In this document: positions 1-64,000 of the stretch, one piece after another | Numbering within the stretch: position 1 is the stretch's first letter | How the letters are laid out: every line of letters begins with the position of its first letter | Origin: Aeromicrobium duanguangcaii | GTDB taxonomy: Bacteria; Actinomycetota; Actinomycetes; Propionibacteriales; Nocardioidaceae | DNA: 64,000 bases | NCBI RefSeq assembly: GCF_024508295.1 | Contig: NZ_CP101990.1 | Coordinates: 496,001-560,000 of the forward strand | Direction: 5' to 3' | Position numbers and translations under genes: made by a program | Notes under the pieces: model-generated | Seen by the model: only the letters and a program-made list of their open reading frames with translations | Told to the model about the DNA's origin: nothing | The model's database searches: none

Positions 1-653
1 CCGAGACCCACCGTCAGCAGTCGATGATGGTCGTGCCGATCGACGCCCCCGGCGTCACGATCGTCCGCGGCCTGCCGGTCTTCGGCTACATGGACCGCGA
101 GGGCCACGCCGAGATCCTCTTCGAGGACGTGCGCGTCCCCAAGACCGCGCTGCTGGCCGGCGAGGGTGACGGCTTCATGATCAGCCAGGCCCGCCTCGGG
201 CCGGGTCGCATCCACCACTGCATGCGCTCGATCGGCATGGCCGAGCGCGCGCTCGACCTGATGATCAGCCGCGCCCAGAGCCGCACGACGTTCGGTCAGC
301 CCGTGGCGATGCGCTCGAACATCCAGGACTGGATCGCCGAGGCGCGCATCCAGATCGAGATGATCCGCCTGCTGGTGTTCAAGACGGCGTACCTGATGGA
401 CACCGTGGGCAATCAGAAGGCTCGCACCGAGATCGCCGCCATCAAGGTGGCCGCCCCCGAGATCGCGCTGAAGATCATCGACCGCGCGATCCAGGTGCAC
501 GGCGGCGGTGGCGTCACCGACGACTTCCCGCTGGCCAGCTTCTACGCGCACCAGCGCACCCTGCGGATCGCGGACGGGCCGGACGAGGTGCACAAGCGCA
601 CCATCGCCCGCGTCGAGCTGCGCCGCATGGAAGCGGAGCTGTCCCGCGCCTGA
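1..653 (+). CDS. Acyl-CoA dehydrogenase, ACAD10/11-like, C-terminal part (5' end outside window)
   Basis: The reading frame is open from the first bases of the window and ends in TGA at 651-653, so only the C-terminal ~216 residues are visible. They carry the end of the middle beta domain and the C-terminal helical domain of a FAD-dependent acyl-CoA dehydrogenase. The segment [13 protein letters not shown] and the later QVHGGGG and ADGPDEVHK motifs match the ACAD10/ACAD11 and bacterial LvaC branch rather than short-chain dehydrogenases. A closely similar full-length paralogue lies at 17211-18428. The gene precedes an ABC transporter, an acyl-CoA ligase and an APH-type kinase on the same strand, which fits a role in oxidising the imported, activated acid. 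The substrate is unknown. Confidence 0.93.
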
Positions 654-661
654 GCGCCACC

Positions 662-694
662 GGCGTGCGGGCGGTCTTCGGACGCCCGCACGCC
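662..694 (+). terminator. Hairpin after acyl-CoA dehydrogenase
   Basis: A perfect 12-bp inverted repeat (GGCGTGCGGGCG and its complement) with a 9-base loop starts 8 bases after the stop codon. There is no T-run, as is usual in high-GC actinobacteria. It probably separates the dehydrogenase from the transporter genes. Confidence 0.6.
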
Positions 695-748
695 ATCGGC
701 TGCGCTCGGCGCGGCCACCCATCCCCCCCGCGATCTCATGAGAGAACG

Positions 749-760
749 ATCAATGTTGAT
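749..760. promoter_or_regulatory. Small dyad ATCAATGTTGAT before the transporter operon
   Basis: ATCAA and TTGAT form a short inverted repeat 15 bases upstream of the first permease start, in the only non-coding stretch that could hold its promoter. It does not match the GAATTC-type operator found elsewhere. An operator role is only a guess. Confidence 0.25.
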
Positions 761-774
761 GGAGACGAAGTGAC

Positions 775-1716
775 ATGAAGTGGCGTCGGTTCCTGGTGTC
801 CCGGCTCGTCCGGCTCGCCTTCGTGCTGGTGGCGATCACCACCCTCACGTTCCTCATGATGCACCTGGCCCCGGGTGATCCCGCGCGCCTCGTGGCCGGG
901 ATGGACGCGGACGAGCAGGCGGTCGAGGTCGCCCGCGAGCGGCTCGGTCTCGACCAGCCGATGTACCGCCAGTTCCTCGACTACGTCGGTGGACTGTTCC
1001 GCGGCGACATGGGCACGTCCTTCGCGACCAACCAGCCCGTGACGGCGGAGATCGCGCAGAAGATCGGTCCCACCGCGCAGCTCGCGGTGATCGGCATGGC
1101 GCTCATCCTGCTCGTGGGCCTGCCCCTGGGCATCATCGGCGCGGTCCTGACCCGCAACGGTCACCGCTGGTTCGAGATCGTGTTCAGCGGATCGACCGGC
1201 GCCATGGCCTCGATCCCGCAGTACCTCATCGCGACCTTCCTGGCGTTCCTGTTCGCCGTGACCTGGCAGCTGCTGCCGGTCGCGGGATCGGGGTCGATCG
1301 AGGCCGCGATCCTGCCGGCCGTGGCCATCGCGGTCCGCCCGGCAGCGTCGATCGCCCGCCTCGTGCGGGTGCGGACCCTCGAGGTCCTCGAGTCCCCATA
1401 CGTCCGCACGGCACGCAGCAAGCGCCTGCCGACGCGCAAGCTCTACCTGTCCCACGTCTTCCCCAACTCGATCACGACCATGCTCGCCATGGGCGGCGTC
1501 ACCTTCGCCAGCCTCATCGGCGGCGCGGTCATCGTCGAACAGGTCTTCGCCCGCCTCGGGCTGGGCACGACGCTGGTCCATAGCGTCCTGGTCGGCGACT
1601 ACCCGGTCGTCCAGGGCATCGTCCTGCTCCTCGGGCTCTCCGTGGTCCTGGTCAACTCCCTGGTCGACGTCATCCTCGGGATCGTCGATCCCCGCACCAT
1701 GGAGGCCGGCCGATGA
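775..1716 (+). CDS. ABC transporter permease, DppB/OppB type
   Basis: This is a 313-residue inner-membrane permease of the dipeptide/oligopeptide/nickel family. Six membrane segments are visible near residues 12-31, 103-125, 147-164, 177-196, 236-254 and 280-303. The cytoplasmic EAA loop lies at about 203-222 (SPYVRTARSKRLPTRKLYL). In that loop the usual Gly of the A-x-G core is Arg, which is atypical. GGAG 10 bases upstream serves as the ribosome binding site. The stop overlaps the next permease start by 4 bases (ATGA), so the two are translationally coupled. With the following genes it forms a complete importer. The setting among acyl-CoA genes suggests a carboxylate or conjugate rather than a peptide substrate (inference). 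Confidence 0.93.
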   Translation: MKWRRFLVSRLVRLAFVLVAITTLTFLMMHLAPGDPARLVAGMDADEQAVEVARERLGLDQPMYRQFLDYVGGLFRGDMGTSFATNQPVTAEIAQKIGPTAQLAVIGMALILLVGLPLGIIGAVLTRNGHRWFEIVFSGSTGAMASIPQYLIATFLAFLFAVTWQLLPVAGSGSIEAAILPAVAIAVRPAASIARLVRVRTLEVLESPYVRTARSKRLPTRKLYLSHVFPNSITTMLAMGGVTFASLIGGAVIVEQVFARLGLGTTLVHSVLVGDYPVVQGIVLLLGLSVVLVNSLVDVILGIVDPRTMEAGR

Positions 1717-2684
1717 GCACGAACCGCCACGGCACGACGCGCCAGATGCTCCGCGCGTTCCTGTCCACCCCGACCGGCATCATCTCGGGCCTGATCCTGC
1801 TGGGCCTGACCGTGCTGGTCATCATGGGCCCGAACGGGTTCGGCGACCAGGCCGTCGTCAGCAACATGGCGCGCTCGAGCGAAGGGCCGTCCGCGGACCA
1901 CCGCTGGGGCACCGACGCGCTGGGCCGTGACATCTTCACCCGCACCCTGGCCGCGACCCGGCTGTCCATCCTCTACGCCTCCGCCGCGGTCTTCTTCGCG
2001 ATGATCGTGGGCGGCCTGATCGGCGGCCTCATCGCCGCCGGAGGCCCGCGCGTCCGCAAGGTCGGCGCCACCGTCATCGACACGATGATGGGCTTCGGCG
2101 ACATCCTGCTGGCCGTCGTCGTGGTGGCCATCGTGGGCGTCGGCGCCAAGGGTGCCGTGCTCGCGATCGGCGTGGCGTTCACACCGCACTTCGCGCGCTT
2201 CACGTACAGCCTCGTCGACTCGGTGATGGTGCGGGACTACATGTCGGCGGCCCGGGTCGTCGGGGTCAGCAAATCGGGCATCGGACGCCGGTACGTCGGC
2301 CGCAACGTGGCCGACAGCCTCGTCATCGTGACGTTCACGACCGTCGCCGAGGGAATCATGGCGATGTCCTCGCTGAGCTTCCTGGGCCTGGGCATCCAGT
2401 CACCGCAGTTCGACTGGGGCCAGATGCTCACCGACGGGGTCAAGAACTTCTACCTCAACCCGTACGCCGCCCTCGTGCCGGCGACGTTGATCCTCATCAC
2501 GGGCCTGGCGGTCAACCTCTTCGGTGACGCCCTGGCCCGCGCCGTCAACCCGGTGCTGTGGAGCGAGCGGCCGAGCCTGTTCCGCTCGCGCTTCCGCCGT
2601 GACCGCGCCAAGACGCTGGCCGCGACGCCGGAGATCACGATCGACCCCGCCATGGAGACCGAACTCAGGAAGGGACGCCCATGA
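1713..2684 (+). CDS. ABC transporter permease, DppC/OppC type
   Basis: A 323-residue partner permease. It has the DppC signature H-x2-GTDxLGRD at residues 63-73 in the periplasmic loop after TM1, the EAA loop near 175-194 (RDYMSAARVVGVSKSGIGRR), and the LSFLGLG segment at 221-227. The first membrane segment is at about 23-39 and the remaining ones lie between 85 and 275. The C-terminal tail beyond residue 280 is longer and more basic than usual. It overlaps both neighbours by 4 bases and is expressed as part of the same operon. It pairs with the preceding permease to form the channel. Confidence 0.93.
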   Translation: MSTNRHGTTRQMLRAFLSTPTGIISGLILLGLTVLVIMGPNGFGDQAVVSNMARSSEGPSADHRWGTDALGRDIFTRTLAATRLSILYASAAVFFAMIVGGLIGGLIAAGGPRVRKVGATVIDTMMGFGDILLAVVVVAIVGVGAKGAVLAIGVAFTPHFARFTYSLVDSVMVRDYMSAARVVGVSKSGIGRRYVGRNVADSLVIVTFTTVAEGIMAMSSLSFLGLGIQSPQFDWGQMLTDGVKNFYLNPYAALVPATLILITGLAVNLFGDALARAVNPVLWSERPSLFRSRFRRDRAKTLAATPEITIDPAMETELRKGRP

Positions 2685-3562
2685 ACGACGCCTCCGCGAA
2701 CGACGACCGCCTGTTGGACGTGCGCAACCTCTCGATCAGCATCGAGAACGACGACGAGGCGCCGCCGCTGGTCCGGGACGTCTCGTTCCACCTCGATCGC
2801 GGCGAGATCGTCGGCATCGTCGGCGAGTCCGGCAGCGGCAAGACCCTGACGTCGCTCGCGGTGTCGCGGCTGCTGCCCCAGGGCCTGAAGATGACCGCGG
2901 ACCGGGTCGACTTCGACGGCCACGACCTGCTGAACGGCTCGGATCGCGAGCTGCGGACCGTCCTGGGCACCAACCTCGCGATGGTGTTCCAGGACCCGAT
3001 GTCCTCGCTCAACCCCGCGCGCAAGATCGGCGCCCAGATGATCGAGACGGTGCGCGAGCACCGGGGCCTGTCCAAGAAGGAGGCGCGTGCCCTGGCCATC
3101 CGCAGCCTCGAGGACGTGCACATCACCGAGCCGGCCAAACGGCTCAAGCAGTACCCGCACGAGCTGTCCGGCGGCATGCGCCAGCGCACGATGATCGCGA
3201 TGGGCCTCATGGGCGAACCGAGCCTGATCCTGGCCGACGAGCCCACCACGGCGCTGGACGTGACGGTGCAGGCGCAGGTCATGCAGCTGCTGTGCGACCT
3301 CAACGACCGCAAGGGCAGCGCCGTGCTGCTGATCTCGCACAACATCTCGCTGCTGTCCGAGGTGTGCGACCGGATCATCGTGATGTTCCGCGGCGAGATC
3401 GTCGAGGACCTGACCACGGTGAAGCTGCTATCCGGTCCCGACCACCCCTACACGCAGGGCTTGATCCGCGCGGTCCCCGATCTGAACACCGACCGCAGCG
3501 AGGACCTCGTGACCATCGAGGACGGGCAGTTCGACGTCGAACGGGAGCTGAACCATGCTTGA
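2681..3562 (+). CDS. ABC transporter ATP-binding protein, DppD/OppD type
   Basis: A 293-residue ATPase that powers the importer. Walker A GESGSGKT is at residues 48-55, the Q-loop at FQDP near 103-106, signature LSGGM at 162-166, Walker B LILADE at 182-187 and the H-loop at ISHN. The C-terminal part after the Walker motifs (PYTQGLIRAVPDL) is the regulatory extension typical of oligopeptide-type ATPases, but it is short and I see no Cys-rich 4Fe-4S cluster motif. It overlaps the preceding gene by 4 bases and the next by 8 bases. Confidence 0.94.
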   Translation: MNDASANDDRLLDVRNLSISIENDDEAPPLVRDVSFHLDRGEIVGIVGESGSGKTLTSLAVSRLLPQGLKMTADRVDFDGHDLLNGSDRELRTVLGTNLAMVFQDPMSSLNPARKIGAQMIETVREHRGLSKKEARALAIRSLEDVHITEPAKRLKQYPHELSGGMRQRTMIAMGLMGEPSLILADEPTTALDVTVQAQVMQLLCDLNDRKGSAVLLISHNISLLSEVCDRIIVMFRGEIVEDLTTVKLLSGPDHPYTQGLIRAVPDLNTDRSEDLVTIEDGQFDVERELNHA

Positions 3563-4355
3563 GATCCAGAACGTCGAGGTGACCTACCCCGGACCGCCGC
3601 CGTTCACGGCCGTCAAGGGCATCGACCTGACCGTGCCGACCGGCTCGACAGTGGGCCTCGTGGGCGAGTCCGGCTCGGGGAAGTCCTCGATAGCCCGCGC
3701 TGCCATCGGCCTGACGCCGGTCACGCACGGCAAGATCCTGCTCGACGGCGAGGACGTCACGAACCCGAAGGGAAAGGCGCTGCGCCACCTGCGCGGCCGC
3801 GCCCAGCTGGTCTTCCAGGACCCGCACGCATCGCTCAACCCCCGCATGGAGATCGCGATGGCCGTGCAGGAGGCGGTCAGCGTCGCCACGGGCAAGCGCA
3901 TCACCTCACGCGAATGCGCCGACGCGGCCCTGGACCTGCTCGACAAGGTGGGCGTGCCGAAGGCCGCCGTCCGCCGGTACCCGCACCAGCTGTCCGGCGG
4001 GCAGCTGCAGCGCGTGTCGATCGCCCGGGCGCTTGCGCTCGAGCCGTCGCTCATGATCCTCGACGAGGTCACCGCGTCGCTGGACGTCTCGGTCCAGGCG
4101 CGCATCCTCAATCTGCTGCGTCAGCTGCAGCGCGAGCTCGACGTCTCGATGCTCTACATCTCGCACGACCTCTCGGTCATCCGCTACCTGGCCGACCACG
4201 TGTACGTCATGCGCCACGGCGAGATGGTCGAGGCCGGCACGGCCGACCAGGTCTTCGAGTCCCCGCAGCAGGAGTACACCAAGGCCCTGTTGTCCGCCGT
4301 TCCCACGCTGGGCGGCAGTCGCTGGCGCTCGCGCCACGACCTCGTCGTCAGCTGA
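3555..4355 (+). CDS. ABC transporter ATP-binding protein, DppF/OppF type
   Basis: The second ATPase of the heteromeric transporter, 266 residues. Walker A GESGSGKS is at 37-44, signature LSGGQ at 146-150 and Walker B LMILDE at 166-171. Unusually, the residue after Walker B is Val rather than Pro (DEVTASLD where the family has DEPTSALD). The start ATG lies within the end of the preceding gene (8-base overlap). At about 266 residues it is at the short end for DppF proteins, with a brief C-terminal extension. It completes the permease/ATPase set; the binding proteins follow 2.6 kb downstream. Confidence 0.93.
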   Translation: MLEIQNVEVTYPGPPPFTAVKGIDLTVPTGSTVGLVGESGSGKSSIARAAIGLTPVTHGKILLDGEDVTNPKGKALRHLRGRAQLVFQDPHASLNPRMEIAMAVQEAVSVATGKRITSRECADAALDLLDKVGVPKAAVRRYPHQLSGGQLQRVSIARALALEPSLMILDEVTASLDVSVQARILNLLRQLQRELDVSMLYISHDLSVIRYLADHVYVMRHGEMVEAGTADQVFESPQQEYTKALLSAVPTLGGSRWRSRHDLVVS

Positions 4356-4400
4356 CCGAACCCCAACGAACGCTCCGAGGTGGAGCACAAGGAGCCATGC

Positions 4401-5927
4401 ATGAACACCGTTGACCGGTTGTGGAGTCACGCCGAGAGCACCCCGGACGCGATCGCCGTGCGGGTCGGTGACGACTCGTGGACGTACGCGCAGTTGCGCG
4501 ACCTCATCGCCACCTGGGCGGCGCGGTTGGACCGGGCCGGCATCTCGGCGGGGGACCGCGTGCTGCTGGTGGCGCCGACGTCGCAGGAGTTCGTCGTCGT
4601 GCACCACGCCGTCGCGGTGATCGGCGCCATCGGCGTGACGGTCAACTCGACGTCGACCGCGGCCGAGCTCGAGTACTTCCTCACCGACGCGGAGTGCGCT
4701 CTGGCCATCGCGTGGCACGAGACGCAGGACGTCGCGCGCCAGGCCGCCGAGGCGACCGGGATCGACCTGTGGGTGCTCGAGGCGGGGGACGTCGAGGTCG
4801 ACATCGCGCCCGACCTGGAGCTGCCGCGGCCGATGGTCGAGGACGACACGGCGGTGCTGCTCTACACGTCCGGGACCACCGGCAAGCCCAAGGGCGCCGA
4901 GCTGACCCACGGCAACATCGTGGCCTGTGCCGAGATCATCGCCGGCACGCTGGAGAGCGACGGCTCGGACCGCGTGGGGACGGCGTTGCCGCTCTTCCAC
5001 GTGTTCGGCCAGGTCTGTGTCATGGCCAGCACCTTCGCGGTCGGCGCGAGCCTGTTGCTGCTGCGCCCGTTCAGCGGACCGGGCCTGTTGCAGATGGCCG
5101 CCGCACACCGCCTGACGATCCTGGCCGGCGTCCCGACGATGTGGAACGCCATGCTGCACGCCGACGTGGACGTCTCCCGCGAGGACCTGGCGAGCCTGAC
5201 GCACGCCCTGTCCGGTGGCGCCGCGCTGCCGCTCGCCGTCGCCGACGCGTTCCGTGAGCGCTTCGGCTGCCGCGTCCTGGACGGCTACGGCCTCAGCGAG
5301 ACGACCGGCGCCGCCACCTCCGCCAAGCTCAGCGTCCGGCGCAAGGAGGGCTCGGTCGGCCCGGCCCTGCCGCGGTTGAAGGCCTGCATCATGGACGCAG
5401 AGGGCCGCCCGGTCGAGCCGGGCGTCCACGGCGAGGTCGCCGTCGCGGGGCCCGTCATCATGAAGGGCTACTGGCGTCGTCCCGAGGCCACTGCGGAAGT
5501 CATGCGCGGCGACTGGTTCCTGACCGGCGACATCGGCAAGCAGGACGAGGACGGCGACGTGTGGATCGTCGACCGCAAGAAGGATCTCGTGATCCGGGGC
5601 GGCTACAACGTGTACCCGCGCGAGATCGAGGAGGTGCTCTACACTCATCCGGACCTGCGCGAGGTCGCCGTCATCGGCGTTCCCGACGACCGGCTGGGCG
5701 AGGAGATCGCCGTCGTCTTCGCCCCGCACCCCGGGCGCGAGGTGGACGCCGCGCGCCTGCGCGAGTGGATGGAGGAGCGCCTGGCTCCCTACAAGGTGCC
5801 GCGGGTCTACCAGCAGGTCGAGGAGCTGCCGAAGGGATCGACCGGCAAGATTCTCAAGCGCCAGCTCGACCGCGGTGCGGTGCTGGCCCAGGGCACGCGC
5901 GTCTCGCGCGACCGGAGCGCGTCGTGA
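4401..5927 (+). CDS. AMP-dependent acyl-CoA ligase
   Basis: A 508-residue adenylate-forming enzyme that should activate a carboxylic acid to its CoA thioester using ATP. The P-loop YTSGTTGKPKG is at 155-165, followed by YGLSET (A5), the WFLTGD region (A7), the hinge DRKKD and the C-terminal catalytic lysine in KGSTGKILKR. ATG at 4401 is chosen because AAGGAG lies 6 bases upstream; an in-frame GTG at 4380 has no such site. The stop overlaps the start of the downstream kinase (GTGA), so activation and the kinase step are co-translated. In the levulinate pathway LvaE plays the equivalent role next to the LvaA kinase. The substrate cannot be read from sequence. Confidence 0.93.
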   Translation: MNTVDRLWSHAESTPDAIAVRVGDDSWTYAQLRDLIATWAARLDRAGISAGDRVLLVAPTSQEFVVVHHAVAVIGAIGVTVNSTSTAAELEYFLTDAECALAIAWHETQDVARQAAEATGIDLWVLEAGDVEVDIAPDLELPRPMVEDDTAVLLYTSGTTGKPKGAELTHGNIVACAEIIAGTLESDGSDRVGTALPLFHVFGQVCVMASTFAVGASLLLLRPFSGPGLLQMAAAHRLTILAGVPTMWNAMLHADVDVSREDLASLTHALSGGAALPLAVADAFRERFGCRVLDGYGLSETTGAATSAKLSVRRKEGSVGPALPRLKACIMDAEGRPVEPGVHGEVAVAGPVIMKGYWRRPEATAEVMRGDWFLTGDIGKQDEDGDVWIVDRKKDLVIRGGYNVYPREIEEVLYTHPDLREVAVIGVPDDRLGEEIAVVFAPHPGREVDAARLREWMEERLAPYKVPRVYQQVEELPKGSTGKILKRQLDRGAVLAQGTRVSRDRSAS

Positions 5928-6946
5928 CGCAACTGATCGCGACGGAGCCCGTCGCCCGGTGGATCGCCTCGTTGGGGATCGGCGCCGAGGGCCCGATCGA
6001 GTTCCGGCGCGTCGGCGCGGGGCAGTCGAACCTCACGTTCCTGGTGACCGACTCCGTCGGGCACCGGTGGATCCTGCGCCGCCCGCCACTGGGCAAGCTG
6101 CTGGCGTCGGCCCACGACGTCGAGCGCGAGCACCGCATCATGTCCGGCCTGCAGGGCACCGGGGTCCCGGTGCCGGCGATCCACGGGTTCACGAAGGACC
6201 CGGCGGTGACGGACGCGCCGATCATGCTCATGGACTTCGTCGACGGGCGGGTGCTGGACAGCATCGAGGCCATCGAGACGGTTCCCCAGGACACCCGCCG
6301 CGCCATCGGTCTGTCGCTGGCCTCGACGCTCGGGTCCGTCCACGAGGTCGATCTCGCCGCGGCCGGTCTGGCCGACCTGGCCAGCCATGCGCCCTATGCC
6401 GAGCGTCAGCTGCGCCGCTGGCACCGCCAGTGGGAGCAGTCGCGCACGCGGGACCTGCCGATCGTCGACGATCTCGCGCAGCGGCTCACGGCCCGGGTGC
6501 CGGAGCAGCGCGAGGTGTCGCTGGTGCACGGCGACTTCCACCTGCTCAACGTGATCACAGACCCCAATGCGGGTCGTGTCACGGCGGTCCTGGACTGGGA
6601 GCTGTCCACCCTGGGCGATCCGCTGGCCGACCTCGGCGGACTGCTGGCGTACTGGCCCCAGTCCGACGACGAGATCATCACCGGCTTCCACGGCCCGACG
6701 CTGCCGGGATTCCCGTCGCGCGACGAGCTCGTGGCCCGGTACGCCGAGACCACCGGACGCGACGTGTCGGCCATCGGCTTCTGGTACGTCCTCGGCCTGT
6801 GGAAGATCGCGATCATTGCCGAGGGCGTGTTGCGCCGGTCGATCGACGACCCGCGGAACACCGCCGTCACCGGCCAGATCTCCAGCGACCTGATCGATGC
6901 CCTGCTGGCCCGTGCCGATCTCGAGGCGCGCGCCGTCGGCCTCTGA
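5924..6946 (+). CDS. APH-fold phosphotransferase, ACAD10-N/LvaA-like (possible hydroxyacyl-CoA kinase)
   Basis: A 340-residue protein of the aminoglycoside-phosphotransferase fold. Gly-rich GAGQSN is at 31-36, the catalytic loop HGDFHLLN at 202-209 (Asp204, Asn209), and the metal-binding DWE motif starts at Asp224. Proteins with this architecture form the N-terminal half of human ACAD10/11, and bacterial LvaA phosphorylates 4-hydroxyacyl-CoA in levulinate breakdown. It starts with GTG inside the stop of the acyl-CoA ligase (4-base overlap). ACAD11-like dehydrogenases lie at 1-653 and 17211-18428, so the kinase and dehydrogenase halves of ACAD11 occur here as separate genes. A hydroxyacyl-CoA substrate is inferred; antibiotic modification is unlikely in this context. 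Confidence 0.85.
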   Translation: MTQLIATEPVARWIASLGIGAEGPIEFRRVGAGQSNLTFLVTDSVGHRWILRRPPLGKLLASAHDVEREHRIMSGLQGTGVPVPAIHGFTKDPAVTDAPIMLMDFVDGRVLDSIEAIETVPQDTRRAIGLSLASTLGSVHEVDLAAAGLADLASHAPYAERQLRRWHRQWEQSRTRDLPIVDDLAQRLTARVPEQREVSLVHGDFHLLNVITDPNAGRVTAVLDWELSTLGDPLADLGGLLAYWPQSDDEIITGFHGPTLPGFPSRDELVARYAETTGRDVSAIGFWYVLGLWKIAIIAEGVLRRSIDDPRNTAVTGQISSDLIDALLARADLEARAVGL

Positions 6947-7005
6947 GCATCGCGGGCACCCCCCACCTGTTGATGTGTCGAAAACCGAGTACGTGAGAGG
7001 TTGAA

Positions 7006-8601
7006 ATGAAGTTCAGCAAGCGAGTCGGCGCGGTGCGCCGCTCCACCCGGCGCCGTGGCCTGGCCACGGCCGCCGTCGCGGCAGTGGCCGCATCCCTCCT
7101 GGCCGCCTGTGGCGGCGGGGACAGCTCCGGCAGCGGAGCGTCGGGCGAGACGCCCGAGCAGGTCACGATGGTGCTGCGCAACGACGTGGACACCTTCGAT
7201 CCGATGCTGACGGCCGCGGAGAACGGCGCCGTCCAGATGTACGAGGCGCTGTACGACACGCTCGTGCGTCGCAACTGGAAGACGGGCGACTACGAGCCCG
7301 CGATGGCCACCTCCTGGGAGATCACGCCGACGAAGATCGACTTCGCGCTCAAGGACGGGCTGAAGTGCAGCGACGGCAGCGACCTGCTGCCCAGTGACGT
7401 CCAGAAGTCGCTGGAGCGGCTGGCCGACCCGAAGACCGGGTCGATCTACACCGGCCGGTTCTTCGGCGCGGGCGGCGTGAAGCAGATCGTGGCCGACGAC
7501 GAGGCGAACACCGTCTCGGTCGAGGTCAACGAACCGCATACCGACCTGATCGACTCCATGGCCACGGCGTTCATCGTCTGCCCGAAGGGCCTGGCCGACA
7601 CCGAGGCGCTGGCGACGACGCCCCAGGGGTCCGGCCCCTACAAGCTGACGTCGATGAAGCGCGGTGACACCTACGAACTCGAGGCCTGGGGCTCCCCGGC
7701 CCTCGAGGACCCCGAGAGCGTGCCGGCCCAGCTGACGTACCGCGTGGTCACGTCCGACTCGACCCGCGCCAACCTCGTCGACACCGGCGACGCGGACATC
7801 GTCAGCGTCATCGGGCGAGACTCCAAGCGCCTCGAGGCCAGTGTCGAGCCGATCCAGGGCAAGGCGTTCCAGGCCGACTCGATCGTCTTCAACCAGCGTC
7901 CCGGCGCGCCGTTCGCGGACGAGCGGCTGCGTCGCGTCGCGGCCCAGGCCATCGACGCCACGAGCTACACGAAGGCGGCGTCCTTCGACGTCGGCGAGGC
8001 GGTCGACACGCTCGCCACGCCCAACATGGACTGCTACGTCGAGAGCAACGGCGAGATCGGCCTGAAGCTCGACAAGGACCAGGCGAAGGCCGACCTCGAG
8101 GCCGCGGGATACGGTCCCGGTGGCAAGGAGCTGTCGGTGCGTCTGCTGGGCTACGACCTGCAGAACTCCGGGCCGGAGTACGTCGCCGACGCGTTGCGCG
8201 AGCTGGGCATCAAGGTCGACATCACGAACGGCACGCTGGCCCAGGCCGCCGGTGTCGTCTACGGCGACGCGGGGGAGTGGGACGTCATGGTCTTCCCGAT
8301 GAACGCCCCCGCACCGCACCTGTACCCGGCCGTCACGAAGATGAGCTCGAACCTCGGTGAGGGCGGGTCGTACAACTTCGGCCGGGTCCGCAACGAGGAG
8401 TTCGACCGCTACGCGAAGCTGGCGCCGGCCTCGACCGGGGACGAGCGGTGCGAGAACTGGAGCAAGGCCGAGGCGGCCCTGCTCGAGCGCACGGACGTGG
8501 TGCCGATGATGTGGCCGATCGCCAACTACTTCTCGAAGGACCTGACCTTCGAGACGGGCTATCGCACGACCGATCTGCGCACCATCCGCGTCAAGGGCTG
8601 A
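7006..8601 (+). CDS. Extracellular solute-binding lipoprotein, family 5 (SBP1)
   Basis: A 531-residue binding protein for the dipeptide-type importer. A basic n-region (RRSTRRR), hydrophobic core and lipobox LAAC with Cys35 mark it as a lipoprotein, followed by a low-complexity GGGDSSGSG linker. The mature part has the family 5 features: an early Tyr-rich MYEALYDTL segment, the LKCSDGSDL strand, GSGPYKLTS, and the C-terminal WPIANYF region. It is followed directly by a close paralogue (SBP2), with a third at 21610-23166, all without their own permeases. AGAGG 7-11 bases upstream is the ribosome binding site. It lies in the same-strand run with the transporter and ligase genes and is probably co-transcribed. 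Confidence 0.93.
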   Translation: MKFSKRVGAVRRSTRRRGLATAAVAAVAASLLAACGGGDSSGSGASGETPEQVTMVLRNDVDTFDPMLTAAENGAVQMYEALYDTLVRRNWKTGDYEPAMATSWEITPTKIDFALKDGLKCSDGSDLLPSDVQKSLERLADPKTGSIYTGRFFGAGGVKQIVADDEANTVSVEVNEPHTDLIDSMATAFIVCPKGLADTEALATTPQGSGPYKLTSMKRGDTYELEAWGSPALEDPESVPAQLTYRVVTSDSTRANLVDTGDADIVSVIGRDSKRLEASVEPIQGKAFQADSIVFNQRPGAPFADERLRRVAAQAIDATSYTKAASFDVGEAVDTLATPNMDCYVESNGEIGLKLDKDQAKADLEAAGYGPGGKELSVRLLGYDLQNSGPEYVADALRELGIKVDITNGTLAQAAGVVYGDAGEWDVMVFPMNAPAPHLYPAVTKMSSNLGEGGSYNFGRVRNEEFDRYAKLAPASTGDERCENWSKAEAALLERTDVVPMMWPIANYFSKDLTFETGYRTTDLRTIRVKG

Positions 8602-8617
8602 GTCCGCGACGAGAACT

Positions 8618-8660
8618 GGCCGGTTCGCCCGGGCACTGCGCCCGGGTGGACCGGCCTTCT
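8618..8660 (+). terminator. Terminator after SBP1
   Basis: A long hairpin with 17-base arms (GGCCGG...CCCGGGC and complement), few central mismatches and a 5-base loop, followed by TTCT. It sits 17 bases after the SBP1 stop and separates SBP1 from the SBP2 promoter. Confidence 0.75.
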
Positions 8661-8673
8661 CATGGCCTTGAAA

Positions 8674-8693
8674 TGAAACTGAATTCAGTATTG
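8674..8693. promoter_or_regulatory. GAATTC-type operator before SBP2
   Basis: TGAAACTGAATTCAGTATTG is a near-palindrome sharing TGAAwCTGAATTCA with the sites at 14011, 17181 and 28625. It lies between a plausible -35 (TTGAAA, 8669-8674) and a weak -10 (TGATAT, 8692-8697), so a bound repressor would block the promoter. The likely binder is one of the two TetR proteins in this region (inference). Confidence 0.6.
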
Positions 8694-8701
8694 ATATTCG
8701 T

Positions 8702-8717
8702 GGTGACTTGGGTCACA
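8702..8717. promoter_or_regulatory. CRP-like site before SBP2
   Basis: GGTGA-CTTGGG-TCACA matches TGTGA-N6-TCACA at 9 of 10 fixed positions. This is the known consensus of CRP/GlxR-type cAMP receptor proteins in actinobacteria. It lies 52 bases before the SBP2 start. Similar sites precede SBP3 and the Liv-type operon. Confidence 0.55.
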
Positions 8718-8768
8718 CTCGGGTCAAGAACTGAAGTCGTCTTCAGACTCACGTCCGAAAGGTTGACC

Positions 8769-10346
8769 ATGACTGCTCCCCGAATTCGATCCCTGCGCCG
8801 AGGTGTGGGCGCCGTCGGCGTCCTGTTGCTGTCGACCTCCGTCCTCGCGGCGTGTGGCGGCTCCTCCGAGGGCGGCGACCGCGTCGCGGGCAAGGCCCCG
8901 GAAAGCCTGGTCATGGACCTGCGCAACGACGTCGACACGTTCGACCCGTTCCTGACGGCCGCCGACCAGGGAGCCGTCCAGATGTACGAGGCGCTGTACG
9001 ACACCCCGGTCCGGCGCGATCTGAAGACGGGGGAGTACGTCCCGGCGATGGCGACCGACTGGGACGTGACCACCACGAAGATCTCCATGACGTTCCGCGA
9101 TGGCCTGAAGTGCAGCGACGGGTCGGACCTGACGGCCACGGACATTGCGAACTCGATGAAGCGCCTGGCCGACCCGAAGACCGGCTCGATCTACACCGGC
9201 CGCCTCTTCGGTGCGGGCGGCGTGAAGCAGGTCGTGGCCGACGATGCGGCCAACACCGTGTCGATCGAGGTCAACGAGCCTCACTCGGACCTGCTCGACT
9301 CGATGTCGACGGCGTTCGTCATCTGCCCGAAGGGCCTGGCCGACACCGAGGCGCTGGCGACCCAGCCCCAGGGCTCGGGCCCCTACAAGGTCACGTCGCT
9401 CAAGCGCGGCGACACCTATGTGCTGGAGGCGTGGGACTCCCCGGCCCTGGAGGATCCGGACAGCGTGCCCGGCAAGATCACCTTCCGGGTGATCACCAAT
9501 GACGCGACGCGAGCCAACCTCTTCGAGACCGGCGATACGGACATCGCCGGCATCCTGGGTCGGGACTCGCAGCGGTTGGAGGGCAAGCACGAGCCGATCC
9601 GCGGCAAGGCCTTCGAGGCCGACTCGCTGACGTTCAACCAGCGGCCCGAGGCCCCCATGTCGGACGAGCGGCTGCGCCGTGTGGTCGCCCAGGCCATCGA
9701 CGCGGGCGCGTACACCAAGGCCGCGTCCTTCGGCGTCGGCGAGCCGGCCGCCACGGTCGTCACGCCCAACATGGACTGTTACACCGAGTCCAACGGCAAG
9801 CTGGGACTGAAGTTCGACGAGGATCGCGCGAAGGCGGACCTCGCGGCCGCGGGCTACGGCCCCGGTGGCAAGAAGCTGACCCTGCGACTGCTGGGCTACG
9901 ACGTGCAGAACTCCGGCCCCGACTACGTCGCGGACGCCCTGCGCAAGATCGGCATCGAGGTCAAGGTCACGAACGGCACGCAGGCCCAGGCCGGCGCGAT
10001 CGTCTACGGCGACGAGGGGGACTGGGACATCATCGTGTTCCCGTTCCTGAGCGCGGCGCCGCACCCGTACCCGCTCGTCACCAAGATGAGCTCCAATCTC
10101 GGCGAGGGCGGCTCCTACAACTTCGGCCGCACGCGTAACGCCGACTTCGACCGGTACGCGGCGCTGGCCACCAGCTCGCTGGGCGACGAGCGCTGCGAGC
10201 ACTGGGCCAAGGCGGAGGGGGCGCTGCTCGAGCAGACGAACCTGGTGCCGCTGCTGTGGCCGATCGCGAACTACTTCGCCGACGGACTCACCTTCGAGGC
10301 CACGTACCGCGCGATCGACCTGCGGACCATCCGCGCGGTCGAGTGA
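8769..10346 (+). CDS. Extracellular solute-binding lipoprotein, family 5 (SBP2)
   Basis: A 525-residue paralogue of SBP1. Signal peptide residues 1-28 end in the lipobox LAAC with Cys29. Long stretches are nearly identical to SBP1 (for example the segments around ADPKTGSIYTGR and CPKGLADTEALA), showing a tandem duplication. Differences concentrate in the C-terminal lobe, for example FPFLSAAPHPYP where SBP1 has FPMNAPAPHLYP, as expected if ligand preference changed. ATG at 8769 is chosen because AAAGG lies 7 bases upstream and the signal peptide begins directly; the frame is open further upstream but that stretch runs through the SBP1 terminator. It has its own promoter region with a GAATTC-type operator and a CRP-like site. 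Confidence 0.92.
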   Translation: MTAPRIRSLRRGVGAVGVLLLSTSVLAACGGSSEGGDRVAGKAPESLVMDLRNDVDTFDPFLTAADQGAVQMYEALYDTPVRRDLKTGEYVPAMATDWDVTTTKISMTFRDGLKCSDGSDLTATDIANSMKRLADPKTGSIYTGRLFGAGGVKQVVADDAANTVSIEVNEPHSDLLDSMSTAFVICPKGLADTEALATQPQGSGPYKVTSLKRGDTYVLEAWDSPALEDPDSVPGKITFRVITNDATRANLFETGDTDIAGILGRDSQRLEGKHEPIRGKAFEADSLTFNQRPEAPMSDERLRRVVAQAIDAGAYTKAASFGVGEPAATVVTPNMDCYTESNGKLGLKFDEDRAKADLAAAGYGPGGKKLTLRLLGYDVQNSGPDYVADALRKIGIEVKVTNGTQAQAGAIVYGDEGDWDIIVFPFLSAAPHPYPLVTKMSSNLGEGGSYNFGRTRNADFDRYAALATSSLGDERCEHWAKAEGALLEQTNLVPLLWPIANYFADGLTFEATYRAIDLRTIRAVE

Positions 10347-10351
10347 GACCG

Positions 10352-10381
10352 GTGGGCACCCCGAGCAGCCGGGGTGCCCAC
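10352..10381 (+). terminator. Terminator after SBP2
   Basis: A perfect 11-bp stem (GTGGGCACCCC and complement) with an 8-base loop, 5 bases after the SBP2 stop, followed by a C/T-rich tract. Confidence 0.75.
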
Positions 10382-10427
10382 CCCCTTCCCCACACCCACA
10401 CCCGCAGCACGAAGCGCAAGGAGCACC

Positions 10428-11195
10428 ATGTCAGTCGTACTCGCCGAGAAGGTCCTGGACGGTCGAGCCCTGCTCATCACCCTGAACCGGCCCGACGCCC
10501 GCAACGCCGTGAACGGCCAGGTCGCCCGCGAGATGGCCGCGATCCTGGACGATCTGGACGCCGACCACGCCCTGGTGGTGGGCATCATCCGCGGCGAGGG
10601 CCGCGGGTTCAGCGCCGGCATGGACCTCAAGGCGTTTCTCGAGGGCGACTTCCCGGAGTTCGAGGACCGCGGCTTCGGCGGCTTCGCCCAGCGCGGGCCG
10701 AAGACCCCGCTCATCGCCGCGATCGAGGGCTTCGCCGTCGCCGGCGGCCTGGAGATGGCGCTGGCCTGCGACCTCATCGTGGCGGCGTCCGACGCCAAGC
10801 TGGGCCTGCCCGAGGTGAAGCGATCGCTCATCGCGGCCGGCGGCGGACTGCTGCGGCTGGCCCAGCGCATCCCGTACCACGTGGCTGCGGAGATCGCCCT
10901 GACCGGAGACCACGTCCCGGTCGAGCGGCTGTACCAGGTCGGCCTGATCAACCGGATCGCCGAGCCCGGCCAGGCGCTCGACGAGGCGCTGGCACTGGCC
11001 TCTCGGATCGTCGACAACGCGCCGCTGGCCCTCGAGGGCTCGAAGCACGTCCTGGAGAACGCCGCCGACTGGGGCCTGGCCGAGGGCTGGAGGCACCAGG
11101 AACCCGTCAGGGATCGGGTGAGCCACTCCGAGGACGCCCGCGAGGGCGCCACCGCGTTCGCCGAGCGCCGGGCGCCCGTCTGGCGCGGACGCTGA
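10428..11195 (+). CDS. Enoyl-CoA hydratase/isomerase (crotonase family)
   Basis: A 255-residue crotonase-fold enzyme expected to add water to an enoyl-CoA. Both catalytic glutamates appear conserved: one in AGGLEMALACD and one in LPEVKRSL. The oxyanion-hole segment is GFSAGMDLKAF. ATG at 10428 follows AAGGAG by 5 bases; an in-frame ATG at 10374 would begin inside a Pro/Thr-rich stretch with no ribosome site and overlap the SBP2 terminator. MaoC follows 39 bases downstream and a TetR gene after that, giving a short hydratase-hydratase-regulator unit. Confidence 0.92.
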   Translation: MSVVLAEKVLDGRALLITLNRPDARNAVNGQVAREMAAILDDLDADHALVVGIIRGEGRGFSAGMDLKAFLEGDFPEFEDRGFGGFAQRGPKTPLIAAIEGFAVAGGLEMALACDLIVAASDAKLGLPEVKRSLIAAGGGLLRLAQRIPYHVAAEIALTGDHVPVERLYQVGLINRIAEPGQALDEALALASRIVDNAPLALEGSKHVLENAADWGLAEGWRHQEPVRDRVSHSEDAREGATAFAERRAPVWRGR

Positions 11196-11234
11196 CCCCA
11201 CCCGATTCCCACCACCACGCAACGAAGGACAGAC

Positions 11235-11714
11235 ATGACCTACACCACCCAGCTCCCCGTCCGCCCGCAGAACGTCGCCGAGCTCGAGGCGCTCATCGGC
11301 CAGACGATCGGCCCCACCGACTGGCACGAGGTGACGCAGGAGAGCGTCGACGCCTTCGCCGACGTGACCGGCGATCACCAGTGGATCCACGTCGATCCCG
11401 AGCGGGCCGCCCAGAGCCCGTTGGGCACGACGATCGCGCACGGGCTCTACAGCCTGTCGCTCGGACCGGCCTTCTCGTACTCGCTGATCTCGTTCGAGGC
11501 GTTCACGCACAGCCTGAACTACGGATACGAGAAGGTGCGGTTCCCGGCGCCGCTGCCGATCGGCTCGCGCGTGCGCATGACGACCGAGGTCATCGCCGTC
11601 GACCACGTGCCCGGCGGCGTCCAGGTGCGCGCCCGTCAGGTGTTCGAGCGCGAGGGCTCCGACAAGCCCGTCGCGGTCGCCGAATCCTTGGGACGACTGG
11701 TCGAGGAAGCGTGA
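11235..11714 (+). CDS. MaoC-family (R)-specific enoyl-CoA hydratase
   Basis: A 159-residue single hot-dog protein. The hydratase-2 catalytic motif is seen as Asp47-His48 with His52 (GDHQWIHVD), followed by the conserved AHG segment at 68-70. The family hydrates trans-2-enoyl-CoA to (R)-3-hydroxyacyl-CoA. The C-terminal ESLGRLV is typical for this subgroup. It lies between an enoyl-CoA hydratase of the crotonase fold and a TetR regulator, so two hydratases of opposite stereochemistry are side by side. GAAGGA upstream serves as ribosome site. Confidence 0.93.
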   Translation: MTYTTQLPVRPQNVAELEALIGQTIGPTDWHEVTQESVDAFADVTGDHQWIHVDPERAAQSPLGTTIAHGLYSLSLGPAFSYSLISFEAFTHSLNYGYEKVRFPAPLPIGSRVRMTTEVIAVDHVPGGVQVRARQVFEREGSDKPVAVAESLGRLVEEA

Positions 11715-11725
11715 TGATCCGAAGT

Positions 11726-11747
11726 TGACGTCGAATTCCTCTAGGAT
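11726..11747 (+). promoter_or_regulatory. TetR1 promoter: leaderless -10 with GAATTC-type operator
   Basis: TAGGAT at 11742-11747 ends 7 bases before the ATG at 11755, the usual geometry of a leaderless actinobacterial transcript; no ribosome binding site is present. The sequence TGACGTCGAATTCC at 11726-11739 keeps the TGA-N4-GAATTC phase of the operators seen at 8674, 17181 and 28625 and runs up to the -10, consistent with autorepression. Confidence 0.45.
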
Positions 11748-11754
11748 GTGACTC

Positions 11755-12432
11755 ATGAGTAGCTCGCCAGAGAGTGCGGCGCGTCACCGTCGCTCGGCCG
11801 GATTCTCCGGTTCAGCGACGCCTCGCGACCTGCCCACCACCCCGCGTGGCCTGCGCACCCGGGCCAAGCTCATCGACGCCGCACGCGTCGTGTTCGAGCG
11901 CGACGGGTTCCTGGATGCGCGGCTGGTGGACATCACCTCCGAGGCGGGCATCTCGGCCGGATCCTTCTACACGTACTTCGACAGCAAGGAGGAGATCTTC
12001 TCCGCCGTGCTGACCGAGGTCGAGCAGGAGATGCTCCATCCCGACGTCCGCGCCGTCACCGGCGGGGACGACCCGGTGGAGATGATCCGGCAGGCGAACC
12101 GCGCCTACCTGGAGTCGTACGAGCGGTTCGCGAACTTCATGCGGCTGCTGGAGCAGGTCGCCAGCATCGACGAGGACTTCCGCGAGTTGCGGCGCAAGCG
12201 CGGCGAGTCGTTCGTCCGCCGCAATGCCAAGAGCATTCGCCAGATGCAGCAGGACGGCGTGGCCGGCGCCGACATCGATCCGATGATGGCGGCCTCGTTC
12301 CTGTCCGGCATGGTGGCTCGCGCCGCCTACTCGCGGTTCGTGCTGGGCGAGAACTGGACGATCGAGGACATGGTCGACTCGCTGACCGAGCTGTGGGTGA
12401 ACGCGCTCAAGATCTCGAGACCCGCGAGCTGA
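11755..12432 (+). CDS. TetR-family transcriptional regulator (TetR1)
   Basis: A 225-residue regulator. After a disordered ~28-residue N-terminus, the TetR helix-turn-helix spans about 32-80 (RTRAKLIDAARVVF through GSFYTYFDSKEEIF). The C-terminal ligand domain holds long helices (KRGESFVRRNAKSIRQMQ). It is a clear paralogue of the regulator at 16437-17126, sharing FERDGF and FYTYFDSK. It sits between the MaoC gene and a divergent exporter/thiolase pair. By context it probably senses an acyl-CoA and represses nearby degradation genes; the ligand is unknown. Transcription looks leaderless. Confidence 0.92.
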   Translation: MSSSPESAARHRRSAGFSGSATPRDLPTTPRGLRTRAKLIDAARVVFERDGFLDARLVDITSEAGISAGSFYTYFDSKEEIFSAVLTEVEQEMLHPDVRAVTGGDDPVEMIRQANRAYLESYERFANFMRLLEQVASIDEDFRELRRKRGESFVRRNAKSIRQMQQDGVAGADIDPMMAASFLSGMVARAAYSRFVLGENWTIEDMVDSLTELWVNALKISRPAS

Positions 12433-12439
12433 TCGCCCG

Positions 12440-12475
12440 ACGAAGCCCCTGACCGCAGACGGTCAGGGGCTTCGT
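12440..12475. terminator. Bidirectional terminator between TetR1 and the exporter
   Basis: A perfect 16-bp stem (ACGAAGCCCCTGACCG and complement) with loop CAGA, followed by TCGTTC. It lies between two convergent genes and can serve both strands. Confidence 0.88.
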
Positions 12476-12486
12476 CGTTCGCCGAG

Positions 12487-13944
12487 TCAAACGGTGCGCT
12501 GTGGGTCGGGGCCGGTTGTCTGGGCGGCCAACGTTTGGCGGCGGGGGATGCCCACGGCCGTGATGAGGACGCTGAGAGCCATGGTCGCCGCCCCGATCGA
12601 GAAGACGATGACGAACACCGATTCGTGCGGGTGGTCGTCGGGCATCAGGTGACCCGCGATCAGCGCGACCACCAAGGCGCTGCCGAGGGCGCTGCCTGCG
12701 GACCGGGTGATCGAGGCCATCGCGTTCGCCAGTGCCGTCTCGTGGGGGCGGACCACGGCGGTGACGACGGCGGGCACGGCGGCGAAGCCCATGCTGAAGG
12801 CCGCGTTCGTGATGACGCCGCCCAAGATCACCTGCCAGGCCCGGTCGTGGAACGCCAGGAGCTGCAGGTAGCCGAGCAGGCCCACGACCGAAGAGGCGAG
12901 CAGCGTGGCGCGGCCTCCGAACCGGCTGACCCACATCCCGCCCAACGGCGAGGCGATGATGCCGATGCTCGCGGCGGGGAGCAGGTAGACCAGGCTCGTC
13001 TCGAGCACCGACGCCGAGAAGCCGTGGCCGTGGCTCTCGGGCACCTGGACGAGCGCGGTGATCGCCAGGAAGATCAGGAACATCCCGAACCCGATGAAGA
13101 AGCCGATCGCGTTGGCCGACGCCAGGGTCCGGTCACGCAGCATCGCGATCGGGACCAGCGGCTCACGCACCCGGTTCTCGACCGTGAGCCAGGCGGCGAA
13201 GGTCACGACCGACCCGCCGAGGCAGCCGGCGGTCGCGACGCTCGTCCAACCCCAGTCGTTGCCCTGGGTCATGGCCAGCAGCAGCAGGATCAGGGCGACG
13301 CCCAGCAGGAACCCGCCGATCCAGTCGACCCGGCCGGTGCGGTGCGGGCGGTCGCGGGGGATGACCGCGACGGCCAGGACCAGCAACACCAGTGCCACGG
13401 TCAGCGTGAACCAGAAGATGTTGCGATAGTCGCGGTCGCCGTGCGTGAGGATGCCGGTCAGGACGAGTCCGGCTCCGGCCCCGACGCTGATCGCGCCGGT
13501 CAGGAAGGACAGCCCCAGCGGCAGCCGCCGGGCGTCGAGGTGGTCGCGCAGGATCCCCACCGACAGTGGGAAGAGGCAGAACGAGGCGCCCTGCACCGCA
13601 CGGGCGACCAGCAGCAGCCAGTAGGAGGAGGTCGCGGCGGCCAGCAGGGACCCGGCGGCGACCGCGACGACGACCACGAGCACGAGACGACGGCGACCGT
13701 GGAGATCGCCGGACTTGCTCAGGACGGGGGTCAGCACCGCAGCGGCCAGCAGGTTGATCGTGACGACCCAGCCGATCGCGGCGGTCGAGACCTCGAGGTC
13801 GCGGCTCATCTTGCCCAGTACGGGGACCGCCATCGTCTGCAGCAGTGCGGTGACGGTGGATAGCAGGGCCAGGACGCAGACCAGCGCCGCGCCGGATGTC
13901 CGCGCCGGGCGGTCGGCCCGGCGACGCGTGGTGTTCGGTGACAT
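12487..13944 (-). CDS. MFS transporter, DHA2 (EmrB/QacA) type
   Basis: A 485-residue drug:H+ antiporter-type protein with about 14 hydrophobic segments. The first begins at [20 protein letters not shown], followed by the motif-A-like loop [12 protein letters not shown] and the antiporter-like [15 protein letters not shown] region. The start at 13944 (MSPNTTRRR) is preferred over an upstream in-frame ATG at 14031, because the longer version adds a basic tail that would read through the operator at 14011-14030. It is divergent from the thiolase at 14096, so both may share control. Within a catabolic region it may export a toxic intermediate or an antimicrobial (inference). Confidence 0.88.
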
Positions 13945-13981
13945 CGGCGTCCCCGCTCGCTTCCTGCGCCGCGGCGCGTGG

Positions 13982-14010
13982 TTGACAATCGGGCGGTACC
14001 CCGCCAAAGT
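13982..14010 (+). promoter_or_regulatory. Candidate promoter for the thiolase operon
   Basis: TTGACA (13982-13987) and CAAAGT (14005-14010) are separated by 17 bases. The expected start of transcription near 14017 falls inside the adjoining operator. A small GGCGG-TACC-CCGCC dyad lies in the spacer. Confidence 0.4.
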
Positions 14011-14030
14011 TGAAACTGAAGTAAGATTCA
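14011..14030. promoter_or_regulatory. GAATTC-type operator between exporter and thiolase
   Basis: TGAAACTGAAGTAAGATTCA begins exactly like the 8674 site and ends in TTCA, giving the outer TGAA...TTCA half-sites of the proposed 20-bp palindrome, though the core is degenerate. It lies between two divergent genes and could regulate both. Confidence 0.55.
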
Positions 14031-14095
14031 TGTTAGCCCCATCACGTCCGGGGCGCGAGCACTATTTCCATCGACTTCGAGCAGAGGACACGTCC

Positions 14096-15295
14096 ATGAG
14101 AGAGGCTGTTGTCGTCTCGACCGCCCGCACCCCGATCGGCAAGGCCTATCGCGGGGCGTTCAACAACACCCAGGCCCAGCAGCTGGCCGGCCACGCCATC
14201 GCGGAGGCCGTGAAGCGCGCCGGCATCGACGGCTCCGAGGTCGAGGACGTCGTCCTGGGCGCGGCGATGCAGCAGGGCAGCTCCGGCTTCAACATCGCCC
14301 GGCAGGGCGCGCTGCGCGCCGGGCTGCCGACCTCCGTGGCCGGCATGACGGTCGACCGCCAGTGCGCCTCGGGCCTCATGGCGATCGCGACCGCCGCCAA
14401 GCAGATCGTCCACGACGGCATGGACATCACCGTCGGCGGCGGCGTGGAGTCGATCTCGCTCGTGCAGAACGAGCACATGAACGGCCACCGCGCGAACGAC
14501 CCCTGGCTGGAGGAGCGCCGGCCCGATCTGTACATGCCGATGCTGCAGACCGCCGAGATCGTGGCCGAGCGCTACGGCGTCAGCCGCGACGCCCAGGACG
14601 AGTTCGCACTGCTGTCGCAGCAGCGCACGGCCGCCGCCCAGGCGGCCGGCCGGTTCGACGCCGAGATCGTGCCGTTCGAGTCGGTCCAGCTGGTCCAGGA
14701 TCGCGAGACCAAGCAGATCAGCGAGCAGCGCGTCACGCTGGCGAAGGACGAGGGCAACCGTCCGTCGACGACCCGCGAGTCGCTCGCGGGGCTGTCCGCG
14801 GTGCTGCCCGACGGCCAGGTGACGCAGGTGTCGAGCGTGACCGCCGGCAACGCCTCGCAGCTCTCCGACGGCGCGTCCGCCTCGGTGCTGATGGAGGCCA
14901 AGGTCGCCGAGCAGCGCGGCGCGGAGGTGCTCGGCGTCTACCGCGGTATGGCCGTCGCGGGCTGCGATCCCGACGAGATGGGCATCGGCCCGGTCTTCGC
15001 GATCCCGAAGCTGCTCAAGCACCACGGGCTCACGGTCGACGACATCGGTCTGTGGGAGCTCAACGAGGCGTTCGCGTCGCAGGCGCTGTACTGCCGCGAG
15101 GCACTCGAGATCGACCCCGAGCGCTACAACGTCAACGGCGGCGCGATCTCGGTCGGCCACCCGTACGGCATGACCGGCGCACGCCTTGTGGGCCACTCGC
15201 TCATCGAGGGCAAGCGCCGCGGCGTGCGGTACGTCGTCATCTCGATGTGCATCGGCGGCGGCATGGGCGCCGCGGGCCTGTTCGAGGTCGCCTGA
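14096..15295 (+). CDS. Thiolase (acetyl-CoA acyltransferase)
   Basis: A 399-residue thiolase with all catalytic residues: nucleophile Cys90 (DRQCASG), His355 (GHPYG) and the second Cys385 (MCIGGGMG), with NEAFASQ before them. It should perform the CoA-dependent cleavage that ends a beta-oxidation round. The start is ATG at 14096 with AGAGGA upstream; the frame is open further upstream but that region is the shared promoter. Its stop overlaps the start of the next hydratase/isomerase gene (TGATG), so the two are coupled. Confidence 0.95.
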
Positions 15296-16131
15296 TGCCG
15301 GCGCAGCTCATCGGTGGCACCAGCACCGACGACGACGTCTACGGCGAGGTCGGCGACGGCATCGGCACGATCACGCTGAACCGTCCCGACCGTCGCAACG
15401 CCCTGTCCGACGCGATGATCGCGGGCCTGGAGTCGCTCCTCGACGCGATGCAGGAGTCGCCGGAGGTCGGCGTCATCGTCATCACGGGCGCCGGCAGGGC
15501 GTTCTGCTCCGGCGGCGACGTCCAGGATTTTGACGCCAAGGGTGGCGAGGGCGGCGGCGGCAACGAGGTGGACGCTGCGGCCGTCGAGGCCCAGCGGCAG
15601 GCGCAGCGCGCGACGGTCGCCAAGATCTACCGCAGTCGCAAGCCCGTGATCGCTGCGATCCCGGGTGCCGCGGCCGGCGCCGGCCTGGGCCTGGCTCTGG
15701 CCGCCGACTTCCGCATCGGCAGCGAGCGGGCCGTCTTCGCGACCGCGTTCGGCGCGGTCGGCCTGTCAGGCGACTTCGGCGTGGCGTGGCTGCTCAACGA
15801 CATCGTGGGTCCGGTCAAGGCACGTGAGCTGATGCTGCTGAACCCGCGGGTCCGCGCCGAGGAGGCTCGCGCGCTCGGCCTGCTCAACGAGGTCGTGCCC
15901 GAGGACGAGTTCGACGGCCGGGTGCGCGCTCTGGCCGAGCAGCTGGCGAGCGGGCCTGCGCAGGCCTATGAGTACATGCTGGACAACCTCGACCGTGCGC
16001 CCCGCGTGAGCCTCGAGGAGAGCATGGACGCCGAGGTGCCGCTGCACAAGGCGACCGGCCTGACCGAGGACCACATCGGCGCGGTCCGCGCCTTCGTCGA
16101 GAAGCGCACGCCGACCTTCGGTCGGCGCTGA
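15295..16131 (+). CDS. Crotonase-family protein lacking the usual catalytic glutamates
   Basis: A 278-residue crotonase-fold protein (TLNRPDRRNALSD near the N-terminus, oxyanion segment GRAFCSGGD). The positions that hold the two hydratase glutamates read GAGLGLALAAD and ATAFGAVGLSGDFG, so neither Glu is present. Family members like this act as isomerases, hydrolases or dehalogenases rather than standard hydratases. An acidic/Gly insertion (KGGEGGGGNEVD) follows the oxyanion loop. The start overlaps the thiolase stop by 1 base. It should act on the same CoA ester series, but the reaction cannot be stated. Confidence 0.88.
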   Translation: MPAQLIGGTSTDDDVYGEVGDGIGTITLNRPDRRNALSDAMIAGLESLLDAMQESPEVGVIVITGAGRAFCSGGDVQDFDAKGGEGGGGNEVDAAAVEAQRQAQRATVAKIYRSRKPVIAAIPGAAAGAGLGLALAADFRIGSERAVFATAFGAVGLSGDFGVAWLLNDIVGPVKARELMLLNPRVRAEEARALGLLNEVVPEDEFDGRVRALAEQLASGPAQAYEYMLDNLDRAPRVSLEESMDAEVPLHKATGLTEDHIGAVRAFVEKRTPTFGRR

Positions 16132-16153
16132 CCATCAACCCGAGAGGAACCGC

Positions 16154-16453
16154 ATGATCAACGTGACCGCGGCCGTGACGGTCCGCGAGGGCCGCGCCGC
16201 CGACTTCGAGGCGGCCGTCGCCGACGCCCGTCCGGGCATGCTCGCCGATCCCGGCTGCACGCGCTGGGACCTGCAGCGGGTCAGCCGGTCCGAGGTGGAC
16301 TACGTGCTGCTGGAGGAGTACGTCGACGGTGACGCCCTGCGCCGCCACGGACAGTCGGCCGAGTTCGTCGCCTTTGGCGAGGTCCTCAAGGACATGATCG
16401 CGGGCCCGCCCGTCCTCTCGGTGTTGAAGCCGGTCGGTGAGCAGTCCCGCTAG
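16154..16453 (+). CDS. Antibiotic biosynthesis monooxygenase (ABM) domain protein
   Basis: A 99-residue small ferredoxin-like alpha/beta protein of the ABM (YgiN-like) family: MINVTAAVTVREGR at the start, the CTRWDLQR strand, the LLEEYVDGDALRRH segment and the final LSVLKPVG. Members dimerise and include quinol monooxygenases and isomerases; no cofactor motif is visible. GAGAGGAA lies upstream. The 3' end overlaps the GTG start of TetR2 by 17 bases, so it is transcribed with thiolase, crotonase and regulator. Its role here is unknown. Confidence 0.85.
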   Translation: MINVTAAVTVREGRAADFEAAVADARPGMLADPGCTRWDLQRVSRSEVDYVLLEEYVDGDALRRHGQSAEFVAFGEVLKDMIAGPPVLSVLKPVGEQSR

Positions 16454-17126
16454 CGGACGGCCCGAGGTCCACGGGGCGGGTTCGCTGGTCGACGAGCGAC
16501 AGGTCCGGGCGCTGCCCGTGACCGCGCGCGGCCAGCGAACCCGCGAGTCCCTGGTCGCGGCGGCGCGGCAGGTGTTCGAGCGCGACGGCTTCATCAACTC
16601 GCGCCTCACGGACATCGCCCGCGAGGCCCGCACGTCGATCGGGACGTTCTACACGTACTTCGACAGCAAGGACGAGATCTTCACCGCCGTCCTGCAGGTC
16701 GCGCAGGACGACATGCTCCACCCGGGCCTGCCGCGGGTGGAGGAGGACCCGCAGAACATCGCCGCGGTCCTCGAGGCGTCCAACCGCGCCTACTTCGAGG
16801 CGTACCGACGCAACGCCCAGCTCATGGTCCTGCTCGAGCAGGTGGCCACGATCAACCCCGACTTCCGCGACCTGCGGATCCAGCGCGCCAAGGTCTTCAC
16901 GACGCGGGTCATGCGCTGGGTCGAGTCGATGCAGGAGTCCGGCGTGGCCGACCGGAGCCTCGATCCGCTCATGACGTCGCGCGCGCTGACCAGCATGGTG
17001 AGCCGGCTGGCGTACTACTCCTTCGCACTGGGCGAGGAGTGGGACGTCGAGGCCATGGTCGAGACCTCCACGAAGCTGTGGTTCAACGCTCTCGGGATGA
17101 CGCTGCCCGGCCCCACGGCCGACTGA
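16437..17126 (+). CDS. TetR-family transcriptional regulator (TetR2)
   Basis: A 229-residue regulator, paralogous to TetR1. The helix-turn-helix lies around residues 32-80 (RTRESLVAAARQVFERDGF to GTFYTYFDSKDEIF). The ligand domain includes AKVFTTRVMRWVESMQ. The start is GTG at 16437, inside the end of the ABM gene. It is the last gene of the thiolase operon and is followed by the promoter of the acyl-CoA dehydrogenase operon, which carries a GAATTC-type operator. It or TetR1 is the best candidate to bind that motif (inference). Confidence 0.9.
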   Translation: MSSPASGRPEVHGAGSLVDERQVRALPVTARGQRTRESLVAAARQVFERDGFINSRLTDIAREARTSIGTFYTYFDSKDEIFTAVLQVAQDDMLHPGLPRVEEDPQNIAAVLEASNRAYFEAYRRNAQLMVLLEQVATINPDFRDLRIQRAKVFTTRVMRWVESMQESGVADRSLDPLMTSRALTSMVSRLAYYSFALGEEWDVEAMVETSTKLWFNALGMTLPGPTAD

Positions 17127-17147
17127 TCGCGCCGGGCGAGCGGGGCA

Positions 17148-17176
17148 TTGCCACCGCGGCATCCACGCGCTAGCCT
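17148..17176 (+). promoter_or_regulatory. Promoter of the acyl-CoA dehydrogenase operon
   Basis: TTGCCA (17148-17153), a 17-base spacer and TAGCCT (17171-17176) fit the actinobacterial housekeeping promoter pattern. The predicted start near 17183 falls at the edge of the operator at 17181-17200. Confidence 0.5.
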
Positions 17177-17180
17177 GAGT

Positions 17181-17200
17181 TGAATCTGAATTCATCTTTG
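17181..17200. promoter_or_regulatory. GAATTC-type operator before the dehydrogenase operon
   Basis: TGAATCTGAATTCATCTTTG shares 14 identical bases (TGAATCTGAATTCA) with the site at 28625 before the acyl-CoA carboxylase. It overlaps the predicted transcription start, a repressor position, and ends 10 bases before the GTG start. Confidence 0.65.
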
Positions 17201-17210
17201 GGAGACTGCC

Positions 17211-18428
17211 GTGGAATTTGCCTACGACGCCACCACCAACGACCTGATCGAGCGGCTGACCTCGTTCATGGACGAGTTCGTCTATCCCGCCGAGGCGACG
17301 TTCTGGGAGCAGCTCGAGGCCGCTCCCGACGTGTGGTCGCCCCCGCCGGTGATCGAGGGCCTCAAGTCCGAGGCGAAGCAGCGCGGCCTGTGGAACCTGT
17401 TCCACCCGGGCGCCGAGGGCGCCGGCCTGACGAACCTGCAGTACGCACCTCTGTGCGAGATCATGGGCCGCAGCCTCCACATCGCCCCCACGGCCACGAA
17501 CTGCGCCGCGCCGGACACCGGCAACATGGAGGTGCTGAGCATGTTCGGCACCGAGGAGCAGAAGCAGCAGTGGCTCGAGCCGCTGCTGGCCGGTGAGATC
17601 CGCTCGGCCTTCGCGATGACCGAGCCGGCCGTCGCCAGCTCGGACGCGACCAACATCGAGACCTCGATCGTGCGCGACGGCGACGAGTACGTCATCAACG
17701 GCCGCAAGTGGTTCATCTCCGGCGCGATGAACCCGAACGCCAAGATCATGATCGTCATGGGCAAGACCGACCCGAACGCGTCGCGTCACCGCCAGCAGTC
17801 CCAGATCCTCGTGCCCCGGGACACCCCGGGCGTCGACATCCGGCGCGGGATGCGCGTCTTCGGCTACGACGACCGCGATCACGGCGGCCACGCCGAGGTC
17901 GTCTTCACCGACGTGCGCGTGCCGGTCTCGAACCTCATCGCGGGGGAGGGCGAGGGCTTCGCGATCGCCCAGGCCCGCCTCGGGCCCGGCCGCATCCACC
18001 ACTGCATGCGCTTGATCGGCATCGCCGAGCGCAGCCTCGAGCTGATGGTCGCGCGCGCCAACGACCGCGTCGCCTTCGGCAAGCCCCTGAGCGAGCAGGG
18101 CGTGATCCGCGACTGGATCGCCGAGTCGCGCGTCAAGATCGAGCAGATCCGGCTGCTGACCCTCAAGGCCGCATGGCTCATGGACACGGTGGGCAACAAG
18201 GGCGCGCACACCGAGATCCAGGCGATCAAGATCGCCGCTCCCCGCACGGTGGAGTGGATCGTCGACAAGGCCATCCAGGTCCACGGCGGTGGCGGCCTGA
18301 GCCAGGACTTCCCGATCGCCGAGTGGTTCGCCCAGGTGCGGACGCTGCGGTTCGCCGACGGACCCGACGAGGTCCACAAGAACGCGCTGGCGCGTCACGA
18401 GCTGCGGAAGGTGGCCTCGCGTGACTGA
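17211..18428 (+). CDS. Acyl-CoA dehydrogenase, ACAD10/11-like
   Basis: A 405-residue FAD-dependent dehydrogenase. FAMTEP at 134-139 is the flavin-contact motif, RIHHCMR at 261-267 is characteristic of the ACAD10/11 group, and VHGGGG near 360 and ADGPDEVHK at the C-terminus complete the helical domain. It is highly similar to the partial protein at 1-653. LvaC, a relative from levulinate degradation, works on 4-phosphoacyl-CoA made by an APH kinase; such a kinase is encoded at 5924-6946. The start is GTG with GGGAG upstream. The gene heads a run of three coupled dehydrogenases and overlaps the next by 8 bases. Confidence 0.93.
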
Positions 18429-19590
18429 CGTGCGCGCGGAGGTGGCGGCGCTCCTGGCCCGCTTCGACCTCCAGACCGTCGACCCCGTCGAGTTCCTCGG
18501 CGCCAGATTCGATGCCGGCCTGGCGTGGGTGCACTTCCCCGTCGGGCGTGGCGGTCTGGGGCGTCCCCGCGACGAGCAGCAGGTCGTCGAGCAGCTGTTG
18601 GCCGAGGCCGGCGCACCGGCGCCCGATCTCGGCCTCAACAGCATCGGCCTGGGCATGGCAGCCCCGACCCTGATCGCCTTCGGCACCCCCGAGCAGCAGG
18701 ACCGCTACCTGCGGCCGCTGTTCACATGCGAGGAGATCTGGTGCCAGTTGTTCAGTGAGCCCGGAGCCGGGTCCGACCTGGCCGGCGTGGCGACCCGCGC
18801 CGTCCTCGACGGCGACACCTGGGTCGTGAACGGCCAGAAGGTCTGGACCTCCGGCGCCCAGAACGCCCAGCGGGCGATCCTCGTGGCGCGGACCGATCCG
18901 ACGGTCGTCAAGCACGCCGGCCTGTCGTACTTCGTCGTCGACATGAGCGACCCGGGGGTGGACGTGCGTCCACTGCGCCAGATCACCGGCGAGGCCGAGT
19001 TCAACGAGGTCTTCCTCAACGACGTGCGCGTCCCGGACGCCGACCGCGTGGGAGCGGTGGGAGCCGGGTGGCGCGTCGCCACGACCACCCTCAACAACGA
19101 GCGCGTGGCCATCGGCAGCGGCGCGGATCGCGAGGCCGGGCAGATCGGCATCGTCACCGAGCGCTGGCGGCGCGATCCGTCCGTGCGCTCGGCGGCCGAG
19201 CACGACCGGCTGATGTCCTGGTGGGTCGAGACCGAGGTGACCCGTCTGGCCGGCGAGCGGCTGCGCCAGCAGCTGGCGATGGGCCAGCCGGGACCCGAGA
19301 GCTCGGCGATGAAGCTGGCGTTCGCGAAGCAGGCCCAACAGGTCTCGGGCTTCGCCCTGGAGCTCGATCCCGACGCGGGCCTGCAGTACGACGACTGGAC
19401 GATGGTCCGGACCGGCTCGGCCAGCTTCCTGGGCCGCGGTCCGGGATTCCGCTACCTGCGCGCCAAGGGCAACTCGATCGAGGGCGGGACGTCCGAGATC
19501 ATGCGCAACGTCGTGTCCGAGCGTGTCCTGGGCCTGCCCGCCGACCACCGCCCCGACAAGGGCGTTCCCTTCAACGAGGTGGCCCGATGA
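18421..19590 (+). CDS. Acyl-CoA dehydrogenase, large (catalytic) partner
   Basis: A 389-residue dehydrogenase. FSEPGAGSD at 111-119 is the FAD/substrate motif, and Glu354 in SIEGGTSEI occupies the usual catalytic-base position. It resembles mycobacterial FadE proteins that act on ring or branched acyl-CoA as alpha2-beta2 complexes, where a complete subunit pairs with a shorter one. The shorter partner would be the next gene, with a start overlapping by 4 bases (ATGA). The N-terminus is short, beginning directly with a helix ([11 protein letters not shown]). It starts with GTG inside the preceding gene. Confidence 0.92.
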
Positions 19591-20648
19591 CAGACCTGCT
19601 CTATTCGGATGTCGAGGAGTCGCTGCGCTCGAGCGTGCGCGGTGCCCTGAAGCGCACCGTCGATCCTTCGACCGTCGCGGCGCTCTACGACGCTCCGGAC
19701 ACCGACGTCTCGCCGGCTTGGTCCGCCCTCGCGGGCGACCTCGGCCTGGCAGGACTGCTGGTCCCCGAGGAGCGGGGCGGCGCGGGCGCGAGTGCGCGCG
19801 AGGCCTCCGTCGTGCTCGAGGAGCTGGGCCGCGCCGTGGCGCCGGTGCCGTTCCTGGAGAGCGCCGTCATCGCGACCACCGCGCTGCTGGCCGTCGACGC
19901 CCGAGACGTCCTGCCGCAGGTCGCCTCGGGCGACCGTCGCGCCGTCCTCGTCCTGCCGTGGTCGGCCCGCGCGGGGGCTTGGTCGGCGGGGGAGGCCGTC
20001 ACGGCTCCGGTCGCCGGCGCCCTCGGCGCCGATCTGTTCCTCGTGCCGACCTCGGTCGACGGGACCGTGCGGCTGGTGCTGCACGAGACCGCCGACGTCA
20101 CGCCGCTCACGTCCCTCGACATGAGCCGGCCGCTGGCGTCGGTCGCGCCGACGGACGAGGGACGCGTGCTGGCCGAGGGCGAGGCCGCGGTCGCGGCCGT
20201 CGATGCCGCGCTGGCCGCTGGCGCCGCGCTGCTCGCCTCCGAGCAGCTGGGTGTCGCGCAGTGGTGCCTGGAGACGACGGTGGAGTACGCCAAGACGCGC
20301 ATCCAGTTCGCCCGGCCGATCGGCTCGTTCCAGGCGATCAAGCACCGGCTCGCCGATCTCTACCTCGAGGTCACGCAGGCACAGGCCGCCGCCCGGTACG
20401 CCGCGGACACGCTGGCCGCGCAAGATCCCGACGCGCCCGTCGCGCAGGCGGTCGCCCAGTCCTACTGCTCCGACGTCGCGGTGCACGCCGCCGAGGAGGC
20501 CCTGCAGCTGCACGGCGGCATCGGCATGACGTGGGAGCACGGGGTGCACCTGTACCTCAAGCGCGCCAAGTCCGACCAGCTCGCGCTCGGCACGCCCGCG
20601 GCGCACCGGGCCGACCTGGCCGGACTCGTCGACCTCCCGCAGCACTGA
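19587..20648 (+). CDS. Acyl-CoA dehydrogenase, short partner subunit
   Basis: A 353-residue acyl-CoA dehydrogenase-like protein. The N-terminal helical domain is intact (LGLAGLLVPEERGGAG), but the middle domain is shortened: there is no T/SEP-x-GSD motif and no catalytic Glu in the usual C-terminal place. The C-terminal domain keeps LHGGIGMTWEHG. Such reduced proteins are typical of the second subunit of heteromeric FadE pairs, where FAD is bound at the interface. The 4-base overlap with the preceding gene supports equal synthesis and complex formation. The pairing is inferred from sequence and context. Confidence 0.9.
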   Translation: MTDLLYSDVEESLRSSVRGALKRTVDPSTVAALYDAPDTDVSPAWSALAGDLGLAGLLVPEERGGAGASAREASVVLEELGRAVAPVPFLESAVIATTALLAVDARDVLPQVASGDRRAVLVLPWSARAGAWSAGEAVTAPVAGALGADLFLVPTSVDGTVRLVLHETADVTPLTSLDMSRPLASVAPTDEGRVLAEGEAAVAAVDAALAAGAALLASEQLGVAQWCLETTVEYAKTRIQFARPIGSFQAIKHRLADLYLEVTQAQAAARYAADTLAAQDPDAPVAQAVAQSYCSDVAVHAAEEALQLHGGIGMTWEHGVHLYLKRAKSDQLALGTPAAHRADLAGLVDLPQH

Positions 20649-20689
20649 TCTCACACCACGACAGACTCATCACCACAGAAGGGACCACC

Positions 20690-21460
20690 ATGGACACCGC
20701 AGCACTGTTCAGTCTCGAAGGCCGCTCGGCCCTCATCACCGGCGGCTCGCGCGGCATCGGCAAGATGATCGCGGAGGGCTTCCTGAGCCAGGGCGCTCGC
20801 GTGTACATCTCGGCGCGCAAGGCCGAGGCGTGCGACGCGGCGGCCGAGGAGCTCTCGCAGTACGGCCAGTGCATCTCGCTGCCGGCCGACGTCTCGACGC
20901 TCGACGGCATCAACGACCTCGTCGCCCGCTACCGCGAGCACGAGTCGAGCCTGGACATCCTCGTCAACAACGCCGGCGCCGCGTGGGGAGCCCCGTTCGA
21001 CGAGTTCCCCGAGTCCGGCTGGGACAAGGTCATGGACCTCAACGTGAAGTCGCTCTTCTTCCTCACGCAGGCCCTCAAGTCCGACCTCGTCGCCGCGTCT
21101 GGCGACCACCTGGCGAAGGTCATCAACATCGCGTCGATCGACGGGATCAGCCTGAACCCGCAGGAGACGTACTCGTACCACGCGAGCAAGGCGGGCGTGA
21201 TCCAGCTGACCCGCCGGATGGCCATCCGCCTGATCGAGGACCGGATCGCCGTCAGCGGCATCGCGCCGGGCGCCTTCGCCTCGAACATGAACAAGGACGC
21301 GCGCGACCGCGGCGACGAGATCAAGGACTCCATCCCCGCCGGTCGGATCGGCGATCCCGAGGACATGGCGGCTGCCGCGATCTACCTGGCCGCACGGTCG
21401 GGCGATTACGTGGTCGGTTCGACGATCACGGTCGACGGAGGCGTCACCCACGCCCGCTGA
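20690..21460 (+). CDS. SDR-family oxidoreductase
   Basis: A 256-residue classical short-chain dehydrogenase. Cofactor motif TGGSRGIG starts near residue 17, NNAG near 90, the active-site Ser is in NIASIDG, and Tyr/Lys in YHASK. After the catalytic motif comes IAPGAFASNMN, typical of the FabG-like group. The expected role is oxidation of a 3-hydroxyacyl-CoA to the 3-keto form, between the upstream hydratases and thiolase. ATG at 20690 follows AGAAGGGA by 6 bases. It is the last gene of the dehydrogenase operon and is followed by a strong terminator. Confidence 0.93.
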   Translation: MDTAALFSLEGRSALITGGSRGIGKMIAEGFLSQGARVYISARKAEACDAAAEELSQYGQCISLPADVSTLDGINDLVARYREHESSLDILVNNAGAAWGAPFDEFPESGWDKVMDLNVKSLFFLTQALKSDLVAASGDHLAKVINIASIDGISLNPQETYSYHASKAGVIQLTRRMAIRLIEDRIAVSGIAPGAFASNMNKDARDRGDEIKDSIPAGRIGDPEDMAAAAIYLAARSGDYVVGSTITVDGGVTHAR

Positions 21461-21473
21461 CGCCGCTGTACCC

Positions 21474-21515
21474 AGCCCTCCCGGTCTCCCCACGAAGGAG
21501 ATCGGGAGGGCTTTT
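21474..21515 (+). terminator. Rho-independent terminator after the SDR
   Basis: A 16-bp stem with one G-T pair (AGCCCTCCCGGTCTCC with its partner at 21497-21512), a 7-base loop and a TTTCT tail: a classical intrinsic terminator 13 bases after the stop codon. Confidence 0.92.
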
Positions 21516-21522
21516 CTAAAGT

Positions 21523-21540
21523 TGAACTCAATATTGACTC
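21523..21540. promoter_or_regulatory. Dyad and -35 region before SBP3
   Basis: TGAACTCAATATTGACTC contains the perfect 10-bp palindrome TCAATATTGA, overlapping a TTGACT -35 candidate (21534-21539; CAAGAT at 21557-21562 after 17 bases). It resembles the right half of the SBP2 operator (TTCAGTATTGA) and may be a variant of the same site. Confidence 0.4.
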
Positions 21541-21572
21541 CGGCCCCGTCGTCCTTCAAGATGGGGCGAACG

Positions 21573-21588
21573 TGTGAGCACGATCACA
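21573..21588. promoter_or_regulatory. CRP-like site before SBP3
   Basis: TGTGA-GCACGA-TCACA is a perfect match to the CRP/GlxR consensus TGTGA-N6-TCACA, 21 bases upstream of the SBP3 ATG and just before its ribosome binding site. From this position, downstream of the proposed promoter, binding would be expected to repress unless another promoter is used. Confidence 0.65.
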
Positions 21589-21609
21589 GCCCCTTGGAGG
21601 AGAACGACG

Positions 21610-23166
21610 ATGGCAAGAACCAGTGCAGCGGTGGTGCTCGGGACCGTCGCAGTGATGGCCCTGAGCGCCTGCGGAGGCGAGGCGAAGGGCTCGAACGGCG
21701 CGGCCGGCGAGGTCCCGGAGAGCATCGTCATGGACCTGCGCAACGACATCGACACCTTCGACCCGGCGATCTCGTCGTCCGACCAGGGCTCGATGCAGCT
21801 GTTCGAGGCGCTCTACGACACGCCCGTCCGACAGGACCACGAGACCGGAGGGGTCTCCCCGGCCATGGCGACGACGTGGGATGTCACGCCCACGAAGATC
21901 GTCTTCACCCTGCGCCCCGACCTGAAGTGCAGCGACGGCTCCGACCTGCTGCCGTCGGACGTCGCCAAGAACATGCAGCGGCTCGCCGACCCGGAGTCCG
22001 GGTCGCCGTTCACCGGTCGCCTCTTCGGTCCCGGGGGAGCCAAGTCGATCGTCGGCGACGACGACGCGGACACCCTCACGATCGAGGTCAACCAGCCGCA
22101 CGCAGACATGCTCGAGTCGATGACCAACGCCTTCGTGGTGTGCCCCCGAGGGCTGGCCGACCTCGAGGGTCTGGGTACTGCGCCGCAGGGATCGGGCCCG
22201 TACAAGATTGCCTCGATGAAGCGTGGTGACGAGTACGTGCTCGAGGCCTGGGACTCCCCGGCGATCACCGACGAGGACGCCGTGCCACCGAAGATCACGA
22301 TGCGCGTGGTCACGTCCGACTCGACGCGAGCCAACCTGTTCGAGACCGGAGCGACCGACATCGCCGCCATCCTCGGTCGGGACAACGAGCGCCTCGTCCG
22401 CAAGCACGACCCGATCCAGGGCAAGGCCTTCGGCGCCGACGCCATCTCCTTCAACGAACGCCCGGGACGGCCGTTCGCCGACGAGCGCCTGCGTCGCGCC
22501 GTAGCCCATGCCGTCGATCCGGAGGGGTTCACCAAGGCGGCGTCGTTCGGCCTGGGCGAGCCCACCCGCACGTTCATCACCGAGAACATGAACTGCCACA
22601 CCCCCGAGAACGGTGAGGTCACGCCGCAGTTCGACCTCGACCGGGCGAAGGCCGAGCTCAAGGCGGCCGGCTACGGCCCCGGCGGCAAGGAGCTGACCAT
22701 CAAGATGCTCGGCTACGACGTGCAGAACTCCGGACCGGAGTACTTGGCCGACGCGATCCGTCAGCTGGGCGTGAAGGTCGACATCACCAGCGGCACCCAG
22801 GCCCAGGCGGCCGGGACGATCTACGCCGACAACGATGACTGGGACCTCATCGTCTACCCGTACCAGACCGCGGTCCGCACGCCCTTCCCGATGGCCACGA
22901 AGATGAGCTCGGTCTACGGCGAGGGCGGCGCGCTGAACTGGGGCCGCGTCAAGAACGCGAAGTTCGAGGCACTGGTCAAGGACAAGCTCTCGAGCGTCGA
23001 GGGTGACGAGCGCTGCGCCCTGTGGGGTCAGGCGGAGGCCGCCCTGCTCGAGCGGGTCGACTTCGTTCCCCTGATGGTCCCGGTGGCGAACTATTTCACC
23101 GACGGCCTGACGTTCGAGGCCGGCTACCGTGTCGTGAACCTGCGGAGCATCCGCAACGCGGGCTGA
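21610..23166 (+). CDS. Extracellular solute-binding lipoprotein, family 5 (SBP3)
   Basis: A 518-residue third paralogue of the family 5 binding proteins at 7006 and 8769. The signal peptide is short (residues 1-20) with lipobox LSAC and Cys21. Shared landmarks include MDLRNDIDTFDP, ALYDTPVRQD, LKCSDGSDLL, PQGSGPYK and the closing VNLRSIRNAG. It is more diverged than SBP1 and SBP2 are from each other. ATG at 21610 follows GGAGGAG by 9 bases. It has its own promoter with a CRP-like site and no permease genes nearby, so it probably delivers ligand to the permeases at 775-2684 (inference). Confidence 0.92.
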   Translation: MARTSAAVVLGTVAVMALSACGGEAKGSNGAAGEVPESIVMDLRNDIDTFDPAISSSDQGSMQLFEALYDTPVRQDHETGGVSPAMATTWDVTPTKIVFTLRPDLKCSDGSDLLPSDVAKNMQRLADPESGSPFTGRLFGPGGAKSIVGDDDADTLTIEVNQPHADMLESMTNAFVVCPRGLADLEGLGTAPQGSGPYKIASMKRGDEYVLEAWDSPAITDEDAVPPKITMRVVTSDSTRANLFETGATDIAAILGRDNERLVRKHDPIQGKAFGADAISFNERPGRPFADERLRRAVAHAVDPEGFTKAASFGLGEPTRTFITENMNCHTPENGEVTPQFDLDRAKAELKAAGYGPGGKELTIKMLGYDVQNSGPEYLADAIRQLGVKVDITSGTQAQAAGTIYADNDDWDLIVYPYQTAVRTPFPMATKMSSVYGEGGALNWGRVKNAKFEALVKDKLSSVEGDERCALWGQAEAALLERVDFVPLMVPVANYFTDGLTFEAGYRVVNLRSIRNAG

Positions 23167-23180
23167 CGCGCACGAGCCAG

Positions 23181-23215
23181 CAGCCCCACCGGACCCCCCC
23201 CTTCCGGTGGGGCTG
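23181..23215. terminator. Bidirectional terminator between SBP3 and DNA ligase
   Basis: A perfect 13-bp stem (CAGCCCCACCGGA and complement) with a C-rich 9-base loop, followed by TTGTCGTCC, between two convergent genes. Confidence 0.85.
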
Positions 23216-23223
23216 TTGTCGTC

Positions 23224-24741
23224 CTAGGTGCCTGCGAGCGCGCGGACCGTCTCGATCGTGTCGGCCTCGGCCGGCGACTTGTCGTCGCGATAGCGGACCA
23301 CGCGCGCGAACCGCAGGGCGAGGCCGCCGGGGTAGCGCGTGGAGCGCTGGAGTCCGTCGAAGGCGGTCTCGACGACCTGCTCGGGACGCACGTGGACGAC
23401 GTGCCCCTCGCGATGCGTCTCCAGTTCGAGGAAGCGCTCGGTCTGCCAGGCGAGCATCTCGTCGGTCATGCCCTTGAACGTCTTGCCGAGCATCACGAAC
23501 CCGGTGGGGGAGGACTCGTCGCGGGCGCCGAGATGGATGTTGGACAGCCAGCCCCGGCGCCGTCCGGAGCCCCACTCGACCGCCAGGACGACCAGGTCGA
23601 GGGTGTGCACCGGCTTGACCTTGACCCAGGCCGCGCCGCGCCGGCCCGCCGCGTAGGGCGCGGAGAGGTCCTTGAGGACGACGCCCTCGTGACCGGCCGC
23701 GACGGTCTCGACGGCGAACGCGTCGGCCGCCTCAGGGTCCGAGGTGACGAGGCGACGGACACGGTGCGGCTCGGGCACCAGCGCATCGAGGGCGGCGAGG
23801 CGCTCGTGACCGGGTGCGTCGAGCAGGTCACGGCCGTCGAGGTGGAGGAGATCGAAGAAGTGCGGCGCGATCGCGACGCCGGCGCCCTGGGCCGTGCGGC
23901 TGGCGGTGTCCTGGAAGGCCAGCGGGCGGCCGTCGGCGTTCAGGGCCAGCGCCTCGCCGTCGAGCACGAACCGGTCGGCGGGCAGCGATCGGGCGATCTC
24001 GACCACCTCGGGCAGCCGGGCGGTGATGTCGTCGAGGCTGCGGGTGACCACGAGCACGGCGTCGCCGTCACGGTGGACCTGGATGCGGATCCCGTCGAGC
24101 TTGGCGTCGACGGCGACCTCGGTGCGGCCGTCGGGGGAGAGGCTGGCCATGGCTGCCGCCACGTCGGGCGCGCTGGAGGCCAGCATCGGCATGACCGGCC
24201 GGCCGACCTCGAGGCCGATCGCGGCCAGTGCCCCCTCGCCCTCGAAGGCGGCTGCGGCGGCGGCGACCGTGCTGCCGGCGAGCATCGCCGCGCGGCGGAC
24301 GGTGGCCACCGGGACCTCGGCGACCTGCGCGACCGCCTCCTGCGTGACGGCGTCGAGCGCGCCCTGGCGCAGGTTGCCCGTGACGATGGCCCGCAGCCAC
24401 TCCTGCTCGGCGGCGGTGGCTCGTCCGAACAGGTCGGCGACGGCCTGCCGGCGCGCGTCCTGCGACCCGGGTCCGGACAGCCGCGACATCACCTCGAACG
24501 CCTCATCGACCTCGAGGACGCTGAGCGAGGGCTCGTCGGCCGGTGGCACCGTCGCGCTCACGCCCCGCCAGCCCAAGCCGGTGCGTCGCTGGCGCAGCGC
24601 ACCGCCGAGGTAGGACACGACGGTCGCGAGCTCGTCAGGCTCGACGCGGCGGAGCAGGTCGGCGAGCAGCGCGACCTTCGCCTTCCGCGATCGGGTGGCG
24701 GCGACCTCGGAGGAGGTGGCGACGAGCTCGGCGAGCAGCAT
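23224..24741 (-). CDS. ATP-dependent DNA ligase (LigB-like)
   Basis: A 505-residue ligase that seals nicks through an enzyme-adenylate intermediate. The adenylation motif K-x-DG is [12 protein letters not shown], with nucleophile Lys214. The N-terminal DNA-binding helical domain is residues 1-200 ([32 protein letters not shown]), and an OB-fold follows with [15 protein letters not shown] and the C-terminal [13 protein letters not shown]. Length and organisation match the actinobacterial LigB group (about 507 residues in mycobacteria), an accessory repair ligase beside the NAD-dependent LigA. It is monocistronic, divergent from the small gene at 24793. Confidence 0.93.
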
Positions 24742-24792
24742 GCCCCCATCCTGCCGCTCGTCACGGACAGTCGCTGGCCCCGAACGGGCAGG

Positions 24793-25419
24793 ATGGGGAA
24801 CGTGAAGACCGGTCGGATCAGGGAGCGCTTCGCCGGCCGGATCGCCGGGGTCGGCAGCACGAGCGGCATCCGGGTCGTCGTCGGCCGTTGGGACTCCTCA
24901 CCGTGGGGCGCGTTCGCGGACGTGATGCTCGAGGACGCGACCGGTCATCGCGTCCTGCTGGCGCCGTCCGACCGGGTGCAGGACTTCGTCGCGGCGACCT
25001 ACGCGTTCGACGAGCACGTCATCGAGCCCGTGGCGGTGACGGACACTGCCGACGGATGGGAGGTCTCGACGCCGTCACTGACGCTGCGCCTGGTCTTCGG
25101 AGGTCGGACGCCGCTGGGTGCGCTGCTCGGACTCGTGCCGCCGCGCGTCGCGACCGCGCCCGCATGGTGCTCGGCCATCGACCCGGTCGCGCGGGTCGTG
25201 ATGAAGGGCGTGCGCACGCGCGGAACCGCCGGCAACGACCGCCGCGAGTGGTACGGCGCGACGTCGGTCGTCTCCGTCGACTCGATCGACGGCAGCTGGC
25301 GGGGGACCGACCTCGGGGCTCTCGCCCCGGTCGACCCGCCCTGCCGCTTCGGCTTCTCGAGCACCCCCGCGACGCCGTCGGTGACGAGGGTCGTGACGAC
25401 GATCGAGCGGTTGGCCTAG
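24793..25419 (+). CDS. Conserved protein of unknown function
   Basis: A protein of about 208 residues without a family I can name. It is soluble, with no signal peptide or membrane segment, and rich in beta-strand patterns ([52 protein letters not shown]). [16 protein letters not shown] and [19 protein letters not shown] look like conserved cores. ATG at 24793 or GTG at 24802 could start it; the GTG has AGGA 8 bases upstream. It is divergent from the DNA ligase with a 51-base gap, and convergent with the acyl-CoA carboxylase, ending 4 bases before it. Confidence 0.75.
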
Positions 25420-25423
25420 CCCG

Positions 25424-28400
25424 TCACCAGGTGTCGACGTAGCGGTGCGATCCCTCGCCGGACCAGTCGCCGAGGGTCGCCACGATCCAGCGACGCGTGT
25501 CGGCCGGGTCGATGACCTCGTCCAGCTCGAGCTTCATCGCGCCGTTGATCGCCTTGCCGGCCTCGTAGTGCTGGGCGACGAGCTCCTCGTAGCGCTCGGC
25601 CCGGGCCTGCTCGTCCTCGATGGCGGCCAGCTCCTTGGAGAAGCCGAGCCGGACCGCACCCTCGAGCCCCATGCCCCCGATCTCACCCGTCGGCCACGAG
25701 ACCGTGGCGGTGGTCTGTGCGAAGCCGCCAGCGGCCATCGCCTGCGCGCCCAGCCCGTAGGCCTTGCGCAGGACGATCGTCGTGATCGGCACCGTCAGGT
25801 GCGAGGCGATCACGAACAGCCGGCTGAAGTGGCGGACGGTCGCGGTCTGCTCGCTCTCGGGCCCGACCATGAAGCCGGGGGTGTCACACAGCGAGACGAC
25901 CGGCAGGCCGTGCGCGTCGCACAGCTGCAGGAAGCGGGCCATCTTGTCGGCGGCGTCGGCGTCGATCGCGCCGCCGAGGTGGGCGGGATTGTTCGCGACC
26001 AGGCCGTAGGGACGGCCCTCGATCCGCACCAGGGCGGTGATCGCGCCGGTGCCGAACTCGCGGCGCAGCTCGAGCACGCTGTCGGTGTCGACGAGGGCGT
26101 CGATGACGGTGCGGATGTCGTAGACCTGCTTGCGGTTCTCGCCGATGACGTGGCGCAGGCGCCGCTGATCGGCGGCGTCCCACGCGGTACGGCCACCCTG
26201 GAAGTAGGAGAGGTAGCGCTGGGCCACGCTGATCGCCTCGGCGTCATCGCCGACGACGATGTCGACCACCCCGTTCGGGGCCTGGACCGACATCGGGCCG
26301 ATCTGCTCGGGGGTGAAGACGCCGAGTCCGCCGCCCTCGATCATCGCGGGACCGGCCATGCCGAGGTTGGAGTCCTCCGTGCCGATGATGACGTCGCAGC
26401 AGCCGAGGAGGGCCGCGTTCCCGGCGAAGCAGCGGCCCGTGAGGATGCCGACCGTCGGCACGACGCCGCTCAGCGAGCCCATCGTGGCGAAGGTCCGCAC
26501 GTTCAGGCCGGCGGCCATCAGGTCGGCCGTGTCGGTGTCACCGGGGCGGCCGCCGCCGCCCTCGGCGAACAGGACCACCGGCAGCTTCCGGTCGCGGGCC
26601 AGCTCGAGCAGACGGTCGGTCTTCTTGTGGTTGAAGTAGCCCTGCGTGCCGGCGAGCACGGTGTAGTCGTACGCCAGGACGGCGCAGCGCCGCGCGTCGC
26701 CGGAGTCGTCGCCGTTGATCGTGCCGAGCCCGGTGATGATGCCGTCGGCGGGCGTGTTGTCCATGAGGTCGTCGAGGCTGCGGCGCTGCCGCTGGGCGGC
26801 GACCGTCAGCGAGCCGTACTCGGTGAAGGTGCCCTCGTCGACGAGCAGGCCGACCCACTCGCGCGCCGTGAGGTGGCCGCGGGCGTGCCGCTTCGCGACG
26901 GCCTCGGTGCGGGCGGCGTCGCGGGTGCGGGCGATCCGGTCGCGGAGCTCCGCGAGGTCCGGACGGATGTGGTCGAGGTCGATCTCTGCGTCCTCGGCGT
27001 GCTGGTGGTCGACGGAGTCGTCGGGTGCGACCACGGCGATCGGCTGACCGGCGGCCACCTGCTCACCGGCCGCGACCAGGACCTCGGTGACGGTGCCGGC
27101 GAACCCGGCGGTGACGGGGTGCTCCATCTTCATCGACTCGAGGGTGGCGAGCGGCGTCCGGGGCCCGACCGTGTCGCCGGGCTTCACCGCCACGGCCAGC
27201 ACGGTGCCGTTCATGACCGAGGACACGGTGCCCGACTCGTCGGTGGTGCGCTCGGCGTCGGCCCGATCGGCGAGCAGTCGGTCGAGCCACGCCGTGGTGA
27301 CCTCGCCGCTGCGGACGGCGTCGTGCGCCAGCAACTCGCGCAGGAGCGGGACGTTGGTCCGCACGCCGTCGATCCGCAGGGCGGCGACCGCCGCGTCGGC
27401 GTCGGCGCAGGCGGCCGCGTGGTCGCCCTCGGTGACGGTGACGACCTTCGCGAGGAGGGAGTCGAAGGTGCCGTCGACGACGGTGCCCGCGGCGATGCCG
27501 GTGTCGACCCGGACGCCCTCGGGGGCCGAGAAGTCGGTGACGGTGCCGGTGGTGGAGACGACCGTGCCCCCGACGACCTCCTCGGCGTTGACGCGCGACT
27601 GGATCGCGACGACGCCGGGACGGGGCTGCACGTCGGTCGGCACGCCCGCCTCGTCGAGCCCGTGGCCGGCCGCGACCAGCAGCTGGGCACGCACGAGGTC
27701 GGTGCCGGTGACCTCCTCGGTGACGGTGTGCTCGACCTGGAGCCGGGGGTTGACCTCGATGAACACCGCGTCGAGTGGACCGCCGCGGCGCAGCAGATCG
27801 GCGTTGACGAGGAACTCGACCGTGGCCAGGCCGCGGTAGCCCAGCGGAGCGATGAGTTCCTTGGCCCACGTGGTCAGCTGCTGCCGGTGCGTGTCGGTCA
27901 GCGACGGACTGGGGGCCACCTCGATCACCTTCTGGTGTCGCCGCTGGACCGAGCACTCGCGCTCACCCAGCGTGACGACGCCCGAGCCGTCGCCGAGCAC
28001 CTGGACCTCGATGTGCTTGGCACTGCCGAGCAGCCGCTCGGCGTAGACGGCGGCGTTGCCGAAGGCGCGCTCGGCCTCGGAGCGGCAGCGCTCGTATGCG
28101 TCGGCGAGGTCGGCGGGGTCGGTCACCGGCCGCATGCCGCGCCCGCCGCCGCCGGAGACGGCCTTGATCATGATGCCGGAGGGGTGGCGGTCCAGCAGGG
28201 CGGCGACCTCGGCGAGGGACGCGTCGCGATCGGTGGCATCCAGCACGGGCACGCCGCGGGCGACGGCGTGCTCGCGCGCCAGACCCTTGTCGCCGAACAG
28301 CTCCAGGATCCGCGGGTCGGGACCGACGAAGCCCACCCCGGCGGCGGCGCAGGCCCGGGCCAGCTCCGCGCTCTCGCTGAGGAAGCCGTAGCCGGGGTGA

Positions 28401-28612
28401 ACGAGGTCGGAGCCGCTCAGGACGGCGGCTCCCACGACACCTTCCACGTCGAGGTGGCCCGCGACGCCCGAGCGGGGGAGCAGCCAGCTCTCGGCGTCGG
28501 CGCTCGCCGCCTCGTCGTCGGTGTGGACGCGCTGGGCGGTCCAGCCCAACGCCCGCACCGCGCGCTCGATCCGGACGGCGATCTCGCCGCGGTTGGCGAT
28601 CAGGACCTGCAT
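25424..28612 (-). CDS. Single-chain acyl-CoA carboxylase (BC-BCCP-CT fusion)
   Basis: A 1062-residue biotin enzyme that carboxylates an acyl-CoA, with all functions in one chain. The biotin carboxylase is residues 1-~445 (ATP-grasp loop GGGGRGMRPV, EVNPRLQVEHTV). The biotin carrier has ESMKMEHP with biotinyl Lys495. The carboxyltransferase is ~540-1062 (GGGGRPGDTD, the CDTPGFMVGPESE segment, and the final GDWSGEGSHRYVDTW). ATG at 28612 is preferred to GTG at 28621 because AGAGG then lies 8 bases upstream. Single-chain long-chain acyl-CoA carboxylases of about this size are known in mycobacteria and rhodopseudomonads. The promoter carries the GAATTC-type operator, linking it to the catabolic genes. 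Confidence 0.93.
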   Translation of the reverse strand: MQVLIANRGEIAVRIERAVRALGWTAQRVHTDDEAASADAESWLLPRSGVAGHLDVEGVVGAAVLSGSDLVHPGYGFLSESAELARACAAAGVGFVGPDPRILELFGDKGLAREHAVARGVPVLDATDRDASLAEVAALLDRHPSGIMIKAVSGGGGRGMRPVTDPADLADAYERCRSEAERAFGNAAVYAERLLGSAKHIEVQVLGDGSGVVTLGERECSVQRRHQKVIEVAPSPSLTDTHRQQLTTWAKELIAPLGYRGLATVEFLVNADLLRRGGPLDAVFIEVNPRLQVEHTVTEEVTGTDLVRAQLLVAAGHGLDEAGVPTDVQPRPGVVAIQSRVNAEEVVGGTVVSTTGTVTDFSAPEGVRVDTGIAAGTVVDGTFDSLLAKVVTVTEGDHAAACADADAAVAALRIDGVRTNVPLLRELLAHDAVRSGEVTTAWLDRLLADRADAERTTDESGTVSSVMNGTVLAVAVKPGDTVGPRTPLATLESMKMEHPVTAGFAGTVTEVLVAAGEQVAAGQPIAVVAPDDSVDHQHAEDAEIDLDHIRPDLAELRDRIARTRDAARTEAVAKRHARGHLTAREWVGLLVDEGTFTEYGSLTVAAQRQRRSLDDLMDNTPADGIITGLGTINGDDSGDARRCAVLAYDYTVLAGTQGYFNHKKTDRLLELARDRKLPVVLFAEGGGGRPGDTDTADLMAAGLNVRTFATMGSLSGVVPTVGILTGRCFAGNAALLGCCDVIIGTEDSNLGMAGPAMIEGGGLGVFTPEQIGPMSVQAPNGVVDIVVGDDAEAISVAQRYLSYFQGGRTAWDAADQRRLRHVIGENRKQVYDIRTVIDALVDTDSVLELRREFGTGAITALVRIEGRPYGLVANNPAHLGGAIDADAADKMARFLQLCDAHGLPVVSLCDTPGFMVGPESEQTATVRHFSRLFVIASHLTVPITTIVLRKAYGLGAQAMAAGGFAQTTATVSWPTGEIGGMGLEGAVRLGFSKELAAIEDEQARAERYEELVAQHYEAGKAINGAMKLELDEVIDPADTRRWIVATLGDWSGEGSHRYVDTW

Positions 28613-28624
28613 CACGGGCACCTC

Positions 28625-28644
28625 TGAATCTGAATTCAGGTTGG
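28625..28644. promoter_or_regulatory. GAATTC-type operator before the acyl-CoA carboxylase
   Basis: TGAATCTGAATTCAGGTTGG contains the palindrome CTGAATTCAG and shares 14 bases with the 17181 site. It lies just downstream of the predicted transcription start of the minus-strand carboxylase gene, a repressor position. Confidence 0.65.
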
Positions 28645-28657
28645 ACAGCGGTGGCTC

Positions 28658-28686
28658 ACGCTACCGCCCGCCGCGGCGCGGGACAA
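28658..28686 (-). promoter_or_regulatory. Promoter of the acyl-CoA carboxylase
   Basis: On the minus strand TTGTCC (28686-28681) and TAGCGT (28663-28658) are spaced by 17 bases, giving a start near 28651. Confidence 0.45.
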
Positions 28687-28698
28687 CGACCGTGACGG

Positions 28699-29277
28699 TC
28701 AGGGACGTCGGGCCGACAGCACCCGGAAGCCTTTGCTGCTGGCCACGCGCTCGGTGGGGTAGCCCTGGTCGATGAGCCAGCGCTGCAGCGTGTCGGCGCC
28801 GAGGTTCCTGCCCACGACGAGGCGCGCCTCGCCGCCGGGCGCGAGCCGCGGCAGCCAGGTCAGCAGCAGCTCGTGCAGGGCGGCCTTGCCGATGCGGATC
28901 GGCGGGTTGGACCAGATCGCGTCGAACTGCAGATCGTCGGGGACGTCCTGCGGCAGGGCCTGGTGGACGTCGAGGCCGGCGGCGTTGAGGGCGGTCAGCT
29001 CGAGGGCCCGCTCGTTCACGTCCACGGCCCACACCGTGCTGCCGGCCTCGGCCAGCGAGCAGGCGATCGGACCCCAGCCGCAGCCGAGGTCGAGCACGAC
29101 CGAGCCGGCCGGGGGTGGAGTGCTCTCGGCCAGCAGGATCGCGGTGGCCTTGTCCAGCGAGCCCCCGGAGAACACCCCGGTGGAGGTCGCGTACTCGCGG
29201 CGGTTGCCCCAGACCTCGACCGTGACGGTGCGGCGCTCGTCGTCGGTGCGGGGCGTGGGGTCGAAGTAGTGGCTCAC
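28699..29277 (-). CDS. RsmC-like class I SAM-dependent methyltransferase
   Basis: A 192-residue methyltransferase. SAM-binding motif I is VLDLGCGWGPIACSLA (about 63-78), motif II VWAVDVNERAL, and motif IV SNPPIRIGK, the NPP signature of enzymes that methylate the exocyclic amino group of bases. The fold corresponds to the catalytic half of RsmC (16S rRNA G1207) without its N-terminal duplicate, a form common in actinobacteria. An rRNA target is inferred. It overlaps the preceding MmcQ-type gene by 4 bases (ATGA). Confidence 0.88.
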   Translation of the reverse strand: MSHYFDPTPRTDDERRTVTVEVWGNRREYATSTGVFSGGSLDKATAILLAESTPPPAGSVVLDLGCGWGPIACSLAEAGSTVWAVDVNERALELTALNAAGLDVHQALPQDVPDDLQFDAIWSNPPIRIGKAALHELLLTWLPRLAPGGEARLVVGRNLGADTLQRWLIDQGYPTERVASSKGFRVLSARRP

Positions 29278-29651
29278 GCGTCGGGCTCGTTCTCGGCGGT
29301 CCAGGCGGCCAGCACGGAGGGCGTGGCCGTGACGCGCCAGGCGTCGGTCAGCAGCTCGCGCAACTCGACCGGATCGATCTCGCCCGGGCGGAACAGGACG
29401 ACGTTGGGCGAGCGGTCGCGCAGGTGGTCGTTGGTGTGGAACGGCGTGGCGGCGTCCTGGATCAGGGCCTCGGCCTCGTCGTGGTCGACCTTGACCGCGA
29501 CGCAGCCGGGGGAGTCGTCACGATCGCGCCACCAGGCCACGAGTCGCCCGCCGGTCTTGACCCCGGGCATGCCCCATGACGTACTGGCCTCGGTGTCGGG
29601 GAACCCCAGCAGGAAGGCCTCGATGTCGGTCCACGTCGTCGCCGCGTCCAT
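29274..29651 (-). CDS. MmcQ/YjbR-family DNA-binding-fold protein
   Basis: A 125-residue protein of the MmcQ/YjbR family, a small alpha/beta fold with uncertain role. Characteristic elements are the early TSWGMPGVKTGGRLVAWW, the basic CVAVKVDHDEAEALIQ strand-helix, FHTNDHL and the PVELRELLTDAW helix. The start at 29651 is the first ATG consistent with the family length; 4 bases separate it from the Nudix stop. It lies in the truA-Nudix-MmcQ-methyltransferase series on the minus strand. Confidence 0.82.
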   Translation of the reverse strand: MDAATTWTDIEAFLLGFPDTEASTSWGMPGVKTGGRLVAWWRDRDDSPGCVAVKVDHDEAEALIQDAATPFHTNDHLRDRSPNVVLFRPGEIDPVELRELLTDAWRVTATPSVLAAWTAENEPDA

Positions 29652-29655
29652 GACG

Positions 29656-30117
29656 TCAGTCTGGCACGACGGGCAGACGTTCGAGGAACGTCGATTGTGC
29701 CGCGACGATGGCCTCGGCGGCCTCGTCGAGGCCGAACCACTCGACCCGGTCGAGCTCGGGGAAGGCCTGGGTCGTGCCCGATCCCGGCGGCCACTCGAGG
29801 TCGAACGTGCCGGGCACGACGGACGCGGGGTCGAGATCGGCCTCGACGGCCCACACCCGGACGTCCTTCTTGGACTGGCGCACGGTGCCCAGATCGACCC
29901 ACGGACCGTCGGGAACGGGCACGCCGAGCTCCTCGAGGAACTCACGCGCGGCGGCGTCCTGCGGCTCCTCGCCGTCCTCGAGCACGCCCTTGGGGATGGA
30001 CCAGGCCCGCTCGTGGCGCCGGGCCCAGAAGGGTCCGCCGAGGTGCCCCAGCAGCACCTCGCGGCGGCCGTCGCGGACCCGGTGCAGCAGGATCCCCGCG
30101 CTGAGCAGGCGGGCCAT
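29656..30117 (-). CDS. Nudix hydrolase
   Basis: A 153-residue pyrophosphohydrolase. The Nudix box runs from GVLEDGEEP to REFLEELG, matching G-x5-E-x7-RE-x2-EE-x-G, with the preceding SIPKG strand. The N-terminal SAGILLHRVRDGRREVLLGHLGGPFW is typical of the NTP-PPase/ADP-sugar type, and the C-terminal FLERLPVVP of stand-alone actinobacterial forms. The truA stop overlaps this start (TGATG, or GTGATG if GTG at 30120 is used), so it is coupled to truA. The substrate cannot be told from sequence. Confidence 0.9.
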   Translation of the reverse strand: MARLLSAGILLHRVRDGRREVLLGHLGGPFWARRHERAWSIPKGVLEDGEEPQDAAAREFLEELGVPVPDGPWVDLGTVRQSKKDVRVWAVEADLDPASVVPGTFDLEWPPGSGTTQAFPELDRVEWFGLDEAAEAIVAAQSTFLERLPVVPD

Positions 30118-30899
30118 CACTCGTCCCGGCGTCGCCGTGCCTGGTCGACCCGCGCGGCCAGCTGGTCGTCGGCGGGATAGACGACCTCCTCCAGCACCAG
30201 GCCGTGCGCGGGCATGACCTTGACCCGGGGGTCGCGGACCTCGCCGGCCAGGATCTCGGCGGCGAACTCCGGCGGGAAGCGGCGCTCGCCGACGGCCACG
30301 AGGCAGCCCATCAGCGAGCGGACCATCGAGTGGCAGAACGCGTCGGCGCGCACGGTGGTGGCGATCGTCTCGCCGCCGCGCATCGTGCGCAGGGTCAGCA
30401 GGTTGCGGATCGTCGTGGCGCCCTCGCGCTGCTTGCAGAACGAGGCGAAGTCGTGCTCGCCGAGCAGGTGCTGGGCCGCCTCGTTCATGAGCTCGACGTC
30501 CAGCGGCTTCGGCATCGCGGCGACCATGCGCCGCTGCAGCGGGTCGGGCCCGGCCGGGTGGTCGGTCATCCGGTAGACGTAGCGCCGCTCGATCGCCGCG
30601 AAGCGGGCGTCGAAGTGCTCGGGCGCCTCGGTCACGCGCACGATCCGGATGTCGTCGGGGACGATGCGCCGCAGGCGCCGCTCCAGCACGCCCGGGTGGG
30701 TGTCGACGTCGACGTGGGCGACCTGGCCGCGGGCGTGGACGCCCGCGTCGGTCCGGCCCGCGCAGGTCAGGCGCGGGGGCTCGGGCAGGCGCAGCACGGT
30801 GGCGAGGGCGGACTCGATCTCGCCCTGGACCGTTCGCAGTCCCGGCTGGGTCGCCCAGCCCCTGAACTCGGTTCCGTCATAGGCCAGATCGATCCGCAT
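30117..30899 (-). CDS. truA: tRNA pseudouridine(38-40) synthase TruA
   Basis: A 260-residue enzyme that isomerises U38-40 in the tRNA anticodon stem. The start is MRIDLAYDGTEFRGWATQPG, the catalytic Asp is in CAGRTDAGVHA (around residue 54), and FRRY-like ERRYVYRM and AFCHSMVRSLMG are the other conserved blocks. ATG at 30899 is chosen as the family start; GTG at 30905 is possible. In many actinobacteria truA follows rplQ and precedes rplM-rpsI. Here it heads its own minus-strand operon, 32.5 kb away from rplM and in opposite orientation. Confidence 0.95.
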   Translation of the reverse strand: MRIDLAYDGTEFRGWATQPGLRTVQGEIESALATVLRLPEPPRLTCAGRTDAGVHARGQVAHVDVDTHPGVLERRLRRIVPDDIRIVRVTEAPEHFDARFAAIERRYVYRMTDHPAGPDPLQRRMVAAMPKPLDVELMNEAAQHLLGEHDFASFCKQREGATTIRNLLTLRTMRGGETIATTVRADAFCHSMVRSLMGCLVAVGERRFPPEFAAEILAGEVRDPRVKVMPAHGLVLEEVVYPADDQLAARVDQARRRRDE

Positions 30900-30971
30900 G
30901 CGCACGACTCCACGGTACTGGGGACCGATTTTGCCGGTGACGGCGCGCCGGAACGGGTTTACCGTGGACGG

Positions 30972-32189
30972 GTGCGGACCGTGATCTCGCTGGTCGCGGC
31001 GGTACTGGGGCTCTCGGTGCTGTCGCCGCTCGCCCCTGCCGGTGCCGCGAGCTCCGGCGTGAGCCGCATGCTGCTGACACCGACCTCTGATCCGTCGACG
31101 TCGCAGTACGTCTCGTGGAGCCGTCGCTCGGCGACCTCGGGCCAGCGGGTCGTGGCCGTCGCCCGCGACGGCACGACGTTGACCGTGCCCGCGCGGCGCA
31201 AGCTCGGCACGAGCACCCGCACGGCCGGCAGCCGGCAGTACCGGTACTACGCGCGGCTGAGCGGGCTCGCGCCGTCGACGCGCTACCGCTATCGCATCGT
31301 CGGCAAGGGCTTCGCGTCGGCGTGGCGCGAGTTCACGACCGCCGGCGGCGCCTCCCAGACCTTCCGGCTGCTGCAGTTCGGCGACACCCAGATCGACAAC
31401 GACGCGGTCCCGGAGCGGATCATCGACCGGGCCACCCGTCAGCACCCCGAGGCCAGGCTCCTGCTGCAGGCCGGCGACGTCGTGAACAAGCCGTGGGTGG
31501 GTCGCGAGTGGAGCGAGCTGGCCCGCGCGCTGACGCCGTCGGGGCAGCGGAGCAACTGGATCTCGTCGATCGGCAACCACGAGCAGTGCCGGCTCACGTC
31601 GCCCTGCCGCTCGGGGACGGGTCGGGGCTTCCGCTCCTACTTCCAGTTCCCGTCGAACGGGTATCCCGAGCAGCGCCGGACCTGGTTCTTCGTCGACCGC
31701 GGCCCCGCCCGGATCATCGTGCTGGACACGTTCGGCAAGGATCTCAAACGTCAGTCCGCCTTCCTGGCGAACGCCCTGCGCACGAATCGCCGCGCCTGGT
31801 CGATCGTGCTGATGCACTCCGGGCCGTTCGCCTCGCGGGGTGATCGCAAGAACACCGAGATGCGCCGCTGGTTCCTGCCGGTGATGGAGCGGTACGACGC
31901 GGACCTGGTCCTGTCGGGGCACGACCACTCGTACGCCCGGGGCCGCAAGGCCGGCGTCACCTACCTCACCTCGGTCAGCGGGCCGAAGTACTACGACTCG
32001 TCGAGCAAGGACTGGAAGCGCGGCGGCGCGACCCGCGTCAAGTCCGCGTACCGGACGTCGACCTACCAGGTCGTGACCGTCACGCCGACGAAGCTGGCGG
32101 TGCGCGCGGTCGTCGGGCACCGGGGCAAGGGCGCGAAGCCCTCGTCGAAGGTCGGGTCGACCCTGGACTCCTTCACCCTGACCCGCTGA
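30972..32189 (+). CDS. Secreted metallophosphoesterase, purple acid phosphatase-like
   Basis: A protein of about 405 residues with a Sec signal peptide (hydrophobic core VISLVAAVLGLSVLSPLAPAG, cleavage near AGAAS). A fibronectin-III-like N-terminal domain follows (YVSWSRRSATSGQR to YRYRIVGKGFAS). The catalytic domain has FGDTQIDND, QAGDVVNK, GNHE, an MHSGPF histidine and GHDHSYARG, which provide the dinuclear metal ligands of purple acid phosphatases. The start may be GTG at 30972 or 30981; neither has a clear ribosome site. It is divergent from truA with a 72-base gap and probably hydrolyses phosphate esters outside the cell. Confidence 0.87.
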   Translation: MRTVISLVAAVLGLSVLSPLAPAGAASSGVSRMLLTPTSDPSTSQYVSWSRRSATSGQRVVAVARDGTTLTVPARRKLGTSTRTAGSRQYRYYARLSGLAPSTRYRYRIVGKGFASAWREFTTAGGASQTFRLLQFGDTQIDNDAVPERIIDRATRQHPEARLLLQAGDVVNKPWVGREWSELARALTPSGQRSNWISSIGNHEQCRLTSPCRSGTGRGFRSYFQFPSNGYPEQRRTWFFVDRGPARIIVLDTFGKDLKRQSAFLANALRTNRRAWSIVLMHSGPFASRGDRKNTEMRRWFLPVMERYDADLVLSGHDHSYARGRKAGVTYLTSVSGPKYYDSSSKDWKRGGATRVKSAYRTSTYQVVTVTPTKLAVRAVVGHRGKGAKPSSKVGSTLDSFTLTR

Positions 32190-32195
32190 GCGGAC

Positions 32196-33158
32196 TCAGC
32201 TGGGCGGGTCGAGCTCGCTCATGTCGAGGCTGGTGCCGCGGAGCGGCTCGCCGCAGCGGTCGCAGGTCAGCTCGCCGACGAAGTCGGCCCCGCAAGCACG
32301 GTGCTTCTGGACCAGGGCGGGACCCTCGTCGACCGCGAACCACCGCTCGGCCCAGCCGATCGTCATGGCGATGACGGGGAAGAACGCCAGACCCTTGTCG
32401 GTGAGCCGGTACTCGGACCGCTCGGTCGAGGAGTCGGCCGTGACCTGCTCGATGATGCCGTGCTCGCGCAGGGTGCTGAGCCGGCCCGAGAGCAACGACG
32501 GCGGCAGACCGAGCGCGGCCTCGAACTCGCTGAACCGGCGCACGCCGAGCAGCGCGGCGCCCATCAGCGACCAGGACCAGCGGTTGCCGAAGATGGCCAT
32601 CGTGTCCGGATAGAAGGTGTGCCCGACCGCGGTTCCGCGCGTCGAGGAACGGCGCCGCGTCGCGGTCTCGGGGACGGAGCTGCGCCATCCTCCGGCCGGT
32701 CCCCACGACGTGTCGAGGTCCCGGACGGTGACGGGGCGGTGGCACTCGCGACAGGTCAGGACCGGGGTCGTCTCCTGCCCGCAGGTGATGTGGCGCATCG
32801 GCGGCGTCTCGTAGGAGTGCTCGTGCACCCAGGTGCGCTCCCAGCCCCAGATCGCGGCCAGGATCGGCCACGTCGCGCGGCCGGAGTCGGTCAGGACGTA
32901 CTCGTTGCGCGGCGGTCGCTGCTGGTACTCGTGCCGCACCATGAGGCCGGACCGGACGAGGGCCTCGAGGCGGCCGGACAGGACCGCGTGCGAGATCGGC
33001 ATCCGGGTCGAGAACTCGGTGTACCGGCGGCAGCCCTGGAGGGCGAACCGCAGCAGGAACAGGGTCCACTCGTCCCCGAGAACGCCGAAGCCGCGTGAAA
33101 GGGCGTTCGGCGTGCTCGGGCCCGTGGGCTCGTCGGAGGAGTAGCCACGAATGCTCAC
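32196..33158 (-). CDS. Double HxlR-type regulator with two zinc-ribbon motifs (HxlR-A)
   Basis: A 320-residue regulator, about twice the size of ordinary HxlR proteins (100-130 residues). Two winged helices span about 22-115 and 185-275, each with the HxlR pattern (LGDEWTLFLLRFALQGCRRYTEF; FGNRWSWSLMGAALLGVRRFSEF). Each is followed by H-x2-C-x9-C-x2-C: His123, Cys126, Cys136, Cys139, and His286, Cys289, Cys299, Cys302, likely a zinc ribbon. Two paralogues lie at 43013 and 57187. A single chain with two DNA-binding domains could occupy a full dyad alone. It is divergent from the thiolase at 33280, with an ACT-N11-AGT dyad between them. Confidence 0.88.
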   Translation of the reverse strand: MSIRGYSSDEPTGPSTPNALSRGFGVLGDEWTLFLLRFALQGCRRYTEFSTRMPISHAVLSGRLEALVRSGLMVRHEYQQRPPRNEYVLTDSGRATWPILAAIWGWERTWVHEHSYETPPMRHITCGQETTPVLTCRECHRPVTVRDLDTSWGPAGGWRSSVPETATRRRSSTRGTAVGHTFYPDTMAIFGNRWSWSLMGAALLGVRRFSEFEAALGLPPSLLSGRLSTLREHGIIEQVTADSSTERSEYRLTDKGLAFFPVIAMTIGWAERWFAVDEGPALVQKHRACGADFVGELTCDRCGEPLRGTSLDMSELDPPS

Positions 33159-33210
33159 CCGGGCATCCTAGGCGCGTCCGCACCCCGGAGCGCGAGTTGA
33201 TGGTTGAGTC

Positions 33211-33227
33211 ACTCTGTTTAATGCAGT
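33211..33227. promoter_or_regulatory. ACT-N11-AGT dyad, site A (HxlR-A / thiolase)
   Basis: ACTCTGTTTAATGCAGT lies between the divergent HxlR-A and thiolase genes. It holds a -10-like TTTAAT (33217-33222). It is one of seven such dyads in promoters of this island. Confidence 0.55.
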
Positions 33228-33279
33228 AACCTTCCGACGTGTCCGCACGGTGCGGCGAGTTCAGCGACAGGTGGGATCG

Positions 33280-34464
33280 ATGACCGAGGCCTTCGTCTAC
33301 GAGGCGGTGAGGACGCCGCGCGGTCGCGTGCGGCGCGACGGCGGCACCCTGGCCGGGCTGCCCGCCCACGAGCTGCTCGCCCAGCTGCTGCGCGAGCTCG
33401 AGCGGCGCGACCTGCCGTTGGACGCCGTCGAGGACGTCGTCATCGGCGTCAGCACGGCCCACGGCGAACAGGCCGCCGACCTCGCGCGCGTCGCCGTCAT
33501 GGCCGCCGACTGGCCCGACCTGGTCCCCGCGGGCGTCGTCTCGCGCATGTGCTGCTCGGGCCTGGACGCCATCGCCACGGCATCGGCCCAGGTCCGCTCC
33601 GGGATGCTCGACGTGGTCGTGGCCGGCGGCGCCGAGTCGATGTCGCGCGTGCCGATGATGAGCGACCAGCCGGCCTTCGCCTTCGATCCGGGGCTCGGAG
33701 ACACGACCGGCTTCGTGACGATCGGCGTCTCCGCCGACCTGACCGCCGCGAAGCACGGCTTCTCCCGCGAGGAGCTGGACGGCTGGGCCGTCCGCTCGCA
33801 CCGGCGCTCCGCCGCCGCCACGTGGGACTCCGTCGTGCCCGTGACCCAGGGCGGCGAGACCGTCCTCGCGCAGGACGAGGGCGCCCGCGCCGACACGACC
33901 CCCGAGTCCCTTGCGGGCCTCGCTCCGCTGTTCGGCGACGATCCGCTCTGGTCGCGCGTCGAGGAGCGGTTCCCCGGCTTCGAGCGACCGGCGCAGGGAC
34001 TGCACACCGTCGCCACCGCCCCGCAGCTGTGCGACGGCGCCTCGGCCTCCGTCATCGGCTCGGCCGCCGCCGAGCGCGTCCTCGGCCGTGCCCCGCGCGG
34101 CCGCATCGCGGGCTGGGCGCACACCGCCGTCCGCTCCCCGGGTCTCGACGGCACGATCGCCGCGGCGCGGCTGGCGATGGAGCGGGCCGGCATCGACGTC
34201 GCGGACGTCGCCGTGGCGGAGTTCAACGAGTCGTTCTCGGTCACGCCGCTGCTGCTGACCCGCGAGCTGGGCATCGATCCCGAGCGGGTCAACATCCAGG
34301 GCGGCGCCGTGTCGGTCGGCCACCCGCTGGCCGCCAGTGGCGGCATCCTGCTCGCCAACGCGCTCGACCTGCTAGGCCGGCGCGGTGGCGGCTACGCCCT
34401 GCTGGTCATCCCCGCCGCGCTCGGCGTCTCGATGGCCGTCGTCGTGGAAGGCCTGGCGGCATGA
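33280..34464 (+). CDS. Thiolase-family protein lacking the second catalytic cysteine
   Basis: A 394-residue thiolase-fold protein. The nucleophilic Cys is present (Cys91 in SRMCCSG) and the active-site His in VGHPLAASGG. The second Cys, normally in CIGGG near the C-terminus, is replaced: the matching stretch reads YALLVIPAALGVSMA, putting Pro where Cys is expected. NEAF is NESF. Such a protein may have altered thiolase/claisenase chemistry or a decarboxylative or aldolase-like role. ATG at 33280 follows AGGTGGG. Its stop overlaps the next gene by 4 bases. Confidence 0.87.
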   Translation: MTEAFVYEAVRTPRGRVRRDGGTLAGLPAHELLAQLLRELERRDLPLDAVEDVVIGVSTAHGEQAADLARVAVMAADWPDLVPAGVVSRMCCSGLDAIATASAQVRSGMLDVVVAGGAESMSRVPMMSDQPAFAFDPGLGDTTGFVTIGVSADLTAAKHGFSREELDGWAVRSHRRSAAATWDSVVPVTQGGETVLAQDEGARADTTPESLAGLAPLFGDDPLWSRVEERFPGFERPAQGLHTVATAPQLCDGASASVIGSAAAERVLGRAPRGRIAGWAHTAVRSPGLDGTIAAARLAMERAGIDVADVAVAEFNESFSVTPLLLTRELGIDPERVNIQGGAVSVGHPLAASGGILLANALDLLGRRGGGYALLVIPAALGVSMAVVVEGLAA

Positions 34465-35528
34465 CCTACCGCGTCGTCCAGTGGGCGACCGGGGCGATGG
34501 GCACGGCGATCCTGCGCACGATGCTGGATCATCCGGGCGTCGACGTGGTCGGCACGTACGTCTACGGCGAGGCCAAGGCCGGCCGCGACGTCGGTGACCT
34601 GGCTCGCCGGGACGCGACCGGCGTGCTGGCGACCTCCGACGTCGACGAGATCCAGGCGCTGGACGCCGACGTGGTCGTCCACGCCGGCCGCATCGGCCCG
34701 TACGGCGCCCATGACGACGAGATCGTCGCGCTGCTCGAGTCGGGCAAGAACGTGCTCAGCATCAACGGCTACACCGATCCGTTCGTCCACCCCGGCCCGC
34801 GGCTGGACCGGCTCCGGGCCGCGGCCGAGCGCGGCGGGGTCACCCTCATGGGAGTCGGCCTCAATCCCGGCTTCATCGGCGAGCAGGTCGCGGTGCTCGC
34901 GACCGGCGTGTGCGCCTCGGTCGACCACATCGAGGTGGTCGAGATGGCCGACGCGCGCCTCGTGCAGGACCCCGAGTACCTGTTCGGCTCCCTGGGGTTC
35001 GGCGCGGCGCTCGACGAGCACGACCCCAACGACCCCTCGTGGGGGCCGGTCGGCGCGCTCAACGGCATGTACGAGGAGGTCCTCGGCGCGATGGCGCACC
35101 ACCTCGGCCTGGCGATCGACGAGGTCGTCAGCGACCACGTGTGCCACCCGGCCGGGTCCGACCTGACGGTCGCCGCCGGCGTGATCCCGCAGGGCACCGT
35201 GGGGCACACCAACTGGCGCTGGCACGCGATGGTCGACGGCAGCCCTCGGCTGACGATGTCGATCCACTGGTTCGTCGAGACCGCGCACCTGCCCGAGCCC
35301 GAGCCGCCGCTGTGGCGGGTGAACATCACGGGGCACCCCGGCGTGAAGATCGCCATGGAGCTCGAGAAGCACCCGGCCGATCGCAGCCGCATGGGCGCCG
35401 AGCAGTACGCCGTGGCGGGTCAGGTCATCAATGCGGTGCCCCACGTGGTGGCCGCCGAGCCGGGTCTGATGATCCGGCCCGTCGCGACGCCGGCGCGAGC
35501 CGACTACGCCACGTTCCGACCGCGCTGA
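34461..35528 (+). CDS. DapB-like NAD(P)-dependent oxidoreductase
   Basis: A 355-residue protein with an N-terminal Rossmann domain (VVQWATGAMGTAILRTML, the dinucleotide-binding GxxGxxG variant) similar to dihydrodipicolinate reductase and 2,4-diaminopentanoate dehydrogenase. Its middle domain is typical of the actinobacterial dihydrodipicolinate reductase-like family (GVGLNPGFIGEQVAVLATG, VEMADARLVQDPEYLFG). True DapB is about 245-270 residues, so this longer protein is not expected to make lysine. It overlaps the thiolase by 4 bases (ATGA), so the two probably act on the same compound. The substrate is unknown. Confidence 0.85.
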   Translation: MTYRVVQWATGAMGTAILRTMLDHPGVDVVGTYVYGEAKAGRDVGDLARRDATGVLATSDVDEIQALDADVVVHAGRIGPYGAHDDEIVALLESGKNVLSINGYTDPFVHPGPRLDRLRAAAERGGVTLMGVGLNPGFIGEQVAVLATGVCASVDHIEVVEMADARLVQDPEYLFGSLGFGAALDEHDPNDPSWGPVGALNGMYEEVLGAMAHHLGLAIDEVVSDHVCHPAGSDLTVAAGVIPQGTVGHTNWRWHAMVDGSPRLTMSIHWFVETAHLPEPEPPLWRVNITGHPGVKIAMELEKHPADRSRMGAEQYAVAGQVINAVPHVVAAEPGLMIRPVATPARADYATFRPR

Positions 35529-35568
35529 AAGCCGTCGGAGGAGCTGTTTTCTCGACCCTTCCGTAGCA

Positions 35569-35585
35569 ACTCTGATAAGTGTAGT
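35569..35585. promoter_or_regulatory. ACT-N11-AGT dyad, site B
   Basis: ACTCTGATAAGTGTAGT lies 40 bases before the thiolase start at 35626, in an otherwise short (97-base) gap. The right half-site GTAGT is identical to sites C, D and F. Confidence 0.55.
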
Positions 35586-35625
35586 GTGATGAACGACGCG
35601 TGAGTGCGCGTCAGAGAGGTGGATC

Positions 35626-36846
35626 ATGACCAAGTCGCCGAACGTCTGGGTGCTCGGTGGGTACCAGACCGATTTCGCTCGCAACTTCCATCGCGAGGGC
35701 AAGGACTTCGCCGATCTCGCGACCGAGGTCGTCGACGGCACGCTGGCCGCCTCCGGGCTCGACGCCGAGGAGATCGGCGTCATCCACGTCGGCAACGCCT
35801 TCGGCCAGCTCTTCGCCGGCCAGGGCCAGCTCGGCGCGATGCCCGCGACCGTCAACCCCGGCCTGTGGGGCACCCCCTCCTCCCGCCACGAGGCCGCGTG
35901 CGCCTCGGGCAGCATCGCGGTCCTGGCCGCGATGGCCGACCTGCGCGCCGGCAACTACGACACCGCGCTCGTCGTCGGCATCGAGCTGGAGAAGACCGTC
36001 AGCGGCGACCAGGCGGCCCACCACCTCGGTGCCGCGGCCTGGGCCGGCCACGAGGGCGAGGACGCCACGTTCATGTGGCCGTACATGTTCAGCCAGGTCG
36101 CCGACGAGTACGACCGCCGCTACGGCATCGACCAGGCGCACCTGAGCCGGATCGCCGAGATCAACTTCGCCAACGCGAAGCTCAACCCCAACGCGCAGAC
36201 CCGCGGCTGGGACGTGCCCGACCTCGGTCCGGCCGGCGACCCCGCCCTGAACCCGCAGATCGACGGCCGCGTGCGTCGCTTCGACTGCAGCCAGGTCACT
36301 GACGGCGGCTCCGGCATCGTGCTGGTGTCCGATGCGTTCCTGGTTCGCCACCCCGACCTGCGCCCGATGGCGCGCATCGCGGGCTGGGGCCACCAGACCG
36401 TCGGCCTGGGCCTGCAGCAGAAGCTGGACCACTCGGCGGACCAGCCCTACGTCATGCCGCACCTGCGCCGCGCCGTGCTCGACGCGTTCGACCGCGCCCA
36501 GATCGGGCTCGACGACCTCGACGCGCTCGAGACGCACGACTGCTTCACGCCCAGCGAGTACATCGCGATCGACCACATCGGCCTCACCGAGCCCGGTGAG
36601 TCGTGGAAGGCGATCGAGAACGGCGACATCGAGATCGGCGGTCGCCTGCCCATCAACCCCAGCGGCGGCCTGATCGGCGGCGGACACCCCGTCGGCGCGT
36701 CCGGCATCCGCATGGTGCTCGACGCGACCAAGCAGGTCACGGACACTGCCGGCGACTACCAGGTCGACGGCGCCGACACTGTCGGAACGCTCAACTTCGG
36801 CGGAAGCACCGCCACGACCGTCAGCTTCGTCGTGACGGCCAACTGA
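35626..36846 (+). CDS. SCP2/Ltp-type thiolase
   Basis: A 406-residue thiolase of the lipid-transfer-protein type. The nucleophile is in EAACASGS, HDCF is present (ETHDCFTPSEY), followed by NPSGGLIGGGHPVGASG, and the C-terminus has LNFGGSTATT in place of CIGGG, as usual for this subfamily. Relatives cleave branched or steroid-like 3-ketoacyl-CoA thioesters, or act as retro-aldolases with a DUF35 partner; no DUF35 gene is seen nearby. GAGAGGTGG upstream gives a good ribosome site. It is the first gene of a pair with the carotenoid-oxygenase-type gene 27 bases downstream. Confidence 0.9.
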   Translation: MTKSPNVWVLGGYQTDFARNFHREGKDFADLATEVVDGTLAASGLDAEEIGVIHVGNAFGQLFAGQGQLGAMPATVNPGLWGTPSSRHEAACASGSIAVLAAMADLRAGNYDTALVVGIELEKTVSGDQAAHHLGAAAWAGHEGEDATFMWPYMFSQVADEYDRRYGIDQAHLSRIAEINFANAKLNPNAQTRGWDVPDLGPAGDPALNPQIDGRVRRFDCSQVTDGGSGIVLVSDAFLVRHPDLRPMARIAGWGHQTVGLGLQQKLDHSADQPYVMPHLRRAVLDAFDRAQIGLDDLDALETHDCFTPSEYIAIDHIGLTEPGESWKAIENGDIEIGGRLPINPSGGLIGGGHPVGASGIRMVLDATKQVTDTAGDYQVDGADTVGTLNFGGSTATTVSFVVTAN

Positions 36847-36873
36847 CTGAACTGACGTACGAGAGGAACTTTC

Positions 36874-38391
36874 ATGGATCTGGAACTGGTGGGCAAGCTG
36901 CTGTCGACGCTGCCCGAGGACGACGACCACCCCTACCGCACCGGGCCGTGGCGGCCGCAGACCAACGAGTGGGTCGCCGACGACCTGGAAGTCGTCGAGG
37001 GGCAGATCCCCGCCGACCTCGACGGCGTCTACCTGCGCAACACCGAGAACCCGGTGCACCCGTCGCTGAAGAACTACCACCCGTTCGACGGTGACGGCAT
37101 GATCCACGTCGTCGGCTTCCGCGACGGCAAGGCGTTCTACCGCAACCGGATGATCCGCACCGACGGCTACCTCGCCGAGCAGGAGGCCGGCCAGTCCCTG
37201 TGGGCCGGCCTGGCCGAGCGACCCCAGATCGCATTGCGCGAGGACGGGTGGGGCGCGCGTCGCCAGATGAAGGACGCGTCCAGCACCGATGTCGTCGTGC
37301 ACCGCGGCGTCGCGCTGAGCACGTTCTACCAGTGCGGCGACATGTACCGGATCGACCCGTTTTCGGCCCAGACGCTGGGCAAGGAGAGCTGGAACGGGCA
37401 CTTCCCGTTCGACTGGGGCGTCTCGGCGCACCCGAAGGTCGACGACCGGACCGGCGAGATGATGTTCTTCAACTACAGCAAGGAGGCGCCGTACATGAAG
37501 TACGGCGTCGTCGACGACAAGAACGACCTCGTCCACTACGTCGACATCCCGCTGCCGGGCCCGCGTCTGCCGCACGACATGGCGTTCACGGAGAACTACG
37601 CGATCCTCAACGACATGCCGCTGTTCTGGGACCCGGAGGCGCTCAAACAGAACGCCCACGTGGCCCGCTGGCACCGCGACATGCCGGCCAGGTTCGCGGT
37701 CATCCCGCGCCGTGGTCAGACCAAGGACATCATGTGGTTCGAGGCCGAGTCGACCTACGTCCTGCACTTCACCAACGCCTACGAGGAGGGTGACGAGGTC
37801 GTGCTGGAGGGCTACTTCCAGACCGACCCGGAGCCGGCCGACAACGGCACCGGCACGAAGTGGGAGCGGGCGTTCCGCTTCCTGGCGCAGGACCGGATGG
37901 AGACCCGCCTGCACCGGTGGCGCTTCAACCTCAAGACCGGCCTGACGAAGGAGGAGCGCCTCACCGACACGGTGTCCGAGTTCGGCATGATCAACGGCTC
38001 GTTCGGTGGCGTGAAGCACCGCTACTCCTACTCGGCCACGAACAAGCCCGGCTGGTTCCTGTTCAACGGACTGGTCAAGCACGACTCGTTGACCGGTGCG
38101 GAGGAGACGTTCGCCTTCGAGGACGGCGTCTACGGCAGTGAGACCGCGATGGCGCCGCGCGTGGGCTCGACGTCCGAGGACGACGGCTACCTGGTCACCT
38201 TGATCTCGGACATGAACGCCGATGCGTCCTACGCCGTGGTGTTCGACGCCGCGCGGCTCTCGGACGGGCCCGTCTGCAAGCTCAAGCTGCCCGAGCGCAT
38301 CTCCAGCGGGACGCACTCGACGTGGTGTGCCGGCGAGGAGCTGCGCCGCTGGCAGACGGAGGATTCGGCGGCGACCGCCGTCGGCCTCTGA
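36874..38391 (+). CDS. Carotenoid cleavage oxygenase family protein
   Basis: A 505-residue non-haem iron dioxygenase of the RPE65/lignostilbene dioxygenase family. The four iron-binding histidines are identifiable: His186 (SAHPKVD), His234 (LPHDMAF), His298 (LHFTNAYEE) and His481 (GTHSTW). The N-terminal LRNTENP and FDGDGMIH segments match the family. Enzymes of this type split a conjugated C=C bond in apocarotenoids or stilbenes into two carbonyl compounds. Its place after a thiolase in an acid-degrading island suggests cleavage of an isoprenoid or stilbene-like side chain, with the products oxidised and activated to CoA (inference). AGAGGAA is upstream. Confidence 0.92.
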   Translation: MDLELVGKLLSTLPEDDDHPYRTGPWRPQTNEWVADDLEVVEGQIPADLDGVYLRNTENPVHPSLKNYHPFDGDGMIHVVGFRDGKAFYRNRMIRTDGYLAEQEAGQSLWAGLAERPQIALREDGWGARRQMKDASSTDVVVHRGVALSTFYQCGDMYRIDPFSAQTLGKESWNGHFPFDWGVSAHPKVDDRTGEMMFFNYSKEAPYMKYGVVDDKNDLVHYVDIPLPGPRLPHDMAFTENYAILNDMPLFWDPEALKQNAHVARWHRDMPARFAVIPRRGQTKDIMWFEAESTYVLHFTNAYEEGDEVVLEGYFQTDPEPADNGTGTKWERAFRFLAQDRMETRLHRWRFNLKTGLTKEERLTDTVSEFGMINGSFGGVKHRYSYSATNKPGWFLFNGLVKHDSLTGAEETFAFEDGVYGSETAMAPRVGSTSEDDGYLVTLISDMNADASYAVVFDAARLSDGPVCKLKLPERISSGTHSTWCAGEELRRWQTEDSAATAVGL

Positions 38392-38404
38392 GATCATCGA
38401 AGAG

Positions 38405-38446
38405 CGAAGCCCGCCATACCTGCGAGAGGATGGCGGGCTTCGTCTT
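38405..38446 (+). terminator. Rho-independent terminator after the oxygenase
   Basis: A perfect 13-bp stem (CGAAGCCCGCCAT and complement) with a 12-base loop and TCTTT tail, 14 bases after the stop. Confidence 0.88.
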
Positions 38447-38472
38447 TCCCGGGCACGCCCGCCCGACGTGAA

Positions 38473-38535
38473 CGAGATGTGCTCCCCTTCCGACCTTTCA
38501 GAGGGTGTGAAAGGTCAGAAAAGGAGCAAATCTCG
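38473..38535 (-). repeat. 63-base imperfect palindrome at the 3' end of the nitronate-monooxygenase-like gene
   Basis: Two 28-base arms (38473-38500 and 38508-38535) match at 24 positions around a 7-base loop. Three of four mismatches are C/A on the plus strand and therefore become G-U pairs in RNA made from the minus strand, so the hairpin is stronger in the transcript of the minus-strand gene ending at 38552. It could be that gene's terminator or a REP-like element. Confidence 0.65.
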
Positions 38536-38551
38536 GGACGGGGGGAGGGAG

Positions 38552-39499
38552 TCAGCGCGGCTGCAGCGTCAGCGCGGCGAAGCGCTCGCCGGCGGTGCGG
38601 TACTCGGACTCCAGGCGGTCGACGACCGTGGCGACGGGCTCGACGGCGCGGATGGTCTGCAGGCCCTGGCCGGCGGCCCACAGGTCCTTCCAGCGCGCGC
38701 CCGCGCCGGCCGTGGAGTCGTAGTCGCGCTGGGCGGGGCCGACCATCGCGTCAAGGTCGTACCCGTTCGCGATGAGGCTCGGTCGCAGCCACGACGCGGG
38801 GGTGCCGGTGACGCCCGAGCTGACGATCAGGTCGTCCGGGCCGTGGTCGACGACCATCTGCTTGTACTCGTCCTGGGCCATGCTCTCCTCGGTGACGAGG
38901 AACCGCGTGCCCATGTAGACCAGGTCGGCGCCCGCGGCGATCGCGCCGGCGATGCCGGCTCCGTCGGTCACGCCGCCGCCGACGGTGACGATGCCGTCGA
39001 ACATCTCGCGCACGGCGGAGATGAACGCGAAGGGCGACAGGTGGCCGGTGTGGCCGCCGGCGCCGGCCGAGACGCAGGCCAGCCCGTCGACGCCCGCGTC
39101 GATCGCCTTGCGTGCGAGCTTGAGGTTCACGACGTCGGCGATGACGGTGCCGCCGTAGGACTTCACGACCTCCATGACCGGCAGCGGGGAGCCCAGCGCC
39201 GTGATCACGATGTCGGGCTGGTGCTCGGCCACGAGGGCGAGGTCCTCGGGCAGGCGCGCGTTGCTGCGGTGGGTCACGAGGTTCAGCGCCCACGGCGCGG
39301 CGTCGGGGGAGCCGGCCAGGCGGTCGCGGATCGTGCCCATCCAGGTGTCGAGCTCCTCCGCCGTGCGGCAGTTGGGGCTGGGGAAGGAGCCCACGACGCC
39401 GGCCTCGCAGGCCGCGACGACGAGATCGGGGCCCGAGATCAGGAACATGGGCGCCGCCACGACGGGCAGGCGGAGTCGGTCGAGCAGGGTGTCGGTCAT
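38552..39499 (-). CDS. Nitronate monooxygenase / 2-nitropropane dioxygenase family protein
   Basis: A 315-residue FMN-dependent TIM-barrel protein. LPVVAAPMFLISGPDLVVAA at the N-terminus, the GAGGHTG segment with the conserved His, TVGGGVTDGAGIAGAIAAGADLVYMGTRFL (FMN phosphate binding) and AQDEYKQ place it in the NMO family. Many actinobacterial members have no proven nitronate activity and sit in acyl-CoA clusters as reductases or oxidases. The start at 39499 follows AAGAGAAG; the frame is open 38 codons upstream but is Pro/Arg-rich there. It is divergent from the acyl-CoA ligase at 39781. Confidence 0.9.
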   Translation of the reverse strand: MTDTLLDRLRLPVVAAPMFLISGPDLVVAACEAGVVGSFPSPNCRTAEELDTWMGTIRDRLAGSPDAAPWALNLVTHRSNARLPEDLALVAEHQPDIVITALGSPLPVMEVVKSYGGTVIADVVNLKLARKAIDAGVDGLACVSAGAGGHTGHLSPFAFISAVREMFDGIVTVGGGVTDGAGIAGAIAAGADLVYMGTRFLVTEESMAQDEYKQMVVDHGPDDLIVSSGVTGTPASWLRPSLIANGYDLDAMVGPAQRDYDSTAGAGARWKDLWAAGQGLQTIRAVEPVATVVDRLESEYRTAGERFAALTLQPR

Positions 39500-39715
39500 C
39501 GAGTCACTTCTCTTGCGGGGGAAGGGGAGCTGGTCCCGGGACAGTGGGGGAACGGTGGGGGACGGCGATCGAGGCGGGCGGGCGGGCCGACGCGGCGGTC
39601 CCGGGTCGATCACGGGACAGCACGATCACGTCCTGGTCGTCACGCATCGCCCCTCCTCGACTCGTGTCGCTGTTCTAATGTGACCTTACATCGCTCACCC
39701 GGCATCCCGTCCAGT

Positions 39716-39732
39716 CATTTGGTCGACAAATG
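39716..39732. promoter_or_regulatory. CATTTG-N5-CAAATG dyad
   Basis: A 6-bp perfect inverted repeat beside the ACT-N11-AGT site C in the divergent NMO/ligase region. A second small dyad (ATGTGACCTTACAT, 39678-39691) lies upstream of it. Either may be operator or promoter structure for the minus-strand gene. Confidence 0.35.
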
Positions 39733-39734
39733 TC

Positions 39735-39751
39735 ACTTCCTATCTAGTAGT
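39735..39751. promoter_or_regulatory. ACT-N11-AGT dyad, site C
   Basis: ACTTCCTATCTAGTAGT covers the -35 region of the predicted leaderless promoter of the ligase at 39781. Confidence 0.55.
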
Positions 39752-39762
39752 TAAGTCGCCGC

Positions 39763-39776
39763 TGAAGTAGAATTCC
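39763..39776 (+). promoter_or_regulatory. Leaderless -10 overlapping a TGA-N4-GAATTC sequence
   Basis: TAGAAT (39768-39773) ends 7 bases before the ATG and there is no ribosome binding site, the pattern of a leaderless mRNA. The overlapping TGAAGTAGAATTCC keeps the TGA-N4-GAATTC phase of the region 1 operators, which could give cross-control. Confidence 0.45.
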
Positions 39777-39780
39777 GGAC

Positions 39781-41478
39781 ATGGAACTGTTCGATCAGCA
39801 GCAGCGACGGGCGTTCGAGGAGCAGGGCTGGTGGACTGGCCGCACCTGGTCCGCGCTGGTGTCGCAGGCCGTTCGGGCCACTCCCGACGCGTTGGCGCTC
39901 GTCGACCCGATCAACCGGGCGACGGTCATGGCGGGGGAGCCCCGGAGCCTCACCTGGGCCGAGGTCGACGTCGAGGTCCGACGGATCGCCGCCGCCCTGT
40001 ACGGACTCGGTGTGCGCCGGGGCGACGTGGTGGGCGTGCAGCTGCCCAACGTCGTCGAGCTGCCGCTGACCCTCCTGGCCGCGGCGCGCCTCGGGGCCGT
40101 CACGTGCCCCTTCCCGATCCAGTACCGCAGTCACGAGCTGGTCCGCATGTGCGAGCTGGCCGGGGTCGGGGTCTTCATCTCGACGACGTCCGCGCTCGGG
40201 CGCGACCTCGCGGCCGACGTCGCGGACTTCCGCGCCGACGTCCCCGGCCTGCGGGCGGTCGCCGCGTACGGACAGCCCGAGCGGGACCCGCGGCTGGCGT
40301 CGCTGACGCGGGCCGACGACGACGCGCGCGCCGAGGCCGACGCGTACGCGGCCGGGCTGCAGCTGGGCTCCGCGGACGCCGTCACCATCGTCTGGACGTC
40401 CGGCACCGAGGGCTTCCCCAAGGGAGTGCCCCGGGCCTACGGCGACTGGGAGGTTCTGGGCACGGCATGTGTGCAGTCGCCCCGGCTGACCGCCGACGAC
40501 GTGCTGCTGAACCCGTTCCCGATGGTCAACGGCGGCGGCCTCGCCGGCATGTTCGTGCCGTGGCTGCTCACGGGGTGCACGCTCGTGCAGCACCACCCGT
40601 TCGACCTCGACCTGTTCTGTGAGCAGATCGAGCGCCACCACGTCACCTACACCTGTGCTCCGCCGCCGGTGCTCAACGCGGTCGTCTCGGGCACCGGCCC
40701 CGACCGCGACCTGTCGTCGCTGCGCGTGGTGTCGTCCGGCTCGGCGCCGCTGGCCGGCTGGATGATCGACGCCTGGGAGAACGGCCGCGGGGTCGAGGTG
40801 CTCAACCTGTTCGGGTCGAACGAGGGCGGCATGCTCTTCGCCGAGCCCGAGACGGTGCCCGACCCGGCACAGCGCGGCCGGCTGTTCCCGCGGTACGGCC
40901 GGCCCGGTCTGGCCTATCGCACCGACCTGGCCCCGGCGATGTCCGCGCGCCTGGTCGACCTGGCCGACGGCTCGGAGATCGACACGCCGGGTCACCCGGG
41001 CGAGCTGCGACTCAAGGGGCCGGCGATCTTCTCGGGCTACCTCGGCCGCGGTCGCGAGGGCTTCGACGAGGACGGCTGGTTCTGCACCGGTGACGTCTTC
41101 GAGATCAGCGCCGAGAACGAGGATCTCCTGGTCCACGTCGACCGCGCGAAGGACCTGATCATCCGCGGCGGCTACAAGATCTCCGCCGCCGAGATCGAGT
41201 CCATCGTCACGGCCGATCCGCGCATCAGCGAGGCCGCCGCCGTCGCCCTTCCGGATCCGGACCTGGGCGAGCGGCTGTGCCTGTTCGTCGTCCCGTCCGG
41301 GGACGAGCCGATCGGCCTCGACGAGGTTGTCGCGATCGTCCGCGCCGCGGACGTCGCGAAGTTCAAATGGCCGGAGCGACTCGAGGTCGTCAGCGCGCTG
41401 CCGCGCAATCCGGTGGGCAAGGTGCTCAAGCGTCAGCTGCGTGACCGGCTGAGCGCAACCACGACAGGAGACAACTGA
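39781..41478 (+). CDS. AMP-dependent acyl-CoA ligase
   Basis: A 565-residue adenylate-forming ligase. The P-loop is the variant TSGTEGFPKGVPR; the later landmarks are LFGSNEGG (A5), GWFCTGD (A7), DRAKDLIIRGG and the C-terminal lysine in RNPVGKVLKRQL. It starts with a characteristic EQGWWTG segment shared with the ligase at 50660-52381, showing the two are paralogues. Translation probably begins on a leaderless transcript at ATG 39781. The stop overlaps the VOC gene by 1 base (TGATG), which is in turn coupled to an enoyl-CoA hydratase: a three-gene operon. Confidence 0.93.
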   Translation: MELFDQQQRRAFEEQGWWTGRTWSALVSQAVRATPDALALVDPINRATVMAGEPRSLTWAEVDVEVRRIAAALYGLGVRRGDVVGVQLPNVVELPLTLLAAARLGAVTCPFPIQYRSHELVRMCELAGVGVFISTTSALGRDLAADVADFRADVPGLRAVAAYGQPERDPRLASLTRADDDARAEADAYAAGLQLGSADAVTIVWTSGTEGFPKGVPRAYGDWEVLGTACVQSPRLTADDVLLNPFPMVNGGGLAGMFVPWLLTGCTLVQHHPFDLDLFCEQIERHHVTYTCAPPPVLNAVVSGTGPDRDLSSLRVVSSGSAPLAGWMIDAWENGRGVEVLNLFGSNEGGMLFAEPETVPDPAQRGRLFPRYGRPGLAYRTDLAPAMSARLVDLADGSEIDTPGHPGELRLKGPAIFSGYLGRGREGFDEDGWFCTGDVFEISAENEDLLVHVDRAKDLIIRGGYKISAAEIESIVTADPRISEAAAVALPDPDLGERLCLFVVPSGDEPIGLDEVVAIVRAADVAKFKWPERLEVVSALPRNPVGKVLKRQLRDRLSATTTGDN

Positions 41479-42200
41479 TGGAACCACTGCGTCTGCGTCA
41501 GGTCGTCCTCATCACGGACGACCTCGACACCGCCCGGAAGGAGGCGATCGCCGCCTTCGGATTCCCCGGCAGCGTCCGCGACGAGGAGGGGATGGCCTCG
41601 CTGGGCTTCATCCACGACGTGTTCAGCTTCGCCGACACGTTCATCGAGATCGTGGCGCCGATCTCGCCGGACTCGCCGCACGGGCGCCAGGTCGCCGCGA
41701 ACGGCCCGAGCGGCTTCATGATCGCGACGCAGGTCCTCGATCTCGACCTGGTCGTCGAGCGGGCCGCCGAGCAGGGGCTCGCGCCGCTGATGCACCAGGA
41801 GTACGACGGCCACATGATCTCGCAGTGGCACCCCAAGGCACTGGGCACGCTCACCGAGATCGACCAGGTCGACCCGTTCGAGAGCTGGCACTTCGCCCCA
41901 CAGGTGTTCGCCCAGTCGGCCACGGACGTGGCCGTCGACATCGCGGGCGCCACCCTGGCCGTCCCCGACCCGGCCGCCGTGGCCTCGACGTGGGCCGCCC
42001 TCACCGGTGCTCCCGTCGAGCAGGACCACACCGTCAGGATGGGCCCGGAGTCACTGTCACTGGTGCCGTCCGGCGACGGCCCGCGCGGTCTGGTCGCCGT
42101 CGACGTCGTCGCGGCCGACCCGCAGCAGGTGGGCCGGGTCGTCGAGCTGTGCGGCGTTCCCTTCCGTTTCGTCTCCCCCGAGTCCCAGGAGCAGTCATGA
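41478..42200 (+). CDS. VOC-fold protein, 240 residues
   Basis: A two-module vicinal-oxygen-chelate (glyoxalase/dioxygenase fold) protein. LRQVVLITDDLDTAR begins module 1. SQWHPKALGTLTEIDQV supplies a His and a Glu in the positions of typical VOC metal ligands, and a second shorter module follows after residue ~150 (VDIAGATLAVPDPAAVA). A paralogue of identical length lies at 54912-55634, also coupled to an acyl-CoA ligase. VOC enzymes include epimerases such as methylmalonyl-CoA epimerase and ring-cleaving dioxygenases; the reaction here is unknown. It overlaps both neighbours. Confidence 0.83.
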   Translation: MEPLRLRQVVLITDDLDTARKEAIAAFGFPGSVRDEEGMASLGFIHDVFSFADTFIEIVAPISPDSPHGRQVAANGPSGFMIATQVLDLDLVVERAAEQGLAPLMHQEYDGHMISQWHPKALGTLTEIDQVDPFESWHFAPQVFAQSATDVAVDIAGATLAVPDPAAVASTWAALTGAPVEQDHTVRMGPESLSLVPSGDGPRGLVAVDVVAADPQQVGRVVELCGVPFRFVSPESQEQS

Positions 42201-42982
42201 CCAGCCCTCACGTCCACTACGAGGTCGCGGACGGCATCGCGACGATCACGATCGACCGCCCCGAGAAGCGCAACGCGCTGAACTACGCGATGTACGACGC
42301 GATCCGTGACCACACGGCCGAGGCCGACGCGGACCCCGACGTGCGGGCGATCATCCTGACCGGCGTGCCGGGGCAGTTCTGTGCCGGCACCGACCTGACC
42401 GAGCTGCGTGACGTCGAGCCCGGGACGAAGCCCGAGGATCGCGAGGGGCACACGGACGGCCGCCACTGGTACTTCTGGGAATCGTCGACGCCGGTCATCG
42501 TGGCCGTCGACGGTCCAGCGGCCGGCCTCGGTGTCGAGCTCTCGACCCAAGCGGACTTCCGGATCGCGTCCACCCGCGCGAAGTTCTCGTGGATCTTCGT
42601 CCAGCGCGGCCTGATCCCCGACACGGGCGCGGGCACCTGGCTGCTGCCGGACCTCGTCGGCCCGCAGCAGGCGAAGCGGCTGGTGTTCTCGGGCGAGTTC
42701 ATCGACGCCGAGGAGGCGCAGCGCATCGGCTTCGTCATGGACGTCGTCGAGCCGGAGAACCTGCTGGCGGCCGCCCGCGAGCTGGCGGCCAAGATCTCGA
42801 CCGGCTCGCCGTTCGCGATCTCGCGCGCGAAGTCGCTGCTGAACTGGTCATCGTCGCGCACGCGCGACGAGCACCTGGAGCAGCACATCGCGGCGTTGAC
42901 GCAGTGCCAGCTGTCCGACGACCACAAGGAGGGCGTGGCCGCGTTCCTCGAGCGGCGTCCCGCCGTCTTCACCGGCCGCTGA
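42197..42982 (+). CDS. Enoyl-CoA hydratase/isomerase family protein
   Basis: A 261-residue crotonase-fold protein. TIDRPEKRNALN opens the fold, the oxyanion loop is GQFCAGTDLTEL, and one Glu is kept in AGLGVELS. The second hydratase Glu position reads FSWIFVQRGLIPDTGAG, with Phe instead of Glu, so simple hydratase activity is uncertain. The same IFVQRGLIPD pattern is common in a large actinobacterial subgroup. It overlaps the VOC gene by 4 bases. Its stop codon lies in the loop of a perfect hairpin (42972-42990). Confidence 0.9.
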   Translation: MTSPHVHYEVADGIATITIDRPEKRNALNYAMYDAIRDHTAEADADPDVRAIILTGVPGQFCAGTDLTELRDVEPGTKPEDREGHTDGRHWYFWESSTPVIVAVDGPAAGLGVELSTQADFRIASTRAKFSWIFVQRGLIPDTGAGTWLLPDLVGPQQAKRLVFSGEFIDAEEAQRIGFVMDVVEPENLLAAARELAAKISTGSPFAISRAKSLLNWSSSRTRDEHLEQHIAALTQCQLSDDHKEGVAAFLERRPAVFTGR

Positions 42983-42990
42983 GCGGCCGG
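42972..42990 (+). terminator. Hairpin with the hydratase stop codon in its loop
   Basis: CCGGCCGC, then TGA (the stop codon), then GCGGCCGG: a perfect 8-bp stem whose 3-base loop is the stop codon itself. It is probably part of a compact terminator between convergent genes. Confidence 0.5.
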
Positions 42991-43000
42991 GAGGTGAGGG

Positions 43001-43030
43001 CCGGTCGCCGGGTCACAGCTCGGCGACCGG
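43001..43030 (-). terminator. Hairpin around the HxlR-B stop codon
   Basis: A perfect 10-bp stem (CCGGTCGCCG and complement) with a 10-base loop that contains the minus-strand stop codon (43013-43015). It mirrors the arrangement in the converging hydratase gene. Confidence 0.5.
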
Positions 43031-43933
43031 GCCCTCGAACCGGATGTTCGTGCGGCTCAGCACGCCGTTGCACGCGTTGCACGTGAACTGCGGCACGAAC
43101 TCGTTCTCGCAGGGGATGTGCACGAGGTTCAGCCCCGAGCGGCCGTCCTCGGTCAGCCAGCGCTGGGCCCAGCCGTTGATCGTCGTGGTGACGTCGAAGA
43201 AGTCCAGCGCCTTCGAGGTGAGCCGGTACTCCTGACGCTTGCCGCCGGCGATGTCCTCGCGCGACATCATGCCCGCCTCGACGAAGAGGTGCAGGCGCTG
43301 CGTGAGGGTCACGGGGGAGATGCCCAGGTTCTCCTGGAAGTCGTTGAACCGGCGCGTGCCGGTGAAGGCGTCCGAGAGCAGGAAGGTCGACCACCGGTCG
43401 CCCAGGACGCCGGAGGCGTCGATCGGGGTCGGCATGGTGGGGGAGCGCCGGGAGCGGCGCTGGACGCTGTCGAGCAGGAGGCGGTCGTCGACCGTGCCGC
43501 GCACGTCGCGAGCGCCGACGCCGATGGCGCCGCAGGCGCCGCAGCCGAACACGGGCCGGTTGTGGTGGCCGCAGTCGAGGTGGCGCAGCCGGGTCTGGGC
43601 GTCGCGGTGGTGGTGTCCGGCCCAACGCCGGTCCCACGCCCACATCGCGACCAGGACCTGCCACAGGTCCAGGCCGGACTCGGTGAGCCGGTACTCGCGT
43701 CGCGGCGGGTTCCGCTGGTACTCGTGGGCCTCGAGGATGCCCTCGTCGACGAGCGAGTTGAGCCGGCGCGACAGCACGGGGTCGGAGATCTCCAGCGCGT
43801 TGCGCAGGTCCTGGAAGCGGCGCTTGCCGTTGAAGACCCACATCACGATCCGCAGGGTCCACATGTCGCCGAGCAGGATCAGAGCGCGGCCGAGCGGAGA
43901 GGCGCCGTTCTCGTCGGTGATCGCCTCGGTCAT
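43013..43933 (-). CDS. Double HxlR-type regulator with two zinc-ribbon motifs (HxlR-B)
   Basis: A 306-residue paralogue of HxlR-A. Winged helices lie at about 12-105 (LGDMWTLRIVMWVFNGKRRFQDL) and 172-262 (LGDRWSTFLLSDAFTGTRRFNDF). The zinc-ribbon-like motifs are His118/Cys121/Cys131/Cys134 and His272/Cys275/Cys285/Cys288. It differs more between its halves than HxlR-A and -C do. The start at 43933 follows AAAGGGGGA by 6 bases; an ATG at 43975 in the same frame lacks a site. It is divergent from the Liv-type transporter operon, with site D and a CRP-like site between them, so it probably controls that operon. Confidence 0.88.
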   Translation of the reverse strand: MTEAITDENGASPLGRALILLGDMWTLRIVMWVFNGKRRFQDLRNALEISDPVLSRRLNSLVDEGILEAHEYQRNPPRREYRLTESGLDLWQVLVAMWAWDRRWAGHHHRDAQTRLRHLDCGHHNRPVFGCGACGAIGVGARDVRGTVDDRLLLDSVQRRSRRSPTMPTPIDASGVLGDRWSTFLLSDAFTGTRRFNDFQENLGISPVTLTQRLHLFVEAGMMSREDIAGGKRQEYRLTSKALDFFDVTTTINGWAQRWLTEDGRSGLNLVHIPCENEFVPQFTCNACNGVLSRTNIRFEGPVAEL

Positions 43934-44040
43934 CGTCGTCCCCCTTTCGACGTGGTAGTTCCCGGTCGGTAGCAACAGTGAGCGCTGGCTACTCGTTAGT
44001 CAAGCCGCCCGGGAAGCGCGCGCCGGCCTCCGAACCAGTA

Positions 44041-44057
44041 ACTACGTCAAATGTAGT
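44041..44057. promoter_or_regulatory. ACT-N11-AGT dyad, site D
   Basis: ACTACGTCAAATGTAGT has two perfect ACTAC/GTAGT half-sites spaced by 7 bases. It lies about 110 bases before the HxlR-B start and 270 before the first transporter gene. Confidence 0.62.
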
Positions 44058-44209
44058 GATGCCGTGGCACGGGGCTGGGCGGGCCTGCGGGCCGCTCCGA
44101 ACTCCCCGACGGGAGCGCGCTCATCGAGTTTCTCACCGCACTTTCCCTGCGGCGTATGACGTTCTCGAAGCATCAATGAGAAAAGGCACTTCAAAACACA
44201 GAGTTTGTC

Positions 44210-44238
44210 TTGACCAGCCCTCTTTCGGCCTGTTAGAA
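44210..44238 (+). promoter_or_regulatory. Promoter candidate of the Liv-type operon
   Basis: TTGACC (44210-44215) and TTAGAA (44233-44238; or TAGAAA one base on) with 17 bases between. A second TTGACG at 44251 has no good -10 partner. Confidence 0.4.
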
Positions 44239-44257
44239 AGACCATGCACATTGACGG

Positions 44258-44273
44258 AGTGACTCCGGTCACA
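44258..44273. promoter_or_regulatory. CRP-like site before the Liv-type operon
   Basis: AGTGA-CTCCGG-TCACA matches the CRP/GlxR consensus at 9 of 10 fixed positions, just downstream of the proposed promoter. Confidence 0.55.
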
Positions 44274-44323
44274 GGATTACGCTCAGTGTTGCTCCCACGT
44301 ACTTCGTTATCGAAAGGCTCCTG

Positions 44324-45082
44324 ATGCTTCACGTTTCGGACGTTGTTCTCCGCTTCGGTGGGGTGACCGCGCTCGACCGGGTGGGGTTCGAGGTGGCTGA
44401 AGGTGAGATCTGCGGACTCATCGGGCCGAACGGGGCCGGCAAGACCTCCCTGTTCAACTGCGTCACCCGCGTCTACCAGCCCGACGAGGGCACGATCCGC
44501 TACGGCGACGTCGACCTGCTGGGTCTGCGTCGCCACCAGGTGATCCGTGCCGGTGTCGCGCGCACCTTCCAGAACCTCGCCCTCTGGCCCGAGATGACCG
44601 TCCTGCAGAACACGGTCCTGGGCGCCCACGGCACCCGGACGCCGCACCTGCTGCCCTCGCTCGTCGGCTGGCCCGGCTCGCGTCGCGTCACGCGCGAGAT
44701 CGAGCGCGACGCCTGGGCCCTGCTCGAGCGCCTCGACCTGGTCGAGTTCGCCCACCAGCCGGCCGCCGGCCTGCCCTTCGGCACGCTCAAGCGCGTCGAG
44801 CTGGCCCGCGCCCTGATCAGCCGCCCGTCCCTGTTGCTGCTGGACGAGCCCGCCGGTGGTCTCACGCACTCCGAGGTGGCCGACCTCGGCGACCTGATCC
44901 GCTCCCTGCGCGACGAGATGGGCTTCAGCGTCCTGCTCGTCGAACACCACATGGGACTGGTCATGGGCGTGTGCGACCACGTCGTCGCCATGGACTTCGG
45001 GCGCACGATCGCCGACGGCCTCCCCGCGGAGGTCCAGCGTCACCCCGAAGTCATCGCCGCCTACCTGGGGAGGTCCGCATGA
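44324..45082 (+). CDS. ABC transporter ATP-binding protein, LivG type
   Basis: A 252-residue ATPase of the branched-chain-amino-acid (HAAT) importer family. Walker A GPNGAGKT is at 34-41 and Walker B LLLLDE at 170-175, followed by PAGGL; the signature is the divergent PFGTLKR at 151-157 rather than LSGGQ. LivG-type proteins tolerate such variants. It is the first gene of a five-gene operon (LivG, LivF, LivH, LivM types and binding protein). Homologous systems also import aromatic and other carboxylates, which fits the acid-degrading context. The next gene overlaps by 4 bases. Confidence 0.93.
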   Translation: MLHVSDVVLRFGGVTALDRVGFEVAEGEICGLIGPNGAGKTSLFNCVTRVYQPDEGTIRYGDVDLLGLRRHQVIRAGVARTFQNLALWPEMTVLQNTVLGAHGTRTPHLLPSLVGWPGSRRVTREIERDAWALLERLDLVEFAHQPAAGLPFGTLKRVELARALISRPSLLLLDEPAGGLTHSEVADLGDLIRSLRDEMGFSVLLVEHHMGLVMGVCDHVVAMDFGRTIADGLPAEVQRHPEVIAAYLGRSA

Positions 45083-45792
45083 CCGCGCTGCTGGAGGCCA
45101 CCGGCCTCACCGCCGGATACGGCGGAGCCACCGTGCTGCGCGACGTGTCCGTCCACGTCGACGCCCATGAGGCCGTCGTCGTGCTCGGCGCCAACGGCGC
45201 CGGCAAGTCGACCCTGCTCAGCGTGCTCTCGGGGCAGCTGCCCTTCGAGGGCTCGCTCAAGATCGACGGCCGGGAGCTCGGCAAGATCCGGCCCGACACC
45301 GTCCTGGCCGCGGGCGTCAGCCTCGTCCCGCAGGGCCGCGGCACCCTGACCGCCATGTCCGTGCTGGACAACCTGCGCGTCGGCGCGGTCACCCGTCGCG
45401 ACAAGGCCGGGATCGAGGAGGACGTCGAGCGCTGGTTCTCGGTCTTCCCTCGACTGGCCGAGCGCAGCGACCAGATCGCCGGCACCCTCTCCGGCGGTGA
45501 GCAGCAGATGCTCGCCATCGCCCGCGCCCTGATGAGCCGTCCGCGGCTGCTGATGTGCGACGAGGTCAGCCTCGGCCTGGCGCCGGTGATCGTGCAGAAC
45601 CTGTTCGACACGCTGCGCGACATCAACCGCGAGTCGGGCACGGCCCTGCTGATGGTCGAGCAGAACGCCGAGCTCGCCCTGGACATCGCCGCACGCGTCT
45701 ACCTGCTCGAGGTCGGCGAGGTGAGCGCCAGCGGAACGGCCGAGGCGTTCCGCGCCGACGACAGCATCCGTGCTGCCTACCTGGGCTACTGA
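45079..45792 (+). CDS. ABC transporter ATP-binding protein, LivF type
   Basis: A 237-residue second ATPase. Walker A GANGAGKS is at 37-44, FPRLAERSDQIAGTLSGGEQQM contains the canonical signature, and Walker B is LLMCDEVSLGLAP, with Val where LivF proteins usually have Pro. It overlaps the LivG-type gene by 4 bases and is separated from the LivH-type permease by 9 bases. It forms the heterodimeric motor with the preceding protein. Confidence 0.93.
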   Translation: MTALLEATGLTAGYGGATVLRDVSVHVDAHEAVVVLGANGAGKSTLLSVLSGQLPFEGSLKIDGRELGKIRPDTVLAAGVSLVPQGRGTLTAMSVLDNLRVGAVTRRDKAGIEEDVERWFSVFPRLAERSDQIAGTLSGGEQQMLAIARALMSRPRLLMCDEVSLGLAPVIVQNLFDTLRDINRESGTALLMVEQNAELALDIAARVYLLEVGEVSASGTAEAFRADDSIRAAYLGY

Positions 45793-45801
45793 GGAGCATT
45801 C

Positions 45802-46701
45802 ATGGACATCCTGCTTTCCCGCGTCTTCGCCGGCGCCACCAACGGCTCGGTCTACATCCTGATCGCGCTGTGCCTGGTCATCGTCTTCCGCAGTTCGTCG
45901 ACGATCAACTTCGCCCAGGGCGAGTTCGCCCTCTTCACCGCCTACATCACGTGGTGGCTGACCGAGCGGGGCCTGAACCCGTGGGTCGCCATCGTCCCGG
46001 CGATCATCATCGGCTTCCTCATGGGCGCCGCCGCCGAGCGCTGGCTCATCCGGCCGGTCGCCAAACGTGACGAGACAGCCGTGCTCATCGTGGCGCTGGC
46101 CCTCTTCACCGGGCTCAACGGCCTCGACGGCTGGATCTGGGGCTCGGACGACAAGCCCTTCCCGCGCATGCTGCCCAGCGGCGAGAACGACTTCGTCATG
46201 ATCGCCGGAGCGCGGCTCTACTACGACTCGATCGCGATCTGGGCTATCACCGCGGCGATCGTCTTCGGCCTGTACCTGTTCTTCAAGTACACGACCATGG
46301 GCCTGCAGATGCGGGCCGTCGCGACGAACCGGCAGTCCGCCGCCCTCTCGGGCGTCAAGGTCGGCCGGGTGCTCACCCTCTCGTGGGGCCTGTCGAGCGC
46401 GATCGGCGCGTTCGCCGGAGCCCTGCTCATCCCGCTGGTCCCGCCGGGCCAGCTCGGTCTGAACGGCATGTTCCACGTCCTCATCTTCGCGACGGCCGCC
46501 GCCCTGCTGGGCGGGCTGGACAGCGTGAAGGGCGCGGTCGTGGGCGGTCTCGGGCTGGGCATCGGCCTGGCGCTGGTCAACGGCTACGCGACCTTCCTGG
46601 GCGGCTCGATGTCGCTCACCGTCGCCCTGGTCGTGATCGTGGTCATCTTGCTGGTCCGCCCCACCGGTCTGTTCGGGGCCCGACGTCTGGAGCGCGTGTG
46701 A
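45802..46701 (+). CDS. Branched-chain-type ABC transporter permease, LivH type
   Basis: A 299-residue permease with about eight membrane segments. The first contains GATNGSVYILIALCLVIVFR, followed by the family motif INFAQGEF. The cytoplasmic EAA-like loop TTMGLQMRAVATNRQSAALSG precedes further segments, and the C-terminus ends in LVRPTGLFGARRLERV, as in LivH proteins. GGAG lies 7-10 bases upstream. The LivM-type gene starts inside its stop (GTGA). Confidence 0.93.
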   Translation: MDILLSRVFAGATNGSVYILIALCLVIVFRSSSTINFAQGEFALFTAYITWWLTERGLNPWVAIVPAIIIGFLMGAAAERWLIRPVAKRDETAVLIVALALFTGLNGLDGWIWGSDDKPFPRMLPSGENDFVMIAGARLYYDSIAIWAITAAIVFGLYLFFKYTTMGLQMRAVATNRQSAALSGVKVGRVLTLSWGLSSAIGAFAGALLIPLVPPGQLGLNGMFHVLIFATAAALLGGLDSVKGAVVGGLGLGIGLALVNGYATFLGGSMSLTVALVVIVVILLVRPTGLFGARRLERV

Positions 46702-47810
46702 ACACCCCCCGAGTCATCGAACGCGGCACCCCCGTCCACCGCGCCCTGGTGGGTGCCGGGCTGGTGCTGACCGTCGCCGCGGCGTTGTGGCTGGGCGGCC
46801 TGGCGCCCTTCGAGATCGGCCAGGTCACCCGGGTCATGATCTTCGCGGTCGCCATCGCCGGCCTGAACCTGGCGACGGGCTACGTCGGCCTGCTGTCGGT
46901 CGGACACTCGGCCTTCTTCGGCATCGGCGCCTACACGACGGGCATCCTCATGCTCGAGCACGGCTGGCAGGGCTGGGCGACCATCCCGGTCGCGTTCGCC
47001 ATCAGCCTGGTCGTCGGACTGCTGGTCGGCCTGCCGGCCCTGCGGATCCGCGGTCTGTACCTGGCGATGGTCACGCTGGCCTTCGCCGTGGCCTTCCCCG
47101 AGCTGGTCGCCCGGTTCGACGACCTGACCGGTGGCGCGAGCGGCATGACCATCCCGCGCTCGGCCATGCGTCCGCCGGAGTGGACGGGACTGGGCCTGGG
47201 CGAGAAGTACGTCTGGCTGTTCTGGCTCTCGGTCATCGTCATGGCCCTGACGTTCTACGTCTGCTGGTGTCTGTCCCGCAGCCGCTACGGCATGGCGATG
47301 GCGGCCATCCGCCAGAACGAGATCGCCGCGTCGGCCTCGGGCGTCAACATCGCCGTGGTCAAGACCGCGAGCTTCGGGCTCTCGGGCGCGATCACCGGTG
47401 CCGCCGGCTCGCTGTTCGCCCTCTACATGGGCAGTCTCTACGCCGAGGGGTCGTTCACCCTGATGGCCGGCATCACGCTGCTGATCGGCCTGGTCATCGG
47501 CGGCGAGCGGACCGTGCTCGGCCCGATCGCCGGCGCCCTGGCCGTCGTCTACGTGCCGTACTACACGGCCGACATCGGCAGCGGCCAGTCGTCCGCGGTC
47601 CTGTTCGCGGTCGTCCTGTTGTTCGTCATCTTCGTCGCGCCGGCCGGAGTCGTCGGCTCGCTGGCCAAACTGCTTCGACGCCGGGTCGTCTTCCGGGACC
47701 CGCGCCCGGAACTCGCCGCCGGGGAGGCGTCCGCGGTGCCCACAACGGCCCCGCACCCCGAGCATCCGCTCGACAGCACCACCACCACCATCGAAAGGTC
47801 CCGTTCATGA
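46698..47810 (+). CDS. Branched-chain-type ABC transporter permease, LivM type
   Basis: A 370-residue permease. Landmarks are NLATGYVGLLSVGHSAFFGIGAY, LPALRIRGLYLAMVTLAFA, and the loop SRYGMAMAAIRQNEIAASASG. The C-terminal tail after the last membrane segment (from about residue 320) is long, hydrophilic and Thr/Pro/Glu-rich (ELAAGEASAVPTTAPHPE), with no recognisable fold. It starts with GTG in the LivH stop and overlaps the binding-protein start by 4 bases. Confidence 0.92.
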   Translation: MNTPRVIERGTPVHRALVGAGLVLTVAAALWLGGLAPFEIGQVTRVMIFAVAIAGLNLATGYVGLLSVGHSAFFGIGAYTTGILMLEHGWQGWATIPVAFAISLVVGLLVGLPALRIRGLYLAMVTLAFAVAFPELVARFDDLTGGASGMTIPRSAMRPPEWTGLGLGEKYVWLFWLSVIVMALTFYVCWCLSRSRYGMAMAAIRQNEIAASASGVNIAVVKTASFGLSGAITGAAGSLFALYMGSLYAEGSFTLMAGITLLIGLVIGGERTVLGPIAGALAVVYVPYYTADIGSGQSSAVLFAVVLLFVIFVAPAGVVGSLAKLLRRRVVFRDPRPELAAGEASAVPTTAPHPEHPLDSTTTTIERSRS

Positions 47811-49087
47811 CCGCATCCACCACCATGCGCCGGTTCCGCCGCGCCGCGGTGATCCCGGCCGCCGTGCTGGCGAGCTTCACGCTCGTCGCCTGTGGCTCGA
47901 GCAGCGACGACTCCGAGTCCGGCTCCTCCGGCGGCTTCCAGCTCAACCTGGACGACTGCGAGGATCCCGACGCGGTCTCGAAGAAGATCACGGACACGAT
48001 CACCGTCGGCTACAGCGCTCCGCTGTCGGGTCCGATCGCCGGTGCGGCCGAGCTCGCCACCGCGGGCTACAACGCGCGCATCGAGGCGGCCAACGCCGAG
48101 GGCGGCATCGACGGCATGAAGATCGAGGTGGCGTACAAGGACGACGCGTTCGCCCCCGACAAGGCCAAGGCCAACGCGACCGAGTTCCTGCAGAAGGACA
48201 AGGTCGACCTGCTCACGACGTTCGGCGCCGGCCAGGTCGCCGCCATCGCCGACGACCAGAACGCCGCCTGTGTCCCGATGCTCTACCCGAGCTCGAGCGA
48301 CGTGCGGTTCAACGACATCGAGGCGTACCCGTGGACGTTGCAGTTCCTGCCGTCGGCCGACGTCGAGACGAAGTTCATCATCGACTTCATGAAGACGAAG
48401 GTCGATGACATCAAGCTCGGCATGGCCGAGAACGCGACCGCCAGCGGCGCGGCCATGGCCGAGTCGTTCAAGAAGTCGGCCGAGGCCGCGGACCTGAAGA
48501 TCGAGGCCGAGACCGAGGACACCGATCCCTCGGCCGCCGCGACGAAGCTCAAGGCCGCCGACGTCAACGTGCTCTACCACGGTGGCGTCACGGGCACCTG
48601 CGGCGTCCTGGACACCGCCATGGCGCGCGTCGACTTCAAGCCCGAGCTCGTGGTGAAGGCCAGCAACTGCGCCAACGCCGCCGAGTACATCACCGCCGGC
48701 AAGGCCGCCGACGGCGCGGTCGTGCCGAAGTACCTCAAGGAGCCGGCCGACCCCGAGATGGCCGACGACGAGGGCGTCAAGCAGTACCTGTCGCAGGTCG
48801 GTGACGTCGCCGACCCGAACAACACGATCACCGTCAGCGGCTGGCTCGCCGCCGACCTGCTCGTCAACACTCTCAAGCAGGCCGCGGAGTCCGAGGACGG
48901 TCTCACGCGCGAGAGCATCATGAAGGCCGCGCGCGACCAGAACTACGCGTCCCCGGTCCTGCTCGACGGCGTCACCTGGAAGAGCACGTCGGAGCGCTCG
49001 GGCGGCGTCAGCGGCTTCGGTCCGTTCGCCTGGTCTCACGCCGACAAGCGGTTCGTGTCGGCCGGCGACGTCCTCGACGTCGACTGA
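47807..49087 (+). CDS. Branched-chain-type substrate-binding lipoprotein
   Basis: A 426-residue periplasmic-binding-protein type I lipoprotein. Signal peptide residues 1-28 end in LVAC with Cys29 as the lipid anchor. The mature part begins after a Ser-rich linker with ITVGYSAPLSGPIAGAAELATAGYNARIEAANAEGG in two adjacent conserved blocks, followed by VDLLTTFGAGQVAAIADDQN and the late HADKRFVSAGDV. It delivers the ligand to the LivHM-type permeases. It is the last gene of the operon and is followed by a strong terminator. The ligand is not predictable; acidic, hydroxylated or aromatic acids are possible. Confidence 0.92.
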   Translation: MTASTTMRRFRRAAVIPAAVLASFTLVACGSSSDDSESGSSGGFQLNLDDCEDPDAVSKKITDTITVGYSAPLSGPIAGAAELATAGYNARIEAANAEGGIDGMKIEVAYKDDAFAPDKAKANATEFLQKDKVDLLTTFGAGQVAAIADDQNAACVPMLYPSSSDVRFNDIEAYPWTLQFLPSADVETKFIIDFMKTKVDDIKLGMAENATASGAAMAESFKKSAEAADLKIEAETEDTDPSAAATKLKAADVNVLYHGGVTGTCGVLDTAMARVDFKPELVVKASNCANAAEYITAGKAADGAVVPKYLKEPADPEMADDEGVKQYLSQVGDVADPNNTITVSGWLAADLLVNTLKQAAESEDGLTRESIMKAARDQNYASPVLLDGVTWKSTSERSGGVSGFGPFAWSHADKRFVSAGDVLDVD

Positions 49088-49099
49088 TCCACGCACCAC

Positions 49100-49133
49100 A
49101 CGAAGGGCCCGGTCCGCTGACCGGGCCCTTCGT
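49100..49133 (+). terminator. Terminator of the Liv-type operon
   Basis: A perfect 13-bp stem (ACGAAGGGCCCGG and complement) with an 8-base loop, 12 bases after the stop. Confidence 0.88.
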
Positions 49134-49216
49134 CATGTCACTTGTCATTCGGTATCCATGCGTTCAACGATGTCCCTGAAGTGGCTCCGTCGTAGCCTTC
49201 TCTGGGAGGACGAGTC

Positions 49217-49233
49217 ACTGTTAAAATGAAAGT
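49217..49233 (+). promoter_or_regulatory. ACT-N11-AGT dyad, site E, over a leaderless -10
   Basis: ACTGTTAAAATGAAAGT abuts the ATG of the SDR at 49234. It contains TAAAAT (49222-49227) 6 bases before the start codon and there is no ribosome site, so the transcript is probably leaderless and would be blocked by a protein bound to the dyad. Confidence 0.5.
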
Positions 49234-50199
49234 ATGAACGACGCAGACGTGATCGACGCCGAGGTTGCGGCGGACGACACCATCAGTTTCAGCCGGCACG
49301 GGTACGAACGGCGCCGCCCGACGTGGGACGACACGGACATGGCGGACGTCGCCGGACGCACCGTGATCGTCTCCGGTGGCACGGCCGGAGTCGGCCTGGG
49401 TGCCTCGACCAGTCTGGCGGCGCTCGGCGCTCACGTCGTGATGCTCGGTCGAAACCCCGACCGCGGCACCGCGGCCGTCGAGGAGATCACGGCGGCGACG
49501 GGCAACGCGAACGTCGAGTGGATGCCGTTGGACCTGGCGTCGCTGCGCTCCGTGCGCGACACCGCCGAGATGCTGCTCGAGCGGTTCCCGCGGATCCATG
49601 CGCTGATCAACAACGCCGGCGGCATGTGGGACACGTGGCAGACCTCGGCCGACGGCATCGAGATGAGCTGGGCGACCAACGTGGTCGGCCCGTACCTGCT
49701 GACCGAGCTGCTGCTGGACCGGCTGGCCGAGTCGGCCCCCGCACGCATCGTCGAGATGACGTCCGGCGGCGCTTACAGCCAGCGGCTCACGCTCGGGGAG
49801 CTGCGCGGCGAGGAGGACGCCTTCGACCCGAAGGCCACCTATTCGCGCACGAAGCGCGCCCAGATCGTCCTGACCGAGCTGCGTGCCGCCGAGCTGGCCG
49901 ACCGCGGGATCGTCGCCCACGTGACGCACCCGGGCTGGACCGACTCGCCCGGACTGCGTGAGTCCGGCGCGATGCAGGGCTTCATCCGTCGGTTCGAGTC
50001 GGACTTCCGCACGCCCGAGCAGGGTGCCGACACGGCCGTCTGGCTGACCAGCGCCCGCGAGCCCGGCACCACCACCGGCCTGTTCTGGCACGACCGCCGG
50101 CCGCGCGACACGCACCGCACCGAGGCGACCCGCGAGACCGAGGAGGACCGTCGCGAGCTCATCGAGCTGCTGCGCCGCGCCTGCGGCCTGCCGGTCTGA
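49234..50199 (+). CDS. SDR-family oxidoreductase (retinol dehydrogenase-like)
   Basis: A 321-residue short-chain dehydrogenase with an N-terminal extension of about 35 residues. The cofactor motif is SGGTAGVGLG and NNAGG is present. A Ser in MTSGGAYSQ and Tyr/Lys in YSRTK form the active site, with the long insertion RLTLGELRGEEDAFDPKAT between them that is typical of the retinol/protochlorophyllide-type subgroup. Expected to oxidise or reduce a hydrophobic alcohol/ketone. It stands alone between two terminators, with a leaderless promoter under site E. Confidence 0.88.
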   Translation: MNDADVIDAEVAADDTISFSRHGYERRRPTWDDTDMADVAGRTVIVSGGTAGVGLGASTSLAALGAHVVMLGRNPDRGTAAVEEITAATGNANVEWMPLDLASLRSVRDTAEMLLERFPRIHALINNAGGMWDTWQTSADGIEMSWATNVVGPYLLTELLLDRLAESAPARIVEMTSGGAYSQRLTLGELRGEEDAFDPKATYSRTKRAQIVLTELRAAELADRGIVAHVTHPGWTDSPGLRESGAMQGFIRRFESDFRTPEQGADTAVWLTSAREPGTTTGLFWHDRRPRDTHRTEATRETEEDRRELIELLRRACGLPV

Positions 50200-50213
50200 T
50201 CTGCTGAACGCAC

Positions 50214-50246
50214 CACCGCCCCGACCCAGGCTGGGTCGGGGCGGTG
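50214..50246. terminator. Bidirectional terminator between SDR and SnoaL-like gene
   Basis: Arms CACCGCCCCGACCCAG and its complement are nearly contiguous, a very stable stem between convergent genes. Confidence 0.88.
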
Positions 50247-50264
50247 GCGTTTCCGGGGGGCGGC

Positions 50265-50651
50265 TCAGCTGCTGAAGCGAAGAGCCTCGGCCGAGTCGAT
50301 GTACTCGTCGAGACGCTCGATCAGCCCGTCCTCGCCGATCGTGACGACGACGCAGGCGTGCAGCTGGACCGGCTCGCCGCTGCGCACGTTGATGCCGCGC
50401 AGGACGTGTTGCTGAACGACGCCGCCCTCGAACACCTGGATCCGGCGATCGGTGTACTCGCGGTCGGTGACGCGTTCGGAGATCCGGCGCAGCACCTTCG
50501 CGTTCTGCTCGACCGTCTGCTCGACGCCGTCGTTGTTGTGCCAGATGACGGCGTCGGGCGCGTAGACGTTGAACAGGTCGGCCGGGTCGCCGGCCTGGGC
50601 GGCCGCGATGATGCGGTCGAGCAGTTGGACGTAGGGGTGGCGGTCGTTCAT
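50265..50651 (-). CDS. SnoaL-like / NTF2-fold protein
   Basis: A 128-residue NTF2-like alpha+beta barrel protein. The N-terminal helix PYVQLLDRIIAAAQAGDPADLFNVYAPDAVIWHNND and the strand VVTIGEDGLIERLDEYID match polyketide cyclase SnoaL-like and ketosteroid-isomerase-like folds. Asp and His residues in VIWHNND could line the pocket, but the activity is unknown. It starts 9 bases after the stop of the upstream acyl-CoA ligase and is presumably co-transcribed with it from the promoter region near 52400. Confidence 0.85.
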   Translation of the reverse strand: MNDRHPYVQLLDRIIAAAQAGDPADLFNVYAPDAVIWHNNDGVEQTVEQNAKVLRRISERVTDREYTDRRIQVFEGGVVQQHVLRGINVRSGEPVQLHACVVVTIGEDGLIERLDEYIDSAEALRFSS

Positions 50652-50659
50652 GGTTCTCC

Positions 50660-52381
50660 TCAGATATGGGCGGTGCGGCGCAGCTCGCGCTTGAGCACCT
50701 TGCCGACGGGGTTGCGGGGCAGCTCGTCGCGGATCTCGAGCCGCTCGGGCAGCTTGTAGGAGGCGATCTTCGACTCACGCAGGAACTCGATGAGCTCCTC
50801 GAGGGTCAGGGACGCACCCGGGTTGAGCGTGACGACCGCGGCGACGCGCTCGCCCATCTGCTCGTCCGGATCGCCGACGACCGCGACGTCCGCCACGGCA
50901 GGGTGCTCGCCGATGAGCGCCTCCATCTCGGCCGGCGCGATGTTCATGCCGCCGCGGATGACGAGGTCCTTCCCGCGATCGAGGTAGCGCAGGAACTGGT
51001 TCCGGTCACCGGCGATCTCGAAGATGTCGCCGGTCTTCAGCATCCCCTGCTCGTCGAACGGGTTCGCGCGCGTCTCGGGGTTGAGGTAGCCGGCGAAGAC
51101 CGTCGGGCCGCCGATGCGCAGCTCGCCGGGCACGCCGGGCTCGGTGACCTCCTCGCCCGTGATCGGGTCGACCAGGCGCAGCTGGACCCACTCCGAGACG
51201 GCCGAGGACCACGTGACGCCCGGTGCGCCGTAGCGCGGGAAGAACTGCGCGCGGTCGTCCGCCTCGGGGAAGTCCTCGAGGCTCGACAGCAGTGCGATGC
51301 CCTCGTTGGAGCCGAAGAAGTTGATGACGCCGATGCCGAGCTTCTCCTGCCAGCCGCGCACCATGACGGGCTGCAGCGGCGCCGAGCCCGAGCCGATGCG
51401 GGTCAGGCTCGACAGGTCGATCTGGCTCAGCAGGGCGTCGTTGTGCAGCAGCATCCACAGCAGTGCCGGCGGCGCGACGGTGTAGGTCGCCCGCTCGCCG
51501 GCGATCTGGCCCAGGAAGGTCTTGAGGTCGAACGGGTGGTGCTGCACCAGCACGCCGCCCGTGCGCAGCCACGGCAGGAACATGCCGTTGATGCCGGCCA
51601 TGTTGACCATCGGGAAGGGGTTGAGCAGGACGTCGTCGGCCGTGACCTTCGGGGCGTCGAGGGTCGCCGTGCTGATCGCGATCCACTCCAGGTGTGCGCG
51701 GGGCACGCCCTTCGGCTCGCTCTCGGTGCCCGACGTCCAGCAGATCGTCGCGCAGTCGTTCGCGTCGTTCGGGTCGGCGGCGCGGCGCTCGGCGACGCGG
51801 GCCCGCTGCTCGTCGGTCGCGACGGCGGGCGACCAGCCCGTGACCTGGTCGGGGAGGCCCTCGAGCTCGGTCGCGTCGCTGTACGCGATGACGGTCTCCA
51901 AGGTCGGGACGCGGTCGCTCAGGGCGGCGGCCTCCTCGGCCGGCCGGCGGCCCGCGAAGGCGGGCGAGCCGATGAACGCACGGAAGCCGGCCTGGTTCGC
52001 CATGCCCACGATCTCGTGCTCTCGGTACTGCATGGGAAGTGGCGAGACGATGATGCCCAGCAGCCACGCGCCGAGGTAGACCTCGGCCAGCTCGATCGTG
52101 TTGGGCAACTGCACGCCGACCACGTCGCCGCGCTGGAGGCCCAGCTCGTCCAGGCGTGCCGCGACCGTCTGGACCTCGGCGTCCAGCTCGGCCCACGTGA
52201 GCCGTCGCGGAGCCGATCCGAGCAGGTCGGAGCGGTTCGCGGGGTCGACGATCGCGAGTCGGTCGGGCCGCTCGCGCACCTGCTGGAGGTAGAAGTCGTC
52301 GAGCGTCTCGTCGGTCCACCACCCCTTCGACTGGAACTCCCGGACCTTCGCCTGCGGATGCAAGCCCCGTGCGATCGACAT
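50660..52381 (-). CDS. AMP-dependent acyl-CoA ligase
   Basis: A 573-residue ligase paralogous to 39781-41478: both have the SKGWWT / EQGWWT start, VGVQLPN, the variant P-loop TSGTESEPKGVPR, FFGSNEG, and the C-terminal RNPVGKVLKRELR with the catalytic lysine. The start at 52381 follows GAGGAGAG; the frame is open another 222 codons upstream but that part lies antisense to the divergent SDR. It is divergent from the SDR at 52469 and shares site F with it. Confidence 0.92.
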   Translation of the reverse strand: MSIARGLHPQAKVREFQSKGWWTDETLDDFYLQQVRERPDRLAIVDPANRSDLLGSAPRRLTWAELDAEVQTVAARLDELGLQRGDVVGVQLPNTIELAEVYLGAWLLGIIVSPLPMQYREHEIVGMANQAGFRAFIGSPAFAGRRPAEEAAALSDRVPTLETVIAYSDATELEGLPDQVTGWSPAVATDEQRARVAERRAADPNDANDCATICWTSGTESEPKGVPRAHLEWIAISTATLDAPKVTADDVLLNPFPMVNMAGINGMFLPWLRTGGVLVQHHPFDLKTFLGQIAGERATYTVAPPALLWMLLHNDALLSQIDLSSLTRIGSGSAPLQPVMVRGWQEKLGIGVINFFGSNEGIALLSSLEDFPEADDRAQFFPRYGAPGVTWSSAVSEWVQLRLVDPITGEEVTEPGVPGELRIGGPTVFAGYLNPETRANPFDEQGMLKTGDIFEIAGDRNQFLRYLDRGKDLVIRGGMNIAPAEMEALIGEHPAVADVAVVGDPDEQMGERVAAVVTLNPGASLTLEELIEFLRESKIASYKLPERLEIRDELPRNPVGKVLKRELRRTAHI

Positions 52382-52404
52382 GGCCTCTCCTCGTGACACT
52401 TCAA

Positions 52405-52432
52405 TTGACAGTGTGATACAGATTACTACAAT
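52405..52432 (+). promoter_or_regulatory. Strong promoter of the SDR-ligase pair
   Basis: TTGACA (52405-52410), 16 bases, TACAAT (52427-52432): the best consensus promoter in the window. The -10 lies inside the site F dyad. Confidence 0.6.
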
Positions 52433-52441
52433 AAACGTAGT
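52425..52441. promoter_or_regulatory. ACT-N11-AGT dyad, site F
   Basis: ACTACAATAAACGTAGT has perfect ACTAC/GTAGT half-sites 7 bases apart and covers the -10 and predicted start of the SDR promoter, a repressor arrangement. A second short dyad, TCAATTGA (52401-52408), lies just upstream. Confidence 0.65.
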
Positions 52442-52468
52442 CAGTCGACAAGGGAAGAGGTGGGGTCC

Positions 52469-53239
52469 ATGAGCGCCGGACGTCGTACGCCGGTCACCGG
52501 CAGCACCGTCGTCGTGACGGGAGCCAATCGCGGGATCGGATTGGCGTTCGTCCAAGAGGCTCTCGCCGCCGGAGCGGCGAAGGTCTACGCCGGGGTGAGG
52601 GACGTCGGCGACGTCACGGACGAGCTGGCCGCCACGGGCGCCGAGATCGTCGCGCTCGACGTGGTCGACCGCGCCCAGGTGCAGGCCGCGGCCCGCACCT
52701 GCTCCGACGCCACCGTGCTGATCAACAACGCGGGACTCTTCACGGGCAACCGCCTCGTCCAGGCCGACGACCCCGACGCCGCCCGCCGCGAGATGGAGGT
52801 CAACTACTTCGGCCCGCTCGAGACCACGCGCGCGTTCGCGCCGGTGATCTCGGCCAACGGCGGCGGCGCGATCGTCAACGTGCTGTCGGTCGCGGCCATC
52901 GCGCCGACCGCGTTCATGGGCGGCTACTCGACCTCGAAGGCCGCCGCGCTGTACCTCGGCGGCATCGCGCGGGCCGAGCTCGAGCCGATGGACGTCGGTG
53001 TGACGTCGCTGATCGTCGGCTCCGTCGAGACCCGGATGGCCGCGCACGTCGACGGCCAGAAGGAGGATCCGCGCGACGTCGCCCGGATCGGCCTCAAGGC
53101 GATGTCTCGCGGCGACTGGACCTGCGACACCGATCGCATGGCCATCGACTCGCGCGCTCGCATGGCGCGCGACCCCATCCGCTACGAGCGCGGCCTGGGC
53201 AAGCTGCTGTTCGTCGACCAGCTGGTCACCAAGCCGTGA
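52469..53239 (+). CDS. SDR-family oxidoreductase
   Basis: A 256-residue classical SDR. The cofactor motif is VTGANRGIG, with INNAG, catalytic Ser in NVLSVAA and Tyr/Lys in YSTSK. The region after the active site (IVGSVETRMAAHVDGQKEDP) matches the group with short C-terminal substrate loops. ATG at 52469 lies behind AGAGGTGGGG; a GTG at 52460 is unlikely. The stop overlaps the next acyl-CoA ligase by 4 bases (GTGA). An SDR coupled to a ligase suggests oxidation of an alcohol or ketone linked to activation of the acid. Confidence 0.91.
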   Translation: MSAGRRTPVTGSTVVVTGANRGIGLAFVQEALAAGAAKVYAGVRDVGDVTDELAATGAEIVALDVVDRAQVQAAARTCSDATVLINNAGLFTGNRLVQADDPDAARREMEVNYFGPLETTRAFAPVISANGGGAIVNVLSVAAIAPTAFMGGYSTSKAAALYLGGIARAELEPMDVGVTSLIVGSVETRMAAHVDGQKEDPRDVARIGLKAMSRGDWTCDTDRMAIDSRARMARDPIRYERGLGKLLFVDQLVTKP

Positions 53240-54828
53240 GCTCGCTCGCGGCCGGCCTGGAGACGCACGGGGACGGCTCGCCGTTCGTGCGGCTCGAGGA
53301 CGTCGTGCGCCGGAGCGCGGCGCACGACCCCGAGGGCACCGCCCTGATCGAGCCCGGCCGGCGCGTGACGTTCGCCGAGCTCGACGCGTCGAGCAACCGG
53401 TTCGCCCGGGCTCTGCTCGCCGACGGCGTGCAGCCGGGGGACCGGGTCTGCCACATCGGCGAGAACAGCGTCGCCTTCTTCGACGTGCTCTACGGCGCGG
53501 GCAAGGCCGGCGCGATCCCCGTGCCGATGAACTTCCGGCTCGCGCCGCCCGAGGTGCTGCAGATCGTGGAGGACGTCGAGCCCCGCGTGGTCGTCCTCGG
53601 CGCCGGCATGGAGCACCACGGCGCCGCGATCGCGGCCGTGCCGGGTGTCGCCCGCGTCGTCACCGTCGAGCCCGCCGACGGGCTGACGGACCTGTCCACC
53701 TGGGCCTCGGAGCAGCCGGCCACGGACCCGGGCATCGCCCGCGACCCCGAGGACACGGCCGTGATGTTCTACACGTCGGGCACGACGGGCCGGCCCAAGG
53801 GCATCGAGCTCACGGGCGTGAACGTCAGCTCGTCGCTGGCCTGCCCGCTCTCGCTCGTGCGGTTCGACCGGGACTCGGTCGCGCTGGCGCCGGTGCCGTT
53901 CTTCCACGTCACGGGCTTCGGACTGGCCCTCATGGCGAACCTCAAGGGCTCGGCCCTGCTGATGATCAACCCGCAGGGTCCGGCCGACCTGCTGGGCGTG
54001 TTCCAGGAGTACCGGGTCAGCCACGGCGTGCTGGTCCCCACCGTCATCCAATTCATGCTGGACCTGCCCGAGTCCCGCACCGGCGACTGGTCCGCGCTGC
54101 GCTGTCTCATGTACGGCGGCGCGCCCATGCCCGAGTCGGTCCTGCGCGACGCGACCGAGGTGTTCGGCTGTGACTTCATCCAGGGCTACGGCCTCACCGA
54201 GTCGACCGGCGGCGTCGCCTTCCTGGCGCCGGAGGACCACCGCACCACCCCCGAGACGGTCCACCGGCTGCGGTCGGTGGGCCGCGTGCGCGGCGGCAAC
54301 GAGCTCCGTGTGATCGACCCGATGACCGGGGCCGACCAGCCGCCCGGCGTGCGCGGCGAGGTCCTCGTCCGCGGCGGGAACGTCATGAAGGGCTACTGGC
54401 GGCGCGCGCAGGACACGGCCGACGCGGTCGACGCCGACGGCTGGCTGCACACCGGGGACGGAGGCCACCTCGACGAGGACGGCTACCTGTTCCTGGGGGA
54501 CCGGCTCAAGGACATGATCGTCTCGGGTGGCGAGAACGTGTACCCCGCCGAGGTCGAGAGCGTGCTCACGGCACATCCGGGCGTCGCCCAGGTCGCCGTC
54601 ATCGGCGTGCCCTCCGACCGGTGGGGCGAGTCGCCCATGGCGATCGTCGTCCGGTCGAGCGGACCCGAGGGCGCCGCGCTCGACGCGGCGGCGGTGATCG
54701 GCTGGGCCCGCGAGCGGCTCGCGCACTACAAGTGCCCGGTCGACGTGGCGTTCGTCGACGCGTTGCCCCTCAATGCCAGCGGCAAGCTGCTGAAGGTGCG
54801 GCTGCGCGAGGAGTTCGCCGGCTCCTGA
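53236..54828 (+). CDS. AMP-dependent acyl-CoA ligase
   Basis: A 530-residue ligase. The P-loop is YTSGTTGRPKG, followed by QGYGLTEST (A5), GWLHTGDGG (A7), DRLKDMIVSGGENVYP and the C-terminal lysine in PLNASGKLLKVRL. It resembles the ligase at 55631-57190 (GENVYPAEVE, HYKCP) more than the WW-type pair. The start is GTG inside the SDR stop. It is followed by a strong terminator. Confidence 0.93.
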   Translation: MSSLAAGLETHGDGSPFVRLEDVVRRSAAHDPEGTALIEPGRRVTFAELDASSNRFARALLADGVQPGDRVCHIGENSVAFFDVLYGAGKAGAIPVPMNFRLAPPEVLQIVEDVEPRVVVLGAGMEHHGAAIAAVPGVARVVTVEPADGLTDLSTWASEQPATDPGIARDPEDTAVMFYTSGTTGRPKGIELTGVNVSSSLACPLSLVRFDRDSVALAPVPFFHVTGFGLALMANLKGSALLMINPQGPADLLGVFQEYRVSHGVLVPTVIQFMLDLPESRTGDWSALRCLMYGGAPMPESVLRDATEVFGCDFIQGYGLTESTGGVAFLAPEDHRTTPETVHRLRSVGRVRGGNELRVIDPMTGADQPPGVRGEVLVRGGNVMKGYWRRAQDTADAVDADGWLHTGDGGHLDEDGYLFLGDRLKDMIVSGGENVYPAEVESVLTAHPGVAQVAVIGVPSDRWGESPMAIVVRSSGPEGAALDAAAVIGWARERLAHYKCPVDVAFVDALPLNASGKLLKVRLREEFAGS

Positions 54829-54867
54829 GGCGACCAGACGTCGGGTGTTCCCCTCCCGACGACGCGA

Positions 54868-54899
54868 CAGGGGCGGGCCCGTCACCGGACCCGCCCCTG
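54868..54899. terminator. Bidirectional terminator between ligase and VOC gene
   Basis: A 14-base arm CAGGGGCGGGCCCG pairs with 54886-54899 with one mismatch around a 4-base loop, between convergent genes. Confidence 0.82.
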
Positions 54900-54911
54900 C
54901 TCGTCGTGTGC

Positions 54912-55634
54912 TCAGGCGTGCTGCACGCGGAAGGTGACCTGCCCGAAGTCGATCTCGTCGGGAAGACCCTGCCCTGCCGGCGTCGCAACGACGTCGATGG
55001 CACTGAGGCGCGCGACGTCGTCCTTCACGAAGCGCACGGTGCGCTCGCCCAGCCGGACGAGGGGCACGTCGTCCCACTCGTCGAGCTCGACACCGAGGAC
55101 GGCCGCCCAGAGCTCGGCGCGGGCCACGGGATCGGCCGTGGCCACGTCGATGCCCACGACGTCGCCGATCAGCGGCTCGGCCGGGGTCTCGAAGTCGACG
55201 TCGTCCCAGTGCCACGCCTGCGGGTCGGGGATCTCGTCGAGCTCGAGGAGCAGGCCCATGTCGCCGGGGTGGAACTGGATGATGCGCTTGCCGTGGACGT
55301 CCAGGTCGACGGCGATCCGCACGCCGGCCGCCTCGGCCGCCGCCAGGTGCGGCGTCAGGTCGCTCACCTGGATCGAGGCGCAGTAGCCGGCCGTGCCGCC
55401 GACCTTCGCGAGCCAGCCGTTGATGGGCGCCTTCTCGTTCAGCGGCGCGACCAGCTCCAGGTACGCCACGTCGCCGACCGGGAGGGTCTCGTCGGCCATG
55501 CCGACGTCCTCCAGCATCGGATCGGTGTACCCGGGGGCCAGGCCGAAGAGCTCACGCAGGCGGTCGCCGTCGCCGGCGAAGTCAGCCGTGCCGAGCGCGA
55601 CCTGGCGCAGGATGGGGAAGGGGGACGTGGTCAT
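54912..55634 (-). CDS. VOC-fold protein, 240 residues
   Basis: Same length and organisation as the protein at 41478-42200: LRQVALGTADF opens module 1, IIQFHPGDMGLLLELDEI provides the His and Glu of the metal site, and a second module starts at VVGIDVATADPVA. Three Trp/His-rich residues (PQAWHWDDVDF) follow the metal strand in both. It overlaps the stop of the upstream acyl-CoA ligase by 4 bases (ATGA), again a ligase-VOC pair. AAAGGA is the ribosome site. The reaction is unknown; an epimerase, isomerase or dioxygenase on a CoA-linked or ring substrate is possible. Confidence 0.83.
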   Translation of the reverse strand: MTTSPFPILRQVALGTADFAGDGDRLRELFGLAPGYTDPMLEDVGMADETLPVGDVAYLELVAPLNEKAPINGWLAKVGGTAGYCASIQVSDLTPHLAAAEAAGVRIAVDLDVHGKRIIQFHPGDMGLLLELDEIPDPQAWHWDDVDFETPAEPLIGDVVGIDVATADPVARAELWAAVLGVELDEWDDVPLVRLGERTVRFVKDDVARLSAIDVVATPAGQGLPDEIDFGQVTFRVQHA

Positions 55635-57190
55635 CCGATGGTCCTTTCGGCGGCGGCCCAGTGGGGGGCGCGCAGCTCTCGCTTGAGGATCTTCCCCGAG
55701 GGGTTCCGGGGGAGCATCTCGATCACCTCGACCGAGGTGGGGCACTTGTAGTGGGCCAGGCGCTCACGGCAGAACGCGATGATCTCCTCGCTGGTCACCG
55801 ACTCGCCCTGACGGGTCACCACGACGGCGTGCGGCGTCTCGCCCCAGCGCTCGGAGGGGATGCCGATGACGGCGACCTCCTGCACGGCCGGGTGCGCCAT
55901 GAGCACGTTCTCGACCTCGGCCGGGTACACGTTCTCGCCGCCGGTCACGATCATGTCCTTGAGTCGGTCCTTGAGGAACAGGTAGCCGTCCTCGTCCAGG
56001 TAGCCGGCGTCGCCGGTGCGGAACCAGCCGCCGTCGAAGAAGGACGCCTCGGTCGCGTCGGGACGACGCCAGTAGGACCGCGTCACGTTGGCGCCGCGGG
56101 TCACGATCTCGCCGACCTCGCCGGCGGGCACGTCCTTGCCCTCGCCGTCGACGACGCGCAGCTCGACCCCGGGCACGGCGCGGCCCGCGGACTGCAGCTT
56201 GCTGTCGGCGCCGACGACGTGGTCCTCGGGACGCAGGATCGTCAGCACGCCGATGGTCTCGGTCAGGCCGTAGCTCTGCGAGAGCTTCGCGTCGAAGATC
56301 TTCTGCGTGCCGAGCATGACCGTCTCGGAGATCGGGGAGCCGCCGTAGACGAGGTGCTGGACGCTGGAGTAGTCGGCCGCGGCCGCCTGCGGGTTCGCGA
56401 TGACCATCGCCATGACGGTCGGGACCATGATCACGTGGGTCGCGCGGTGCGCGACGAGCAGGCCGATCATGCTCTGCGGCGTGACCTCGATGAACTGGAT
56501 GATCTGGCCGCCGTGGGCCAGCGAGATGAGCGACCAGCCGCCCGCGGCGATGTGGTAGTACGGCGTCGGCACGAGGCTGACCGTGTCGGGCCCGACCTCG
56601 AACTGCGCCGAGAAGGCGGCGACCGCGGCGAGCATCGCGTCGCCGGTGGTGGTGACGCCCTTGGGGGTGCCGGTCGTGCCGGAGGAGTACATCAGCGACA
56701 ACAGCTCGTCGCCGGTCACGTCCTGGCGCGGATCGGTCGCGGACTGCTGCGCGAGCCACGGTTCGTAGCCGACCCAGCCGTCCGGGACGGTGGGCTCGCC
56801 CTCCTGGCTGAAGACCACGCGCAGGCCGGTGTAGTCGGCGGGCACGAGGCCGGTCAGGTGGTCCTCGACCACGAGGACCGACGGCTCGGCGTCGGAGAGG
56901 ATCCAGGCGATCTCGGGGGCGGACAGCCGGAAGTTCAACGGCACGACGGCGGCGCCGGACTTGGCGGTGCCGAAGAACAGCTCCCAGAACTCGGTGCCGT
57001 TGCGAGCGAGGTAGGCGACCCGGTCGCCGCGGTCGAGGCCCTGGGCCAGCAGGCCCGAGGCGACCTGGTTCGTGCGGGTGTCGAGCTCGCCGTAGGTGAC
57101 GGTCCGGCCCTCGCCCACGATCGCGGGGGAGGCGGAGTGGGCCTGGCTGCTGGTGCGGAGGAGATCCGCGACGGTGTGTGCTCCGGTCAT
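55631..57190 (-). CDS. AMP-dependent acyl-CoA ligase
   Basis: A 519-residue ligase. YSSGTTGTPKGV is the P-loop, SYGLTETIG A5, GWFRTGDAG A7, DRLKDMIVTGGENVYP the hinge region, and the catalytic lysine is in NPSGKILKREL. It starts at 57190 with AAGGAAC upstream. It is coupled at both ends: the HxlR-C stop overlaps its start and its own stop overlaps the VOC start. The order HxlR-C, ligase, VOC suggests an autoregulated activation operon. Confidence 0.93.
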   Translation of the reverse strand: MTGAHTVADLLRTSSQAHSASPAIVGEGRTVTYGELDTRTNQVASGLLAQGLDRGDRVAYLARNGTEFWELFFGTAKSGAAVVPLNFRLSAPEIAWILSDAEPSVLVVEDHLTGLVPADYTGLRVVFSQEGEPTVPDGWVGYEPWLAQQSATDPRQDVTGDELLSLMYSSGTTGTPKGVTTTGDAMLAAVAAFSAQFEVGPDTVSLVPTPYYHIAAGGWSLISLAHGGQIIQFIEVTPQSMIGLLVAHRATHVIMVPTVMAMVIANPQAAAADYSSVQHLVYGGSPISETVMLGTQKIFDAKLSQSYGLTETIGVLTILRPEDHVVGADSKLQSAGRAVPGVELRVVDGEGKDVPAGEVGEIVTRGANVTRSYWRRPDATEASFFDGGWFRTGDAGYLDEDGYLFLKDRLKDMIVTGGENVYPAEVENVLMAHPAVQEVAVIGIPSERWGETPHAVVVTRQGESVTSEEIIAFCRERLAHYKCPTSVEVIEMLPRNPSGKILKRELRAPHWAAAERTIG

Positions 57191-58152
57191 GGTGTTCCTT
57201 CGGGTGCAGTCCGGTCCTCGTTGACCGGGACGATGGTGATGGTGCCGGTGACCAGCGGCTGTCGGCACTGGTCGCAGGCGAGGTGGGCCACGAAGTCGTG
57301 GCCGCACGCCGTGTGGGTCTGGACGAGCGCGGGTCCCTCCGGGGAGACGAACCACTTCTCGGCCCAGTGCAGGGACAGGGCGGTGACGGGGAAGAACGCG
57401 CGCCCCTTGTCGGTCAGGTGGTACTCGGGCCGGCCGGGGTGCTGCGCGTGCTGACGGGTCTCGAGGACGCCGAGGTTGCAGAACGTGCGCAGGCGCTCGG
57501 CGATGAGGGTGGGCGGAGCGCCGAGTGCGACCTCGAACTGACTGAACCGCACCATGCCGCGGAACGCCGCGCCGATCAGGGCCGAGGACCACCGGTTCCC
57601 GAAGATCTCCAGGGTCTGGGGGTACTGCAGCGACTCCGGGACCGAGTCGGGGCGCCGGCGCGTGGAGGACGCGGGGACGGAGCGCTCCCAGCTGCCGCTG
57701 GGCCCCCAGACGGCCCGGATGTCGCGGGCCTCGACCGGAACGCCGCACGCCCGGCACGTCAGCAGGGGCGCGAACTCGGCGCCGCAGGTCTCGTGGCGGC
57801 GCAGCGGGAGGGCCTCGCCGGCGGGGCCGGTCCAGCTGCGCTCCCACTCCCAGATGGCCAGCATCATCGGCCACAGGGTGCGGCTGCGCGCGGTCGGCAG
57901 GTACTCGGCGCGCAGCGGGTTGGTCCGGTAGATGCGCCGCTCGAGCAGGCCGTGCTCGGTCAGTCGGGTGAGCCGGTGGGTCAGCACCGAGTTCGAGATG
58001 GGCATGACCTCGCGGAACTCCCCGTAGCGGGTCAGGCCCCGCGACGAGTGACCCAGGATCAGCAGCGACCACTCGTCCCCGAGCAGGCCCAGCATCTGTC
58101 CGACGGCGTTCGTCCCGCCCGGTTCGAGCAGCGTGGGTCCCCCGTCGGTCAT
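57187..58152 (-). CDS. Double HxlR-type regulator with two zinc-ribbon motifs (HxlR-C)
   Basis: A 321-residue third paralogue. Winged helices lie at about 18-108 (LGDEWSLLILGHSSRGLTRYGEF) and 180-268 (FGNRWSSALIGAAFRGMVRFSQF). The zinc motifs are His120/Cys123/Cys133/Cys136 and His280/Cys283/Cys293/Cys296. It is the closest relative of HxlR-A, including the shared CGAxFxxxLxCxxC context and WGPSGSWERSVP linker. Unlike the other two it heads an operon with a ligase and a VOC gene. It is divergent from the SDR at 58258, with site G between them. GAGGAA is the ribosome site. Confidence 0.88.
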   Translation of the reverse strand: MTDGGPTLLEPGGTNAVGQMLGLLGDEWSLLILGHSSRGLTRYGEFREVMPISNSVLTHRLTRLTEHGLLERRIYRTNPLRAEYLPTARSRTLWPMMLAIWEWERSWTGPAGEALPLRRHETCGAEFAPLLTCRACGVPVEARDIRAVWGPSGSWERSVPASSTRRRPDSVPESLQYPQTLEIFGNRWSSALIGAAFRGMVRFSQFEVALGAPPTLIAERLRTFCNLGVLETRQHAQHPGRPEYHLTDKGRAFFPVTALSLHWAEKWFVSPEGPALVQTHTACGHDFVAHLACDQCRQPLVTGTITIVPVNEDRTAPEGTP

Positions 58153-58192
58153 CGGCCATTCCTCGAAGTCGTGCGGCTCCCAGCGTGGGGAC

Positions 58193-58221
58193 TTGTCATC
58201 TGCGTCACACCGTACTACAAC
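58193..58221 (+). promoter_or_regulatory. Promoter of the SDR-DUF1295-thioesterase operon
   Basis: TTGTCA (58193-58198), 17 bases, TACAAC (58216-58221). The -10 sits at the same place within the ACT-N11-AGT dyad as in the site F promoter. A degenerate CRP-like site (TGTCA-TCTGCG-TCACA, 58194-58209) overlaps the -35. Confidence 0.5.
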
Positions 58222-58230
58222 TAACGGAGT
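58214..58230. promoter_or_regulatory. ACT-N11-AGT dyad, site G
   Basis: ACTACAACTAACGGAGT shares ACTACAA and AAC with site F and covers the -10 of the promoter of the SDR at 58258. It is 62 bases from the divergent HxlR-C start. Confidence 0.62.
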
Positions 58231-58257
58231 ATCTCTATCAATCGAAGTGAGGATTCC

Positions 58258-59166
58258 ATGAGTCGAGCTCTGGACGGCCGGGTCGCCGTCGTCACCGGCG
58301 GTGGCAAGGGTCTGGGACGCGCGTTCGCCCTCCACCTGGCCGAGTCCGGCGCGGCGGTCGTGGTGAACAACCGCAACCGGCAGGTCGACGAGAACGGGCT
58401 CGGCCCGGCCGACCACGTCGTCGCGGAGATCGTGGCCCGCGGCGGGCGCGCGGTCGCCAACCACGACGACGTCGCCGACCCCGCGATCGGGGAGCGGCTC
58501 GTCGCCGACGCCCTCGAGCACTTCGGCCGGCTCGACATCCTCGTCACCAGTGCCGCCGTCAGCGCGCCACAGATGGCCCACAAGACCAGTGCCGAGAGCT
58601 TCCGGCAGGTCATGGACATCAACGTCACCGGCACCGTCCTGCCGGCGGCCGCCGCGATGGCCCACATGCGCCAGGCCGGGTCCGGGCGCGTCGTGCTGAT
58701 CGCCTCCACGGCCGGCCTGCACGGCGAGACGACGGTCTCGGCGTACGCCGCCAGCAAGGGCGCCGTGATCGCCTTCGGTCGCACCGCCGCCGTCGAGGGC
58801 GCAGGCAAGAACGTGCTCACGAACGTCGTGCTGCCCTACGCCACGACGCAGATGACCGAGGCCGGCATGGACCCGCGCCACGCCGACCGCATGCGCTCGG
58901 ACCTCGTCGCCCCACTCGTGACCGCGCTGGCCTCGCCGGACAGCACCATCAACGGCCAGGTCATCGTGGCCGCCGGCTCCGCCCTGCGTGCCGCCGACGC
59001 CGTCGAGTGGGCCACGGTCGGCTACGACGCCGACCAGCCCCTCGAGCCGGCCGCCCTCGAGCAGCTGCTGACGCAGTCGCGCGCGGGCGACCCGCACACC
59101 TTCACCCACGCCCAGAACGCCTTCCAGAGCCTCGCCGCGGACCTCGCCGCGAGCGCCCACCCGTAA
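58258..59166 (+). CDS. SDR-family oxidoreductase, MFE-2/HSD17B4-like
   Basis: A 302-residue SDR. VTGGGKGLG is the cofactor motif; VVVNNRN, then GPADHVVAEIVARGGRAVANHDDV, corresponds to the peroxisomal multifunctional enzyme type 2 dehydrogenase domain. The active site is ASTAGLHGE with Tyr/Lys in YAASK. The C-terminal part after 220 is longer than in FabG-type SDRs and resembles that group. This group oxidises (R)-3-hydroxyacyl-CoA, including branched and sterol-side-chain esters, fitting the MaoC hydratase in region 1. It heads an operon with DUF1295 and two thioesterase genes. Confidence 0.9.
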   Translation: MSRALDGRVAVVTGGGKGLGRAFALHLAESGAAVVVNNRNRQVDENGLGPADHVVAEIVARGGRAVANHDDVADPAIGERLVADALEHFGRLDILVTSAAVSAPQMAHKTSAESFRQVMDINVTGTVLPAAAAMAHMRQAGSGRVVLIASTAGLHGETTVSAYAASKGAVIAFGRTAAVEGAGKNVLTNVVLPYATTQMTEAGMDPRHADRMRSDLVAPLVTALASPDSTINGQVIVAAGSALRAADAVEWATVGYDADQPLEPAALEQLLTQSRAGDPHTFTHAQNAFQSLAADLAASAHP

Positions 59167-59178
59167 AGAAGAGGACGC

Positions 59179-60009
59179 ATGTTCGACTACCCCTGGGGCG
59201 ACTTCGCCCTCAACCTGCTCGTCACCGCCGGCGCGCTCGTGGTGTTCTTCGCGATCGTCATGGCCATCGCCCACCTCATGAACGACCACTCGATCATCGA
59301 CATCACCTGGGGCCCGGCGTTCGTCGTGGTCGCCGCGGTGTCGTACCTGATGTCGGCGGGCTCCGACGGCGACGACACCCGCCGCCTCATCGTGCTGGCG
59401 CTGACCGCGATCTGGGGCCTGCGACTGGGCATCTACATCGGCAGGCGGAACCTGGGCAAGGGCGAGGACCCGCGCTACACGGCGCTGCTGCGCTCGCGCA
59501 AGGGTCGCCCGCTCATCCCGTTCCTGGTCAAGAAGATCTACGGCATGCAGGCCGTGCTGGCCTGGATCGTCTCGATCCCCGTGCAGTTCGCGGTCTACGT
59601 GTCGCGCGGGGTCGACGCCCTCGTGATCGTCGCCATCGCGATCTGGACGATCGGCTTCCTGTTCGAGGCCGTCGGCGACTGGCAGCTCGCGCGCTTCAAG
59701 GCCGACCCGGCCAACGCCGGCAAGATCATGGACCGCGGCCTGTGGGCCTGGACCCGTCACCCCAACTACTTCGGCGACGCCTGCGTGTGGGCCGGCCTGT
59801 TCGTGCTCGCGCTCGGCTCGCCGTGGGGTGTCCTGACGGTCTTCTCGCCCATCCTCATGACGTGGCTGTTGACGACGTTCAGCGGCGCCAAGCTCACCGA
59901 GAAGGGCATGCGCCGCAAGCGCGGTCCCGAGTTCGAGGCGTACGTCGCCCGCACGAGCGGCTTCTTCCCGCGGCCGCCGCGCAAGGCGACGGCGGAGCCG
60001 AACGCGTGA
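59179..60009 (+). CDS. DUF1295 membrane protein (steroid 5-alpha-reductase-like fold)
   Basis: A 276-residue integral membrane protein with about seven hydrophobic segments (first LLVTAGALVVFFAIVMAIAH, then WGPAFVVVAAVSYLM, LIVLALTAIWGLRLGIYIG). The C-terminal GLWAWTRHPNYFGDACVWAGL is the signature of the DUF1295/isoprenylcysteine methyltransferase and 5-alpha-reductase superfamily, with RHPNYFGD near 193-200. Relatives reduce C=C bonds of hydrophobic enones with NADPH. Placed after an MFE-2-like SDR, a steroid- or terpenoid-like substrate is possible but not proven. AGAAGAGGA is upstream. Confidence 0.87.
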   Translation: MFDYPWGDFALNLLVTAGALVVFFAIVMAIAHLMNDHSIIDITWGPAFVVVAAVSYLMSAGSDGDDTRRLIVLALTAIWGLRLGIYIGRRNLGKGEDPRYTALLRSRKGRPLIPFLVKKIYGMQAVLAWIVSIPVQFAVYVSRGVDALVIVAIAIWTIGFLFEAVGDWQLARFKADPANAGKIMDRGLWAWTRHPNYFGDACVWAGLFVLALGSPWGVLTVFSPILMTWLLTTFSGAKLTEKGMRRKRGPEFEAYVARTSGFFPRPPRKATAEPNA

Positions 60010-60860
60010 CCATGTCGGTCGCCTCGCTCGGGTCGATCCTCGACCTGAGCGCGGCCGGCGACGGCGCCTGGATCGGGCACGCCGACGGGATCGCCCTGCC
60101 GCAGCTGTACGGCGGCCAGCTCGTCGCGCAGTCCATCATGGCGGCGGGGCACAGCGCGGCCGGCCGGCTGGTCGACTCGCTGCACACGACGTTCCTGCGC
60201 CCCGGACGGTCCGACCTCCCGGTCAGGTTCCAGGTCGAGCACCTGCGCGACGGTCGGCAGTTCTCGACCCGCGTGGTCGACGCCCTGCAGGACGACCGGC
60301 TGGTGTGCCGCTCGACGATCTCGCTCATGGAGCCCCGCGAGGGCGTGGCGCACTCGCGGCGCCGGCCGGTGAGCGCCTCGGTCGAGGACAGCATCGAGCT
60401 GCGCGAGCTGGCCGGGGCCGACGGCGGGCTGGGGGAGTACTGGGAGGGATTCAGCGCCGTCGAGGTGCGGATCTCGCCGGAGTCCGACGAGACGCCCCTG
60501 CACTCGGCCGCCCCCGTCCAGAACATCTGGATGCGGGTCGCGGAGGACCTGGGGGACGACCCGCTGGTCCACCAGGCGGCGATCGGCTACGTCAGCGACC
60601 TGATGCTGATGTCGATGGCCGTCGCGCCCCACGGGCACCGCGCCGGCCAGGAGCGGTCCCTCGGCGAACGGTGGACTGCCGTCTCGCTCGACCACGGACT
60701 GTGGTTCCACCAGCCCGCCCGGGCCGACGAGTGGCTGCTCTTCGAGCACGCGACGCCCACGGCCCATGCGGGTCGGTCGCTGGTCGAGGCGGCCGTGTTC
60801 GGGGAGCCCGAGTCCCAGGTGTGCCACGTCGTGCAGGAGGCTCTGGTCCGTGAGAACTGA
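60006..60860 (+). CDS. Acyl-CoA thioesterase II (TesB) family
   Basis: A protein of about 284 residues with two hot-dog repeats. YGGQLVAQSIMAA and SLHTTFLRPGRSDLPVRFQVEHLRDGRQFSTR belong to the N-terminal repeat; YVSDLMLMSMAVAPH and VSLDHGLWFHQPARADEWLLFEH to the C-terminal repeat, where the Asp in YVSDL and the DH pair are usual active-site elements. It hydrolyses acyl-CoA to free acid and CoA. GTG at 60006 is chosen because GGAG lies 8 bases upstream and it overlaps the previous stop (GTGA); ATG at 60012 is the alternative. Confidence 0.9.
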   Translation: MTMSVASLGSILDLSAAGDGAWIGHADGIALPQLYGGQLVAQSIMAAGHSAAGRLVDSLHTTFLRPGRSDLPVRFQVEHLRDGRQFSTRVVDALQDDRLVCRSTISLMEPREGVAHSRRRPVSASVEDSIELRELAGADGGLGEYWEGFSAVEVRISPESDETPLHSAAPVQNIWMRVAEDLGDDPLVHQAAIGYVSDLMLMSMAVAPHGHRAGQERSLGERWTAVSLDHGLWFHQPARADEWLLFEHATPTAHAGRSLVEAAVFGEPESQVCHVVQEALVREN

Positions 60861-61695
60861 CATGCAGGGATTCGAGGGCTGCTACCGCCGGATCGATCGC
60901 CAGCAGGACGCTCAGGACCACGTCTCGGAGGTGTTCGTCCCGTCGGCGGCCGCCATCGGGCCGTGGAGCGACGAGCTGCAGCACGGGGGTCCCGTCGGGG
61001 CCCTGCTGACCCGCTCGATGCGACAGCTGCCGCACGGAGCACCGGGCCGGATCGCCCGGACGACGGTCGAGATCCTCGGGCCCATCGCCATGGCGCCCAT
61101 CGAGGTCACGGCGCGCGTCGTGCGGCCCGGCCGCAAGATCGAGCTGCTCTCGGCCGTGGCCCACCAGGTCAGCGAGTCCGGGACCCGGCCGGTCGCCCAG
61201 GCGACCGCGTGGTGGCTGCGCAGCGACGAGTCCGTCGAGGTCATGCACTCGCCGGAGCCGGCGTTGGCGCCGCCCACGGACGAGGAGCTGGAGCGCGGCG
61301 AGCTCGGCGTCCCGGCCAGCTGGCGCCGGGGATTCGTCGGATCGCTGCGCTGGGCCGTGCGCACGCCGATCGGCCGGATCGACGGCCCCGCGATCGCGTG
61401 GGCGTCGATGCCCTACCCGCTCGTCGAGGGTGAGATCGGCGACGACCTCGAGCGCTGCGTCGCGATCGCCGACGCCGCCAACGGGGTCGGCTCGCGGCTG
61501 AACCCGAGGGACTGGGTGTTCATGAACACCGAGCTCACGGTCCACCTGGCCCAGCCTCCGGTGGGGGAGTGGACCGGGATGGTGGCCGAGTCGTGGATCG
61601 GCGGCGACGCCGTCGGCATGAGCTCGGCCGTCTTGTCGGACCTCACCGGTCCGGTCGGGCGCGTCGCCCAGAGCCTGCTGCTCGAACGGCTCTGA
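60850..61695 (+). CDS. Thioesterase-family (TesB-like hot-dog) protein
   Basis: A 281-residue protein with a tandem hot-dog layout but little similarity to the preceding TesB. The N-terminal repeat has WSDELQHGGPVGALLTRSM and RTTVEILGPIAMAPIEVTARVVRPGRKIELL. The C-terminal repeat has NPRDWVFMNTELTVHLAQPPVGEWTGM, interrupted by an extra helix (EELERGELGVPASWRRG). GTG at 60850 is chosen since AGGAGG lies 9 bases upstream; it overlaps the previous stop, while ATG at 60862 would be 21 bases from the site. It may release CoA from dead-end acyl-CoA esters. Confidence 0.86.
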   Translation: MRTDMQGFEGCYRRIDRQQDAQDHVSEVFVPSAAAIGPWSDELQHGGPVGALLTRSMRQLPHGAPGRIARTTVEILGPIAMAPIEVTARVVRPGRKIELLSAVAHQVSESGTRPVAQATAWWLRSDESVEVMHSPEPALAPPTDEELERGELGVPASWRRGFVGSLRWAVRTPIGRIDGPAIAWASMPYPLVEGEIGDDLERCVAIADAANGVGSRLNPRDWVFMNTELTVHLAQPPVGEWTGMVAESWIGGDAVGMSSAVLSDLTGPVGRVAQSLLLERL

Positions 61696-61727
61696 CGCTT
61701 CGGCCCCGGCGCCGCCTCCCGCCCCGC

Positions 61728-61794
61728 GGCCACTTTTGGAACGCGCACCACGTTCTCGTGCCCGAACACCGTGGATCCTGTTCCAAAAGTGGCC
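61728..61794. repeat. 67-base element with a perfect 15-bp terminal inverted repeat
   Basis: GGCCACTTTTGGAAC at 61728-61742 is repeated inverted at 61780-61794 around 37 bases that contain shorter dyads (CACG-TTCT-CGTG). There is no T-run and a separate terminator follows at 61828. It looks like a small intergenic palindromic element (REP or MITE-like) rather than a terminator. Confidence 0.65.
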
Positions 61795-61827
61795 CGGAGG
61801 GCACGAGCCGGCCCGAATCACAGCACG

Positions 61828-61873
61828 AACGGCGAAGGCCGCGAACCCCGAGGGGCTCGCGGCCTTCGCCGTT
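61828..61873. terminator. Bidirectional terminator between thioesterase and gltA
   Basis: A perfect 17-bp stem (AACGGCGAAGGCCGCGA and complement) with a 12-base loop, ending 11 bases past the gltA stop on the minus strand. It is one of the longest stems in the window. Confidence 0.9.
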
Positions 61874-61884
61874 GCTGGGTCAGC

Positions 61885-63180
<1,296 letters not shown>

Positions 63181-63294
63181 GATCGGGTCTCCTGTGACGT
63201 CAGAGTAGTAGTGCCGCGGGGGTGAGCGGCCCACTCCAACTTAGTGTCCCCGCCGCGCGGGCGCGAGAGCAGGGTCACGTTCGCGAGACCCGTT

Positions 63295-63324
63295 TTGACC
63301 CGGACGGGGGCGGCCGGGTATTCT
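63295..63324 (+). promoter_or_regulatory. Promoter of the rplM-rpsI operon
   Basis: TTGACC (63295-63300), 18 bases, TATTCT (63319-63324). It leaves a leader of about 90 bases before rplM, which could carry translational feedback control; I see no clear structure in it. Confidence 0.6.
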
Positions 63325-63419
63325 GGGTAGTCGTTGTGTTGCGACGCGTTCAACCGCGCCATCACGACGCGCAGATTCCCGATCACACAGCTTTCGATTA
63401 GCAGCGAGAAGGTTACGCC

Positions 63420-63863
63420 GTGCGTACGTACAGCCCCAAGCCTGCTGACATCACCCGTCAGTGGCACGTCATCGATGCCCAGGACGTCGTCCTGGGCCGT
63501 CTCTCCGTCGCCGCGGCGACTCTCCTGCGCGGCAAGCACAAGCCGACATACGCGCCCCACGTGGACGGTGGCGACTTCGTCATCATCGTCAACGCGGACA
63601 AGGTCGCGCTGTCCGGCAACAAGCGCTCCGACAAGAACGTCTACCGCCACAGTGGTTACCCGGGCGGACTCAAGCAGATCTCCTACGGGGACCTGCTCGA
63701 GAAGGACGCGCGCAAGGCGATCGAGAAGTCGGTTCGGGGCATGCTGCCCAAGAACCGTCTCGGCCGTCAGCTCATCACGAAGTTGAAGGTCTACGCCGGC
63801 CCGGATCATCCGCACGCCGCCCAGAAGCCCCAGCCGTTCGAGATCACGCAGATCTCCCAGTAA
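63420..63863 (+). CDS. rplM: 50S ribosomal protein L13
   Basis: A 147-residue L13, of normal length. [54 protein letters not shown] and [17 protein letters not shown] are the family blocks. It binds 23S rRNA early in large-subunit assembly. The start is GTG at 63420 with GAGAAGG 6 bases upstream. rpsI follows 20 bases downstream, the conserved bacterial order. Confidence 0.98.
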
Positions 63864-63883
63864 GCGAAAAGCGCAGGTTCATC

Positions 63884-64000
63884 GTGGCTGAGACCACCAC
63901 CGAAGAGACCGAGTTCACCACCAACTCCGAGGGCGTCGCCTACACGTCGGAGTCCTCCGGCGCAGCGGCCCAGGGCGAGATCAAGTCGATCATCGCTCCC
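63884..64000 (+). CDS. rpsI: 30S ribosomal protein S9, N-terminal part (cut by window end)
   Basis: The first 39 codons are visible: GTG at 63884 with GCAGG upstream, then an acidic, Thr/Glu/Ser-rich extension (TTTEETEFTTNSEGV) ending in KSIIAP. Actinobacterial S9 proteins carry such an extension before the conserved core, which would lie beyond the window. Its place directly after rplM supports the assignment. Confidence 0.93.
   Translation, partial: MAETTTEETEFTTNSEGVAYTSESSGAAAQGEIKSIIAP

Follow-up and report, generated by a model that had tools for sequence, protein, structure and literature searches.

The window considered here, a stretch of 64 kb of Aeromicrobium duanguangcaii DNA, carries at 33-58 kb an island encoding acyl-CoA ligases, thiolases, short-chain dehydrogenases (SDRs), a carotenoid oxygenase, a Liv-type importer and three tandem HxlR regulators, on each of which the profile PF01638 matches two stretches with 102-123 bits against a curated cut-off of 20.8 (Table 1).

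Table 1. Genes of the island and predicted operators, in window positions; invariance refers to four Aeromicrobium genomes.
Feature	Position	Strand	Basis or remark
HxlR1, 320 aa, two-domain (tandem) HxlR regulator	32196..33158	-	two PF01638 stretches (Pfam), 120.5 bits
Operator A	33211..33227	.	between HxlR1 and thiolase A; 15/17 bases invariant
Thiolase A (acetyl-CoA acyltransferase-like)	33250..34464	+	Pfam, NCBIfam
DapB_N-like / 2,4-diaminopentanoate-dehydrogenase-like oxidoreductase	34461..35528	+	Pfam (longer frame) and NCBIfam, both weak, below cut-off; start estimated
Operator B	35569..35585	.	5' of thiolase B and carotenoid oxygenase; 17/17 invariant
Thiolase B (PRK06289-type)	35626..36846	+	NCBIfam NF004936, 703 bits vs cut-off 375
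Carotenoid oxygenase (RPE65 family)	36874..38391	+	Pfam PF03055, 417 bits
Nitronate-monooxygenase-type flavoprotein	38552..39613	-	Pfam PF03060
Operator C	39735..39751	.	5' of ligase A; 17/17 invariant
Acyl-CoA ligase A	39781..41478	+	Pfam PF00501
Glyoxalase-like protein	41478..42200	+	Pfam PF13468
Enoyl-CoA hydratase	42203..42982	+	Pfam PF00378 (longer frame), NCBIfam; start estimated
HxlR2, tandem HxlR regulator	43013..43933	-	two PF01638 stretches (Pfam); ATG at 43933 assumed as start
Operator D	44041..44057	.	14/17 invariant
Operator D2 ACTTCAAAACACAGAGT	44188..44204	.	5' of livG, same gap as D; identical in four genomes (17/17)
Liv-type importer: two ATPases, two permeases, binding protein	44324..49087	+	Pfam
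Operator E	49217..49233	.	abuts SDR1 start codon, covers TAAAAT (49222-49227); 13/17 invariant
Short-chain dehydrogenase SDR1	49234..50199	+	Pfam PF00106
SnoaL-like protein	50265..50651	-	Pfam PF12680
Acyl-CoA ligase B	50660..52381	-	Pfam PF00501 (longer frame), frame checked; start taken as ATG at 52381
Second dyad F2 ACTTCAATTGACAGTGT	52398..52414	.	imperfect; overlaps -35 TTGACA; 27 bp from F; in four genomes
Operator F	52425..52441	.	overlaps -10 TACAAT; 16/17 invariant
Short-chain dehydrogenase SDR2	52460..53239	+	Pfam
Acyl-CoA ligase C	53236..54828	+	Pfam
Acyl-CoA ligase D	55631..57190	-	Pfam (longer frame), NCBIfam; start estimated
HxlR3, tandem HxlR regulator	57193..58152	-	Pfam PF01638 on two stretches of longer frame; AlphaFold2 pLDDT 92.2, pTM 0.90
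Operator G	58214..58230	.	covers TACAAC (58216-58221)
Second dyad G2 TCTCTATCAATCGAAGT	58232..58248	.	imperfect; 18 bp from G; in four genomes
Short-chain dehydrogenase SDR3	58258..59166	+	Pfam
DUF1295 protein, 3' of SDR3	59179-60009

Seven 17-mers of the form ACT-N11-AGT (operators A to G) had been reported from seven gaps between these genes in a preliminary description, and a direct check of the letters confirms their coordinates and sequences. The window holds eight exact copies, the eighth being D2, which had been overlooked. By the present limits the seven gaps add up to 1,089 bp, somewhat less than the 1.2 kb or so given before, and the earlier figure of about 0.3 chance matches in them was correct: dinucleotide-shuffled gaps contain 0.256 matches on average (maximum 4 in 3,000 shuffles), whereas 8 are observed, with 7/7 gaps occupied. 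Among 1,472 dyads compared (64 half-sites and 23 spacers, hence 1,471 alternatives), ACT-N11-AGT ranks first, the runner-up reaching 3/7 gaps; with other spacers (3 to 25) the ACT/AGT arms give at most 2 matches in the seven gaps, and none at N7. The present gene calls leave 13 gaps of at least 20 bp in the island, and sites occur in all five divergent gaps, in two of four same-direction gaps and in none of four convergent ones.

A chance pattern in A/T-rich gaps is an explanation to which we give practically no credence. It is true that ACT-N11-AGT is not rare over the whole window (8 observed against a shuffle mean of 4.4), and the seven gaps were picked because the motif had been noticed there, so that the independent tests carry the weight; the shuffled gaps speak against it, and so do the footprints in four genomes, the matrix test out of sample and the co-occurrence across the class presented below. 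The complete genome contains 91 copies, 83 of them beyond the island; in the 81 of these 83 that were listed, the centre averages 2.5 A/T of 7 as against 5-6 in the island, and one copy scores above 16 bits.

The sites A to G are preserved in three sister genomes. Over the six gaps counted in four Aeromicrobium genomes, 95/102 dyad bases are invariant, compared with 291/541 of the other gap bases, and operator C stands inside an otherwise diverged gap, the rest of which keeps 63/152 bases. Operator E is the weakest site, its 3' end being AGC instead of AGT in two sister genomes, and operator D precedes in G006 and G041 a fifth acyl-CoA ligase gene that is missing from the present island. Conservation 5' of orthologues, the absence of which had been named beforehand as a refutation, was thus found in the three sister genomes, and also in many other families.

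The overlap of E, F and G with -10-like hexamers is borne out by the sequence, and the location of C at a -35 region is plausible as judged by eye. Together with the A/T-rich centre, the -10 overlaps could also suggest a promoter element (a -10 plus its flanks) kept for RNA polymerase, and no operator. This is highly improbable in view of the -35 positions of C and F2, of a looser form of the pattern that occurs six times in the genome and exclusively in the island, and of the conservation of flanks outside the centre.

A matrix built solely from the seven originally noted sites was applied out of sample to those 74 of 78 related tandem-HxlR loci that lie outside the genus, the other four being from within it. 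Matches of at least 18 bits were present in 59 of the 74, while control matrices reached 0.8 on average and 4 at most; 15 of the 74 loci had no match at this cut-off and 8 had none at 15 bits. At 16 bits, 65 loci matched against a control mean of 3.6, though with a control maximum of 26, and at 11 bits the total number of matches was barely above the highest control. The flank columns -4, 0 and +19, which were unused in the selection, are informative (1.34, 1.18 and 1.80 bits, respectively). Matches are not equally common inside genes, as would have contradicted the original claim: of 106 matrix matches in the 78 loci, 88 are no more than 350 bp away from where a regulon-gene stretch begins, and 0/106 are inside stretches recognised as regulon genes. 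With a 20-site matrix, a site scoring 15 bits or more is found no farther than 250 bp from 55 of the 60 thiolase-B genes in these loci, and the site ends at a median of 19 bp upstream of the thiolase-B match (30 bp or less in 45/55).

The order thiolase B, carotenoid oxygenase, tandem HxlR is found in 55/78 loci, and most matches precede such an operon; operator B matches the site of the mycobacterial operon by location. Six loci, five from Mycolicibacterium (L106, L125, L126, L157, L162) and one from another actinomycete (L112), have a thiolase-B site identical to the reverse complement of G, and sites resembling A adjoin HxlR1-type genes in Nocardioides (L133), Pimelobacter (L141) and Trebonia (L139). 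A dyad at most 400 bp upstream of the HxlR genes themselves was seen in only four of the 78 loci; in most loci other genes precede HxlR, the site being about 1.5-3.0 kb upstream of it.

In the genus, 13 genomes have a tandem HxlR and 10 of them show the looser pattern, as against 0/36 of those without the protein. The three exceptions are G002, which has other ACT-N11-AGT sites, G007 (A. flavum), where HxlR1 is an orphan with no regulon genes around, and G031, where the tandem HxlR gene is partial; the match in G020 and one of two in G034 are not close to an HxlR gene. Over the 393 genomes of the class, the strict pattern occurs in 11/22 genomes with a tandem HxlR, in all 11 within 4 kb of an HxlR gene, is absent from the other 11, and is found in 0/371 genomes without; related genomes are not independent, so that the p-values of this analysis overstate. 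Since the binding by HxlR is deduced and the genes of the 78 loci are annotated in part, the dyads might belong to another regulator in or near the islands, the tandem HxlR being a mere neighbour. This is improbable, as no genome without a tandem HxlR has the pattern, in the genus or, with the stricter form, in the class, and as the thiolase B, oxygenase, tandem HxlR order is so frequent. Five matches outside islands were looked at genome-wide, namely four in the own genome and that of G020; the best extra match in the own genome, at 1245213 (17.2 bits), is surrounded by other repeats and was left out of the regulon.

The two-domain architecture is common to 39 aligned tandem HxlRs. Both halves are winged helices of PF01638, as are YodB, QsrR, HxlR and YybR, all four found in the PDB by the profile. 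They differ from these HxlR/DUF24 regulators in having two domains per chain, both followed on the C-terminal side by an HxxC...CxxC element, by its sequence a candidate metal-binding motif, whose residues are invariant or nearly so. Most of the 39 rows contain the linker GPSGxW..SVP..TRRR; GPSG is missing in HxlR2, L085 and L086 and the later part in L090. A PDB profile search found no chain spanning both halves: the best matches, 4gcv to profile positions 4-152 and PA1607 (2f2e) to 164-277, are single-domain chains of 146-168 residues that match one half only. The preferred operator of YodB is described as TACT-N7-AGTA (PMC8063818), and the analogy drawn earlier with this protein holds for the preference for a dyad and fails for the spacing, ACT and AGT being separated here by 11 bases (or CTAC-N7-GTAG), and for the sensor cysteine: the invariant or near-invariant cysteines of the 39 rows, several of them end-trimmed, all lie within the HxxC...CxxC elements, and none corresponds to Cys6. 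A YodB-type operator with redox sensing was rejected on these two grounds.

Conservation and placement at gene starts support the earlier proposal that the double HxlR regulators have their operators in these dyads, and that ligases, thiolases, SDRs and the Liv-type importer make up the regulon so defined. On the basis of these sequence comparisons, we consider it quite probable that tandem HxlR proteins bind the dyads and repress a conserved actinobacterial catabolic regulon. Each of these proteins unites two unlike winged helices in one chain and would bind a core of 17 bp (consensus ACTACAACTAACAGAGT; with flanks, about 26 bp) on the -35/-10/start region of the catabolic promoters; one chain would fill one dyad, and the bound regulator would keep the promoters off until its release by a catabolite, plausibly a CoA thioester or a cleavage product of the pathway. 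The genes so controlled would be that of the regulator itself and those of acyl-CoA ligases, thiolases, the carotenoid-cleaving-type oxygenase, SDRs and the Liv-type importer. CouR of Rhodococcus jostii, a MarR protein and thus from a different family, offers a model of catabolic repression relieved by a CoA thioester (PMC4737184). The main text of two papers on steroids in Nocardioides simplex (PMC7593942, PMC7807495) is without the terms carotenoid, lignostilbene, HxlR, winged helix, branched-chain amino acid and nitronate, so that no inducer candidate comes from it; in PMC4263727, 'carotenoid oxygenase' occurs once and HxlR is absent.

The same operators could serve a tandem HxlR acting as activator instead of repressor. 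Activators exist in the HxlR family, since PDB entries 7bzd and 7bzg carry the label 'transcriptional activator HxlR', and site C has a plausible -35 position for it. We regard this as unlikely, because E, F and G cover -10-like hexamers, E abuts the SDR1 start codon and the sites of other taxa end so close before thiolase B, positions which would block the polymerase and count against activation.

Of 43 distinct sites, unfiltered by position, 31 are heterotypic against 21.3 expected (permutation p = 0.004), with no fixed polarity relative to the gene; the arms of D and F are symmetric. Such asymmetry is what one would expect of a protein that carries two unlike DNA-binding heads on one chain. 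HxlR1, HxlR2 and HxlR3 are paralogues well apart in the tree, yet the sites look alike, and an attempt to pair the operators with the three proteins failed. We lean, by a modest preference, to the view that the fused HxlRs may read a conserved asymmetric operator with one dissimilar head per half-site (ACTAC, ACTCT), one chain replacing the usual homodimer, and that one operator alphabet may be common to old paralogues, which would thereby run an uncharacterised catabolic regulon, centred on a carotenoid-cleavage-type oxygenase, across Actinomycetota. Among the matches listed from the open-licence literature, no paper on tandem HxlR proteins or on the present operator was found by title or start of abstract. 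Mce3R of Mycobacterium tuberculosis, a double-TetR repressor, is described as joining two non-identical HTH units in one polypeptide, which reads a non-palindromic operator before lipid-metabolism genes, with two binding sites per operator region (PMC11667970); it is comparable in working, with one chain and two unlike heads, and differs by its TetR fold, from an unrelated family, and by asymmetric sites of 25 bp at a distance of 53 bp, the operators described here being quasi-palindromic. The tandem HxlRs offer, in parallel to Mce3R, a natural test of how a fused winged-helix pair reads an asymmetric site. A probable target sequence and a gene set are now defined for this regulator group in Mycobacterium, Nocardia, Streptomyces, Nocardioides and Acidimicrobiaceae; the function of the widespread oxygenase-thiolase pathway becomes testable, the operator being a ready reporter for the inducing compound. 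A pair resembling F and F2, with equal spacing, is found in Mumia (L155), Janibacter (L114) and Sciscionella (L120).

The seven ACT-N11-AGT dyads of 17 bp (sites A-G) that the preliminary description had reported were all found as described in the window sequence, together with an eighth that it had overlooked (D2), and every one of the eight copies in the whole window lies in a promoter gap of the 33-58 kb island. The seven gaps, which sum to 1,089 bp at 56% G+C, are all occupied (eight dyads in total), dinucleotide shuffles of them gave a mean of 0.256 dyads with a maximum of 4, and this enrichment serves as a check and not as an independent test, the gaps having been picked after the motif was seen there. 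Among 1,472 half-site and spacer combinations, the runner-up occupies at most three of the seven gaps, and ACT/AGT with other spacers (3 to 25) gave at most two matches each. By our gene calls, sites are present in 5/5 divergent, 2/4 same-direction and 0/4 convergent island gaps of at least 20 bp (n = 13).

The island carries three genes for tandem, two-domain HxlR regulators (HxlR1, HxlR2 and HxlR3), one Liv-type importer, two thiolases, a carotenoid oxygenase, four acyl-CoA ligases, three SDRs, an enoyl-CoA hydratase and others. The oxygenase scores far under the cut-offs of the NCBIfam carotenoid-cleaving and lignostilbene-cleaving models (222 bits against 675 and 220 bits against 800, respectively). 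In the whole 3.13 Mb Aeromicrobium genome, one further HxlR match was found, and 83 of the 91 copies of ACT-N11-AGT fall outside the island. Among the 81 of these 83 that were listed, the centres average 2.5 A/T of 7 versus 5-6 in the island, and a single copy exceeds 16 bits with the matrix built from sites A-G; in leave-one-out scoring these seven sites themselves reach 13.7-26.4 bits (lowest for E and C). Elsewhere in the genome, the palindrome ACTGCATAGAATGCAGT lies amid TGCAT repeats and is probably the site of another regulator.

The island is kept in three sister genomes: over its main blocks, DNA identity is 90-94% for G018 and about 80-88% for both G006 and G041. The ACT-N11-AGT form is preserved in all three for seven of the eight sites; at site E it is present in G018 only, the 3' end being AGC in the other two. 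When the gaps of A, B, C, E, F and G were pooled, 95/102 dyad bases were invariant versus 291/541 elsewhere in the gaps, the footprint in gap G being little informative because this gap is conserved throughout. In G006 and G041, D and D2 stand 1.8 kb apart with a fifth acyl-CoA ligase between them (563 aa in G006, 47% identical to ligase B, from the joined stretches L166 and L167); this ligase is missing from the window and from G018, which leaves both dyads sharing one gap. Separately, TGACCTTACAT, whose sole window copy at up to one mismatch this is, stands almost unbroken across the four genomes in a gap that has otherwise diverged, and perhaps serves the nitronate-monooxygenase-type gene as a promoter or operator.

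Positions of the dyads and of other features, with bases invariant in the dyad and in the rest of its gap (four genomes; for D and D2, gapless counts with flanks)
Feature	Position	Dyad	Rest of gap or flanks
Site A	33211	15/17	38/76
Site B	35569	17/17	31/44
TGACCTTACAT	39681-39691		
Site C	39735	17/17	63/152
Site D	44041	14/17	7/80 (flanks)
Site D2	44188	17/17	43/80 (flanks)
D to D2	44041-44204		
Site E	49217	13/17	40/131
TTGACA (-35) at site F	52405-52410		
Site F	52425	16/17	37/48
TACAAT (-10) at site F	52427-52432		
Site G	58214	17/17	82/90
Palindrome ACTGCATAGAATGCAGT	L211:2213-2229 (own genome 1245213)		
Orphan HxlR1, A. flavum	L111:10001-10876		
Strong site, Nocardia sp. MH4	L102:17752-17768		

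When the three HxlRs were used as queries, 78 named loci were obtained (the best 78 of 175), many of them related and hence not independent, of which 74 are non-Aeromicrobium. With the matrix of sites A-G alone, and 100 column-permuted symmetric matrices as control, 65/74 of the latter loci matched at 16 bits (control mean 3.6, maximum 26), 59/74 at 18 bits or more (mean 0.8, maximum 4) and 49/74 at 20 bits or more (mean 0.2, maximum 2). The order thiolase B - carotenoid oxygenase - tandem HxlR is found in 55/78 loci; the oxygenase is directly upstream in 9 others and neither arrangement occurs in 14. With a larger 20-site matrix, a site scoring 15 bits or more was located no further than 250 bp from 55/60 thiolase-B genes. 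The consensus of these sites is aGTcACTCTgTTAGTTGTAGTA.cgT, outside which conservation drops, and their ends lie a median of 19 bp ahead of the thiolase match. As the proposed regulon would lead one to expect, the 106 matches of this matrix at 14 bits or more in the 78 loci are not equally common inside genes: none lies within a recognised regulon-gene match, recognition being limited to what a set of 25 window proteins could match, and 88 lie at most 350 bp from the start of such a match (18 elsewhere). The matches concerned are to thiolase B, oxygenase, LivG, SDR1-3, ligase B, thiolase A, HxlR1 and gene 3. Hosts of sites of at least 15 bits include members of the Mycobacteriaceae, Nocardiaceae, Streptomycetaceae and Pseudonocardiaceae, and also of the Intrasporangiaceae, Nocardioidaceae, Treboniaceae and Acidimicrobiaceae. 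One contig labelled as a Pseudomonadota MAG (L138) has a tandem HxlR adjoining a carotenoid oxygenase and two thiolases, possibly by transfer or mis-binning.

The putative operator and the regulator also co-occur across genomes. A first pattern, ACTNCANNWNWCRKAGT, was scanned in 118 relatives, 49 of them Aeromicrobium; within the genus it was found in 10/13 genomes with a tandem HxlR (one gene partial) and 0/36 without, 28/30 matches being at regulon loci (the exceptions are a G020 match and one in G034), and all six matches in the own genome are in the island. Outside the genus 14 genomes matched, about chance level for its length. In a set of 14 genomes drawn from the named loci, 8/11 matches of this pattern were at the known locus and five genomes had no match. 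A stricter pattern, ACTACAANTAVSRGAGT, was scanned in 393 genomes of the class, with tandem HxlR called at E <= 1e-60 in a draw taken as identical (handles agree where listed). It was present in 11/22 genomes with tandem HxlR, the other 11 lacking the exact pattern, and in 0/371 without; all 11 positives have it no more than 4 kb from an HxlR gene, and a reversed control pattern matched one genome. Hypergeometric probabilities are 3.5e-8 (genus, first pattern) and 9.4e-16 (class, stricter pattern), both overstating the significance owing to kinship. A. flavum has an orphan HxlR1, 87% identical to that of the window, at a locus with no other recognised regulon gene, and its genome lacks the first pattern.

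Oriented over 73 contexts, the consensus is A-C-G-n-T-ACTACAACTAACAGAGT-G-A-C-T, with flank positions -4, 0 and +19, none used in site selection, at 1.34, 1.18 and 1.80 bits. The arms are heterotypic (one starting ACTC, the other not) in 31/43 distinct sites versus 21.3 expected (p = 0.004; the set includes many orthologues and had no positional filter). Sites D and F have symmetric arms. Around site F, 16 bases separate TTGACA from TACAAT; the -10 is overlapped by F itself and the -35 by a second dyad, F2. This pairing, at 27 bp, recurs in Mumia, Janibacter and Sciscionella loci.

The simplest reading is that a tandem HxlR bound to the dyad would sterically repress the regulon promoters and would also regulate its own gene: each site either abuts a start codon or overlaps a promoter-like element, and the operons that the regulator would control either diverge from its gene or contain it at a downstream position. 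By analogy with CouR, we would guess at a CoA thioester derived from the pathway as candidate inducer. The regulators belong by domain to the HxlR family, but the likeness to YodB drawn earlier proved loose: neither the TACT-N7-AGTA operator in the gaps nor a conserved reactive N-terminal cysteine (YodB Cys6) among 39 aligned tandem HxlRs, several of them trimmed at the ends, was found, and a YodB-type redox operator system was rejected. The closest system in its presumed way of working is Mce3R, also a fused double repressor, though of a different fold. In the open-licence literature, judged from listings, no description of a tandem-HxlR operator system was found.

An alignment of 39 tandem HxlRs spans most of each protein. 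The linker is conserved in most of them, and the residues of the HxxC and CxxC motifs that follow each winged helix are invariant or nearly so. The presumed recognition helices differ consistently between the first half (consensus PISNAVLTxRL) and the second (APPxxxADRL). A PDB profile search found no solved chain spanning both halves; the AlphaFold2 model of HxlR3 (pLDDT 92.2, pTM 0.90) is consistent with two halves held in a fixed arrangement. HxlR1, HxlR2 and HxlR3 each fall in a different part of the tree, with strong support for the groups of the first two and weaker support for that of HxlR3. In Nocardia sp. MH4, a strong site (26.3 bits) adjoins a second, HxlR2-like gene, at a locus with two oxygenase, two ligase-B-like and three thiolase-A-like matches.
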